From Skeletonema tropicum (lineage: Eukaryota > Bacillariophyta > Thalassiosirophyceae > Thalassiosirales > Thalassiosiraceae), in contig CM074134.1 in assembly GCA_037178625.1 (NCBI GenBank), forward strand, positions 1,612,001 through 1,676,000: a stretch of 64,000 bases of DNA, given 5' to 3'. The notes under the pieces are model-generated. The model had not been told where the DNA came from. It ran no database searches and saw only the letters and a list, made by a program, of their open reading frames with translations. Made by a program: the position numbers and the translations under genes. Below, piece after piece: positions 1 to 64,000 of the stretch (positions are counted from its first letter, which is position 1; every line of letters begins with the position of its first letter).

Positions 1-926
1 TTAAACGCTTCTTCGCATTGTTTATGCAGTGCCTGGCGTTTTGGGATTTTCTGTCCAAAGTTGTAACCAGTATCTGCTAGGTCACCAATGAATCGCACAA
101 TATCATCATAAAGAGAGAGGTCAACGCTATGGTTTTCTAACAGTTCCATGAGTTTGATGCCTGCTGCAGTACATGGTGCGACGGTGCCGTCGAAACGAAT
201 GGATTTGTCGCGATCGAATTCGTTTAAAATGGGAAAGATTGGTGGCAAGGTCGGCGCAGCAGTTGCTGAGTGGACATTTGCATTATATTCTGACTTTGCA
301 ATCGTCATATCGTCCTCATCCTCACGTTCATCATCATGGAATGCCTCATCCTCATCATTGACAGCGTTGGTCGCATCGGAACCAAACGTGATAGAGCAGT
401 CATCCTCATTGTCATTGGTCGCATCGGAACCAAACGTGATAGAGCAGTCATCCTCATTGTCATTTTCACTGTCGTCGTTGTAGTAAGGGGTAGTACCCTC
501 CATCTCATCGTCAGCCATGGTGCTGCGCTGGTTGTCATTGTTTGCACTATTACTAGAACTGTTAGTACTTGTAGTCGTCGTTGTGGTAGTCGTCATTTGT
601 CTCAGTTGGGAGACATAGCTGGCCTTATGCGCGGTGTGGCGTTGCTCCACAACTGAGCCCTCTACAGCTGCCTTTTGACTTGTGATCCACTGTCGTTGTT
701 GATGCATAGAAGAGTCCTGTTGCAAGTTCATTGCAGAGTGGTGAGTGTCTGCAATTGCTGCTGCCGAGTTGTGATACACTCTTTGGGTCGACACGTGTTT
801 CTGAAATTTGATACATTGCCGCACATGACGGCCATATGCTCTGGGGCCGAAGGAGTTGCCACAAACACATGTTCGCTGCTGTTGTTGGGACGACGGCTTC
901 TTCTTGCGTTTGTTGGTTGACTTCAT
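1..926 (-). CDS. Zinc-finger protein, transposase-like, 5' part only (runs off window start)
   Basis: An open frame of 308 codons starts at the ATG at 926 and continues past base 1 without a stop. The N-terminus is basic and Gln-rich, followed by a C2HC-type finger (Cys-x-Cys, then His and Cys about 12 and 17 residues on, roughly residues 20-38). A Thr/Ser-rich linker and a long acidic Asp/Glu region follow, then a folded-looking segment containing ELLENHSVDLSLYDDIVRF. A Cys/His finger followed by an 'L.LYDDIV' segment recalls the N-terminal part of Plavaka/KDZ-type transposases, but the catalytic part lies outside the window, so this is only a suggestion. It is divergent from the host gene starting at 1228, about 300 bp away. 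Confidence 0.5.
   Translation of the reverse strand, partial: MKSTNKRKKKPSSQQQQRTCVCGNSFGPRAYGRHVRQCIKFQKHVSTQRVYHNSAAAIADTHHSAMNLQQDSSMHQQRQWITSQKAAVEGSVVEQRHTAHKASYVSQLRQMTTTTTTTTSTNSSSNSANNDNQRSTMADDEMEGTTPYYNDDSENDNEDDCSITFGSDATNDNEDDCSITFGSDATNAVNDEDEAFHDDEREDEDDMTIAKSEYNANVHSATAAPTLPPIFPILNEFDRDKSIRFDGTVAPCTAAGIKLMELLENHSVDLSLYDDIVRFIGDLADTGYNFGQKIPKRQALHKQCEEAF
369..464 (-). repeat. 48-bp in-frame tandem duplication inside the left-edge gene
   Basis: Two near-perfect 48-bp copies (369-416 and 417-464) encode the 16-residue unit TNDNEDDCSITFGSDA twice within the acidic region. The period is a multiple of three, so the frame is kept. Confidence 0.9.
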
Positions 927-1227
927 TGTCGGGATTAAGATCAATGTTAATAAGACAGCTTACAGTGATGAATAAATGATATAGGAATGCTGAAGCATGT
1001 GAAAGGAATGTGAAATGCGCCCTCATGCCCTCCAACGCACACCCAACGCATTGATCTTGTTGCTGTAGAAATTTGAAAAATAGGTACTTATTCCTACATA
1101 AATAGTGCGAATCCTGGGAGAAAGGCGAACCATGAAGTTATCGGATATATCGTTTCAAATCAGCAATGCAATCAGAATGCTCATTTTATGCAATCGGTCG
1201 TTACATGAACCTACATAATCATAGGTG
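927..1227. promoter_or_regulatory. Intergenic region between two divergent genes
   Basis: About 300 bp separates the left-edge gene (start 926, minus) from the split host gene (start 1228, plus), so it should contain both promoters. It is AT-rich from 950 on. No specific element is recognised. Confidence 0.4.
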
Positions 1228-1310
1228 ATGGCCGCTCCACTCAGCAAAAGGTTGACACAGATGATGTCGTCATTCACCACCCCACCAGACGCAAAGAAGC
1301 GGCGGCGTGA
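1228..1310 (+). pseudogene. Host gene, first 83 bp of coding sequence, split by element E1
   Basis: An ATG at 1228 (in-frame stop just upstream at 1222) opens a frame that reads MAAPLSKRLTQ and ends in KKRRR at 1310, where E1 begins. The frame resumes exactly at 10256 with residues DNESDNVGDGG and continues into the rest of the gene (10256-10815, intron, 10941-11722). The three coding segments total 1425 bp, a multiple of three, giving a 474-residue protein when E1 is ignored. This locates the insertion to the base, between A (1310) and T (10256), with nothing duplicated or lost. The gene is disrupted in this allele. Confidence 0.85.
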
Positions 1311-1347
1311 TCGGCCCTCGGGGCCCCCGTTCATGGAGTGCAGAGCA
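1311..1347 (+). repeat. E1 5' terminus: TC plus GC hairpin and TGCAGAGCA motif
   Basis: After the terminal TC, GGCCCTCGGGGCC (1313-1325) can fold into a 5-bp stem with a TCG loop. Its inverted partner lies near the 3' end at 10175-10187. The nonamer TGCAGAGCA (1339-1347) recurs in the same orientation near the 3' end at 9983 and 10076. Confidence 0.8.
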
Positions 1348-1417
1348 GCGTAATAGGGGGCCGCAGGTGCCCTTCTATTACAGGTGGGAAAATTCATTAT
1401 TTTTCACCCCCATTATT

Positions 1418-1556
1418 CTACAGAGTTATAGGTAGGAATCAGTACATGTGTTTTTTAGTGAGAAGGTTTACTTTAGGGACACGTAGAGTCCTCGGTAGAG
1501 ACTACCGGCGTAGGATCTGTATGTGTTCCTATGTAGAAAGCAAGAAGTACCTGTTG
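1418..1556 (+). promoter_or_regulatory. Conserved 5' subterminal block shared by families A and B
   Basis: This non-coding stretch contains GGTAGGAATCAGTA, TAGTGAGAAGGTTTA, GACACGTAGAG and AGAAGTACCTG in the same order and similar spacing as 46352-46483 in the divergent element E4. Such conservation outside genes suggests a cis-acting role, for example recognition of the 5' end by Rep or a transcription signal. Function is inferred. Confidence 0.6.
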
Positions 1557-1800
1557 AAAGCGAGAAATTGACTGTACTAGATGCGCTTTTTGAGCATCTA
1601 AATCGGTCTGTACGAGAAAGAAATACAGGTTTTACACGGGCGTTAGTCGATTTAGTTTTTGTCTTTCTTCGTCACGAGAAAATGTCTTTTTGTAAAACTG
1701 TGCTTGATATATCGAATCGTGCGCTTGCAGATGTTTTACTGATCACCAGATGCAGACGCTTAATTGAGTTGTTGTATTCTTTGTGTTGAGAAAGTGTCTG

Positions 1801-1832
1801 TTTTGTAAAACTGTGCAGTGATCAATTTTACT
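1801..1832. repeat. Family A palindrome directly after the helicase stop codon
   Basis: Read on the minus strand, the helicase stop TAG is followed at once by an imperfect palindrome with arms GTAAAATTGATCA and CAGTTTTAC. A second, looser copy lies at about 1683-1745. The same class recurs in the introns of this family. Position just after a stop is compatible with a transcript 3'-end hairpin. Confidence 0.75.
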
Positions 1833-4669
1833 AATCACCAGATGAAGATCCTGCGAAGTAATCACTTGGGATTTCATGATCCTTCTTCGCTTCTTTCCAC
1901 TTCTTGTTCGGGTTGGTTATGATGTTGGTAATCCTGGTTGTCAGGTCTGTCCTGTCTTTGATGAAATTGCCCTTGATTGCTGCTGCGTACGATGTTTCTG
2001 TGATTTCTTCCAACTTTCTCTTGCTATACCTTGTCTTCGACTCTTCTGCCTTCCCCTCCAAGTATTTCACCCAATTTGCTCGCTTCTTGTACGATTCGCA
2101 GAACTGGCCATTTTGCTTTCTCTTGCAATTTTTTAATCGGTTCGTTGAAATGTTGCTTCCGGTCCAGTATATGGCACTGTCCGACGGGTATGCTTGATCT
2201 TTGGAGCCAAGTGTTTTGCCTCTGCTGGTAGCCACGTACATTGTTCCAAGAAACTTGCTAATCTCCCACAACTCATCTGCTGGATCTATTATCATGCGGT
2301 TCCAGCGGTCTCCTTTGTCGAATCCAGCTTCGAGTCCTTGACAGCGGTGGATGGTGATGGCGTAGGCAATTTGCAATGGCATGAATAATGCGGTGCAGCA
2401 TCCTCTGTTGCAAATCTGCTCGTAGGGTGGGATTGGCACGTGCTGTGCGCAATAAGTTGGGGTAGGATGCATTTGTATCAGTATGAAATGAGTTAGTAGT
2501 GTTTTCGCAGAGAGTGGCAATTGTCTTGTGTCTTTCGTGTGTCAACTTTTACTCACCGTTGGGTTGTTCTTGTCCCATGGGTCCTCGCCTGGTGGTGGTT
2601 TGTATGTAGGGAAATCCACAACAATGTACTTCGGTAGGCTAACCTCACCTTTACCGTTTGGTCCAACGGAGCGATCCTTATCGTAAACGATCTCGACAAC
2701 TACCCCAATAGCTGAGACGTACAATCCTGAGTTGGGATCGATGTTGGCTGACTCCAAGCAAACATGTGCACCTACGCACACATCAAAGGTGTAGAATAGC
2801 CTCCTGCCGTAAAAGTGCGACTGGTATGCTGTGTTATTGCCCGCCATCCTGCTGCTGAATTGACACCTGAGCCTAGCTATTGGTACTTTCAGTCGTTCGT
2901 GTGTTTTGATCAGCATGTCTACATTTTTCTGGGACATATCGTCCCGTTTCGCGTATACCCACAACGTCTTTGGGTCATTTTCTACCTCTTCCCTCAGTTT
3001 TGGATGATATTTTCCGAGTTCGTCTATGTGTAGTTTGATCAGGCGCTTTGCATCCTCATCAGTCTGGTTCCCCACTCTCATCCTGTTCATGAGATCGCTA
3101 TCCTCCTTGTCTTTTGCTCTAAAATTCTTCGTCAACATGAAGACCACATCCGTCATCATCTCAGTCAAGATTTTGCTACCCTCGTAATCGCATATTTGAT
3201 TGTTTTTACTCTTTCCTGTCATTGTTTTTGGCCTATCGTTGTTGTGGTATTCGTGGTAGCCGTTTATTGCTCCCCCCTTGTTGGACGGTGGCAGCTGGTA
3301 GTCGTCACCGAAGAACAACACAACCGGGACACCGCCCCACCTCTCCCGTTTATTGTGCCCATTAAATGCGCAATCTCTCACATGCTCCTCTGCACCGAAT
3401 GTTACGTGTGAGCCCAACATGCTTCTTTCATCGACCATCAGTACGAGCAGCTCTTTCAGTTTATTGCACATTTCTTCTCTTCTTTTTGCGTCCAATGATT
3501 TGTAAGGTACCTGTACGTTAATTCCCAGAAGTGAGTGCAGCGTGCACCCTTTGACGTTGTACGCTGCGCTGCCTGAAGGAGCAGCAACCTGGACTGTCTT
3601 GTTCGAATCGGTCAGCTTCCTGATGATGGAAATGATGGTGTTAATTACCAGCGATTTCCCGCACCCACCCATTCCTGTAATTGTTGCTCGTAGCGGCTTG
3701 TAATCCTCGTCATTATCAAGGAATTTCACCACAGTATCGACAGTGGCGAGTACGATCATCGCCTGTTCCTCGGACAGTTCCTCGATGTTGTAACTTGATC
3801 CGTCAGATTTCGTGGGTATTGTTGCGCCTGAATGATCGTCCATCATGGCTCTGGCACGTTGCTCTCTGAGTTTGACTGTGTACTCCTCCCCTGGTATTGT
3901 TACGTCTCTTTCTCCATCAAACGAGCTCTTCGACCAATCGTGATTCAATCCTACGTCGATTTTCTTGCCCCCCAAAAGTAACTCATCCACTTTCCTATCA
4001 GAGAGTTGGGTCGAGTGCAAATGATTCAGGTGTTGATCTACCTCGTCATCGTCGAGCTCGTCAATGTTGACATCTGCTTGAATTGTCCCTTTTCTTGCCA
4101 CACATTCGATCCTTTTTTCTTGCGCGTATCTAACAGCTCTCTGGTATTCGGTCCAAACACTTGTAGGGACCTGTCTTTTCTGCAGCATCAACTTGAATGT
4201 ATTGATTGTTCTCTGTCTGTCGCGTAAATTAAGTGGTTTGTCGAAGCTCCATGGCTTGTGAAGTAACAACATTCCTCTTGCATAATCGTAGTCCACCGGG
4301 TAACGTGGTCTGCAATTGAGTCCTTTGGCGATGAGTATCCTGTTCATGCGTCTATTGCTGTCAGGGTCTATCATGAACTTTTTCCTACACCACTCCTTGT
4401 AAAAGTACTGATCCAAGGTCAGTTTGCTGTACTTTTCCTCCCTGCTTGCATAGCTATAGACCAAGTCGTTTGGCTTAGGGTCGGATGATTTTCGTAGCTT
4501 CAGACAATTCTGAACCGACACGTAAGTGATCACATCTGAACAGAGTGTTAAACTCAGCCTATCAATCTCGTGCACCGCCTCTTGTATGCTGATGAGCCTT
4601 TTGCTTGTCATCCAGTTCAGTGACATTTTCACCAATGTTTGGACACCACTTATATCCTCGGAGCTTTTG
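1831..4669 (-). pseudogene. PIF1-like helicase part of the Rep-helicase gene (E1), 5' part deleted
   Basis: Two exons, 4669-2557 and 2442-1831, are joined across a 114-nt GTGAGT...CACAG intron. The protein carries Walker A (GMGGCGKS), a Walker B-like motif (LMVDERS), the GDDYQLPP motif, LTKNFRA, and after the intron ITIHRCQG and ATSRGKTL, i.e. the PIF1/Helitron superfamily-1 helicase series. The first exon starts at an acceptor site (CCCAG at about 4671), homologous to the Rep-to-helicase acceptor at 49507 in E4, so the ATG at 4635 is unlikely to be the native start. The Rep and protease parts are gone. The upstream donor left by the deletion (4929) would splice in a different phase, so a normal product is not expected. 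Confidence 0.85.
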
Positions 4670-4734
4670 CTGGGAGGTGAGAATTAATAGTGGCGGTAGG
4701 TTGTGTTAGCAGTGGGGTTAACAGTGTTCGATTG

Positions 4735-4870
4735 TTTCAATTTGCAAAATTGTGCACTGCACAGTTTTACCAAAGTCGATGGCGGAATACAGTGAGGTTA
4801 CCCAGCGTAAGATTTTGTTTCAATTTGCAAAATTGTGCACCGCACAGTTTTACCAAAGAAGATGGCGGAA
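4735..4870. repeat. Tandem duplication carrying two family A palindromes (intron)
   Basis: Two copies about 80 bp apart each contain TTTGCAAAATTGTGCAC followed by GCACAGTTTTACC, a nearly perfect palindrome (4744-4771 and 4824-4854). They lie in the intron upstream of the helicase exon, between donor 4929 and acceptor 4669. Confidence 0.8.
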
Positions 4871-5754
4871 TACACAACTGCACTGAATTCAGTGTGAGAG
4901 ACAACTTTCATCTTCAGAGCACACTTACCTTTGCACAGTGCAGGTTTCCTCCGCCTGGAGCGAAGGAAACAATCCTCGTTTCACCGCTTTCTCCATGGCA
5001 TCCATCAGGTGGCAGCAGCACACAAATTTCAAGACACATGATTGTGCTCAATACATCGAGCAATGTGAAATACCAGTCAATCGAGCGATGTACTTTGTTG
5101 TATGAGTATTCGCATTCATAAATGAATTCGTCCATCACTCTTTTGATACGAGGATAGAAGGGTTCATTCGCAGCCATATACATGACATCAGCGACGAACG
5201 GCAGCAGTTTCTCCTCTGTGTTGAGAGCCACGTTATCAACTACACAAGCGAGTGCGTGGAGGATACTAAAAGTGTTCCTCGGTACCAACTTGTCACCGGT
5301 CGGCCTCTGAACATGATCCGCACCAGCTGTAATGATTTGTTTCAATCGCATCTTCTTTGCTAATTTCGACATTGCCAAATTGTCAACATCGTCCGTAACA
5401 GAAAAAGTTTCTTGATACTCATTTACAACGAGTTTCCTGAGTCGTTGTACACTATCAGCAATATCACCTCTTGCAATCAAATCAACAGTATCAACGAAGT
5501 CATTAGGATTGCCATTCGACTTAGACGAGGGAGGAGCAGTCTCAGTGACGTTCGATGGAGAGGAATGTGCCTTCGCTCGCGTCAAACTCTTGAAAACTTT
5601 GTTGTCAGGGGAGAGGTAATGGTGGTAAATAGTTCCGCGGGATTTGCCGCCCTTACGCTTGATACTCTTCCTTTTCCATCCATCCGAGAGATCTGAATGG
5701 GTGTAATCAACCCACTCATTCTCGCTATGTAGAAGGCAGTTGCATTTATTTATT

Positions 5755-5788
5755 AGGTAAAATTGTTCAGTGATCGATTATACTAAAA
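5755..5788. repeat. Family A palindrome inside MBD-gene intron 2 (E1)
   Basis: GGTAAAATTGTTCAGTGATC followed by GATTATACTAAAA forms an imperfect inverted repeat within the GTGAGT...CATAG intron (5848-5725). The same palindrome is in E2 (26534-26567) and E3. Confidence 0.7.
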
Positions 5789-6070
5789 TGATTCAATAAG
5801 CAAGCGATACTTAGTGCGGCAGTGCACATGCACACAAAATAAACTCACATGATAGTTGAATCAGGAGAGGCCTTCTCTCGGACAGGTACCGGTTTAGACT
5901 TTTTCGTGACAGCACCTTTCTCGGACAAATCCGGTTCATCATCATCTTGAACAGGTTGATCACGGGAGCCCGAATGAGTTTTGTCTTCAAGTACAAGTTT
6001 CCCGTTCTCATCACTGGTGTGAAGTTGAAGGTTGAAAAAAAAACTTGTAAGTAAAAAGGAAAGACAGAAT

Positions 6071-6102
6071 TTGTAAAACGGTACAATGAACAAAAATACC
6101 AA
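6071..6102. repeat. Family A palindrome inside MBD-gene intron 1 (E1)
   Basis: TTGTAAAACGGTACAATG followed by AACAAAAATACCAA lies within the GTAAGAG...CCAG intron (6140-6014). It is a weaker member of the same class. Confidence 0.6.
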
Positions 6103-6625
6103 AATCATTGAACCACACGAAGGTTAACCTTCTCTCTTACCAAAAATGCTCACAATTTGAAGTGTACGGCGCTTGGCTTGTACCTCCTTTCTGAGCAATA
6201 GCGGCAAACATTAAGAAGTTGACCGCTGCAGACACCAGATCATCTTTGTCAGTAGAATCAGTCTTACCAACTGGGACATTCGGGTAATGTTCAGACAGTT
6301 CATTCAGGATGTACTTGATTGACCCGACTTCAAAGACGGAAAGAGCAGAAAAGAGCAGTTGTTCCTTCTCCAACTTGGCAACGTCAAACCCATCGCCTAA
6401 TGCAACAGACGCTAGCAGCGAGAAGATACGATCGTCGGTACGCACCAAACGCCAATTGATGTCTGTTACGCTCAATGCAATGACAGGAGCCGACGGTTTA
6501 GCGGCAGTCTTGACCCCTGACGAAGTAAGACGTGCATCGACATTGCTCCGATTCCGCACGGCACGGAAGCCCTTACCATTACTACCAACGGTGGATATAA
6601 CTGGATTTGTGTTGCCAAACTTCAT

Positions 6626-7491
6626 TATTTATTCGGACAATGTAGAAATGTGATGATGTAAATGATGCAATGCATAATTTATGAGAGCTGTTGAACGGCT
6701 CGACAACGTACAAACTGCCTACATAACCGTCGCCAACGCACCAGCGCAATAATCAGCAGAGAACAATGCAATCAATAACCAACCACGTCATGAAGTAAAC
6801 GAGTTCCTTCGTAAGCTACGTCGGCAACACAAGATCTTGTGGTTCAACACATCGACAACACGTCGACAAAAAGATTCAGCTCAACACAAGACGTCGACGT
6901 GGAGTTAAGAACTGACGTATTGATCAGTACGTGGCCAAAGATCGGCAGTTATTCAAATGCAAACACGTCGGCAACCAACGTCGGCGTCTATTTAGACTTG
7001 CATCAATAGACGACTCGGCAGATAATGTAATTGAGCCAATGTCGACCTGAGTACTTGCTGCATGAACTTAAATACTTTTTTGTTCATTGGATTTTGCCAA
7101 CACCTGACTTCTGGTACTTTGTGACGTAAGACGATTGGAATCAAGTGTACTAATTCCTTAAGTAACGAAGTTTACCACGTCACTCAGAGAAAAAATGAAG
7201 AAAATAGATGGTGACGGGGATGCACACCGGAAAGAACGAAGAAGCTCATCGACAATCTGACTTAATTAGCCTGGAAAAGTCCTTTCTAGCACAAATCAAG
7301 CGATTTTTAGATCTAAATCATAAGATATAGCATCTAAATGACAATCAAAATGGGCATTTCAGCGGGGATAGGAGGGGGGAAAATCCCAACACTTCAAGTT
7401 TAAGTTCCGGAAGTAATTCAGAGCAAAGCACCGCACCCAACGAATCCGCCGCACAGATCTCGCATAAAACGCAACAGCGCTCCACCAAATC
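6626..7491. promoter_or_regulatory. Divergent promoter region of family A (E1)
   Basis: This 866-bp non-coding region separates the MBD gene (minus) from gene A (plus) and is retained almost unchanged in E2 (24831-25696) and most of it in E3 (about 38450-39285). It is rich in repeated ACGTCGAC and ACGTCGGCAAC words between 6800 and 6985. Position and conservation suggest a shared two-way promoter. The repeated words are candidate factor-binding sites (inference). Confidence 0.55.
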
Positions 7492-9842
7492 ATGACCGAC
7501 AAACAACATCCAACTGAACACGATAACGACGACACCATGAACTCACCTGAAGCTACAGATGCAACTGAATCTGCGGTTGAATCTGCAGCTGAAGCTGTGG
7601 ACGCAAAAAGCACGTTAAAGGAGACAACGAGTCCGCCGGACAACCAGATGAACACCCCCGGAAAGAATAACACACCTACCGATCATACTGCCGAGGCTGT
7701 CACCAGACCAACCACCAACAACGTTATCACCCCTGACAAACCAACAGCAGGTACAGAAACGACTACGCAGCAAGTCGAGGAAGATCGACCTGAGCATTAC
7801 ATCAAAGGCACAAATACGGGCCTGCCAACAAAAATTAGTGCTACGGTTTTCGTTTGCTTCACCCATTTGGATAAAGAAGGCAAATTGGTAGCGGAGAATG
7901 TAAATCAAGCGGTACCACAGCAAGAGAAGATACTCGGGCTATTGAAACTGGTGGCTACGGGTAAATCCGGCGACAACAAAGAAATGAACGACAGTCAGAT
8001 ACACTTACACTTCAGCAAGAAAGCAGCGGAGGATGATTCCGCGGAAGATTGCGTGAGTTTACTTTTGTTGAATCTGCGCAACGAACCATTTTGTAAAATT
8101 GATCACTGTACAAATTTGGGAATGTTGATTCGTTGATCGATTGCGATGTTGCACAGAACGAATTTGTAAATTTGATCACTGTACAATTTTGGTAATATTG
8201 ATTCGTCGATCGATTGCTGCAGCCAAACTACATCATGCTACTTGATTTGTATAATTGCTCACTGTGCGATTATACGAATATTGATTTATAGATCCGTTGC
8301 TGAACTCACAACTAACACTTGATTGATGCTACTCCACATTAATAACAGGAGAAGACAGAACCAGTCAATGCAACTCATATGTCATTGATTGCATCCAGTG
8401 AAGAAGCGAGGACTAGTGTGGCTTACGGATTGCCATTCACGTATGTTCCAGAGCTATCACACTTAATCGACGTACTCAACGGAGATGATGGTAGTGGCAC
8501 AGATGAAACGAAAAGAGAAATATCAGAGGCATTAACTGCTAATGTGACAACAGTCGAAGGTCAACGAAAGCTTTTGAGCACTGCAAGAAAGCACCATTGG
8601 CTAGATGAAAGTCAAAATGAAGTCAATGTGGCAGTCCAAGATGGTATCGAGGGATTTGGTCATTTCTACACTTCCTTCACTGCTTCATTGAAATTCTATG
8701 TCACAGCTGTTGAAGGCAACCACCGCTTGATAGCATTATTGGCAGCTCTGCTGCGATGCAAAGTGAAGAGAGAGTCAGGCTACTTCTTCAAGCCAAGCAA
8801 TCCCGGAGATCCGACGTTCTTGACCAATTCATTCGTAGGAATTGAAGATAACGAACATGACGCCATGGAGAATGCTCTTGAGAAATTGAAAAAATCGGAC
8901 AGTGATGCAATATTGAGCCACCCCTTCGACGCTCACATTACAGTAGCATCAAGGACTGCTACCGAATCTTTCCCCGCGCCTCACCTCGCGGAAACTCTTC
9001 TAGCCGAGAAAAGCAAGAACGTGAGCAAAAGGAAGCTTGGATCAACAGTACTAAATATATACAGAGGCTTAACTAAGCATAATTCTGTGAGAAGAGACCA
9101 TGAGGATTGGACTGAGAAGGAAGTTGGTACTAACGGTAAGATAGTCAGCAAAGGTAAAGTTTTGACCATAAAGGGGCTGAGAGCGCGAACGGCAAGGACA
9201 CTTGAAGAGTTTGAAGATGACCCAAGTTTCACCGAAGAGCCGCTCACTCAATACTACGAGAATCCAATGCGTGAATACGAGACGTGCCAAAACGAAGTGC
9301 AGCTCAGAGTTGATGGTGGAGGACCAAATGATGTACTCAAATTGCCTGTCAAGTGTAATATGGACAACTTCGGTTCTACAGGGAACTACCCGATGACTGT
9401 TGAGCACAGCATGGCCAGATTTTTCCCACTCGCGGTAGCGGTACAGTCATTGCTTGAAACTGATGGAATGCAGCTATTTACCTCAAAGCAGATAAGCGCA
9501 ATGTTGGCAGGCGGAATTATTATGCCAAGATCAGGAGTGAACACGATTGTGATACCCAAGGATGATACTGATGGAAAATACAATGACACGCCTAAACTAT
9601 GGGACAGGTCAGTTGAAGGGATCATGGCGACAAGTACTGCAGCGTTGGTCTACACAGTCGAGTCTGCCAAACTGTTCAACGCAGATGCCTTGCTTGATCA
9701 AACTTTAAATGCCTTCAGCATCATGTCGCAAACCAAAGATATGGCGAATGATTTGAGATTGAGTATTGGTAAGAACAAGCTTGGTATCATGATCCGAAAA
9801 CAAACAGTTGAGACGACGAATGACTGCCGGACAATGTACTAA
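7492..9842 (+). pseudogene. Gene A (EGNHR-motif protein), truncated copy in E1
   Basis: Exon 1 (7492-8052) and exon 2 (8349-9768) join in phase across a GTGAGT...ACAG intron holding three palindromes. The Thr/Asp-rich N-terminus is followed by a segment with TKISATVFVCFTHLDKEG. Exon 2 contains the conserved VEGNHRLIALLAALLRCK. The donor GTAAGA at 9769 remains, but a deletion soon after (near 9791) removes the third exon, so the frame ends at 9842 in unrelated 3' sequence. Protein sequence up to the break is the same as in E2. Full description under the E2 copy. Confidence 0.75.
8091..8276. repeat. Three family A palindromes within one intron of gene A (E1)
   Basis: Copies at 8091-8118, 8164-8191 and 8247-8276 have the pattern TTTGTAAA/ATTTGATCACTG followed by TACAATTTTGG or close variants. 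All lie in the 296-nt intron 8053-8348. Confidence 0.8.
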
Positions 9843-9843
9843 T

Positions 9844-10094
9844 TGGTATAAGTGTGCACAGCACAATTATATATAATTTGATCAGGCGCACTGCAATCTT
9901 CTCTCAAATCCCTACACAAATACTAGTGCCGATGGACAGATAGATGATTTTCACAATTCTAACACAATTAAAGACAACGTCATTGCAGAGCAACTTTATA
10001 GCCGTATTCTATTGTAAAGAGACTAATTGGTAAAATTGTGCACAGCACAATTATACCAATTAAGGCCAACGTCATTGCAGAGCAACTTTATAGC
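9844..10094. repeat. E1 3' subterminal repeats: palindromes and direct repeats
   Basis: Palindromes at 9844-9869 and 10024-10062 (arms TAATTGGTAAAATTGTGC and GCACAATTATACCAATTA) alternate with direct copies of CATTGCAGAGCAACTTTATAG at about 9980-10000 and 10073-10093. On the opposite strand the direct repeat reads CTATAAAGTTGCTCTGCAATG and is also present in E5. The regular arrangement near the 3' end suggests protein-binding sites used in transposition or transcript ending. Confidence 0.7.
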
Positions 10095-10174
10095 CGAATT
10101 CCGTTGTATAAAGACTACTGACAAGCCACACGGCAAATGGCCAACAGAGCAAGATGACGACACAATACTTTACA

Positions 10175-10255
10175 GGCCCCGAGGGCCCGCGCTGAACCCG
10201 CCACATACACCGCTGCACGCCACTACTATCGCACCATTCTGCGCGCCCCTGTTTA
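10175..10255 (+). repeat. E1 3' terminus: GC hairpin plus 68-nt tail
   Basis: GGCCCCGAGGGCC (10175-10187) is the inverted partner of the 5' hairpin but sits 68 nt inside the element end. The tail includes CGCA-CCATTC-TGCG, a small 4-bp stem about 11 nt before the terminus, and ends CCCCTGTTTA. An internal 3' repeat paired with a terminal 5' repeat is the asymmetric arrangement described for Helitron2/Helentron elements. The canonical Helitron CTRR end is absent. Confidence 0.75.
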
Positions 10256-11722
10256 TAATGAGAGTGATAACGTCGGTGACGGCGGCACGATGATGCCACC
10301 AACAAGCTTAGCGACGCTTCCGACGGTAAGTTCATCTTCCATTTCATCATTATCTGCAGCGGCTTCGTCAGCAAATGCAGAGACAGACTGTTCTAATAAT
10401 GACCAAATTCAGTGGTGGCGTGAAAGGAGTCGTCACTACAAACAACAGTGCGAGAGGCTTCAAATGGAGATTGATTGTCGCTCTCGTGCGCACAGGGGCG
10501 GCATGGGTAAGAACAAACAAACGATGTATATGACGGAGCAAGCCAACATGACCAATAAGACTGCACTGATGAACGGCACAGAAGCCGACATTTGGCCATC
10601 GTTCAAGTTTTTATTCTTTCGTGGGAGATGGACTGTGTATGATGAGGATAATCCACATTCGTTCGCTGCACATGTGATGAGGTATGTTACACTACCACAG
10701 TCGTTCGAGGGATATGCAGGGCAGTACTACGAAACGTTTGCCTTGCCCACAGTTTCGTCGAAGTTATCTAGCTTGAGAGGAAACTTCGTTACGACCTGCA
10801 ACGAAATGTTCAAAGGTGAGTAGGAACTGTACATGACTCCCTTACTATTTATTTGTGTTCTTGTTGTCTTTTTGGAGTGATACCATGCCGCTCATGTTTT
10901 GGTTTGTCTTTATGGTGCCACGCACTATCATTTTACCTAGACCTTTATCGCAGTCGGATGAGCTTCGACGATGTCGGCACTTCTTTTGATACACTGTTAT
11001 CAGTCGCTGACGATTGGAGTGCCCTACGAGGTAATACAAGTGCGCTTGTGGAGCTTTACGACCTCATTTACTATTACGCCAGCATTGTGTACAAAAAAAC
11101 TAAGATGAAGGCATGGTTGAAGGCGAATAGACACTTGTCTGTTCTTGACAAGATGAAAGCAAGCGATCTCGCGTTTTCGTTGTTGGTATTTGAAAATTAC
11201 CACCCAAAGTGGGTAGCTGAAATCAAGGTTGCAAGGGAACAAGAGGGTATGAAACACGACGACCACCAAGGAGCGGACACCCGCGTTACTGATAAGGAAG
11301 CGGCCGAAGATTTGTCGTCGAAGAAGAAGCGGATTGCTCGGATGAAATTGCGATACACGAAGGATCCATTTGCGAAGAAGAAGTACCTCGAAAGTGGTTG
11401 GACTCCTGAGGGATTAAAACGCTATGAAGAGCTTCAAAAGTTGTTTGCCGGGCTCTTGAGAAATAAAGTGGCGTGGCAGGCATGCAAAGATGGCTGGGAC
11501 TCTTACATTGAAGGCAAAAGGCGAGATGATGTCATTGTTTGCTGGGTTCCGAAGTATCACAGTCAAGATTTGGATGGTACTTCTGATGACGGAAACGACA
11601 GTGGTGAGGAGGAAGGGTTCGACTTTGTATTGGAAGGCAGTGAAGGAGGCGGCAAAGGTGAGCTGAGTGATGTTGTTACACCAGATTTGCCACCAATGGT
11701 AGGAAGCGCTCTAGGAGTGTAA
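10256..11722 (+). pseudogene. Host gene, remainder after E1 insertion (unknown function)
   Basis: Coding continues from 1310 at 10256-10815, then a GTGAGT...CCTAG intron (10816-10940), then 10941-11722 with stop at 11720. An N-terminal Ser-rich stretch is followed by a helical segment (QWWRERSRHYKQQCERLQME), then a folded region beginning WPSFKFLFFRGRW and a Lys/Arg-rich middle (SSKKKRIARMKLRY), ending in an acidic tail with DDGNDSGEEEGFDFVL. No family was recognised. Predicted intact product 474 residues, probably nuclear by composition. An ATG at 10290 could start a shortened protein of about 437 residues downstream of E1. Confidence 0.75.
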
Positions 11723-11979
11723 AATTATGTTACTTCTTATGTGTCTATATAAGTGTGACATAGATCGTGTCATTATCATCACCAGAGTAATGTGACAAAC
11801 AGATTTAAAACTCCTAACAACAGAAAACTAATTCTGATTTCTTGAATGTCTCATTTTGATGTAAGAATGTCTCATTTAATGTGTCAGAAACCTAATTCTG
11901 ATTTTTTGAATGTGTCATTCCTTTGTGACAGAAAAAAATTCTGATATTTTAGTTTTTTCATTCCGACACTAAATGCCAT
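11723..11979. other. AT-rich 3' flank of host gene
   Basis: Low-complexity, AT-rich sequence with scattered repeats of 'TTCTGAT' and 'AATGTCTCATT' words. It probably holds the 3' UTR of the host gene. No gene seen. Confidence 0.5.
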
Positions 11980-12081
11980 CTCATTCTGATACAACAGCCT
12001 TCTCATTCTGATACAACAGCCTTCTCATTCTGATACCACAGCCTTCTCATTCTGATACCACAGCCTTCTCATTCTGACAGA
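11980..12081. repeat. 22-bp minisatellite
   Basis: About four and a half copies of a 22-bp unit, TCTCATTCTGATACAACAGC plus CT, with small variants, directly before the main satellite. Confidence 0.85.
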
Positions 12082-12169
12082 TCGGCACAAACCCGGAATT
12101 AAAGTCATTCACATAATCACAATTCTGATGTTTGTCTTTAACATTCTCACAATATAATTATCCCATCTC

Positions 12170-15100
12170 AGAGGTCGATGCCCAGTGTTAGATATCCTCT
12201 CACTGGATATCGATGCCCAGTGCTAGATATCTCACTGGATATTGATGCCGATGCCCAGTGCTAGAAATCTTGCGATATCGATGCCCAGTGCTAGATATCT
12301 CACAGGATATCGATGCCCAGTGCTAGATATCAGGCGATATCGATGTCCAGTCCTAGATATCTCACTGGATATCGATGCCCAGAGCTAGATATCTGGCGAT
12401 ATTGATGCCCAGTGCTGGCTATCTGGGGATATCGATGCACAGTGCTGGATATCTGGGCATATCAATGCCCAGTGCTAGATATCTCACTGGATATCGATGC
12501 CCTGTGCTAGATATCTCAATGGATATCGATGCCCAGTGCTAGATATATGGTGATATCGATGCCCAGTGCTAGATATCTCATTGGATATTGATGCCCAGAG
12601 CTAGATATCTCACTGGATATCGATGCCCAGTGCTGGATATCGATGCCCAGTGCTAGATATATGGTGATATCGATGCCCAGTGCTAGATATCTCATTGGAT
12701 ATCGATGCCCAGAGCTAGATATCTGGGGATATCTATGCCCAGTGCTGGATATCTGGGGATATTGATGCCCAGTGCTAGATATCTGGTGACATCGATGCCC
12801 AGTGTTAGATATCCTCTCACTGGATATCGATGCCCAGTGCTAGATATCTCACTGAATATTGATGCCGATGTCCAGTGCTAGAAATCTTGCGATATTGATG
12901 CCCAGTGCTAGATATCTCACAGGATATCGATGCCCAGTGCTAGATATCAGGCGATATTGATGTCCAGTCCTAGATATCTCACTGGATATCGATGCCCAGA
13001 GCTAGATATCTGGCGATATTGATGCCCAGTGCTGGCTATCTGGGGATATCGATGCACAGTGCTGGATATCTGGGCATATCAATGCCCAGTGCTAGATATC
13101 TCACTGGATATCGATGCCCTGTGCTAGATATCTCAATGGATATCGATGCCCAGTGCTAGATATATGGTGATATCGATGCCCAGTGCTAGATATCTCATTG
13201 GATATTGATGCCCAGAGCTAGATATCTCACTGGATATCGATGCCCAGTGCTGGATATCGATGCCCAGTGCTAGATATATGGTGATATCGATGCCCAGTGC
13301 TAGATATATGGTGATATCGATGCCCAGAGCTAGATATCTGGGGATATCTATGCCCAGTGCTGGATATCTGGGGATATTGATGCCCAGAGGCATCGATATC
13401 CCCAGATATCTAGCTCTGGGCATCGATATCCAATGAGATATCTAGCACTGGGCATCGATATCACCATATATCTAGCACTGGGCATCGATATCCAGCACTG
13501 GGCATCGATATCCAGTGAGATATCTAGCACTGGGCATCAATATCCCCAGATATCCAGCACTGGGCATAGATATCCCCAGATATCTAGCTCTGGGCATCGA
13601 TATCCAATGAGATATCTAGCACTGGGCATCGATATCACCATATATCTAGCACTGGGCATCGATATCCAGCACTGGGCATCGATATCCAGTGAGATATCTA
13701 GCTCTGGGCATCAATATCCAATGAGATATCTAGCACTGGGCATCGATATCACCATATATCTAGCACTGGGCATCGATATCCATTGAGATATCTAGCACAG
13801 GGCATCGATATCCAGTGAGATAAATAGCACTGGGCATTGATATGCCCAGATATCCAGCACTGTGCATCGATATCCCCAGATAGCCAGCACTGGGCATCAA
13901 TATCGCCAGATATCTAGCTCTGGGCATCGATATCCAGTGAGATATCTAGGACTGGACATCGATATCGCCTGATATCTAGCACTGGGCATCGATATCCAGT
14001 GAGATATCTAGCACTGGGCATCGATATCGCAAGATTTCTAGCACTGGGCATCGGCATCAATATCCAGTGAGATATCTAGCACTGGGCATCGATATCCAGT
14101 GAGAGGATATCTAACACTGGGCATCGAGGATGTCACCAGATATCTAGCACTGGGCATCAATATCCCCAGATATCCAGCACTGGGCATAGATATCCCCAGA
14201 TATCTAGCTCTGGGCATCGATATCCAATGAGATATCTAGCACTGGGCATCGATATCACCATATATCTAGCACTGGGCATCGATATCCAGCACTGGGCATC
14301 GATATCCAGTGAGATATCTAGCTCTGGGCATCAATATCCAATGAGATATCTAGCACTGGGCATCGATATCACCATATATCTAGCACTGGGCATCGATATC
14401 CATTGAGATATTTAGCACAGGGCATCGATATCCAGTGAGATATCTAGCACTGGGCATTGATATGCCCAGATATCCAGCACTGTGCATCGATATCCCCAGA
14501 TAGCCAGCACTGGGCATCAATATCGCCAGATATCTAGCTCTGGGCATTGATATCCAGTGAGATATCTAGGACTGGACATCGATATCACCTGATATCTAGC
14601 ACTGGGCATCGATATCCTGTGAGATATCTAGCACTGGGCATCGATATTGCAAGATTTCTAGCACTGGACATCGACATCAATATCCAGTGAGATATCTAGC
14701 ACTGGGCATCGATATCCAGTGAGAGGATATCTAACACTGGGCATCGATGTCACCAGATATCTAGCACTGGGCATCAATATCCCCAGATATCCAGCACTGG
14801 GCATAGATATCCCCAGATATCTAGCTCTGGGCATCGATATCCAATGAGATATCTAGCACTGGGCATCGATATCACCATATATCTAGCACTGGGCATCGAT
14901 ATCCAGCACTGGGCATCGATATCCAGTGAGATTTCTAGCTCTGGGCATCAATATCCAATGAGATATCTAGCACTGGGCATCGATATCCATTGAGATATCT
15001 AGCACAGGGCATCGATATCCAGTGAGATATCTAGCACTGGGCATTGATATGCCCAGATATCCAGCACTGTGCATCGATATCCCCAGATAGCCAGCACTGG

Positions 15101-16053
15101 GCATCAATATCGCCAGATATCTAGCTCTGGGCATCGATATCCAGTGAGATATCTAGGACTGGACATCGATATCGCCTGATATCTAGCACTGGGCATCGAT
15201 ATCCTGTGAGATATCTAGCACTGGGCATCGATATCGCAAGATTTCTAGCAGTGGGCATCGGCATCAATATCAAGTGAGATATTTAGCACTGGGCATCGAT
15301 ATCCAGTGAGAGGATATCTAACACTGGGCATCGATGTCACCAGGTATCTAGCACTGGGCATCAATATCCCCAGATATCCAGCACTGGGCATAGATATCCC
15401 CCGATATCTAGCTCTGGGCATCGATATCCAATGAGATATCTAGCACTGGGCATCGATATCACCATATATCTAGCACTGGGCATCGATATCACCATATATC
15501 TAGCACTGGGCATCGATATCCAGTGAGATATCTAGCTCTGGGCATCAATATCCAATGAGATATCTAGCACTGGGCATCGATATCACCATATATCTAGCAC
15601 TGGGCATCGATATCCATTGAGATATCTAGCACAGGGCATCGATATCCAGTGAGATATCTAGCACTGGGCATTGATATGCCCAGATATCCAGCACTGTGCA
15701 TCGATATCCCCAGATAGCCAGCACTGGGCATCAATATCGCCAGATATCTAGCTCTGGGCATCGATATCCAGTGAGATATCTAGGACTGGACATCGATATC
15801 GCCTGATATCTAGCACTGGGCATCGATATCGCAAGATTTCTAGCAATGGGCATCGGCATCAATATCCAGTGAGATATCTAGCACTGGGCATCGATATCCA
15901 GTGAGAGGATATCTAACACTGGGCATCGATGTCACCAGATATCTAGCACTGGGCATCAATATCCCCAGATATCCAGCACTGGGCATAGATATCCCCAGAT
16001 ATCTAGCTCTGGGCATCGATATCCAATGAGATATCTAGCACTGGGCATCGATA
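12170..16053. repeat. Satellite array S1 with inversion point near 13388
   Basis: Tandem monomers of about 30-32 bp built on GATATCGATGCCCAGTGC plus TAGATATCTCACTG and variants. Marker variants such as CCAGTGTTAGATATCCTCTC recur about every 585-625 bp, so monomers form a higher-order repeat. Orientation flips at about 13388 (TGCCCAGAGGCATCG), after which the array reads as its reverse complement to 16053. Monomers begin and end in GATATC and can pair with themselves. Open frames in the array repeat the monomer and are not genes. Confidence 0.95.
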
Positions 16054-16496
16054 TGAAATGGTGCGCGCGGCGATTTGTGACTGCATGTTGTGTATGGTGT
16101 GTAGTGCGGCGCGGGCCCTCGGGGCCTGTTTTTTTTTTGTGCAATGTACCCGTCTATAAATTTGCTCTGCAATGCTTGTTGTTGTAACATAAATGTGTCA
16201 TGATGACAAAATTATTCTGTGGATTTCGTGTTGGATTTTTTTTTGCAATGTATCCGTCTATAGTTGCTCTGCAATGCTTGTTTAATAACATTCTTATAAC
16301 AGAAAGTTAGGGCCTGTTTTTTTTTTGTGCAATGTACCCGTCTATAAATTTGCTCTGCAATGCTTGTTGTTGTAACATAAATGTGTCATGATGACAAAAT
16401 TATTCTGTGGATTTCGTGTTGGATTTTTTTTTGCAATGTATCCGTCTATAAAGTTGCTCTGCAATGCTTGTTTAATAACATTCTTATAACAGAAAC
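16054..16496 (-). mobile_element. E5: 3' end of a family B Helitron-like element (remnant)
   Basis: S1 breaks at 16053/16054 inside a monomer (...CATCGATA, next base T). The reverse complement of the new sequence ends CACCATTTCA, and the hairpin GGCCCTCGGGGCC lies at 16114-16126, 60 nt from the junction. It is followed by the 3' direct repeat CTATAAATTTGCTCTGCAATG and a palindrome of the E4 class (ATAAATGTGTCATGATGAC + AAAATTATT at about 16186-16216). No genes and no matching 5' end are seen up to 18180, so it is truncated or its 5' side is rearranged. Confidence 0.7.
16123..16496. repeat. 188-bp tandem duplication within E5
   Basis: The segment starting GGCCTGTTTTTTTTT at 16123 is repeated from 16311 with few differences. 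Each copy holds two CTATAAA-TTGCTCTGCAATG-type repeats and one family B palindrome (about 16186-16216 and 16373-16405). Confidence 0.85.
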
Positions 16497-18180
16497 GTTT
16501 TATAGTACATACTCACTTACTTACTTAGAGCCGTTCCAAGCAAAATTGCATCGTAGATGCATAAGATTTTGATAGCAGCTAACAAAAAAGTGCAGCGCGC
16601 TTTCCGAGCACAACTGCATGCATGCATGTTTTTTCGTTCGACAGTCAGTATCTAACATCATAGCCGCTACTCTCATAGCCACCACGTTGCACAAACCCTA
16701 CCAATAGTAATATCCAGTGAACTATATCGCAGACAACACCCTTTGCAACTATTCAGCCGCAGGGTTTTATTATTACAACTGTCTACACCGCATAAATAAA
16801 TGACTAATACATGCTACATAAATGTCATTTCTGTCTATGATGTTGCTATTTTTATCCAGCCTATTGCAATATTATGGACAATAAATAGCCGACACTTCTT
16901 ATATATAATAATGTTGATGAGTTGCGGTCTTTAGAGCCGCTCGATCCGCCGTCTACAGGCTTATTGTTGTGTTAGAGTGTCAAATTATTTATGCAATTTT
17001 GTGCACATCTTGTGTCCTTGGTATTTTGGAGGTGTGGGGGGGCTTTAATGGTCATTCCGAGCAACCAGAATCTCACTTCATATTATCATCGGCGATGGGT
17101 AGCGGAGGGGTAGTGCCTATAGATGTTTATCATCTTCGATGGGTGCAGGGAAGGTGGTTGTTTTCATTTCAAATCTCAATGAAGTGGATTGCAATGATAT
17201 TATCTCCACCCCTACAGCAGCCGAAACGCCACACTGCTGCGAAAAAATCGCCATAATGTCGTTTAAGGGATGGGCCATCGATACCTTATGAAATATACTC
17301 ATGGACTGAGATAGGCGGCCATACTAGGGGTGCCATTGTAGGCCATTGTGGTGGCATCTTTTTCTCTTTTTCTGCACGATCATCGATCATGCAAAAACCG
17401 AGTTGGCTTTTTGACGAAATAATTTACCGATCGCGTTTGACAGTACTTTATACCGATCGCGTTTTACATATTCTCAAATATATGACGTCACTTGTTCCTC
17501 TCCTAACTTCAACGTGTCAGCTTCTCTGCTGGCAGGAAGAACATGTCGCCATCGGTGACTTTTCCGCGCAGCCACTCATCGACTATCATGCTACGGAACA
17601 CCACATGCAATTAGAAGAGTGCATAAATAATAATGAGTGGCTTGCGTATGACATTCCTCGCACGCAAATCAATATCTTAAATATGTGACCATTACGGACC
17701 GGCATAACCAAACCACGAACAAAATTGACCGTATAAAATATGCACACTTCAAGAGAGAAAGCGCAGCAACAGCAACCATCCTCTTCCGACGTGAACAGCA
17801 AGAGCGCTCGGAAGGGTGTTAGATGCTCATTTCTGTCTATTCGTCAAATAATTTACAAAGTCCAATGGCCGAAAGTGCGTGTAGGCGATCAACCTATTCC
17901 ATCCATTATCCACTGTACCTATACTCCTACATACTTAAATTCCTGCCCAGCAGGCACCACAGGCGCCTTCGGGACCAGCCCGAACTCCGCCTGGTTTAAG
18001 TTCACCTTTCTCTACTGGCAATTATTATAATAGTGCCTAGAGAGTAACCTAGCAACTAAAATAATCTATCTACCTAAGTATAGTAACTCCTAGGTAAAAT
18101 AATCTATCTATCTACCTTCCCTGCCTTCTGCTTTCGCCCTATGTATAAATCTAAGTACCTAGGGCGTATGAGTACTGCTA
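16497..18180. other. Non-coding region, no gene recognised
   Basis: AT-rich sequence with short open frames of up to 99 codons that show no recognisable domain. It could include a decayed body of E5 or ordinary intergenic DNA. The element end expected for E5 is not found here. Confidence 0.4.
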
Positions 18181-18225
18181 CCTAGAGTTCGAAGCAGTGC
18201 ATGCACATAGTGTCGTTTTGATAAA

Positions 18226-18564
18226 TTGCAAAACAACAAGTCATTACAAATGACGTGCATTTCCAAAAAAACTTCTGGCAAAGATCCCACTGCGCTGGAG
18301 GCTCTCCTACCAGGAAAACACTCTTTCCCACGAGGATATGACAGTTTGCAAATCTTCCATGGATACTTCAATGTGTATCCCTTTGGTGGAAGTGGAAGAG
18401 GAAAGGCAACATCAACATGGAATGGTGATGGTGTTTTGACTTACAATTACAAGAAGCACAATGACAATGGAGTTGTTGTTGTTGTGACTTCGGTTCCTAC
18501 GTATACACCTACACTCTCTCCAGTCTCTTGTACCTCGAATGATCAATGTGATGACAACAATCAA
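18226..18564 (+). pseudogene. Cys-rich secreted-protein exon of an M11-peptidase-type locus, upstream part
   Basis: An open frame ends VTSVPTYTPTLSPVSC and then a Cys-rich stretch (SCTSNDQCDDNNQ) at a GTAAGT donor (18565). It continues in frame at 29735 with CTENIICDGKCVFP and CCANGICEPEEE. The intron would be 121 nt without E2, which lies inside it. Alternating 'C..DD-NQC' and 'CC.NGICE' modules are the Cys-rich repeats seen with secreted M11 (gametolysin-like) proteases of diatoms. The start at 18226 is uncertain because the bases 18232-18290, in another frame, resemble 30246-30300. Confidence 0.55.
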
Positions 18565-18622
18565 GTAAGTTGACTTTCATTTTCATATTTGTATCCCATT
18601 CCCATATTGCCTCACATACAAA

Positions 18623-18703
18623 TAAACAGGGGCGCGCAGAATGGTGCGATAGTAGTGGCGTGCAGCGGTGTATGTGGCGGGTTCAGCGCGGGCCCTCGGG
18701 GCC
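18623..18703 (-). repeat. E2 3' terminus: 68-nt tail and GC hairpin
   Basis: The tail 18623-18690 is nearly identical to E1 10188-10255 and E3 37846-37913, followed by GGCCCTCGGGGCC at 18691-18703. Confidence 0.8.
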
Positions 18704-18782
18704 TGTAAAGTATTGTGTCGTCATCTTGCTCTGTTGGCCATTTGCCGTGTGGCTTGTCAGTAGTCTTTATACAACGGAATTC

Positions 18783-19036
18783 GGCTATAAAGTTGCTCTG
18801 CAATGACGTTGGCCTTAATTGGTATAATTGTGCTGTGCACAATTTTACCAATTAGTCTCTTTACAATAGAATACGGCTATAAAGTTGCTCTGCAATGACG
18901 TTGTCTTTAATTGTGTTAGAATTGTGAAAATCATCTATCTGTCCATCGGCACTAGTATTTGTGTAGGGATTTGAGAGAAGATTGCAGTGCGCCTGATCAA
19001 ATTATATATAATTGTGCTGTGCACACTTATACCAAT
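18783..19036. repeat. E2 3' subterminal direct repeats and palindromes
   Basis: CTATAAAGTTGCTCTGCAATG occurs at about 18784 and 18875, with the palindrome TAATTGGTATAATTGTGC / GCACAATTTTACCAATTA between them (18816-18854) and another at 19009-19036. Same layout as in E1 and E3. Confidence 0.75.
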
Positions 19037-19154
19037 TAGTACATTGTCCGGCAGTCATTCGTCGTCTCAACTGTTTGTTTTCGGATCAGCTGTTTAGTTG
19101 CGCTTAGTGTTCACTGTTGTGCATCTCTTTCACTTTCAACTCATCCACTCGATT

Positions 19155-19556
19155 CTATCGTTTCAGTGCGAGTTTTTTATTCCCTCTTTTCCATGTTGGT
19201 GCCGGCATGTTATAGTTCACCTCTGTATATAGTATTGAGCCTGGTACCATAGTGTTCGTCCTGTCTGTCTCAGTTTGTCCCATCATTGCAGCATAATTGG
19301 TTCTATGTCTCCCCATATCTTTTATGTAGTCTGTTATGATGGATTCAATTGTGTCCTTCTCTTGTTCTGTTTGTGCACCTCCCAAGATTCTATCTACTGC
19401 TAGTTTCGCTCTCTCTATGCTTCCCTCGCTCAGTTGCAGCAGTCTTGTTGCTATTCCAATTCCTCTGTCATTGTTTTGCAGCTTTAGTTGTTGCCGTAAA
19501 CTTTCGACATCGTTTTTAAACGCGCTGTTTGATAGCTTAGTTGATCGTTCCATCAT
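19155..19556 (-). CDS. Small helical protein of family A (E2), unknown function
   Basis: A 133-residue frame begins MMERSTKLSNSAFKND at 19554/19556 and is mostly charged helix (VESLRQQLKLQNN, EGSIERAKLAVDR, QTEQEKDTIESIITDYIKDM), suggesting a coiled coil or DNA-associated helical bundle, and ends with a basic tail GNKKLALKR. It lies closest to the 3' end of E2 and is divergent from the 289-residue gene at 19801. E1 lacks it, and in E3 only the 3' tail remains. No family recognised. Length, composition and location inside a young element support a real gene, but no homologue is visible in this window. Confidence 0.5.
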   Translation of the reverse strand: MMERSTKLSNSAFKNDVESLRQQLKLQNNDRGIGIATRLLQLSEGSIERAKLAVDRILGGAQTEQEKDTIESIITDYIKDMGRHRTNYAAMMGQTETDRTNTMVPGSILYTEVNYNMPAPTWKRGNKKLALKR

Positions 19557-19800
19557 ATTCAGTGAGAGTATCGTAGTGAAATAACTTGCCCCAATTTGGT
19601 TCTCATCAGTGGTTTCTCAAGCGATTGTGTTTGTGGCTATTTTCTCGTAATTACATATTTCTTGTGTTCGTCGCCGAACTGATACACATGACCACAGATT
19701 CTTTTCTATTACACATAACTAAATACTCCATAACATAGACAGCTTTCAGCTGTCTCTCTCTAGACATCTCTCTTTGTTTTGTCGATGCTTCATCATTTCA
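19557..19800. promoter_or_regulatory. Divergent spacer between two small E2 genes
   Basis: About 240 bp between the starts of the 133-residue (minus) and 289-residue (plus) genes. Probably contains both promoters; no motif recognised. Confidence 0.4.
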
Positions 19801-20670
19801 ATGGTGTATATTAGATCGAGGGACGTTCGTTCATCTCGTATCGTGGTGAATCGCCCTATACCAAGGACTAAGGTCTTGTCCTTGTTTGACAATTACAGTG
19901 CATCATTTTGTGAGTTGCATGCTTGTAGTAGTAGCTCTTGCATATCGGTTGATGTGTTGGACGAAACCATCGTCTCACAGTTGTTTGGTTCCGATCAACG
20001 CTCTCTTGCATCGTTTCGGCTTGTAGGCGGCGTTTTGCTTCGATCGTCTTTGGCTGCTAAGCTGTTGAGCAAATGTGATGTTCTGTTCGACTTATCAATA
20101 TGGTATTTTTGGGATTTGGTTGTGATGCAATCAGGGTGGTCGTTATTGGACGTCACAGAGCTCAACGCTTGTCTCGGCTGCGCCGATGTTCTTTATTTGG
20201 GGTTAGTTCGTTTTCTTCCATCCCAGCTGTGCAACCAACGATGTGTTTCAAGCCATTCCCCATGCACATCTTCTTTGTGCACTATTCGCTGCGAGAGACT
20301 GTTCTCTGTCGATGTAGCTTATGGATTGTGCTCCGACATCAGCTTGTTGCTTTCACGGAAAGCTCTTGTCATGAAATCCGTCGCTGGGCCAGACAATTTC
20401 TCTATTAGAGAACTGGGTCAACTCCAGTACCAATTAGATCTCCTGAATCGTATGATTGAATGCAGACGTCCCATTTCAGAGACTTTTATGTTTTGCATGG
20501 ATATCAACGCCCTTTTGGTGTCCAAGCGTGGTTTGTTGGACCGCGATTTTGACGTGTTCAATTTGTCTCATATGTCAGAGCTTCTTGCTGACGAAGTCTT
20601 CAACAGCGTTCTTCTCAAGGTTTATTGTTTGAATTTCGAGCAGTTATCCGCTGATATTGTCGTGGACTAG
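19801..20670 (+). CDS. Hypothetical 289-residue protein of family A (E2)
   Basis: An uninterrupted frame begins MVYIRSRDVRSSRIVV (an upstream ATG at 19774 adds 9 residues) and ends in LSADIVVD. It is Leu/Ser/Cys-rich with hydrophobic helices (DVLYLGLVRFLPSQL, ELGQLQYQLDLLNRMIEC) and no clear membrane or catalytic motif. It points towards the end of gene A; the two stops are 216 bp apart with a palindrome at 20696-20728 between them. Function unknown. The long open frame in an AT-rich, stop-rich setting argues that it is coding. Confidence 0.5.
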   Translation: MVYIRSRDVRSSRIVVNRPIPRTKVLSLFDNYSASFCELHACSSSSCISVDVLDETIVSQLFGSDQRSLASFRLVGGVLLRSSLAAKLLSKCDVLFDLSIWYFWDLVVMQSGWSLLDVTELNACLGCADVLYLGLVRFLPSQLCNQRCVSSHSPCTSSLCTIRCERLFSVDVAYGLCSDISLLLSRKALVMKSVAGPDNFSIRELGQLQYQLDLLNRMIECRRPISETFMFCMDINALLVSKRGLLDRDFDVFNLSHMSELLADEVFNSVLLKVYCLNFEQLSADIVVD

Positions 20671-20695
20671 TCTGATGTATCGTGTATCAATTTCT

Positions 20696-20728
20696 ATAAT
20701 TGTGCATTGCACAGTTTTACTAATTGGG
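20696..20728. repeat. Family A palindrome between two converging genes (E2)
   Basis: ATAATTGTGCATTGCACAGT followed by TTTACTAATT lies between the stop of the 289-residue gene (20670) and that of gene A (20887). This position fits a two-way transcript terminator or 3'-processing signal. Confidence 0.7.
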
Positions 20729-20886
20729 CGAAGTTCTTATGTTATGGTTCTTAGTTTTGTTACTTTTTATGGCTGACCAATTGTCTCGTGTTTCATCAAC
20801 CCTTTCCGTCGTTATAGCCTGTTGTTGGTCGTCGGTCAAGCTTTCGTTGTCTCTCCTTGTTATGCTCCCCATTCCCCTGTTGTTAG

Positions 20887-23800
20887 CTATTCTTCTGTCT
20901 CATTTGGTACCATCCACCTGTAATTTGCGTTGTTTGTTGTTCTCTTAGCGCCGTCGACTGATGGTTCTCCGTAGATGTAAATTGTGTTGTAAGGATCGAC
21001 GACAGTGTCACCTTTCTTGCCGCTCACGTTGAACACTCTCTTATATTCCTCTCCGTTTTTTCTGTGCAAAAAGACGATTGACTTGTTCATTTCCTTCACG
21101 ATCTGCGTAATAGCTGTCTTCAAAGGTAAGCCAAACAAGTTCTTTGCCCACTTCTCAGCCATCTGTTGCTCCTTCGTAGTCAACCCAATACGTTTGTTCG
21201 TTTTGTGCTTTTTCTTCCTTCCTCTCCATTTCATGTTACTCCACGCGAGGTTGATGACGTCAAAGAATCCAGTTTGGTCGTACTGTTTTCCTACCTCATA
21301 TCCTTCTACTGCTTCGAATGTTGTTTCGGTTCTTGCCACGACATCGTCACTTTCAATCATCTCATCTATATCAGCTTCTGCTTCTGGAAGTGTAGGGAAC
21401 AATTCATCAATGATTGCTTTTGCAATGTTTGTCATTAATCCTTCTCCCAAGATATCTTTACCAACTTTATTCTGTGCTGCTTTCACGGCTCTAGCTCTCA
21501 ATTCATCCTTGCTCTCTCGTCCGTGGAGTTCGTGCTGCGTCGTATTGCCTGACTGTTGCGACACGATCGTTTTACTGGCACAATCATTGGTGCGTTGCTT
21601 TTTCGAATTTGTCTCCTCTGTATCAGTTGTTGATCCATTTTTGTCTTTACTTTGATGCTTCTCCGACTTCCTCTTCTTACTCTCCTTTCTTTTGCTTGGC
21701 TTTCCCTCCTTGGTAGCAGCAGGTTTCGTTGGAAGTGTGTACGTACGGATGAGCTTGCCCTTAAGTTGCGCAGTCCCTCTGATCAAGTCGCCCAGCTGCG
21801 TTAGCGATAACAACGATCCTGTCATTTGAAAGTCACTCGGTGATTCGATTCTAGATGTGACCGTTTCATTCCCAATCTTTAGAACCTTCATCAACTGACT
21901 TGATGTTTTCACTGAGTCGCTTGTCGTTTTGAATCGCTTGTCTTTTCCGAAGAAGAGGTCTTGGAGCTTTCTCGGATTGCCTCTCTCTTTCTCTGCGGAT
22001 CGAACCACATTCCAACAAAAGATGTGGCAAATGAGCTCTACTAGTGTCATATCACCAGGAGCTGTTACGATGGTCATCACATCTCTACCCTTAGTCGGTA
22101 TCTTGCTTTGTCTTTTGGTTGAACTTGCACCTGTCTCATTCGTCACTCTGACCGCCTCAATGACGTTACTTGCCAATTGCTCTTTATCGAGACGTGAAGT
22201 CTTGTCCTTGTCTTTCTTTCTTACCAAGAATTCTCTGATAGCTTCACCGACCAAATCCTGGTTGTCTTCTCTCAATAGGTCTTCACTAACTTGGATGTCT
22301 TCAGGGGTAGAAGCAATGAGTTGCATGTACTCGTGTAATAGATTCATTGTCACCATGAAGTTTAGTGCCGCGATATTCACATCTCTCTCTGTGCCTTCAT
22401 CTTCCTTCAGCGTCTTCAGGACAACTGCGATCTCTTTTGCTGCCATACTAATCAATCCGAAACTTTTCGCTTGATTTCAATGAATAGATACTTGTTAGTC
22501 AAGGTACAACGAGCACAAGTTTACGAATGAAATGATACCAAGCTTGTTCTTACCAATACTCAATCTCAAATCATTCGCCATATCTTTGGTTTGCGACATG
22601 ATGCTGAAGGCATTTAAAGTTTGATCAAGCAAGGCATCTGCGTTGAACAGTTTGGCAGACTCGACTGTGTAGACCAACGCTGCAGTACTTGTCGCCATGA
22701 TCCCTTCAACTGACCTGTCCCATAGTTTAGGCGTGTCATTGTATTTTCCATCAGTATCATCCTTGGGTATCACAATCGTGTTCACTCCTGATCTTGGCAT
22801 AATAATTCCGCCTGCCAACATTGCGCTTATCTGCTTTGAGGTAAATAGCTGCATTCCATCAGTTTCAAGCAATGACTGTACCGCTACCGCGAGTGGGAAA
22901 AATCTGGCCATGCTGTGCTCAACAGTCATCGGGTAGTTCCCTGTAGAACCGAAGTTGTCCATATTACACTTGACAGGCAATTTGAGTACATCATTTGGTC
23001 CTCCACCATCAACTCTGAGCTGCACTTCGTTTTGGCACGTCTCGTATTCACGCATTGGATTCTCGTAGTATTGAGTGAGCGGCTCTTCGGTGAAACTTGG
23101 GTCATCTTCAAACTCTTCAAGTGTCCTTGCCGTTCGCGCTCTCAGCCCCTTTATGGTCAAAACTTTACCTTTGCTGACTATCTTACCGTTAGTACCAACT
23201 TCCTTCTCAGTCCAATCCTCATGGTCTCTTCTCACAGAATTATGCTTAGTTAAGCCTCTGTATATATTTAGTACTGTTGATCCAAGCTTCCTTTTGCTCA
23301 CGTTCTTGCTTTTCTCGGCTAGAAGAGTTTCCGCGAGGTGAGGCGCGGGGAAAGATTCGGTAGCAGTCCTTGATGCTACTGTAATGTGAGCGTCGAAGGG
23401 GTGGCTCAATATTGCATCACTGTCCGATTTTTTCAATTTCTCAAGAGCATTCTCCATGGCGTCATGTTCGTTATCTTCAATTCCTACGAATGAATTGGTC
23501 AAGAACGTCGGATCTCCGGGATTGCTTGGCTTGAAGAAGTAGCCTGACTCTCTCTTCACTTTGCATCGCAGCAGAGCTGCCAATAATGCTATCAAGCGGT
23601 GGTTGCCTTCAACAGCTGTGACATAGAATTTCAATGAAGCAGTGAAGGAAGTGTAGAAATGACCAAATCCCTCGATACCATCTTGGACTGCCACATTGAC
23701 TTCATTTTGACTTTCATCTAGCCAATGGTGCTTTCTTGCAGTGCTCAAAAGCTTTCGTTGACCTTCGACTGTTGTCACATTAGCAGTTAATGCCTCTGAT

Positions 23801-24830
23801 ATTTCTCTTTTCGTTTCATCTGTGCCACTACCATCATCTCCGTTGAGTACGTCGATTAAGTGTGATAGCTCTGGAACATACGTGAATGGCAATCCGTAAG
23901 CCACACTAGTCCTCGCTTCTTCACTGGATGCAATCAATGACATATGAGTTGCATTGACTGGTTCTGTCTTCTCCTGTTATTAATGTGGAGTAGCATCAAT
24001 CAAGTGTTAGTTGTGAGTTCAGCAACGGATCTATAAATCAATATTCGTATAATCGCACAGTGAGCAATTATACAAATCAAGTAGCATGATGTAGTTTGGC
24101 TGCAGCAATCGATCGACGAATCAATATTACCAAAATTGTACAGTGATCAAATTTACAAATTCGTTCTGTGCAACATCGCAATCGATCAACGAATCAACAT
24201 TCCCAAATTTGTACAGTGATCAATTTTACAAAATGGTTCGTTGCGCAGATTCAACAAAAGTAAACTCACGCAATCTTCCGCGGAATCATCCTCCGCTGCT
24301 TTCTTGCTGAAGTGTAAGTGTATCTGACTGTCGTTCATTTCTTTGTTGTCGCCGGATTTACCCGTAGCCACCAGTTTCAATAGCCCGAGTATCTTCTCTT
24401 GCTGTGGTACCGCTTGATTTACATTCTCCGCTACCAATTTGCCTTCTTTATCCAAATGGGTGAAGCAAACGAAAACCGTAGCACTAATTTTTGTTGGCAG
24501 GCCCGTATTTGTGCCTTTGATGTAATGCTCAGGTCGATCTTCCTCGACTTGCTGCGTAGTCGTTTCTGTACCTGCTGTTGGTTTGTCAGGGGTGATAACG
24601 TTGTTGGTGGTTGGTCTGGTGACAGCCTCGGCAGTATGATCGGTAGGTGTGTTATTCTTTCCGGGGGTGTTCATCTGGTTGTCCGGCGGACTCGTTGTCT
24701 CCTTTAACGTGCTTTTTGCGTCCACAGCTTCAGCTGCAGATTCAACCGCAGATTCAGTTGCATCTGTAGCTTCAGGTGAGTTCATGGTGTCGTCGTTATC
24801 GTGTTCAGTTGGATGTTGTTTGTCGGTCAT
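20887..24830 (-). CDS. Gene A: conserved EGNHR-motif protein, complete copy (E2)
   Basis: Three exons (24830-24270, 23973-22554, 22469-20887) total 3564 bp and give about 1187 residues. Exon 1 is Thr/Asp/Ala-rich, low complexity. Exon 2 has a folded region, with DGIEGFGHFYTSF then VEGNHRLIALLAALLRCK (about residues 295-315), also present in family B (SVEGNHRVITGASALFKCK). The 'EGNHR + small helix' signature resembles the active-site region of ParB/sulfiredoxin-fold or DGQHR (DndB-type) proteins; this is a pattern resemblance only. Exon 3 is Lys-rich, with KGKPSKRKESKKRK-like basic tracts and a conserved end (VINLAWSNMKWRGRKKK). Intron 1 carries three palindromes; intron 2 (84 nt) none. Transcribed away from the divergent promoter. 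Confidence 0.65.
24046..24231. repeat. Three family A palindromes in gene A intron 1 (E2)
   Basis: Exact counterparts of 8091-8276 in E1, within intron 24269-23974. The match shows that intron and palindromes are inherited with the element. Confidence 0.8.
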
Positions 24831-25696
24831 GATTTGGTGGAGCGCTGTTGCGTTTTATGCGAGATCTGTGCGGCGGATTCGTTGGGTGCGGTGCTTTGCT
24901 CTGAATTACTTCCGGAACTTAAACTTGAAGTGTTGGGATTTTCCCCCCTCCTATCCCCGCTGAAATGCCCATTTTGATTGTCATTTAGATGCTATATCTT
25001 ATGATTTAGATCTAAAAATCGCTTGATTTGTGCTAGAAAGGACTTTTCCAGGCTAATTAAGTCAGATTGTCGATGAGCTTCTTCGTTCTTTCCGGTGTGC
25101 ATCCCCGTCACCATCTATTTTCTTCATTTTTTCTCTGAGTGACGTGGTAAACTTCGTTACTTAAGGAATTAGTACACTTGATTCCAATCGTCTTACGTCA
25201 CAAAGTACCAGAAGTCAGGTGTTGGCAAAATCCAATGAACAAAAAAGTATTTAAGTTCATGCAGCAAGTACTCAGGTCGACATTGGCTCAATTACATTAT
25301 CTGCCGAGTCGTCTATTGATGCAAGTCTAAATAGACGCCGACGTTGGTTGCCGACGTGTTTGCATTTGAATAACTGCCGATCTTTGGCCACGTACTGATC
25401 AATACGTCAGTTCTTAACTCCACGTCGACGTCTTGTGTTGAGCTGAATCTTTTTGTCGACGTGTTGTCGATGTGTTGAACCACAAGATCTTGTGTTGCCG
25501 ACGTAGCTTACGAAGGAACTCGTTTACTTCATGACGTGGTTGGTTATTGATTGCATTGTTCTCTGCTGATTATTGAGCTGGTGCGTTGGCGGCGGTTATG
25601 TAGGCAGTTTGTACGTTGTCGAGCCGTTCAACAGCTCTCATAAATTATGCATTGCATCATTTACATCATCACATTTCTACATTGTCCGAATAAATA
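24831..25696. promoter_or_regulatory. Divergent promoter region of family A (E2)
   Basis: Counterpart of 6626-7491, same length, nearly identical, with the repeated GTCGACGT and GTTGCCGACG words. Lies between gene A (minus) and the MBD gene (plus). Confidence 0.55.
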
Positions 25697-28686
25697 ATGA
25701 AGTTTGGCAACACAAATCCAGTTATATCCACCGTTGGTAGTAATGGTAAGGGCTTCCGTGCCGTGCGGAATCGGAGCAATGTCGATGCACGTCTTACTTC
25801 GTCAGGGGTCAAGACTGCCGCTAAACCGTCGGCTCCTGTCATTGCATTGAGCGTAACAGACATCAATTGGCGTTTGGTGCGTACCGACGATCGTATCTTC
25901 TCGCTGCTAGCGTCTGTTGCATTAGGCGATGGGTTTGACGTTGCCAAGTTGGAGAAGGAACAACTGCTCTTTTCTGCTCTTTCCGTCTTTGAAGTCGGGT
26001 CAATCAAGTACATCCTGAATGAACTGTCTGAACATTACCCGAATGTCCCAGTTGGTAAGACTGATTCTACTGACAAAGATGATCTGGTGTCTGCAGCGGT
26101 CAACTTCTTAATGTTTGCCGCTATTGCTCAGAAAGGAGGTACAAGCCAAGCGCCGTACACTTCAAATTGTGAGCATTTTTGGTAAGAGAGAAGGTTAACC
26201 TTCGTGTGGTTCAATGATTTTGGTATTTTTGTTCATTGTACCGTTTTACAAATTCTGTCTTTCCTTTTTACTTACAAGTTTTTTTTTCAACCTTCAACTT
26301 CACACCAGTGATGAGAACGGGAAACTTGTACTTGAAGACAAAACTCATTCGGGCTCCCGTGATCAACCTGTTCAAGATGATGATGAACCGGATTTGTCCG
26401 AGAAAGGTGCTGTCACGAAAAAGTCTAAACCGGTACCTGTCCGAGAGAAGGCCTCTCCTGATTCAACTATCATGTGAGTTTATTTTGTGTGCATGTGCAC
26501 TGCCGCACTAAGTATCGCTTGCTTATTGAATCATTTTAGTATAATCGATCACTGAACAATTTTACCTAATAAATAAATGCAACTGCCTTCTACATAGCGA
26601 GAATGAGTGGGTTGATTACACCCATTCAGATCTCTCGGATGGATGGAAAAGGAAGAGTATCAAGCGTAAGGGCGGCAAATCCCGCGGAACTATTTACCAC
26701 CATTACCTCTCCCCTGACAACAAAGTTTTCAAGAGTTTGACGCGAGCGAAGGCACATTCCTCTCCATCGAACGTCACTGAGACTGCTCCTCCCTCGTCTA
26801 AGTCGAATGGCAATCCTAATGACTTCGTTGATACTGTTGATTTGATTGCAAGAGGTGATATTGCTGATAGTGTACAACGACTCAGGAAACTCGTTGTAAA
26901 TGAGTATCAAGAAACTTTTTCTGTTACGGACGATGTTGACAATTTGGCAATGTCGAAATTAGCAAAGAAGATGCGATTGAAACAAATCATTACAGCTGGT
27001 GCGGATCATGTTCAGAGGCCGACCGGTGACAAGTTGGTACCGAGGAACACTTTTAGTATCCTCCACGCACTCGCTTGTGTAGTTGATAACGTGGCTCTCA
27101 ACACAGAGGAGAAACTGCTGCCGTTCGTCGCTGATGTCATGTATATGGCTGCGAATGAACCCTTCTATCCTCGTATCAAAAGAGTGATGGACGAATTCAT
27201 TTATGAATGCGAATACTCATACAACAAAGTACATCGCTCGATTGACTGGTATTTCACATTGCTCGATGTATTGAGCACAATCATGTGTCTTGAAATTTGT
27301 GTGCTGCTGCCACCTGATGGATGCCATGGAGAAAGCGGTGAAACGAGGATTGTTTCCTTCGCTCCAGGCGGGCTAAAGTGCCCAAGAAAAGTCTATTTCA
27401 GGCTACTCATTGACCGCACTATTACTGATTGTCGCCTCGGTGATGGTGGTGACAATGTTGCTGGTGTGTCCGTTTATATCGAGAGGGATTTGGATTTGAC
27501 CACTTCCGATGATGATGGTCTAGATGGTCATGACGATGATGATCAATTCGATGATATCAGTGGTACTGACGAGCAATCAAAGCAAAATAATTCATCGGAC
27601 CGCAGCAGTGATGAAATTGATGTTGTGAGGGATGATGGCTTTGTATCATCAGTATTCCAGCTGTTGAAGGAGACAAATAATTGGAATGAGTTGGAAGTGT
27701 CTGACCCAGGTGATAAGTTCGGCCTACCTTCATCAATTGCAAGAAGTTTACTTGCCTTTTTTCAAGAGACGAACCATCCGATGCAATGTTTTACTTACGA
27801 GTTATTCTTGAAATGGTGTGCTAGTCAGTTGGATGACTTTTGTAATAACGAGGTCTACGCTGAAGGCAGCAAAAAAGTTGTCGCAGAGTGGTTGAAAGAA
27901 GAGACTCATTTTAAGAGATCGCTCGCTCATTCAATTGATTGGTACAAATCTCTGTTGAGCGCAATCTGTGTGCGTTGCCAAGTTAGAGTGGCGATTGCAA
28001 TACCCCCTCACAAAGACTGGTCTGCGAAAAGTTTTACAGTCATTAATTTACCTGATTGGGGGGCAAACAACATGACGGGTGTGGCGATTGATGACAGAAA
28101 TCTTGTGTTTCGTCTACTTTATCAAGATCATGATTCAGGTAACGATTGCATTGTTGGGGTCTCTGCGTTTCGTGTAAGCAAAGTTCAACCTGTGCAGAAT
28201 CCGTATAAGAAACTGAGTGGTAGTCTTACCGCTGAGCAGAAGCGGGGTTCTATCCAGTTGACCAAAGCTACAAGCGAAGTAATTGAAGAAGTCAGTGATG
28301 CTAGTACTGCTAGGTCTCTTTTTACCACTCCTGTGAGGAAGAAGGTGGTTGGGAAGCCCACATCCTTGCTCGACCATGGTTCTCAACCGTGTAAACGCAG
28401 CATTGAAGACAGGTTAGCTCAAGAAAAAGCTGCTCTGTTGAAAAGGATCAAATTGTTGGAAAAGGGGAAGAGCAATGTTGTATCGTCTCCTGCAACTTCT
28501 TCGTCGATGGTTACTGCTGAAGAAGTGAAAGGTGAGTTCAAGTCGGGCGGTTCTACAAGCTTGACTGGTATGGAGGTATTGGGGAGCGAGAGTACTATAG
28601 GTGATCATAGTCACAATGGCGGTGGCGGTGGCGGTGGAGCATGGCAAAACGTGGATATTTCTTCTGTCACGACTGGTACATCATGA
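25697..28686 (+). CDS. MBD/TAM-like domain protein with duplicated C-terminal module (E2)
   Basis: Exons 25697-26181, 26309-26473 and 26598-28686 total 2739 bp, about 912 residues. The N-terminus (MKFGNTN, conserved as MKFGFTN in family B) is followed by a helical region, an acidic linker, then at about residues 228-262 an MBD/TAM-like domain: DGWKRKSIKRKGGKSRG and YLSPDNKVFKSL match the 'GW.R....R..G...G..YY.SP.G..F.S' pattern of methyl-CpG-binding/TAM domains. Two related modules follow, each with an IDWY motif (about residues 432 and 662) then a PP-containing strand and a GDGGDNVAGVSVY-like end; family B has only one. The Gly-rich C-terminus runs into the deletion junction at about 28680, so the native end is probably lost. 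Introns hold family A palindromes (about 26220-26251 and 26534-26567). Confidence 0.7.
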
Positions 28687-29147
28687 TAATAGATCCAGCA
28701 GATGAGTTGTGGGAGATTAGCAAGTTTCTTGGAACAATGTACGTGGCTACCAGCAGAGGCAAAACACTTGGCTCCAAAGATCAAGCATACCCGTCGGACA
28801 GTGCCATATACTGGACCGGAAGCAACATTTCAACGAACCGATTAAAAAATTGCAAGAGAAAGCAAAATGGCCAGTTCTGCGAATCGTACAAGAAGCGAGC
28901 AAATTGGGTGAAATACTTGGAGGGGAAGGCAGAAGAGTCGAAGACAAGGTATAGCAAGAGAAAGTTGGAAGAAATCACAGAAACATCGTACGCAGCAGCA
29001 ATCAAGGGCAATTTCATCAAAGACAGGACAGACCTGACAACCAGGATTACCAACATCATAACCAACCCGAACAAGAAGTGGAAAGAAGCGAAGAAGGATC
29101 ATGAAATCCCAAGTGATTACTTCGCAGGATCTTCATCTGGTGATTAG
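28676..29147 (+). pseudogene. Helicase C-terminal remnant (E2)
   Basis: Only the last 157 codons of the PIF1-like helicase remain, from MIIDPADELWEISKFLG through motif VI (ATSRGKTLGSKD) to SSSGD. The front is fused to the MBD gene's Gly-rich end by deletion. The stop is followed by the same palindrome as in E1 (GTAAAATTGATCACTGCAC + AGTTTTAC, about 29147-29174). Confidence 0.85.
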
Positions 29148-29656
29148 TAAAATTGATCACTGCACAGTTTTACAAAACAGACACTTTCTCAACACAAAGA
29201 ATACAACAACTCAATTAAGCGTCTGCATCTGGTGATCAGTAAAACATCTGCAAGCGCACGATTCGATATATCAAGCACAGTTTTACAAAAAGACATTTTC
29301 TCGTGACGAAGAAAGACAAAAACTAAATCGACTAACGCCCGTGTAAAACCTGTATTTCTTTCTCGTACAGACCGATTTAGATGCTCAAAAAGCGCATCTA
29401 GTACAGTCAATTTCTCGCTTTCAACAGGTACTTCTTGCTTCTACATAGGAACACATACAGATCCTACGCCGGTAGTCTCTACCGAGGACTCTACGTGTCC
29501 CTAAAGTAAACCTTCTCACTAAAAAACACATGTACTGATTCCTACCTATAACTCTCTTCTGTAGAATAATGGGGGTGAAAAATAATGAATTTTCCCACCT
29601 GTAATAGAAGGGCACCTGCGGCCCCCTATTACGCTGCTCTGCACTCCATGAACGGG

Positions 29657-29671
29657 GGCCCCGAGGGCCGA
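29657..29671 (-). repeat. E2 5' terminus (hairpin and TC end)
   Basis: GGCCCCGAGGGCC at 29657-29669 followed by GA, i.e. TCGGCCC on the minus strand; then host intron sequence starting TCATCTAAC. Confidence 0.8.
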
Positions 29672-29734
29672 TCATCTAACTCTAACGATTGGTAAAAATG
29701 TTGTGCGCGCTCTTTCTTGCCTTTGCTTTTTAAG

Positions 29735-29836
29735 TGCACCGAAAATATAATCTGTGATGGAAAATGCGTATTCCCTATCATTGCGGACTGCTGCGCCAAT
29801 GGTATTTGTGAACCGGAAGAGGAATGGGTGTGGTTG
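29735..29836 (+). pseudogene. Cys-rich exon of M11-type locus, downstream part
   Basis: Follows acceptor TTTTTAAG at 29734 and reads CTENIICDGKCVFPIIADCC then ANGICEPEEE, continuing the Cys-rich module cut by the intron that now contains E2. The frame stays open to 29950 without clear Cys modules, so its 3' limit is uncertain. Confidence 0.55.
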
Positions 29837-30240
29837 TGGTGTGTTTCGTTGATTGTGCTATGTGAGCGAGCGAACGCTTCGAGATGTAACCTATCCCAGT
29901 ACTTTCGCCGAAGGATTATTGACGACAAATCCTTTAGAATTCGAATTAGGTAATTTCATCAGCGGCAATCGTATTGGCTTGCTGATCTAAGTTAATTATT
30001 ATTAGTAGATGGAGTATTTATTATTTTTATTATGATTGTGGTCAACAAGCAGTCAGCAAGCCATGCGCGCATCAAGGTTTAAAGTACACAGGTGTCAACC
30101 TAATCTAAATTATCCATTCTTAGTCGTACAGTGATGCAGGTCAACCCCGATACCTCTTACTAAGATCTTCAACTTTCTCATATCACAATGCCAGCAGTAG
30201 GAATCAATACAAACACACGAAACCAATGAGCAGCTGTCCC
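29837..30240. other. Region between Cys-rich exon and protease fragment
   Basis: AT-rich, with stops in all frames. No gene recognised. Confidence 0.4.
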
Positions 30241-30245
30241 AAATT

Positions 30246-30717
30246 ACAACAAGTCATTTCACATGACGTGCACTTCCAAAAAACTTCCGGCGAAGCTCCC
30301 GGAGGACACGAAGGGATGTTGCAACAGATATTGACGGAGGAATCGCAATGGTCAGGATTCCTCATTGTGTTACAGCTGACAAAGACGACATTGTTATGAG
30401 GAATCAGATTACCAACACTATCAATTATGCGTTTGGTGTGTCTACTCCCACAGAGATTGCTGATCACTTTATGTGTAAGTATTATTTTTCATTATCATCT
30501 TTTTTTGTCGAAATCTCATTTATTTTACATGTTGTACTCACTTTCTCTTTCTCATCTTTTACTTTCTAGACTGCTTACCTGACAACACCTTTAAAGGGAT
30601 CGCTTATGCCTTCAAATTCGATGTCAGTGTACAAAGATAGTTGGTGCAACTACGTTTCTCTGCAGGTCCATGAGGTTGGACACAATCTCAACTTTGGCCA
30701 TGCTGGCGAAGGTTCGC
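30246..30717 (+). pseudogene. Peptidase M11 (gametolysin-like) fragment, frameshifted and cut by a retrotransposon
   Basis: A segment reading VRIPHCVTADKDDIVMRNQ leads to a GTAAGT...TCTAG intron (about 30473-30569), then YCLPDNTFKGIAYAF. After a frame change it continues NSMSVYKDSWCNYVS and LQVHEVGHNLNFGHAGEG. HExxHxxxxGH is the zinc-binding signature of gametolysin-type metallopeptidases, and 'Y.D.WCNYVS..HE.GHN' is typical of the family. The frame change near 30615 and the abrupt end at 30717, exactly where the retrotransposon LTR begins, show it is not functional. The first part (30246-30300) resembles 18234-18290, so two related gene copies may have stood in tandem. Confidence 0.8.
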
Positions 30718-31037
30718 TGTAATAGTCAAGTAGCATACTACCTTTAGGTACGTATGTATCTGTGACCATACGGATACGTGCTCGCTAAGCTATCGCTTAT
30801 CGAGATCTCTCTGCCTGACGCATGCCGCTCTGGATTCTGACTACATGGAAGTAGTCAGCCTCGTGAATCGTTACTAAGGTTCTACGTCTTGGAATTAGTA
30901 CGATTCTGTCCTGTAGCTCTGAGCCCCTCATCTTCCATGAGCAAGCTCAACCGCTAGCAGCAGCTCTCTCCTTCGAAGAGCTCACAACTACTCCAAATAC
31001 GTAAATTAATACTGTATTCATCGTCGTTGTCATTACA
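30718..31037 (+). repeat. Candidate 5' LTR (320 bp)
   Basis: Starts TGTAATAG and ends TCATTACA, giving the expected TG...CA ends with a 6-bp inverted repeat TGTAAT/ATTACA. It begins exactly where M11 coding similarity stops. The 3' LTR is not available to confirm, and no clear primer-binding site was recognised right after it. Confidence 0.5.
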
Positions 31038-31170
31038 CATCTATTAGCCTGTGTCATTATTTTAAAATAACAAGTGCTCTCGTCGACAAGCACCGCAGAA
31101 AGCTACCAGATACCTCGAAACGAGAAGAATTTTCCATCCTGGAGAAATACCAGAAGGACTGATCATTATC

Positions 31171-32480
31171 ATGTCGCAAAATGAATTAGCATCAATTTAC
31201 TTGGCCTACAACACTCTCACCGAGGACAAACGGCCAAAGGAATCTCAGGTAACTCGTGGATACATCGAGGATAAAGACAAAGTCGTCTTTCCCATCTTTC
31301 CAGTTGCCAAGATTGCCAATGGTCGGAAATGGACTATCGATGGCGGATCAACTAATCATGCCAAAACTACGGTAACGTACTATTCCCTTCCACATAATGT
31401 TGGACAACACACCTACATGGTACTCAAACTCATCGAATATGAAAGTCTAATCTTCGAGCTTGGTTGGGACGACCACGAGAAGAAGCTCATGACTCAACTC
31501 ATCTTCAATCAACAAAAAGCGTCCGAGCTAGAAGCCGACATCGCAAACAAATTCAACGGTATCACCGGTGATCCTCTCGCTAAGAAGGACATCGACGAAT
31601 TGTCTTGGATATTCTCAAGTGCGCTAATTTATTGTTAGTCGAGCAACATGGTTACGGCCTCGCGGAAGCAACCAGAAGCTACTTGGAATCCAACATTAAA
31701 TTCCATCGTGCATTCACTTGCAAGCAGTGGGTAGGGATGATCACAGCAATCAATCAATATCTACGTCTCCTTACCACCTACAAAGATGATGAACAGTACT
31801 GACAGTACGCGGACAACCCTAGTATTCCACGTGCCAACGTTCCCTACAACGAAGTGGAGCTGTGCAAGATTGTCTTGGCCAGCATGCCCAGAGAGGTTAG
31901 GGATTCTCTTCGAGTGACGTCCCCAACTCGTCTACTTGAAACAGAACTGGAGCCTTTGGTCGCTCGCATTGACGCCATCTTGGTTCAGCAGAAGACCCAA
32001 CGCGCTTCAAATGAAAAGGATAAGTCTACCAAGAACGGAGCTTCCAACCCCAACCCTAGAAACCAGAAGAAGAATGGTGGAGGTGGCGGTGGAGGTGGTG
32101 GTGGTGGCAATCCAAGTACTAAACCTACGCCTGAAAATCCCAAAGACGGTGGGTGTGGCAACTGTCAGAAGAATGGAGTCAAAGCTTGGTTTACCCATCC
32201 TACGGTTCAATGCCGCAACTACGAAGTCAATGGTCAAAAGAAGAGGCGTGATGGTGAAAACCGTCAACTACGCGATCACGAAAAAGAAGAAGGATCTGTG
32301 AAGGACCTCATCAAAAGCGAAATTGCAGCCGCACTCAGAGACATGCGTTCTAGTGGTGGTGGTCGTGATCATTACAGGCATGACCGACGTGAGCGCTCTC
32401 GTTCTCGCTCTAGGTCTCGCTCTCGTAGTCCTGAATACCATCGACGCAGCCGTAGCTATCGCCGTCGAGATGACTATTGA
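31171..32480 (+). pseudogene. gag, with frameshift and internal stop
   Basis: The reading starts MSQNELASIYLAYN at 31171, shifts frame near 31605-31638, and meets a TGA at 31800-31802 before continuing to 32480 in the same frame. The later part has a Gly tract and a zinc-knuckle-like CGNCQKNG...H...C (C-x2-C, then His and Cys), followed by an unusual Arg/Ser repeat tail (SRSRSRSRSRSP). Structural protein of the retrotransposon particle; two lesions suggest this copy is dead. Confidence 0.75.
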
Positions 32481-32501
32481 ATCATTGGGTCCGACACTCG
32501 A

Positions 32502-34847
32502 ATGGAAAATAGTAACTTAAAAGTAAATAATGAATCTGATTCTTATGAACGTTCAGTTAAACGAAGGAAACCTAATACTATCGATTTCGATTTGTATAAC
32601 CTTGACCATTCGCCGATTAAAGGTGTCATACCCGATTGGAGCGGTGTAAAAGACATGCACGCATCGCTTCGTCAAAAAGTAATCAGGGGAAATGGACTTA
32701 AGACTGTTGTTGTCGCAGCGTCCCTGACCAAGAAGGGAAACCGTAACTCACGCCCCTTGGTTTTATTACTTGACTCCGGTGCAGATGATGACATCATCTT
32801 TCTGCCCGATGAAGAAGTAAAGGCTTTTGACCCTATACCTCTAGCTCATCCAAACGTGTGGACTACGTCCAATGGCCAGTTCAACACAGGTGAAGTCGCA
32901 GAACTATCTTTCTTGCTTCCGGAGTATTCTCAAAGTAAGATTATGTCTTGTACTGCTGACATCAGACGCATCCACAACAGGAGGAGCGTTCAATACGACG
33001 CCATTATTGGTGTTAAAACCCTTCATGCTTGGGGAGTTACTATGCATTTCAAAGAGAAAGTCCTTGAAATTGATGGCATCTCCCGTCCTATGAAAAACAA
33101 GGACGAATTCAAAGATGAAAACGTCTTGATGAACATCTATAATGAAGCCCTAGAGCCTCAGTCAACTAAAGAAGAGACTGACAGAGCCGTCAAGATTTTG
33201 GATGCCAAGTATGAAGCCGCCGATCTCGAAAAGATCGTCGATGAAAATTGCTCTCATCTCTCCAGAATGCAGAGACTTCAACTACTCAACTTACTCAAGA
33301 AACATGAGAAGATGTTTAGCGGATCTCTCGGTGAGTGGAAAGGTGAGGAAGTCCATTTTGAGCTTAAGCCAGATGTGAAACCGTTCCGTGGTAGACCGTT
33401 TGATGTCCCACAGATACACAAAGCAACAATTATGAAAGAACTTCAACGCTTAATTGATATAGGAGTTCTGGAGCAGGTACAACAAGCAGACTGGCTCAGT
33501 CCATCTTTTATCATTCCTAAGTCAGACGGCACAGTCCGCTTCCTCTCCGACTTCCGCCAGCTTAACAAAGCGCTAGTGCGACGCCCCTTCCCGCTTCCTA
33601 AGGTATCGGGTATGTTGCAACAGATGGAAGGCTTTACTTTTGCCTCAGCGATTGATCTCAATATGGGATATTACCATTTGAAGCTTGATCTCGAGACGAT
33701 GAAGATTTGCGCCATTGTATTCCCTTGGGGAATTTACAGGTACAAAAGACTTCCAATGGGAGTTGCTTGTAGCCCGGACATCTTCCAAAGTAAAATGAGT
33801 TCACTCTTTGCTGAGTTGGACTACGTGCAGGCTTACATTGATGATTTGCTCTGCCTATCCAAAGGAACCTTTGAAGACCACCTGGAGAAACTCGACGTGG
33901 TATTACAAAAGTTAAGCGACGCTGGTCTGCAAGTCAACGCAGCCAAAAGTAAATTCGCAGCCGTAGAGATTGATTACCTTGGGTATCATCTCACCAAACA
34001 AGGAATTGCACCACAACATTCCAAAGTCGCCGCTATCCTTGCTCTCAAACCACCTCGTAACGTGAAAGATCTTCGACGTTGCCTCGGTATTATTCAGTAT
34101 TACCGTGACCTGTGGGTGTCAAGAACACAGCTCCTCGCTCCACTCACTGATCTAGTTGGAGAATGTGGAACCACTAAACGCTCTACCAAAAAGAAGCCGC
34201 CGTGGCGGTGGGAGCAGGTTCATCAGGATGCTTTTGATGAGATCAAGAAGGTAATCGCCCGAGATGTTATCCTGGCCTACCCGAACTTCGGTGAAGAGTT
34301 CACTATCTTTACTGATGCTTCAACTCGCCAGCTTGGGGGAGTGATTACGCAAAATAACCGTCCCATTGCCTTTTTCAGCCGGAAGTTAACTGCCGCGCAA
34401 ATGAAGTACACTGTGACGGAACTTGAATTGCTTTCTATCGTCGAACTCTTGAAAGAATTCAAAGGTATGCTGCTTGGACAGAAGCTGGTGATTTATACAG
34501 ATCATCAGAATCTCGTTCGAGATAGCTTAGGCAGCACCTCTGACAGAGTGCAGAGATGGAATCTACTCCTCAATGAGTATGGAGCCGACATTAGGTACAT
34601 CAAGGGTGTTGATAATACCGTTGCTGATGCCATTAGTCGATTAGATTATTGCCCAAAAATCAACCCTCATCCAGAAGACGAACTCGACAGCAAAGGGAAC
34701 TTCAGGTCAGAATATTCTCACCGCAAGTGGAATAAGCTGGTCTCTCTCTTCTCTCATTATCAAAACGATGATGAGTGTGTTCTGGATAGAGAAGATGTGA
34801 TAGAGCCAAAGGATTGCATGTCACATGTGTTTGCAAATTCAGCAGCC
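32502..34847 (+). CDS. Ty3/gypsy pol: protease, reverse transcriptase, RNase H (cut by gap)
   Basis: An open frame of about 782 codons up to the gap. The aspartic protease has LLLDSGADDD near residue 95. The reverse transcriptase spans roughly residues 290-480 with LPMGVACSPDIFQ and the catalytic YIDDLL. RNase H has FTIFTDASTRQLGG and YTDHQN near residues 600-670. Order PR-RT-RH is normal for pol upstream of integrase. The frame is the same as the last part of gag, with one TGA between them, so stop readthrough is a possible expression mode. Frame continuing through Ns is meaningless; the integrase is not visible. Confidence 0.9.
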
Positions 34848-35347
34848 NNNNNNNNNNNNNNNNNNNNNNNNNNNNNNNNNNNNNNNNNNNNNNNNNNNNN
34901 NNNNNNNNNNNNNNNNNNNNNNNNNNNNNNNNNNNNNNNNNNNNNNNNNNNNNNNNNNNNNNNNNNNNNNNNNNNNNNNNNNNNNNNNNNNNNNNNNNNN
35001 NNNNNNNNNNNNNNNNNNNNNNNNNNNNNNNNNNNNNNNNNNNNNNNNNNNNNNNNNNNNNNNNNNNNNNNNNNNNNNNNNNNNNNNNNNNNNNNNNNNN
35101 NNNNNNNNNNNNNNNNNNNNNNNNNNNNNNNNNNNNNNNNNNNNNNNNNNNNNNNNNNNNNNNNNNNNNNNNNNNNNNNNNNNNNNNNNNNNNNNNNNNN
35201 NNNNNNNNNNNNNNNNNNNNNNNNNNNNNNNNNNNNNNNNNNNNNNNNNNNNNNNNNNNNNNNNNNNNNNNNNNNNNNNNNNNNNNNNNNNNNNNNNNNN
35301 NNNNNNNNNNNNNNNNNNNNNNNNNNNNNNNNNNNNNNNNNNNNNNN
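34848..35347. other. Assembly gap (500 N)
   Basis: Exactly 500 N, which looks like a fixed-size scaffold gap of unknown true length. The left side is pol and the right side is satellite, so linkage across it rests on scaffolding only. Confidence 0.99.
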
Positions 35348-37845
35348 ATATGGTGATATCGATGCCCAGTGCTAGATATCTCATTGGATATTGATGCCCA
35401 GAGCTAGATATCTCACTGGATATCGATGCCCAGTGCTGGATATCGATGCCCAGTGCTAGATATATGGTGATATCGATGCCCAGTGCTAGATATCTCATTG
35501 GATATCGATGCCCAGAGCTAGATATCTGGGGATATCTATGCCCAGTGCTGGATATCTGGGGATATTGATGCCCAGTGCTAGATATCTGGTGACATCGATG
35601 CCCAGTGTTAGATATCCTCACACTGGATATCGATGTTCAGTGCTAGATATCTCACTGGATATCGATGCCCAGTGCTAGAAATCTTGTGATATCGATGCCC
35701 AGTGCTAGATATCTCACAGGATATCGATGCCCAGTGCTAGATATCAGGCGATATCGATGTCCAGTCCTAGATATCTCACTGGATATCAATGCCCAGAGCT
35801 AGATATCTGGCGATATTGATGCCCAGTGCTGGCTATCTGGGGATATCGATGCACAGTGCTGGATATCTGGGCATATCAATGCCCAGTGCTAGATATCTCA
35901 CTGGATATCGATGCCCTGTGCTAGATATCTCAATGGATATCGATGCCCAGTGCTAGATATATGGTGATATCGATGCCCAGTGCTAGATATCTCATTGGAT
36001 ATTGATGCCCAGAGCTAGATATCTCACTGGATATCGATGCCCAGTGCTAGATATATGGTGATATCGATGCCCAGTGCTAGATATCTCATTAGATATCGAT
36101 GCCCAGAGCTAGATATCTGGGGATATCTATGCCCAGTGCTGGATATCTGGGGATATTGATGCCCAGTGCTAGATATCTGGTGACATCGATGCCCAGTGTT
36201 AGATATCCTCTCACTGGATATCGATGCCCAGTGCTAGATATCTCACTGGATATCGATGCCCAGTGCTAGAAATCTTGCGATATCGATGCCCAGTGCTAGA
36301 TATCTCACAGGATATCGATGCCCTGTGCTAGATATCAGGTGATATCGATGTCCAGTCCTAGATATCTCACTGGATATCGATGCCCAGAGCTAGATATCTG
36401 GCGATATTGATGCCCAGTGCTGGCTATCTGGGGATATCGATGCACAGTGCTGGATATCTGGGCATATCAATGCCCAGTGCTAGATATCTCACTGGATATC
36501 GATGCCCTGTGCTAGATATCTCAATGGATATCGATGCCCAGTGCTAGATATATGGTGATATCGATGCCCAGTGCTAGATATCTCATTGGATATTGATGCC
36601 CAGAGCTAGATATCTCACTGGATATCGATGCCCAGTGCTGGATATCGATGCCCAGTGCTAGATATATGGTGATATCGATGCCCAGTGCTAGATATCTCAT
36701 TGGATATCGATGCCCAGAGCTAGATATCTGGGGATATCTATGCCCAGTGCTGGATATCTGGGGATATTGATGCCCAGTGCTAGATATCTGGTGACATCGA
36801 TGCCCAGTGTTAGATATCCTCTCACTGGATATCGATGTTCAGTGCTAGATATCTCACTGGATATCGATGCCGATGTCCAGTGCTAGAAATCTTGTGATAT
36901 CGATGCCCAGTGCTAGATATCTCACAGGATATCGATGCCCAGTGCTTGATATCAGGCGATATCGATGTCCAGTCCTAGATATCTCACTGGATATCAATGC
37001 CCAGAGCTAGATATCTGGCGATATTGATGCCCAGTGCTGGCTATCTGGGGATATCGATGCACAGTGCTGGATATCTGGGCATATCAATGCCCAGAGCTAG
37101 ATATCTCACTGGATATCGATGCCCTGTGCTAGATATCTCAATGGATATCGATGCCCAGTGCTAGATATATGGTGATATCGATGCCCAGTGCTAGATATCT
37201 CATTGAATATTGATGCCCAGAGCTAGATATCACACTTGATATCGATGCCCAGTGCTGGATATCGATGCCCAGTGCTAGATATATGGTGATATCGATGCCG
37301 GCGATATTGATGCCCAGTGCTGGCTATCTGGGGATATCGATGCACAGTGCTGGATATCTGGGCATATCAATGCCCAGTGCTAGATATCTCACTGGATATC
37401 GATGCCCTGTGCTAGATATCTCAATGGATATCGATGCCCAGTGCTAGATATATGGTGATATCGATGCCCAGTGCTAGATATCTCATTGGATATTGATGCC
37501 CAGAGCTAGATATCTCACTGGATATCGATGCCCAGTGCTGGATATCGATGCCCAGTGCTAGATATATGGTGATATCGATGCCCAGTGCTAGATATCTCAT
37601 TGGATATCGATGCCCAGAGCTAGATATCTGGGGATATCTATGCCCAGTGCTGGATATCTGGGGATATTGATGCCCAGTGCTAGATATCTGGTGACATCGA
37701 TGCCCAGTGTTAGATATCCTCTCACTGGATATCGATGCCCAGTGCTAGATATCTCACTGGATATCGATGCCCAGTGCTAGAAATCTTGCGATATCGATGC
37801 CCAGTGCTAGATATCTCACAGGATATCGATGCCCAGTGCTAGATA
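35348..37845. repeat. Satellite array S2
   Basis: Same 30-32 bp monomers and about 600-bp higher-order period as S1 (first half orientation). Interrupted at 37845/37846 by E3, and resumes at 42501 in phase within the same monomer. Confidence 0.95.
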
Positions 37846-38439
37846 TAAACAGGGGCGCGCAGAATGGTGCGATAGTGGTGGCGTGCAGCGGTGTATGTGG
37901 CGGGTTCAGCGCGGGCCCTCGGGGCCTGTAAAGTATTGTGTCGTCATCTTGCTGTTGGCCATTTGCTGTGTGGCTTGTCAGTAGTCTTTATACAACGGAA
38001 TTCGGCTATAAAGTTGCTCTGCAATGACGTTGGCCTTAATTGGTATAATTGTGCTGTGCACAATTTTACCAATTAGTCTCTTTACAATAGAATACGGCTA
38101 TAAAGTTGCTCTGCAATGACGTTGTCTTTAATTGTGTTAGAATTGTGAAAATCATCTATCTGTCCATCGGCACTAGTATTTGTGTAGGGATGTGAGAGAA
38201 GATTGCAGTGCGCCTGATCAAATTATATATAATTGTGCTGTGCACACTTATACCAATTAGTACATTGTCCGGCAGTCATTCGTCGTCTCAACTGTTTGTT
38301 GTCGGATCAGCTGTTTAGTTGCGCTTAGTGTTCACTGTTGTGCATCTCTTTCACTTTCAACTCATCCACTCGATTCTATCGTTTCAGTGCGAGTTTTTTA
38401 TTGTTGGTGCCGGCATGTTATAGTTCACCTCTGTATGCG

Positions 38440-39285
38440 AGATCTGTGCGAGATCTGTGCGGCCGGATTCGTTGGGTGCGGTGCTTTGCTCTGAATTACT
38501 TCCGGAACTTCAACTTGAAGTGTTGGGATTTTCCCCCCTCCTATCCCCGCTGAAATGCCCATTTTGATTGTCATTTAGATGCTATATCTTATGATTTAGA
38601 TCAAAAATCGCTTGATTTGTGCTAAAAAGGACTTTTCCAGGCTAATTAAGTCAGATTGTCGATGAGCTTCTTCGTTCTTTCCGGTGTGCATCCCCGTCAC
38701 CCTCTATTTTCTTAATTTTTTCTCTGAGTGACGTGGTAAACTTCGTTACTTAAGGAATTAGTACACTTGATTCCAATCGTCTTACGTCACAAAGTACCAG
38801 AAGTCAGGTGTTGGCAAAATCCAATGAACAAAAAAGTATTTAAGTTCATGCAGCAAGTACTCAGGTCGACATTGGCTCAATTACATTATCTGCCGAGTCG
38901 TCTATTGACGCAAGTCTAAATAGACGCCGACGTTGGTTGCCGACGTGTTTGCATTTGAATAACTGCCGATCTTTGGCCACGTACTGATCAATACGTCAGT
39001 TCTTAACTCCACGTCGACGTCTTGTGTTGAGCTGAATCTTTTTGTCGACGTGTTGTCGATGTGTTGAACCACAAGATCTTGTGTTGCCGACGTAGCTTAC
39101 GAAGGAACTCGTTTACTTCATGACGTGGTTGGTTATTGATTGCATTGTTCTCTGCTGATTATTGCGCTGGTGCGTTGGCGGCGGTTATGTAGGCAGTTTG
39201 TACGTTGTCGAGCCGTTCAACAGCTCTCATAAATTATGCATTGCATCATTTACATCATCACATTTCTACATTGTCCGAATAAATA
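38440..39285. promoter_or_regulatory. Family A promoter region (E3)
   Basis: Near-identical to 24870-25696 of E2, but only the MBD-gene side still has a gene. A short GCGAGATCTGTGCGAGATC duplication lies at the deletion point (about 38437-38460). Confidence 0.5.
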
Positions 39286-40350
39286 ATGAAGTTTGGCAAC
39301 ACAAATCCAGTTATATCCACCGTTGGTAGTAATGGTAAGGGCTTCCGTGCCGTGCGGAATCGGAGCAATGTCGATGCACGTCTTACTTCGTCAGGGGTCA
39401 AGACTGCCGCTAAACCGTCGGCTCCTGTCATTGCATTGAGCGTAACAGACATCAATTGGCGTTTGGTGCGTACCGACGATCGTATCTTCTTGCTGCTAGC
39501 GTCTGTTGCATTAGGCGATGGGTTTGACGTTGCCAAGTTGGAGAAGGAACAACTGCTCTTTTCTGCTCTTTCCGTCTTTGAAGTCGGGTCAATCAAGTAC
39601 ATCCTGAATGAACTGTCTGAACATTACCCGAATGTCCCAGTTGGTAAGACTGATTCTACTGACAAAGATGATCTGGTGTCTGCAGCGGTCAACTTCTTAA
39701 TGTTTGCCGCTATTGCTCAGAAAGGAGGTACAAGCCAAGCGCCGTACACTTCAAATTGTGAGCATTTTTGGTAAGAGAGAAGGTTAACCTTCGTGTGGTT
39801 CAATGATTTTGGTATTTTTGTTCATTGTACCGTTTTACAAATTCTGTCTTTCCTTTTTACTTACAAGTTTTTTTTTCAACCTTCAACTTCACACCAGTGA
39901 TGAGAACGGGAAACTTGTACTTGAAGACAAAACTCATTCGGGCTCCCGTGATCAACCTGTTCAAGATGATGATGAACCGGATTTGTCCGAGAAAGGTGCT
40001 GTCACGAAAAAGTCTAAACCGGTACCTGTCGGAGAGAAGGCCTCTCCTGATTCAACTATCATGTGAGTTTATTTTGTGTGCATGTGCACTGCCGCACTAA
40101 GTATCGCTTGCTTATTGAATCATTTTAGTATAATCGATCACTGAACAATTTTACCTAATAAACAAATGCAACTGCCTTCTACATAGCGAGAATGAGTGGG
40201 TTGATTACACCCATTCAGATCTCTCGGATGGATGGAAAAGGAAGAGTATCAAGCGTAAGGGCGGCAAATCCCGCGGAACTATTTACCACCATTACCTCTC
40301 CCCTGACAACAAAGTTTTCAAGAGTTTGAAGAAATGTGCAATAAACTGAA
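39286..40350 (+). pseudogene. MBD-gene 5' part (E3), cut after the MBD-like domain
   Basis: Exons 39286-39770, 39898-40062 and from 40187 keep the splice sites and the MBD-like domain, then run into helicase sequence at about 40328 and stop at once (KSLKKCAIN). A truncated protein of about 265 residues ending just after the MBD-like domain is possible. Differences from E2 include Ser to Leu in DDRIFSLL and Arg to Gly in VPVREK. Confidence 0.75.
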
Positions 40351-41983
40351 AGAGCTGCTCGTACTGATGGTCGATGAAAGAAGCATGTTGGGCTCACACG
40401 TAACATTCGGTGCAGAGGAGCATGTGAGAGATTGCGCATTTAATGGGCACAATAAACGGGAGAGGTGGGGCGGTGTCCCGGTTGTGTTGTTCTTCGGTGA
40501 CGACTACCAGCTGCCACCGTCCAACAAGGGGGGAGCAATAAACGGCTACCACGAATACCACAACAACGATAGGCCAAAAACAATGACAGGAAAGAGTAAA
40601 AACAATCAAATATGCGATTACGAGGGTAGCAAAATCTTGACTGAGATGATGACGGATGTGGTCTTCATGTTGACGAAGAATTTTAGAGCAAAAGACAAGG
40701 AGGATAGCGATCTCATGAACAGGATGAGAGTGGGGAACCAGACTGATGAGGATGCAAAGCGCCTGATCAAACTACACATAGACGAACTCGGAAAATATCA
40801 TCCAAAACTGAGGGAAGAGGTAGAAAATGACCCAAAGACGTTGTGGGTATACGCGAAACGGGACGATATGTCCCAGAAAAATGTAGACATGCTGATCAAA
40901 ACACACGAACGACTGAAAGTACCAATAGCTAGGCTCAGGTGTCAATTCAGCAGCAGGATGGCGGGCAATAACACAGCATACCAGTCGCACTTTTACGGCA
41001 GGAGGCTATTCTACACCTTTGATGTGTGCGTAGGTGCACATGTTTGCTTGGAGTCAGCCAACATCGATCCCAACTCAGGATTGTACGTCTCAGCTATTGG
41101 GGTAGTAGTCGAGATCGTTTACGATAAGGATCGCTCCGTTGGACCAAACGGTAAAGGTGAGGTTAGCCTACCGAAGTACATTGTTGTGGATTTCCCTACA
41201 TACAAACCACCACCAGGCGAGGACCCATGGGACAAGAACAACCCAACGGTGAGTAAAAGTTGACACACGAAAGACACAAGACAATTGCCACTCTCTGCGA
41301 AAACACTACTAACTCATTTCATACTGATACAAATGCATCCTACCCCAACTTATTGCGCACAGCACGTGCCAATCCCACCCTACGAGCAGATTTGCAACAG
41401 AGGATGCTGCACCGCATTATTCATGCCATTGCAAATTGCCTACGCCATCACCATCCACCGCTGTCAAGGACTCGAAGCTGGATTCGACAAAGGAGACCGC
41501 TGGAACCGCATGATAATAGATCCAGCAGATGAGTTGTGGGAGATTAGCAAGTTTCTTGGAACAATGTACGTGGACGTGGCTACCAGCAGAGGCAAAACAC
41601 TTGGCTCCAAAGATCAAGCATACCCGTCGGACAGTGCCATATACTGGACCGGAAGCAACATTTCAACGAACCGATTAAAAAATTGCAAGAGAAAGCAAAA
41701 TGGCCAGTTCTGCGAATCGTACAAGAAGCGAGCAAATTGGGTGAAATACTTGGAGGGGAAGGCAGAAGAGTCGAAGACAAGGTATAGCAAGAGAAAGTTG
41801 GAAGAAATCACAGAAACATCGTACGCAGCAGCAATCAAGGGCAATTTCATCAAAGACAGGACAGACCTGACAACCAGGATTACCAACATCATAACCAACC
41901 CGAACAAGAAGTGGAAAGAAGCGAAGAAGGATCATGAAATCCCAAGTGATTACTTCGCAGGATCTTCATCTGGTGATTAGTAA
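40328..41983 (+). pseudogene. PIF1-like helicase, C-terminal two thirds (E3)
   Basis: Starts within the helicase just before Walker B (NKLKELLVLMVDERS). Exon to 41248, intron 41249-41362, then 41363 to the stop near 41980. Walker A is lost, so no ATPase activity is expected. A 6-bp insertion turns TMYVATSRG into TMYVDVATSRG next to motif VI. The stop is followed by the family palindrome. Confidence 0.85.
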
Positions 41984-42500
41984 AATTGATCACTGCACAG
42001 TTTTACAAAACAGACACTTTCTCAACACAAAGAATACAACAACTCAATTAAGCGTCTGCATCTGGTGATCAGTAAAACATCTGCAAGCGCACGATTCGAT
42101 ATATCAAGCACAGTTTTACAAAAAGACATTTTCTCGTGACGAAGAAAGACAAAAACTAAATCGACTAACGCCCGTGTAAAACCTGTATTTCTTTCTCGTA
42201 CAGACCGATTTAGATGCTCAAAAAGCGCATCTAGTACAGTCAATTTCTCGCTTTCAACAGGTACTTCTTGCTTTCTACATAGGAACACATACAGATCCTA
42301 CGCCGGTAGTCTCTACCGAGGACTCTACGTGTCCCTAAAGTAAACCTTCTCACTAAAAAACACATGTACTGATTCCTACCTATAACTCTGTAGAATAATG
42401 GGGGTGAAAAATAATGAATTTTCCCACCTGTAATAGAAGGGCACCTGCGGCCCCCTATTACGCTGCTCTGCACTCCATGAACGGGGGCCCCGAGGGCCGA

Positions 42501-45500
42501 TCAGGCGATATCGATGTCCAGTCCTAGATATCTCACTGGATATCGATGCCCAGAGCTAGATATCTGGCGATATTGATGCCCAGTGCTGGCTTTCTGGGGA
42601 TATCGATGCACAGTGCTAGATATCTGGGCATATCAATGCCCAGTGCTAGATATCTCACTGGATATCGATGCCCTGTGCTAGATATCTCAATGGATATCGA
42701 TGCCCAGTGCTAGATATATGGTGATATCGATGCCCAGTGCTAGATATCTCATTGGATATTGATGCCCAGAGCTAGATATCTCACTGGATATCGATGCCCA
42801 GTGCTAGATATATGGTGATATCGATGCCCAGTGCTAGATATCTCATTGGATATCGATGCCCAGAGCTAGATATCTGGGGATATCTATGCCCAGTGCTGGA
42901 TATCTGGGGATATTGATGCCCAGTGCTTGATATCTGGTGACATCGATGCCCAGTGTTAGATATCCTCTCACTGGATATCGATGCCCAGTGCTAGATATCT
43001 CACTGGATATCGATGCCCAGTGCTAGAAATCTTGCGATATTGATGCCCAGTGCTAGATATCTCACAGGATATCGATGCCCAGTGCTAGATATCAGGCGAT
43101 ATCGATGTCCAGTCCTAGATATCTCACTGGATATCGATGCCCAGAGCTAGATATCTGGCGATATTGATGCCCAGTGCTGGCTTTCTGGGGATATCGATGC
43201 ACAGTGCTGGATATCTGGGCATATCAATGCCCAGTGCTAGATATCTCACTGGATATCGATGCCCTGTGCTAGATATCTCAATGGATATCGATGCCCAGTG
43301 CTAGATATATGGTGATATCGATGCCCAGTGCTAGATATCTCATTGGATATTGATGCCCAGAGCTAGATATCTCACTGGATATCGATGCCCAGTGCTGGAT
43401 ATTGATGCCCAGTGCTAGATATATGGTGATATCGATGCCCAGTGCTAGATATCTCATTGGATATCGATGCCCAGAGCTAGATATCTGGGGATATCTATGC
43501 CCAGTGCTGGATATCTGGGGATATTGATGCCCAGTGCTAGATATCTGGTGACATCGATGCCCAGTGTTAGATATCCTCTCACTGGATGTCGATGCCCAGT
43601 GCTAGATATCTCACTGGATATTGATGTTGATGTCCAGTGCTAGAAATCTTGCGATATCGATGCCCAGTGCTAGATATCTCACAGGATATCGATGCCCAGT
43701 GCTAGATATCAGGCGATATCAATGTCCAGTCCTAGATATCTCACTGGATATCGATGCCCAGAGCTAGATATCTGGCGATATTGATGCCCAGTGCTGGCTA
43801 TCTGGGGATATCGATGCACAGTGCTGGATATCTGGGCATATCAATGCCCAGTGCTAGATATCTCACTGGATATCGATGCCCTGCGCTAGATATCTCAATG
43901 GATATCGATGCCCAGTGCTAGATATATGGTGATATCGATGCCCAGTGCTAGATATCTCATTGGATATTGATGCCCAGAGCTAGATATCTCACTGGATATC
44001 GATGCCCAGTGCTGGATATCGATGCCCAGTGCTAGATATATGGTGATATCGATGCCCAGTGCTGGCTATCTCATTGGATATCGATGCCCAGAGCTAGATA
44101 TCTGGGGATATCTATGCCCAGTGCTGGATATCTGGGGATATTGATGCCCAGTGCTAGATATCTGGTGACATCGATGCCCAGTGCTAGATATCCTCTCACT
44201 GGATATCGATGCCCAGTGCTAGATATCTCACTGGATATTGATGTCGATGTCCAGTGCTAGAAATCTTGCGATATCGATGCCCAGTGCTAGATATCTCACA
44301 GGATATCGATGCCCAGTGCTAGATATATGGTGATATCGATGTCCAGTCCTAGATATCTCACTGGATATTGATGCCCAGAGCTAGATATCTGGCGATATTG
44401 ATGCCCAGTGCTGGCTATCTGGGGATATCGATGCCCAGTGCTAGATATCTGGTGACATCGATGCCCAGTGCTAGATATCTCACTGGATATCGATGCCCTG
44501 TGCTAGATATGTCAATGGATATCGATGCCCAGTGCTAGATATATGGTGATATCGATGCCCAGTGCTAGATATCTCATTGGATATTGATGCCCAGAGCTAG
44601 ATATCTCACTGGATATCGATGCCCAGTGCTGGATATTGATGCCCAGTGCTAGATATATGGTGATATCGATGCCCAGTGCTAGATATCTCATTGGATATCG
44701 ATGCCCAGAGCTAGATATCTGGGGATATCTATGCCCAGTGCTGGATATCTGGGGATATTGATGCCCAGTGCTAGATATCTGGTGACATCGATGCCCAGTG
44801 TTAGATATCCTCTCACTGGATATCGATGCCCAGTGCTAGATATCTCACTGGATATCGATGCCCTGTGCTAGAAATCTTGCGATATCGATGCCCAGTGCTA
44901 GATATCTCACAGGATATCGATGCCCAGTGCTAGATATCAGGCGATATCGATGTCCAGTCCTAGATATCTCACTGGATATCGATGCCCAGAGCTAGATATC
45001 TGGCGATATTGATGCCCAGTGCTGGCTATCTGGGGATATCGATGCACAGTGCTGGATATCTGGGCATATCAATGCCCAGTGCTAGATATCTCACTGGATA
45101 TCGATGCCCTGTGCTAGATATCTCAATGGATATCGATGCCCAGTGCTAGATATATGGTGATATCGATGCCCAGTGCTAGATATCTCATTGGATATTGATG
45201 CCCAGAGCTAGATATCTCACTGGATATCGATGCCCAGTGCTGGATATCGATGCCCAGTGCTAGATATATGGTGATATCGATGCCCAGTGCTAGATATCTC
45301 ATTGGATATCGATGCCCAGAGCTAGATATCTGGGGATATCTATGCCCAGTGCTGGATATCTGGGGATATTGATGCCCAGTGCTAGATATCTGGTGACATC
45401 GATGCCCTGTGCTAGATATCCTCTCACTGGATATCGATACCCAGTGCTAAATATCTCACTGGATATCGATGTCCAGTGAGATATCTAGCTCTGGGCATCA

Positions 45501-46238
45501 ATATTCAATGAGATATCTAGCACTGGGCATCGATATCACCATATATCTAGCACTGGGCATCGATATCCATTGAGATATCTAGCACAGGGCATCGATATCC
45601 AGTAAGATATCTAGCACTGGGCATTGATATGCCCAGATATCCAGCACTGTGCATCGATATCCCCAGATAGCCAGCACTGGGCATCAATATCGCCAGATAT
45701 CTAGCACTGGGCATCGATATCCAGTGAGATATCTAGGACTGGACATCGATATCGCCTGATATCTAGCACTGGGCATCGATATCCTGTGAGATATCTAGCA
45801 CTGGGCATCGATATCGCAAGATTTCTAGCACTGGGCATCGATATCCAGTGAGATATCTAGCACTGGGCATCGATATCCAGTGAGAGGATATCTAACACTG
45901 GGCATCGATGTCACCAGATATCTAGCACTGGGCATCAATATCCCCAGATATCCAGCACTGGGCATAGATATCCCCAGATATCTAGCTCTGGGCATCGATA
46001 TCCAATGAGATATCTAGCACTGGGCATCGATATCACCATATATCTAGCACTGGGCATCAATATCCAGCACTGGGCATCGATATCCAGTGAGATATCTAGC
46101 TCTGGGCATCAATATCCAATGAGATATCTAGCACTGGGCATCGATATCACCATATATCTAGCACTGGGCATCGATATCCATTGAGATATCTAGCACAGGG
46201 CATCGATATCCAGTGAGATATCTAGCACTGGGCATTGA
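42501..46238. repeat. Satellite array S3 with inversion point near 45472
   Basis: Continues S2 after E3 with the same orientation, then flips at about 45472 (GATGTCCAGTGAGATATC) and reads in reverse to 46238, where E4 starts inside a monomer (GGCATTGA|T). Confidence 0.95.
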
Positions 46239-46253
46239 TCGGCCCTCGGGGCC
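46239..46253 (+). repeat. E4 5' terminus: TC plus GC hairpin
   Basis: TC then GGCCCTCGGGGCC (46241-46253), identical to family A, although the following 90 bases differ. Confidence 0.8.
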
Positions 46254-46351
46254 CCGGGTCGAAACAAGCGCAGTGAAGTGTCGATAACGGGGCCGGGAGG
46301 TGCCCAACCCCTTATGGTCACAAATTCTCCATTTTTTTCCAAACTTTTTTC

Positions 46352-46483
46352 TACAGGGATCTTGGTAGGAATCAGTATAGTAGCTATTTAGTGAGAAGGT
46401 TTACCTGGGGGACACGTAGAGGCTCTGTAGACCCATACCGCTGTAGAATTTGTACTTGTTCCTACGTAGAAAGCGAGAAGTAC
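46352..46483 (+). promoter_or_regulatory. Conserved 5' subterminal block (E4)
   Basis: Shares GGTAGGAATCAGTA, TTTAGTGAGAAGGTTTA, GGACACGTAGAG and AGAAGTACCTG in order with E1 1418-1556, while surrounding sequence has diverged. Confidence 0.6.
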
Positions 46484-46632
46484 CTGGCTTAAATGCGCTT
46501 TTTACAGAAATTGATTGGCTATATCTGTCGAGGATACCGTCATTCGCAGAAAGAAATGCAGGTATATTGTCATTATAGGTGACATGTTTCTTCATCACGA
46601 GAAATATTCTCCCTTTGTTGTATCTGTCAATT

Positions 46633-46668
46633 GAAAATAATTTTGTCTTCAAGACAAATTTATTTTCC
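46633..46668. repeat. Family B palindrome after the helicase stop (E4)
   Basis: AAAATAATTTTGTCTTC and AAGACAAATTTATTTT form a near-perfect inverted repeat about 35 bp past the helicase stop (46702). Its position matches the family A palindrome at 1801-1832, its sequence does not. Confidence 0.8.
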
Positions 46669-46701
46669 ATGCAAGTTGTGAATATGGCATTGTATCGTCC
46701 A

Positions 46702-49700
46702 CTAGGAAAAATAATCGCGTGGCAATTGGTATTCTTTCTTCGCTTCTTTCCATTTTTTGTTTGGGTTGGTTATGATTTCGGTGATGCGGTTCGTCAGGTC
46801 CTCTCTATTTTTTATTAAAGTACCACTCACTGCCTTTTGGTAAGTTGTTTTCGTCATTTCATCAAGCTTTCTTTTGTTGTATCTTGTCTTGGTTTCTTCT
46901 GCCTTGCCGTCAAGGTATTTGACCCATTTGTCCCGCTTCTTGAAGAGTTTGCAGAGTTGGCCATCTTGGTTCGTCTTGCAATTGTGTAACCGTTCTACAG
47001 ACACGCTCGGCCCTGTCCAATAAATGGCACTATCCGTCGGGTGCATAACATTTTTGGAACCAAGTGTTTTGCCCCTGCTGGTAGCAACGTATCCTGTCCC
47101 AAGGCACTGGCTTCTCTCCCAGAGCTCATCTGACGGATCTATCACCATGCGATTCCATCGATCGTCCTTGCCGAACCCGGCCTCCATGCCCTGGCAGCGG
47201 TGTATTGTGATTGCGAATGCAATTTGCAGGGGCATGAACGTGGCAGTACAGCATCCTTTGTTGCAGATGTGAGTGTAGGGTGGTATTGGCACGTGCTGAG
47301 TGGAGTGGTGGAGTGGAGTGATTGCAAATTTGTGTAAAGAGGGATGATTGATCAGTGCCATGCTATATTTCGAGTTCAAGAATACATTTCTACTTTCACT
47401 CACCGTTGGATTCTTTTTGTCCCAGGGTTCAATGCCTTGCCGCGGTTTGAAGTATGGGAAATCAACGACTATATACTTTGGGAGGGATTCAACACCATTT
47501 GTGTTTGGTCCTACGGAGTGCTGCTCGTCATAAACGATGTCAATCACCTTCCCAATCGCTCCAACGTACAGGCCAGAGTTCGGATCAATGTTCGCTGTCT
47601 CCAGGCACACGTGCACACCAACGCAAACGTCTAAAGTGTACAACATCTTTTTGCCGAAGAAATGCGACTGGTACACAGTGGGATTGCCAACCATGTTGCT
47701 CCTGAATTGGCATCTGAGCCGTGCTACCGGTACTGACAGCCGTTTCTGTGTTTTTACGAGCATTTTGACATTTTGCTTATTCATTTCCTCCCGTTTTGCG
47801 TAGGCATGCAATGTTTTTGGATCGTCCTCGATAGTGTCTCTGAACTTGGAGGAATAGTAGCTTAAATGCAAGTTGATCAGACGACGTGCGTCCTCCTTTG
47901 TTTGATCGCCCACTCTCATTCTGTTCATCAATTCGCAGTCGTCCTTGTCTTGTGTCCGGAAGTTTCGAGTCAATTTGAACACATTATCTACCATCATGAC
48001 AGTAAGAATGTAACAACCTTCGTACTCGCATACCTGGTTGTTCTTGCTTCTTGCAGTCATTGATTGGGGTCTCTGATTACTGTGATACTTGTCATATCCG
48101 CTTATGGCTCCATTCTTGTCCGTTGGGGGCAATTGAAAATCGTCACCGAACAACAGTACAACAGGAACACCACCCCACAGCTCCGTGTTATTGTGACCGT
48201 AAAATGCGCATTCTCGAACGTGCTCTTCAGCTCCATATGTCACGTGTGAGTTCATCATGCTTCTCTCGTCGACCATCAAGACAAGAAGTTCCTTGAGCTT
48301 CTTTTGAAGCTCTTTCTTCCTTTCAGCATTCAAAGATGCCCATGGCACCTGCACGTTAATACCAAGAAGGGAATGCAGCGTGCAGCCCTTGACATTATAA
48401 GCAGCACTGCCTGACGGTGCGGCAACTTGGACTGTGTTGTTCACGTTGGTCATCTCTCTTATGATGGATATGATAGTGCTTATGACATGTGACTTCCCAC
48501 ATCCGCCCATGCCAGTAATGGTGGCTCGCAGTGGCAAGTAGTCTTCGTCGTTCTCTAGGAACTTGACAACTGTATCGACCGTCGCGAGCACTATCATTCG
48601 TTGTTCGTCGGATAGGTCGTTGATGTCATACTTTGTACCATCTGATTTTGTGGGAATATCAGTTGGATCATTCTCATCATTTAGTACCTTGGTAGCATGA
48701 TCCCTAATCATGATCGTGTACTCCTCCCCAGGCATTGTTATGTCCCTATCTCCCTGGAAGAAGCTCGCCGACCAATCGTGGTTCAATCCTATGTCCACTG
48801 TCATGTTTTCCGCAAGGATCGGGTTGGTCTTCATGTCAGTTAACTGGCTGGAATGGAAAAAGTTCAGGAATTGTTCCGCGTCTTCTGGATCGAGATCGTC
48901 TATGTTGACATCTGCCTGAATAGTGCCCTGCTTCGCCACTACCTCAATTCTCTTCTCGTGAGCATACCTTACAGCTCGCTCATATTCGGTGACAACATTT
49001 GTAGGGACAACTCTAGTGTCGAGCATTTTTTTGAAAGTGTCTATTGTCCGTTGTTTGTCTCTGGTACATAATGGATTCTTGAAACTCCACGGTTTGTGCA
49101 TGATTAACATCCCTCGTGCGTAATCGAAGTCGATAGGGTATCGTGGTCTGCAGTTGAGACCTCTTGGGAGTAGGATCCTGTTACATTCCCGATCGCTATC
49201 TGGGTCGATCATGAAGTTTTTCCTGCACCAAACCTTATAGAAATACTCGTCCAATGATAATCTGTTGTGTTTTTCATCACGTGTTGCGTAGCAATACACT
49301 AGATCTTTTGGCTTTGGGTCGGAGGATTTTCGCAGTTTCAGACAGTTTTGTATCGAAACGTAGGTGATAACATCCGAACACAGTGTTAAACTCAGACGAT
49401 CTATCTCGTGCACAGCCTCTTGAATGCTGATGAGCCTCTTGCTTGTCATCATGTTTAGGGACATCTTGACCAAGGTTTGGACGCCATTGATGTCGGCGGA
49501 GCTTTTGCTATTTGGTTTGATCACGATTTGATGGTTTGGAATCAAAATTCAGTAACATGGCAAAAAATAAAAATGTAGAGAAGACAAATTTATTTTGTCG
49601 ATGGAAATGTTACCAAGCAAAAGAAGTATAGATCTCACCTCTGGATGATGTTTTGCACAGCTTCCTTTTCCTGCTTTGAAGTGTGATTCTTCTTGCTTGC

Positions 49701-52700
49701 GTATGCTACGACATACTTGCAAACACTCTCTATCTCAGTAACATCCGGCTTGTCGGGGTGCGACCTGTAAATCAATAGCTGGATATCGACATTGCCCCTC
49801 CAGCATTGCAATAGCGTCTTGCTGTGCTGGACAGCCTTACGAGATTGCGTTCGCGGTAATCTGAAATGTTCTAAGCCTCTACGATCAGTGACAATGACCG
49901 ACATGTTGCAGAGCGGCTTTCCGGGTGTGTCACCTTTGCCGTACTCGGACTCTTTGCCATGATCAAACCTACACTCTCGTGGCTCATGCTTCCTGTTGTC
50001 ACCAAGGCAGTAATTATTGCATTTGTGCACCATGCATTCCTGACATAACAGTCGAACGTCCTCTCCTTTATCAGGACATTCACAAAACCGGTGCATTAGT
50101 GGATTGATCGAGTCGGGCGACCTGTCCGAAACGTGGTCTTCATTTACGCGAATGTCGGCTGTCATGTCCAACACTCCAGTGGCGTACTTTTCCATGACCT
50201 TAACCTTCTCCTCCTCCGACTTAGCCCGATAGAAATCATACAAATAAGACTTGTCCCTACCAATTCCCAGTAAGTGTAAATGAATCTGACCCCTCCCTGG
50301 TGCGAACTCGACCCTCGCCCAGTAGTGCTCAATACCAAGAGCATTTTTCACCACCGTGTCGAGAAACACCCTCGACCTCTTCATGAAGAAATCATTCACG
50401 TACAACGTAAATCGTTTGACGGATTTGGTCATTGCTACGAAGTCCTTCTTTGCTAGCAGTTCGGCATGCTCGATATTACCAGCTTGTTTCTCGAGCTTGA
50501 TCATTAGCCTTCGCAGATCTGGCCACCAATTCTCTGCACATGACAGCGTTGTGAAGTGGGTGGGAGGACCGTGTCCACGGGATATGTGGAAGTCTATCCA
50601 CGCTTCCAACTCTTCCGTCTTTCCTCGCCAGAAACTGTCTGATCCTCTTATGCCCTTTGCGAGGTAGCGCAACTTGTTCAAATACTTCATGTCTCCTGCC
50701 GCAAACTGTTGTTGTAACTCTTCCACCGTCGGAGGCATTCTGTCGCTAGCACCAAGGAAGTTCTTGTCCTTGTAGAAGAAGTTCCCCTGCGTGTTGTTTG
50801 TGTGTCTTTGCAGCATGTTGAAGACATACAAGCAAAACATTTGATCGTTGATGAACCTTCCATCTTTGAACCGTATCATATGCGTTGCCCAGCTATGGAT
50901 GTCTTTCACCTTTCCTCGTATTGGGTCATACACGTCACCAATACCGCCTGGGAAAAGACACGGATATGCATTCACGAAAATTTGTACCATTGCGTCGAAC
51001 TCACTGGTAGACGATGACGCAATTTTTGGATAACATTAATGGTCAGTTCAAAGAATGCATGGCATATTGAGGTGAAAAAACATGGCACTGGGAAGAATTG
51101 TTCACTTACTTCAAGGGCTTGCTGTGATCGATCGGAGGGAAGTTGAGAATCTTATCCTTCTGGCCTGTCTGTTTCGCTATGTTTACGAAATCTTTGATGA
51201 CTTTCGTTTGGGTGGCGTTGGGCGAATCACCTTTGTAGTTCGGGTGAATTGTCTGGACTTCAACGTCATCGTCATTAGATTCTGTATCACATTGGTTGCC
51301 CGACAGCGTTTCAGTTGCATTTGCGACAACATCTCTTCTGCTTCGCTTCGTTTTCAGAGTGTGTGTCTCTGCCACATCGTAGATAGAACCGTTCTTTATC
51401 CAATCAAGATTTGACTCCGAAATTGTAATGTCGTGGTAGCCGCGATGATGAATCTTGAGCCACCGCAGAGCTGCTAGGACTTTCTCCTTTCTCACTTTGT
51501 AATGACGACTTTTCTGAATGCCCTCGTGATGATCGCTCATGTGGCGGATAAAAATGACCATGTTCGATTTGGTTTGAGGCAGTTCTGTGCACATAGTTTC
51601 GATATCCTGTGGAAAGCAAACGCAATGGCCGTTGATACCATAGATACCGTCCTTGATGTGCATCGATGGTATGAATGGCGAACACCGTCGAATCAGCAGT
51701 TTTTCAGCCATTGTGAGGTCTTTCAGCTCGACCGGTATGTCGTACCTCACGACTTGTTTGCCGTCTTCGCCCATTTTGATGCATCCTTCGCTGTCACGTT
51801 CGTACCAGACTGGATGAAGGTTGTTCTCCAGGAAGTAGGATTCTGAGTGATTCTTTTTCTTGCATGTTTCGCATACGCTCCTTTCCTTAAATACCAACTT
51901 GTTCTCCAGGCAAACACTGCAGGTTTGTAGGTCCAGCGTTCTCATCTTATGCTCGAATTTCAACATCTCCTCTATAGTTTGTCTAGCTCGGTTTGTCTCG
52001 TTCGACCTGCCACGCTCACCATAGCAAGGGTTGTCCATGAATGTTACGTCAAGCGTGATGTTCAGTTTCTTGAATTCATTCCTCGCTCGATAATCCACCA
52101 TTTTTTTCATTACTGTGACCCTCTCTTGGTACTCTCTGAAGGTTGGAGCATCATACGGCTTCTTCTCGTAGAATTTATCCACAATACCGTAACATAGAGA
52201 ATCAAAGTATAACTGGTTTATGACTGACCTTGCCTTCTCGTAATCATTCCCTGAATTGGCCCAGCTAATGTACTTTCTTGTGTCGCGCCTCTGGTCTAGA
52301 TATGCTGCACCGCTCTTAACTCGTCGTGATTTGTACCAGTGGTTATGCCCAGTCACTCCACTCGATGTTCTTTGTCTGTAATTCTTTTCTGACCTCGACG
52401 TGTGCATGGGAATCTTTTCTTCCTTGCTAGATGCTGATTCGTCGAATTCAAATTCTTCTGTCACTTCCGATTTTAATGAGGCGCAATCACTGTCATTTTC
52501 ATCGACTGTTTCGTACGGAGGAATGACAACCACTTTGTCGAGACCCTTCCACTTCGGCGAAGGATTCACCAACCTCTTGTCTTCCAATGGTCGAACGATT
52601 TCCAACCGCTTCACATGGTGGACCTTTCTCATGAGCCACGTGCCGTCAGATATCTGAATAATCTCTTCTGATGTAGGATCACCAATGGCGACAATTACGC

Positions 52701-54932
52701 CCTTCCTTGGTACGTCTTGCTTTGAGCTCCTGTATTCTATGATGTCACCCATCTGAACGAATGTATTTAAGTCGCTGGATGCTGGCTGAACTTCATCGTC
52801 GCAGTCGAAGTTACAATCGACGTGAATGTAATTGTAATTGTCGTCGGAGCTCAATCGAACTTGATGGATGTCACCTGAGGTTGATGGTTGTAAAATAATT
52901 TTGTACAGATGTCAAATTTATTTTGATGATGTATATAAGTATTTGCTTTAGACAAAGAGCACTTACCTTCTGTATCGACGGAGAGATGGTCATCTTGGTC
53001 CGATTGAAATTGATACGACGCATCATCAATGATCTGTGCATCTGACATTACTACGTCAGAGCCCTCCGAAGTCTGTCTGTCAAGAATTTCCACCTCTTCT
53101 TCGTCTTCTTCGCTATCACTGACTGGATCATGATCAGACCTAGGTTCGTGTATGCGGTGGTGTTGATAGGACTTCATAATATGGGCCATAACGTTGTATA
53201 TTTCAGTCCGCATCCTACTAATGTCGGATTCAGTATAGCCAAACAACTCGTGACCACTAATACTGGTGGAGAAATTGTCTATCACATCCGTCATTTTCAC
53301 ATTAGGCATTTTCACCTCTGCATCGTTCAACATCCGCACTAGGTTCACAACGTAACGACAGACATGTACACCACAATCATAGCTGTTGGTCTGCACGAGA
53401 ACTGATGGAAGGTAGTATTCTTGTGAGTTTGTCATCAGTAGTGTATGACAGGATAAAATAATACATACTATGAGTACGACTCACCTTTGGGAGAATATAA
53501 TTTACATGACTCGTGCCGATGACTGAAAGGTCGGTTTGTTTTGTCCAGAGCATTGTTGTTGTACTTATCCCATTCCTTGTTGAGTATGCCTCGAACGGCT
53601 CTCGCAAGATGCTGCTTATTATGCACCGTTCCGCACCCGAGACAATCCAGATGGATCATGGCAAATACATCTCCTGTGTACATTGGATCGTTCCATCGTC
53701 TTTTAGTCTGATTTATGAGCTTCGGATTCAGCACCACTATCAAACTCCAATGATGAGCTAGATGCACCGGAAACAATACCATCGATTTGTCAAAGATGTT
53801 GACATTCTTTAGCCACTTTTGGTATCTCTCATTGTATCCATCGTTCAATACGCTCGAAAGAAGGAATGTTGAGCAAATGTGTACTGAAGACGTATTGTCC
53901 TCTGGACACCTTGGTGTAGTCACCCATTTGAACCAAAAATTGAGAACCGCATCATTTAAACACTCTTCCGGCTCAAGTGTTGCAAAATCCATACCGTGTA
54001 CTACCACAGCGTTCCTCTTAATGTTGTCTCTAAGAGAGTTCTCAAAATACGTCGACAGCGACGGAATGTCACGGCCATTAGCCAGATTCGACAACCTCGA
54101 CGATAGGTCCGAAGACAACCTGTCTGCTGACAAGAGTCTTTGGTCATTCGTCTTGAACGACAACGCAAAACAATGATTGACATTGGCATTTACAGCGATT
54201 GAGACCTGCTCGCGGAATGAAGACTTGGCCTCGGGCAATTTTCTTCTCTCCAGGGATGATATACCCGAACTGACCAAGCTGTCACAAATGGTGTGGCAAA
54301 CAGGACTGTCTAAGGAGTGTTTCTGTAAGTCCATTATGTTGCTAAGTGACACTAACACGATTATGGCAACAAGTTCCTGTGATTTGTGTTTCGGAATGAA
54401 ACGAAGCTTCGTCTCGCGATGACCGTCTATCAAATTTTGTTCAGCGACCATACTTTGCTTCTTGATCTCCTTCAGCGGTATGCCTATGTTTCGGACTTGC
54501 TTGACACATAGGATTTTCTGAAGCCAGGTTGTCACGAAGAATATAATATGTTTTAACGATATATTCGGAGCTGGAAGTAACATTGGGAAAAGACCAAAAT
54601 TGTCAGCGATGAGGTGAAGTATCGGACCTCAAAATATTTTTGTCGTGAGGACAAATTTATTTTCAGAAGCGTAAACCGTACCAGTGACACTCGTACAAGT
54701 ACAAAAACTCACCTTGTCTACTAGCAATGGACGATGTTGTATCTTTTACAGGTGTCACAACTGGAACTGAGATGTCTGCTAATGGCTCACCCGGTGGAGT
54801 AAACGACACTGGTAGTTAGTCCGATCCAGCCAGATGATTGGATTATATGAAAAAAGTAGGAGGGAAACAGAATATGTCAGTATAGAATTCGATCCTAGAA
54901 TGTTAACAAAGCAACATTTCACCCAATTGCAT
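46702..54932 (-). CDS. Fused Ulp1-like protease / Helitron Rep / PIF1-like helicase (E4)
   Basis: Proposed exons: 54932-54923, 54808-54713, 54570-53485, 53419-52967, 52874-51110, 51003-49639, 49507-47404, 47295-46702; total 7473 bp, in phase, about 2490 residues. The tiny first exon is the least certain. In order: a C48/Ulp1-like protease with HLAHHWSLIVV, HLDCLG and QTNSYDCGVHV (His, Asp, Gln-Cys); a Cys-x2-Cys region and a DUF6570-like segment (DLTMAEKLLIRRCSPFI); the Helitron N-terminal region (AYPCLFPGG) and Rep with HUH motif GQIHLHLLGIG (about 50275), Cys/His finger and Y2 motif YVVAY (about 49715); then helicase with GMGGCGKS, DERSM, GDDFQLPP, ITIHRCQG and ATSRGKTL. Rep nicks and joins single-stranded ends in rolling-circle transposition and the helicase unwinds; the protease role is unknown. 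All catalytic motifs look intact. Confidence 0.8.
49564..49596. repeat. Family B palindrome in Rep-to-helicase intron (E4)
   Basis: AAATAAAAATGTAGAG followed by AAGACAAATTTATTTT lies in the intron 49638-49508 that joins Rep and helicase. Confidence 0.7.
52892..52924. repeat. Family B palindrome in protease-to-Rep intron (E4)
   Basis: AAAATAATTTTGTACAG followed by ATGTCAAATTTATTTT lies in intron 52966-52875. Confidence 0.75.
54631..54663. repeat. Family B palindrome in intron before the protease (E4)
   Basis: AAAATATTTTTGTCGTGAG followed by GACAAATTTATTTT lies in intron 54712-54571. Confidence 0.75.
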
Positions 54933-54973
54933 AGATTGTACTCCCAAGCCATAATTTAATCATCAATCATGCA

Positions 54974-57900
54974 CTAATTGACAATGTCCTCCTCAATAGC
55001 ACTCCAAATCGGAAAGTCGCGACCACGATAGATGCTATTCCTGTCGCAATCTTTGACGTCATCGAAAGAGGTGTATCCAATTTCAGTCAAGTATTGCTTG
55101 ATACCCCAGTCAGTTAAATGCTTATTGAGCGGTTGGTTAAGCGTCTTTGTACCAAAGCCATTTTTGAAAGTAGCTTCCAATGCAGCTTTGATATCTTTAC
55201 ACAACTCATCATCATCTTTGTAAGTGACATTCTTCATGGATCCTTGACGATACTCCCCGTTGAAGAAGCCGTTATAAAGATTGGACGAAGATACTTTCAT
55301 CGCATCGAGAGCGATGACCGCTGGGACTGTGGCATCGGAAAACATGCTCTTGATGTTGGATTCAAACTTAGTCAAGTGCGTTTCGACTGGAAAGCCTTTT
55401 CCTGGGAAGTTCATAATGCAACACATCTTGTAGATCGGGTAGGTAGCCCCATTTTTGCGTGTCTTCTTTGAAATATTGTTGTCACCACCAAAGACGAGAG
55501 CTTTAATAGTGGTTTCATTGAAAACGTAGCAACTGGCAACTTCGTTCTGCTTGTGAACGTGCTTGAAGAATGTTTCGCACACAGACGTCATGGTTTCAGA
55601 CTTGAGCCACCATGCATCTACACCCATTTCCATGAAGATTATGAAGCAGCTTTGTCCACCAGTTTTCCTGTTGAAGATTGGAGGACTGACTTGCAGGGCT
55701 ACTCGACTGCTCTTCCGCTTCTTTACTGGAGATGCAACTTTCAAAATAGCTTCTTTACCGCCAGACACTAAGCCCCCCCATCCACCACGAGAGACTACGC
55801 CAGAAGACACTTCACCACCCTCGCTCGTCTGATCTCCCTGATATTTTTGTAACTCACCTTTCGAAATTAACTCAGTTGATGTGCTCTGAGTCGCATTGTT
55901 CTTCTCTTTCAACATTTCAATCTCTGCCTGTAACTTCTCGATCATGTCTGAGTCTTCCTTCGAAGTTTTAGCAGATTGACGATTGTTGGGGGTTGTAAAC
56001 AAACTTCGAGCCGACATTTTGGTGTCACTGATATCAATCTCATTTGGAAGAGCCTCTTTAGATGAATGCGATCTGTCACCGAAACTTGATTTGCCATTGG
56101 CATAACAGTCGAATAGAGATGGTCCCCTATCATTGCCAAAACCCGATTTCAAGCGCTTTGTATCAGGAAAGAACATCTCAAGTTTGTAATCTAATGGTTC
56201 GTCTGAACGATCAGAGCCGCTGCGTGACCTGATACCACCTCCAGCAGGTGAAGCTACCTCAGAGGACTCTTCACGATTACTGAACACAAACACTGATACA
56301 CCCGCAACAATACAACCACCATCACCAAGGCGATTCTCAATCTTAGTCCGATCTAACAACAGCCTGTACACAATAACGGGCGAAAAGGCATCGCGGGATT
56401 CTACACAAAATGGAAAACGCACTAATCTCGACACCTCACAATCTTTTAGCCCGTCAGGAGGAAGAATTAGCCCAATATCAACGCCAAAAATACGGCTAAA
56501 CGAGTCAAACAAGGTGTAATACCACTGGATTGTGTGTAATTCCCTCTTGTATGAATTGCTGCTCTCGAGAAGGAACTGACGGAGAACTGGTGTCACTTGA
56601 CTGAAGTAATCATGATCGTCGTCGACATGATCAAGAATCGTTTGAATGAAATCTACAAAAAGTGCCTCAGTACCGTGCCAACTAGCTTTTGTAGAATCAT
56701 TCAAAACGCAACTCGTCATATACGGAATGGATGTAGTGTTTCGCAGATCGATTGTCTCGTCACCGGGCTTAGTTTCGTAGTTTCTACCCGCAGTTGTAAT
56801 TAAGGACAAGCCATGTTTCTTCACAAGATCATCACAAGCCATGTTATCGACGTCGACGCTGACATTCACAACTTCATAGTAAATTGGAGGTTGTACAACC
56901 ATAGCAATCGACTTTATGACGTCCTTGGCTTGATCCGCCAACAATTGCGAAGGGCTATGTGGCTCTTCTTCCTCTGGAAGATCCTCAGCAGACGCTAGCT
57001 TATGAGAAGACTCATTTTTGATAGACGCGTCGAACTCCTTTGCAGCTTTGAGACTGTTAAAAATGCGACCTGTCGGTGCAATAAATTTGTAGTATTCCTT
57101 CCCAATATTAGAGCCACTCTTTCTAATAAGAGTCTTCCGGAGCCATTGACCGCTTGTCAACTCGTCGTGATAATACGGCTCATACCCATCACTTCGATGC
57201 ATAATAGAAAAGAGAAATAAATTTGTCATGAGCACATATTTATATTGTAGGATACACAAGATGTATGGTGCGAAACATTTAGCGGGACAAGCACAATAAA
57301 TGAGAGGAACGTATAAAACAGTAAAGTACTTACGACGCCTTATTGTTGACAAAATCACCATCACTCTTAGTTGGTGTTGATGAAACATCACCAGAGGAGT
57401 GAGTTGTGCGAGAATGAACTTGAGGGGCAGCCATCGTGCGATCGGCACTGTCAGAAAAAGGATAATTGAGGTTAATAAAAAATCGCGGAGAAAATAAAAT
57501 TGGCATGATCACAAAAATATGTTATGACGTCACTCACGATTTCACATCACATTTCTCGACTTTTTCTCTTGGCGAAACAGAGACGATGCTACCAGACTGC
57601 AGCTGGGTGCAACCGAAAGATAGCTGCTTCTTCGTGGACATTGTCTTAATGATCTCATCGATAAGAACTACCTTGTCGTTGCGAATGGCTTCCATACCGA
57701 TCGTAGCACTAACATACATCAATTCATGCTCGGAGCATGACTCGAACAACGAACGAAGCGTCGACAACGGATCGTCGAAATCAGAATCCATGGAACCCCC
57801 GAAAGATGACTCGGCCATATCGCGAAGAATCGCGCTGTCGATGATGAGATGTTTCCAGGAAACATTGTACACATCAAACTTACCAATAGGAGAGTTAGAA

Positions 57901-58067
57901 GGATGTGGAGCTGATGCGGATGATTGCGGATCTTTGGTGAGACTGACGCTTTGAGCGGCCTCTGCACCCTCTGCTGGAGATCGCTTACGAAGCTTTCGAG
58001 TGGAGCGGCTGGTGGTAGAAGAAGAAGTGCTGGAGGTAGCACGCTCGTTTGTAAATCCAAATTTCAT
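54974..58067 (-). CDS. MBD/TAM-like domain protein (E4), apparently intact
   Basis: Exons 58067-57538, 57447-57334 and 57191-54974 total 2862 bp, 953 residues, same exon number as family A. Starts MKFGFTN. The MBD-like domain begins exon 3: SGQWLRKTLIRKSGSNIGK then YYKFIAPTGRIFNSLKAAKEF, closer to the MBD/TAM consensus than the family A copy. One IDWY-type module follows (here IQWYYTLFDSF, then ILPPDG and GDGGCIVAGVSVF), then a coiled-coil segment (DMIEKLQAEIEMLKEKNN) and a C-terminal domain (from SCFIIFMEMGVDAWW) with no match in the truncated family A copies. A DNA-binding accessory protein is likely, possibly for methylated or silenced DNA. It ends 41 bp before the Rep-helicase start, so the two may be co-transcribed. 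Confidence 0.75.
57214..57245. repeat. Family B palindrome in MBD-gene intron 2 (E4)
   Basis: AAATAAATTTGTCATG followed by AGCACATATTTATAT lies in intron 57333-57192. Confidence 0.75.
57491..57520. repeat. Family B palindrome in MBD-gene intron 1 (E4)
   Basis: AAAATAAAATTGGCATG followed by ATCACAAAAATATG is a weaker copy in intron 57537-57448. Confidence 0.6.
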
Positions 58068-58750
58068 AGTAATGGCAGAGTAGTAATCGAATTGAATAAT
58101 ATTTTGACAAAAAAATATGAGAGGTCAAAAACAATGTTGTTGAGGAAAGGCGAAAAATACTGCCAGAAGCAAAATGAAGCAGACCAAGGCAACATATATT
58201 GATTCCTATGTTGAAATATCTTACAAAATATCGACTTCGACCACATCATCACCAACAGATACCACAGAGAACACACGTGCACGTGCAGAATATTTGACCA
58301 CATCATCACCAATAGATGACACGAAGAAGAACACGCGGACAGAATATCAGTGTCAACTTGACAGATATAGAGAACTGTGATGGGCAAAAGACGTGAAGAA
58401 AAACACATCATCAGAGCGATCTAGCTGTGCTCTAATAGCCCTATTGGCTTGTTGCAGATAAAATGTAACACAATACACACCTTACAAAGTAAATCGGATA
58501 AATTATCGGACAATTTTTTTTTTTGAGAATGGCTTATAAAAACAATACTAATTCCTACGTGTAAAATATCCTGATGTGTCATGATCAAACTGACATCATC
58601 ATTCCTTCTAAGGAACTTCAAGAAGACACCACATCATCGCATCACCGAACTTCCAGCCAGACACAAGAGCGAGACAGCGCAGCACCGACCAGCTACGATA
58701 TCGAAGCGCAAACATAACAAAAAAAAAACATCAAAAAACATAACATCATC
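58068..58750. promoter_or_regulatory. Divergent promoter region of family B (E4)
   Basis: 683 bp between the MBD gene and gene A. Contains a tandem repeat of about 56 bp (58234-58345) with CGACCACATCATCACCAA words and ACACGTGCACGTG. No sequence similarity to the family A promoter is obvious, although the position is the same. Confidence 0.5.
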
Positions 58751-60888
58751 ATGACAACAACAACAAGAGCTTCCGCCGCCGTCGAAGCTAATACAAAAAA
58801 AGCTGCAAACGACGATTCCAACCAAGATGCCACCACAACGACGGCGACCATGCCGCCAAATGATGCTGCTGAATGTGTTGCCGACACCGCTGCAAACAAG
58901 CCCATCAACAACACGGAAGCGTCGTCCATCAAACCCAGCAAGAATGTCAACGAGCACATCGCTACATTAGATATCAACGAAAAGGAGAGGAAGGATCTGT
59001 TCGATTCGCACGTTACCAAAGCATCAACAGTGCACATGGCTTTTGGTGTTGTATTGTGTTTCGTCAACATTACAGACGGCAACATAATCAACCTGAACGT
59101 TAACCAGGCAGCTCCACAAGACAAGAGGATTGACACTCTACTAAAATCCTTTACAACGCATTCAGAAACAGAAATGAAATCATTCAGCAACGACAAAATG
59201 GTCGCTTATTTCTGTTGTAAATCTGGCTTCGACAAAAAGGACTTCAATAGCTATGTAAGTGTTCAAAACTGCGTCGTTTCAAAATAAATTTGTGTTGACA
59301 GCAAAATTATTCTGAACTAACTCGAAGAGGACAGTCGAAATAAAAATGTAATGAGTTCAAATTTATTACGTTCATGTCACTAACAACCCAATCTTGTATT
59401 CATTGTCACAATGCAATTCATCCACAGGAATTAAGCGAAACTGTGTCGGCCTTTGAAACTGCTCTTAATGGAGTAAACAAATCAGGTAAAATGAGTGTGA
59501 GTCCATTTGCAGTGAACGAAGCTGTAACAAATTTTATAGCAACTATCCGCAAAGCATCGATCGAAAGTACCGAGATCAAGGAAGCTCTTAAAGCTGATGT
59601 TACAACAGTGAACGGTCAAAAAACACTACTCCGTATCGCAAGAAAGAACGGATGGTTCAAAAAAGGAGAGGAAGACAGGGTTCAAGCAGCTGACAGAGAT
59701 GGGGTCGATGGCATGTTGATATTCCGCGATGCATTCAGTAGCGCCTTGTCGTTCTTTTGGGCTAGCGTTGAAGGCAATCATCGCGTAATCACTGGTGCAT
59801 CTGCTCTGTTTAAATGCAAACCCAGACATGATTCACCCATCAAGATTGCGAGGAGAGGGGAAGATCATTTCTTGACAGGTCAAGATATAGGCGTTGAGTC
59901 AGTTGACCCATTGGAAGAACTACACGCTGGTAGTACATCACTGGTCACTCATTTCCAAACTCCGATATATGTCGACGTACTCGGGTCCAAATTACAAGCA
60001 ACAGAGCTTGCTACAGCAAAGACACTCGAGAGGCAGCTACTACTCTCCATTAGTAAGACAATTGCAGATGAAAAACATGCATCGTCTCAAGCAACACTAG
60101 CTATTAGGTACTCTCAAGTAGCAATCAGGTTTTCACCCGACAAAAACAAAATCGCACAAAAGTCTGACGGTTCGTTCTACTGCGATGGCGAGGAAATCGA
60201 GGAGAAGTCCAACAAAGATATTCTCGACCCGAAAGATGGTGCTTTTCAATCAAACAACATACTGAACGACTATGTCAACGACTCATCTCCGTTTGGAGAA
60301 CCTCTCAAACGAGTACTGTCCACACTACACTTCAAAGAGGAAGACACAGACGCTAGGATCGACTTGCCTGCATGGATGAACGCAAACACAGCTATGCTAA
60401 ATGCAGAAGCGAAGAGTGTGAAGAGAGCAATGTCTGAACTAATTGGAACTGCCAATGCGACAGTCATGAGCTTCTCAGAGAGGGAGAAGCGGGCGTTACT
60501 CCTATGTAACAAATTCTACGGCAACACTAACAAACCTATGGTAAAGCTGAACGAGAAACTCGCTGAAAAATTGGGATTGGATTTGCCAGAGTTGTTCGAT
60601 CCAGATTCAGAGAAGAGCATCGACCTGACTGTCCTACACTTCATTACAGAATGGATGATAGCGGCAAACATGAACAACAACCTCGACCTACTCCAACAGG
60701 CCTTGGATTCGCTCAGTCGGGAACTTTCAAATATGGGAGAGAAGGTTGTGAAAGAACGCAAAGTACACTTATCTATGCCTGGCTACGTCAAAACAGCACT
60801 TACAGAGTTAGGCCATGAACCACCAGAGCACAGGCAGGACCAGCCACATCGCCATGTCCCTCCAAATTACAGTGCCAAAACACATTAA
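58751..60888 (+). CDS. Gene A: EGNHR-motif protein (E4), probably truncated at its 3' end
   Basis: Exon 1 (58751-59254) and exon 2 (59428-60888) join in phase and give 654 residues. Thr/Ala-rich start, then HMAFGVVLCFVNITDGNI and NLNVNQAAPQ (family A: ENVNQAVPQ). Exon 2 has DVTTVNGQKTLLRIARKNGW, DGVDGMLIFRDAFSS and SVEGNHRVITGASALFKCK. Similarity to family A ends near LSRELSNMGEK, and no counterpart of exon 3 follows. The intron holds two family B palindromes. The conserved EGNHR block in two diverged families implies selection on that site; the ParB/DGQHR link is only suggestive. Confidence 0.65.
59281..59370. repeat. Two family B palindromes in gene A intron (E4)
   Basis: AAAATAAATTTGTGTTGACAG plus CAAAATTATT (59281-59311) and AAATAAAAATGTAATGAG plus TTCAAATTTATTACG (59339-59370). 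Family A has three palindromes of the other class in the equivalent intron. Confidence 0.7.
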
Positions 60889-61260
60889 AACTATTCATTT
60901 TAAAAATTCAGGATATTTCAGTTTCAGGGAATCTTTTCACCATAGGTACACTCCCCTCAATGGTCTCCTAAACGATTCTATGGTCCGAACCGAGTATGCA
61001 GACCTCTCCTACAACATCATAGCTAACTCCCTCTGTCTTGGTTTCACTCGAATCGGGCAAGAACTTGTCCAGAACGAGCAGATAGAAAATTCAGGACATC
61101 TTAAGGTACAGACTCGTATCTTAAGGTACAGACTAGTTTTAGACTGGTACCATGTTCGACCGCACCGTGCACCATGTTACGGACCTCATCGGAGGCCGAA
61201 CGAGGTTCCATTTACAGCTTATTGTCTAAATATTCAATGTCTACAGTCGTTATTTGGCTC
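60889..61260. other. Sequence after E4 gene A; element end not found
   Basis: No hairpin, no CTATAAA-TTGCTCTGCAATG repeat. A short direct repeat ATCTTAAGGTACAGACT occurs at about 61097 and 61115. No gene recognised. Confidence 0.4.
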
Positions 61261-61289
61261 GAAATAAGTCTCCGTGGTCGTAATGCAAT

Positions 61290-62282
61290 TTGAAATGGGG
61301 CGTGGAAAATTGCCATCTTCCGGCGTACGTTACCCATCGTGGTCGATATCACAACATTACGAACGTTCTAGTACAGTGAATACATCCGCTGGTGTTATAT
61401 AAGTAAGGATCGGGTGGGTCATTTTTGTATCGTGGTCCAATCTAGAGTCTTCAACTTTGGCAAACTCGGCACAAATATCCAGCTTGGGTGCTTTCGCCTT
61501 CTTCTTCTTCAACTCGCCTGCCCGACGCCGACGCTTGGTGCTGAGGGTGTTTGGAACCTTTCCATCTGCAAATCTCGAACAGGCTTAATGAATTTACCGA
61601 CATTATTCGTTTCAGTGCAAGTTGGAGTTGCTCTCCGCATCACAAAACACTTGGTCTTATGGCTCACTGCAAGGTTGTAAAAGCGAGGAAAGACCTTTTC
61701 GAGTTCTTCAAAGTAACGATTCACTGGGACATCTTCCCAATACCTCTCCTTCAAGACTTTGCCAAGTCACTTTGTAAGCTCAATTGTATGGCATCTCTTG
61801 ACTTCCACGCCAAATCATTGGCTGTATTTAGCGTTGCAGCTTCTTCGATTTGATCTTCCAATGAGGTCTTACTGTAAGTGGTAGACTGCCTCCCTTGCTG
61901 AAATTCCTTCCGTATGGGCTACTTTATTTCAAGTTGCCTCTTACCGACGTATGTTTCACGCTTCACAATACTGCTAATTCTAAAGCGAGAGTGGATTCAT
62001 GCATTTAGTAGGTGGATGTCTCAGAGTGACGACGGCTTGCTTCACTTGTAGGAATGACATACGATTCAACTCAATCGATCTATAGCATCTTCCTAATATA
62101 AATCGACACGACATGGCTCCATGGACAAATATCTTGTTGTTGTTAGCAAAATGAACCAAATGCATCGCCGACGTGTGAAAAGCGACTTCTCTATTGCATT
62201 GCCCAGTTTAGACGCAGTATTACGCAGCAAAATGAGTTCCTCCAACCTAGCACAGTGATCGGCTCGCTCCAATAGGTCTTCT
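61290..62282 (-). pseudogene. Degenerate protein-coding remnant, family unknown
   Basis: Pieces of plausible protein appear on the minus strand in shifting frames: DLLERADHCARLEELILL near 62275, SAMHLVHFANNNKIFVHG near 62160, LEDQIEEAATLNTANDLAWK near 61850, and KVLKERYWEDVPVNRYFEEL near 61750 continuing to about 61509. Several frame changes and stops separate them. No motif identifies the family. Confidence 0.4.
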
Positions 62283-62449
62283 AGAAGAGCTCTGCAAGTG
62301 GAATGGGTTGAAGTTGAATCGACCGCTTAGTTGCCGAGAATGAACAGCTTCGAGCTTGAGTGTCGGAGGTCGGATCTTCTCTGCGATTCAAAAAATGCTA
62401 CCAAATCGCTAGATACTACATACAGAGTTAAAAACAATTGTCGTTTTTG

Positions 62450-62500
62450 AAAAAATAAGAGTAAAAAAATAAAAAATAAGGGTAAATTTATTTTTTAGAT
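62450..62500. repeat. AT-rich near-palindrome, possible family B remnant
   Basis: AAAATAAGAGTAAAAAAATA followed by AAAATAAGGGTAAATTTATT resembles family B palindromes loosely. It may mark decayed E4 sequence or be chance in AT-rich DNA. Confidence 0.25.
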
Positions 62501-64000
62501 ATCTTTCTATCTCACTCAACTACAGCACATAACACCATGACGTTCCGTCCATTGGAGGCCGCTAGACGCCGTCCCCTGCACCGCTAGCGACAGCAACCAC
62601 CTCGGCACTATCATAGGCAGCTATCATGCCGAAATCTAGGCGGTAAGGGGCGGGTGAGCCGTCCAATAGTATCAAAAACACGACGAACACGACGAAAAAG
62701 TTAATAAATAATAATAAATCAGAGTTGACAGCGGCACGGAAGCGGAATGTCGGCGATTCTTTCAATCTGATGATCCCAATTCGTCTAGACAATGTGTATG
62801 AAAGGAAAGAAAGAGTACATGAAAGGGATCCCGTCATGATGAGGTGCAGTCGACAGGAATCGATGCGGTCATATCGCTGGAAGAGGCTGGATTATTTGAA
62901 TAAAATAGTGCTCCGTGAGCTGGAAGGACCCCGGCCAAACGCAGGTAGTGCTCCTTATCCGTAAGAGTGGCTCGACTGGGCATCCTGTGGAGTGTCGGAA
63001 ATTTTTGTTGGGCCTGCCGGCCTGCCTTTTGCTAAGATGGAAGAGAAGTGGATAGGGCCATGGTGCGCTGCTGTGAGCTGGAAGGGAAGTAAGGGTAGAA
63101 CCGTTGATACGACACGAAACAAATAATGCAAGACAGTCATGACGGGGGAACATCTTTTCCTACTGGCTTTATTCAAACTGATTTGGTCGCAGTCATCTCG
63201 GGAGGAATCTTCTACTTTTGTGGCAACGAGTACTAGCAAACACCGAGGAAAAATTTCTTAATTTGGCTACGAAGAAGGGGAGTACAACAGCGTAAGTATC
63301 AGCAATCCGCCAAAGAATACCTATCTCCACTTATGCTTCTGGAACTTCAATTTCCGTGAGATGTTTGGAAGGCTTCTATTATCGAGATGCTTGCCCTATG
63401 GCAAGGAAGAATCGACCTACGAACCGCCAGACTGGAGTGTGGCTTTTCCAGCTAGGAAGAAGTTTTAGAAGAGGTTGTACACTCTGATGGAGTATATCGA
63501 CCGGAGGAGGAAGACTATTGTGGCCTTCATCCGGAAGCCCTCAATTCCTGATTTTGTAGGAATGGTAAGAGACTACGCGGTACCAGCTCCCGCCGGTGGT
63601 GGTGTGAACAGCCGTTTGATGCCGATCTGGATAGGGAAGAGGATGCCTCTTCTATTGTATCTGAGGACGCGTCTGAAGTGGGATCACAGGCGTCTCTGGA
63701 GGATACTGCATGAAGGGGTTGGATAGCTTGAACTTCAAATGTGGGGTTTAGTGTAGTCATTTATTTCTATCAGCAAGTGCTTAGAGGGCTTGCACGAACA
63801 CTGCCTGAGGACTCGTCAGTCCATTAGTCGGGAAAGACGTGTAATGCCCTAAGGCCAAGTTACACACACACTTCGATTTCTCGTGGGTGATAAAGGATAT
63901 GCCAATGGAGCGATTGAAAGGCGGAGAGAATGGCATTCCATCTTGGAGACGCATCGGTAAGTTATTGGCATGCTGTAAAAGGTCTTCGTATGCGTAATTA
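62501..64000. other. No confident gene; broken open frames
   Basis: Open frames up to 94 codons on both strands, such as plus-strand stretches containing RLDNVYERKERVHERDP and NPPKNTYLHLCFWNFNFREM, interrupted by stops. These could be a decayed gene on the plus strand. No family is recognised. Confidence 0.35.

Follow-up and report, generated by a model that had tools for sequence, protein, structure and literature searches.

Family-specific palindromes in the noncoding segments of Helitron-like elements of Skeletonema tropicum, possible recognition sites for an element-encoded protein

The mobile elements in this window (the whole stretch of 64,000 nucleotides that was analysed) fall into families that carry palindromes at equivalent places but with different sequences, and the question is what such palindromes are for. 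The reading favoured here, with slightly better than even confidence, is that they are family-specific DNA recognition sites for a symmetric, probably dimeric, putative binder encoded by the elements themselves.

The elements are Helitron-like, as both a HUH Rep and a PIF1 helicase are present (Helitron_like_N, 3.2e-21; PIF1, 1.1e-16). Their host genome, of 78 Mb, has silicon transporters, in keeping with a diatom. The hallmarks of Helitrons are 5'-TC and CTRR-3' termini and insertion at AT. Rather than at CTRR, the 3' breakpoints lie at or just past GGCCGA in at least 26 of 30 copies (by fuzzy comparison, one copy ending with its contig), while 5' ends were located approximately, not to the base. 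Element E1 of family A has its 3' end at ∼1308 and its 5' end at ∼10256, and is internally deleted: compared with the full copy L035, its MBD is fused to the helicase, and it lacks Ulp1, X, DUF6570 and almost the whole of Rep.

Families A and B have dyads of 35–37 bp in most introns and at gene ends (Table 1). Scored against a 27-bp core consensus (strict, 21/27 or better), E1 holds nine strict copies with 21–26 agreeing bases, compared with 0.0 per shuffle in 100 Markov shuffles; family B, scored against a 31-base consensus (strict, 22/31 or better), holds eight with 22–31 agreeing bases, compared with 0.02 per shuffle. This confirms an earlier note on the locus, which had reported palindromes in introns and gene ends of the elements, and the palindrome it placed between converging genes in E2 is also real. 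All 17 strict dyads (9 in E1, 8 in B) are in noncoding sequence, confined to introns, gene ends and the terminal region; noncoding segments with any dyad hold one to three of them, and the family-specific motif is enriched in the noncoding parts of the elements, as in VANDAL/VANC systems. An addition to the earlier description is that the last two E1 dyads lie beyond the gene A stop, near the other end of the element; past the gene A stop of family B (60888) a consensus scan found none.

Table 1. Coordinates of elements, genes and palindromic dyads in the window
Feature	Position	Strand	Remark
Element E1, family A	1308..10256	- (Rep-helicase direction)	copy boundaries
A dyad over helicase stop codon, E1	1805..1831		26/27
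A dyad, Rep-helicase intron, E1	4744..4770		
A dyad, Rep-helicase intron, E1	4827..4853		tandem partner, 83 bp off
MBD gene, E1	4917..6625	-	start codon by eye
A dyad, MBD intron 2, E1	5757..5783		
Weak A dyad, MBD intron 1, E1	6073..6099		19/27 only
Weak palindrome, CAATG centre, just upstream of MBD start codon, E1	6657..6683		17/27; not counted as dyad
Gene A (EGNHR protein), E1	7492..9842	+	two exons in E1; start codon by eye
A dyad, gene A intron, first of three, E1	8093..8119		
A dyad, gene A intron, second of three, E1	8166..8192		
A dyad, gene A intron, third of three, E1	8249..8275		
A dyad, outer arm over gene A stop codon, E1	9846..9872		
A dyad, 5' terminal region, E1	10030..10056		39-bp near-perfect palindrome
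B-like dyad in N1	16187..16217		repeat at 16375..16405
A dyads, 5' terminal region, E2	18822..18848 and 19006..19032		
A dyad between converging ORFs, E2	20694..20720		
Three A dyads, gene A intron, E2	24047..24229		
Weak A dyad, MBD intron 1, E2	26223..26249		
A dyad, MBD intron 2, E2	26539..26565		
A dyad at helicase stop, E2	29147..29173		
E3, family A copy	38043..42006		dyads at 38043, 38227, 39812 (weak), 40128, 41980
B dyad after helicase stop	46635..46665		∼37 bp after stop
PIF1 helicase ORF, family B	46702..49548	-	
B dyad, Rep-helicase intron	49565..49595		
Rep (Helitron_like_N) ORF, family B	49635..51035	-	
DUF6570 ORF, family B	51106..52911	-	
B dyad, X-DUF6570 intron	52893..52923		
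Ulp1 (Peptidase_C48) ORF, family B	53468..54628	-	
B dyad, MBD-Ulp1 intron	54632..54662		
MBD gene, family B	54977..58067	-	start codon by eye; MBD fold near third-exon start
B dyad, MBD intron 2	57215..57245		
B dyad, MBD intron 1	57492..57522		
B dyad, gene A intron, first	59282..59312		
B dyad, gene A intron, second	59338..59368		

Not every noncoding segment is occupied. Consensus scans gave zero strict matches in the three introns that had been described as free of palindromes (helicase, 2556-2443; 51109-51004; Ulp1, 53484-53420). The rule drawn from them, that introns inside a single domain lack dyads, fits the helicase and Ulp1 introns; the third, 51109-51004 in family B, is flanked by Pfam matches to DUF6570 and Rep and so is not clearly inside one domain. 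This DUF6570-Rep intron has no dyad in family A either (L035, between 5488 and 5599), which means that not every inter-domain intron carries one. Both MBD introns were said to carry dyads, and this holds for family B and for intron 2 of family A; the family A dyad in intron 1 is weakly supported, because it scores no better than a match in a coding region (28026, also 19/27). The bidirectional promoter, which separates the start codons of MBD and gene A, is empty of dyads in strict scans; the one weak palindrome there occurs in family A only, at a level of agreement that yields 1.6 matches per E1 shuffle.

A distribution restricted to introns, gene ends and the terminal region might suggest RNA hairpins acting in splicing, 3'-end formation or polycistron processing, the more so as AATAAA occurs inside the family B half-sites and the promoter region has no strict dyads (rough p 9e-4, with segment lengths taken by eye, a value that the weak palindrome at 6657 would weaken). 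Within families, however, the two arms do not co-vary: the observed pairing is reached by 477 of 500 and 370 of 500 shuffles, which argues against hairpins, whether for splicing or for termination, two of the possible roles listed in the earlier note. Read in sense orientation, family A has 16 G-T mismatches to 8 of the A-C type and family B has 4 to 7, giving no consistent RNA-strand bias, and the location of the dyad within the intron varies. Hairpins at the RNA level are accordingly quite improbable.

The organization of the dyads is that of blocks. Both families follow an 8+9+8 plan and, though diverged, have TAAA.TTG half-sites in common, so that the two classes are family-specific, as had been claimed, though not unrelated. 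Among 16 aligned A dyads the CANTG centre (C and G in 16/16, A and T in 14/16) matches the best arm positions in constancy, while the two spacer pairs flanking it are unpaired in 8/16 and 9/16; a constant centre beside unpaired spacers indicates a block pattern, not a stem. Dyads at different positions resemble each other inside ∼35 bp (0.49–0.85 per five-column block) and fall to 0.2–0.36 on both sides, and this abrupt edge points to a protein site rather than a repeat.

The same edge bears on the proposal of introner-like or MITE insertion, by which the palindrome would be a small mobile unit that made the introns. Introner elements are repeated sequences found in introns, and the several copies per element, the tandem pairs and the hundreds of copies genome-wide would agree with such an origin: the A pattern has 757 genome-wide matches compared with 0 for a reversed control, and the pattern shared by A and B has 959 compared with 1. 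Among the 51 A-pattern matches listed of the 757, however, 41 are the exact sequence of an already mapped element dyad (by eye). Dyads at different positions share nothing past ∼35 bp, the introns vary in length and have ordinary GT-AG ends (by eye), and dyads also occur outside introns. Introner-like insertion, also suggested in the earlier note, is thus very improbable, and no intron-sized mobile unit was found in the element introns. Least probable of all is that the dyads are attC-like recombination sites at module boundaries, used for swapping or deleting genes. Dyads do lie between ORFs and at stop codons, and several deletion derivatives exist, but no dyad lies closer than 87 bp to the E1 deletion junction (4940-4951, a 12-bp overlap), and the E3 junction fuses MBD and helicase coding sequence directly, so that neither of the two junctions examined is at a dyad.

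Between families the picture is different, as the dyad arms change symmetrically. Across A and B together the covariation score is reached by 0 of 500 shuffles, and covariation of the arms, which the earlier note had offered as a check and whose lack it had named as a refutation, is therefore absent within families and present between them. B dyads are no more like the A dyads at the equivalent place (identity 0.526 over 13 pairs) than like those elsewhere (0.521 over 83 pairs); within families identity is higher (0.724 in A, 0.762 in B), and a leave-one-out PWM places 20/20 dyads in their own family; the within-family similarity and the 20/20 are partly by construction, as dyads were gathered by match to the family consensus. 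The claim that positions are kept while the sequence is homogenised as a set in each family is thereby supported. Beyond A and B, the divergent families C and D have dyads unrelated to these at four equivalent places, one of them weak.

These patterns fit recognition by protein, as does the near absence of genome-wide matches to the reversed controls. Dyads spread over the noncoding segments would be recognised as DNA by a symmetric element protein, and if the whole set of sites in a family tracks the specificity of its own protein, sites would change together between families, symmetrically in both arms. The B-like dyads of N1, apparently a non-autonomous derivative, lie in what seems to be its 5' end. 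A non-autonomous family keeps its dyads (110 matches to the internal one), as expected of cis sites for a trans-acting factor. Such retention would also suit protein-bound dyads whose role is in transposition or replication of the element, as accessory sites for Rep/helicase or as pause sites, and not in anti-silencing, since non-autonomous copies still need mobilisation. Each of the two terminal regions of family A contains dyads, and in L047, a Helitron lineage of the same genome that is more distant, three palindromic repeats lie upstream of the only ORF. Against this role, the dyads are mostly internal, with one or more in most inter-ORF introns, and on the helicase side of family A ∼500 bp lie between the dyad and the end of the element, unlike the near-terminal hairpin described for Helraiser (PMC4778049). 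This role is considered unlikely.

For the favoured reading, family-specific recognition sites, the candidate binder would be the gene A 'EGNHR' protein or the MBD protein, which are the least conserved between A and B (24–32% and 28–33%, compared with 79% for Rep and 64–70% for the helicase). The methyl-CpG-binding domain fold of the MBD protein is supported, and homologues of C5-DNA-methyltransferases occur in the host. CpG is scarce in the dyads (5 vs 15.4 expected in 12 A dyads; 3 vs 8.3 in 8 B dyads), making it unlikely that the MBD protein binds them via methyl-CpG. The gene A protein is a fast-evolving candidate, though Pfam gave no match to the four of its exon ORFs that were scanned, and so no known sequence-specific DNA-binding domain. 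This lack, and the dyad-free DUF6570-Rep intron of both families, count against the favoured reading. Of the roles raised in the earlier note, the best fit is that of sites bound by a protein of the element, and the note's overall interpretation is partly supported.

As to purpose, binding may tag the element's own copies and so allow them to evade silencing, in the manner of VANC on VANDAL elements; from the letters of the DNA we infer protein binding, the identity of the binder and this purpose alike. Counting against anti-silencing, the promoter region, where such a factor might act, has no strict dyad. A broader proposal, put forward tentatively and with more doubt than belief, is that a diatom rolling-circle transposon lineage evolved, independently of VANDAL, a dispersed self-recognition code: about ten own palindromes per family, spread over most noncoding segments and recognised by the family's own dimeric protein, with protein and sites switching specificity jointly, up to full replacement of the palindrome in distant families, so that each family would lift methylation-based silencing from its own copies alone. 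Were this so, a recognition of self DNA that is specific to the family and encoded by the transposon would have arisen in a second transposon class and in a distant eukaryotic lineage. The families would then supply, from nature, pairs of protein and site whose specificity has switched, and would allow a direct test of transposon-silencing co-evolution in diatoms, where overexpression of young transposons is described as correlating with loss of DNMT5a (PMC9998398). Such a test is easy to set up, given how long the sites are and how nearly identical the copies.

Palindromes in a Helitron are known from Helraiser, where one hairpin of 19 bp, placed 11 nt short of the 3' terminus, is described as a transposition terminator (PMC4778049); here there are multiple internal dyads, the 3'-side one ∼500 bp inside. 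Introners differ in that the dyad here is 35 bp within ordinary introns and also outside them. Fungal DNA transposons, including Helitrons, are described that encode a TET/JBP dioxygenase, which gives another case of Helitrons with a methylation-related protein, but this is an enzyme, and the abstract does not mention family-specific dyads (PMC12730594).

The best analogue is VANDAL/VANC anti-silencing in Arabidopsis. VANDAL are Mutator-like elements, a class other than the Helitron-like elements considered here. Their motifs are described as 9 bp long, directional and in dense same-orientation arrays (PMC5735166), in contrast to the 35–37-bp palindromes seen here, few per element, which counts against a VANC-like reading; a consensus scan found no dense same-orientation arrays in these elements. 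VANDAL encode DUF1985/DUF287 proteins (PMC5735166, PMC10398659), whereas only candidate binders can be named here, and none of the element ORFs scanned has a DUF1985/DUF287 (VANC) Pfam match. The likeness to the A and B dyads, as far as these accounts describe it, lies in family-specific motifs in intron, intergenic and terminal noncoding regions, in local tandem duplication, in motifs that differ among related families and, for the elements as a whole, in a fast-evolving element-encoded protein (PMC5735166, PMC10398659).

The elements encode a Helitron_like_N Rep, a PIF1 helicase, DUF6570, a Ulp1 protease, a small X protein, an MBD protein and gene A, which lies on the strand opposite to the other element genes and whose product contains an EGNHR motif. 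The gene order MBD-Ulp1-X-DUF6570-Rep-helicase is common to a full family A copy elsewhere in the genome (L035) and to family B; E1 is an internally deleted derivative of family A, and the 12-bp overlap at its deletion junction suggests a microhomology-type event. Since the family A helicase exon (713 aa) is found full-length at 100% identity in 32 places among the matches listed, amplification of this family was recent. In 26 of 30 copies the helicase-side end of family A falls at or just after GGCCGA and not at CTRR, and the element may thus differ from classical Helitrons in its ends. Silicon transporter genes are present in the 78.4-Mb genome (E down to 2.7e-245), which makes a diatom host very probable.

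The family A dyad reads TTnGTAAAATTG-NN-CASTG-NN-CAATTTTACnAA, while that of family B is roughly AAAATAAATTTGT, then a variable centre around TSA, then ACAAATTTATTTT. Strict scans (at least 21/27 consensus bases for A and 22/31 for B) detect nine dyads in E1, against a shuffle mean of 0.0, and eight in the family B element, against 0.02 (100 shuffles each). Both families have dyads in the gene A intron, in the two MBD introns (weak in the first of these in A), in the introns MBD-Ulp1, X-DUF6570 and Rep-helicase, and at the helicase 3' end. Family A has two more past the gene A stop, where none was found in family B. The stop codons of the A helicase and of gene A are themselves overlapped by a dyad. 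No dyad is detected by the strict scans between the start codons of MBD and gene A in either family (rough p 9e-4, with noncoding lengths taken by eye), although E1 has a weak palindrome there. The three introns singled out in the earlier note as dyad-free do lack dyads, but its description of them as lying inside a single domain is unclear for the DUF6570-Rep intron.

Features with coordinates (bare positions are those of the window; L numbers are loci elsewhere in the genome)
Feature	Location	Observation
Family A helicase-side end	~1308; L005-L034	at or just after GGCCGA in 26/30 copies, others unreadable
E1 deletion junction	4940-4951	MBD fused to Rep end
Weak palindrome in E1	6657-6683	between MBD and gene A starts; CAATG centre, 17/27
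ORF crossing element end	10158-11722	begins in 5' terminal region, continues into different flanking DNA; terminal stretch common to E2, E3 and L046, sequence after it differs
Satellite arrays	12175-16054, 35308-37837, 42415-46367	~30-bp unit (GATATCGATGCCCAGTGCTAGATATCT), partly inverted, adjoining element copies; also adjoins the end of a helicase copy elsewhere (L018)
N1, non-autonomous	~16060-17891; L038 5467-7753	apparent join of 5' end, unknown middle and family B helicase C-terminus
Extra ORFs of E2	19155-22490	529-aa ORF after gene A and converging 315-aa ORF, both absent from E1; no notable family match
Reverse-transcriptase ORF	32481-35375
N run	34868-35347	within the reverse-transcriptase ORF region
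A-like 5' terminus	L046 1206-1491	carries an A dyad
Palindromic repeats	L047 1179-1376	three copies of 44 bp, upstream of a 2223-aa ORF (single-ORF Helitron lineage)

The proposal that positions have been kept while the sequences were swapped as a set is supported by comparison of the two families. A and B dyads at the same position have an identity of 0.526 (13 pairs), hardly different from the 0.521 of A-B pairs drawn from other positions (83 pairs; label permutation p 0.178). Dyads of one family share 0.724 (A, 12 dyads) or 0.762 (B, 8 dyads), and leave-one-out matrices place 20/20 dyads in their own family, figures that are favoured by the use of consensus matching to collect the dyads. 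The shared part among different positions is the dyad alone: over about 35 columns, identity per five-column block is 0.59–0.81 (A) and 0.49–0.85 (B), falling to 0.2–0.36 on either side (61 and 27 pairs). Dyads within the same intron have partly common flanks (three in the gene A intron and two in the Rep-helicase intron of family A, and three 70-bp repeats in the X-DUF6570 intron of family C), a pattern as after local duplication.

Two divergent families carry an unrelated palindrome at four of the places occupied by dyads in A and B, one of these being weakly supported. MBD intron 2 of family C (L046, L039) holds TTGAAATTTTTTTCGCCCCGGTGAAATTTTTTCAA, a relative of which occurs three times in the X-DUF6570 intron. 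In family D (L036), a stretch of the Rep-helicase intron matches the C dyad exactly over 29 bp, and a weaker relative lies ~42 bp past the apparent helicase stop. A relaxed C/D pattern is scarce genome-wide (15 occurrences vs 6 for the control, two exact). The A-like terminus in L046 adjoins the MBD gene of the family C element, which suggests insertion of one element into another.

Genome-wide, TAAAWTTG-N9-CAAWTTTA occurs 959 times with at most one mismatch, against once for the reversed control, and the A pattern 757 times with at most two, against none. Among 51 listed matches of these 757, 41 have, by eye, the exact sequence of a mapped element dyad, from the helicase end or the X-DUF6570 intron, the remaining 10 being unmapped. 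One internal dyad of N1 has 110 genomic matches, and among 132 candidates 40 full-length matches to the N1 body were scored. Neither a single-ORF Helitron nor one other stretch contains A or B dyads at 20/27 or 21/31; the palindromic repeats of L047 are perhaps that lineage's own version of such sites. The A and B dyads are likely to be absent from host introns.

If the dyads functioned as RNA hairpins, compensating changes in the arms would be expected. Within families, pairing is no better than in shuffles: 73.2% of cells pair in A (16 dyads) vs 75.5%, the observed value being reached by 477/500 shuffles, and 70.6% in B (10 dyads) vs 71.5% (370/500). When A and B are pooled (26 dyads), pairing (72.2% vs 65.4%) and covariation (0.278 vs 0.179) are each reached by 0/500 shuffles. 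The shuffles ignore relatedness; the signal is in fact a difference between families. Neither changed pairs nor pair types are more numerous than in shuffles. Double changes are located at outer pairs (T-A to A-T), at the dyad edge (G-C to A-T) and inside the arm (A-T to T-A). The co-variation between copies that the earlier note had proposed as a check thus exists between families, where the arms change jointly, but not within them, where they change independently. This is what one would expect if a symmetric protein read the site and its specificity had shifted between families.

Identity between A and B proteins is 79% for Rep, 64–70% for the helicase, 57% for DUF6570, 52% for Ulp1 and 44–49% for X, and is lowest for the MBD protein (28–33%) and gene A (24–32%). 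On account of this fast evolution, the last two are candidate dyad binders. A domain of three strands and a helix in the MBD protein resembles MBD domains in both a profile comparison (E 0.0015) and a fold comparison (probability 1.00, E 4e-3). CpG is scarce in the dyads (5 vs 15.4 expected in A, 3 vs 8.3 in B), making methyl-CpG reading at the dyad itself unlikely; the MBD might locate methylated copies, with the dyad read by another part or another protein.

The dyads are, with good probability, family-specific protein-binding sites of some kind. Among the literature matches listed (titles and beginnings of abstracts, few subscription journals), neither family-specific intronic palindromes in Helitrons nor a Helitron-encoded MBD protein appeared. 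In Arabidopsis, VANC21 binds short family-specific motifs in the introns, intergenic and terminal noncoding parts of its own VANDAL family and removes methylation from these regions; the motifs differ among related VANC proteins, and the targets evolve through tandem repeats (PMC5735166). A study of a model diatom reports a correlation between DNMT5a loss and the overexpression of young transposons (PMC9998398), and the host genome has C5-methyltransferase homologues (12 matches). This likeness to VANC, the DNMT5a link and the host homologues together lead us to put anti-silencing first, tentatively, among the purposes that such sites could have, the main alternative being that they serve transposition or replication. 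Like the VANDAL motifs, the dyads are family-specific, occupy comparable places and show local duplication, but they are long palindromes, few per element, and belong to another transposon class.
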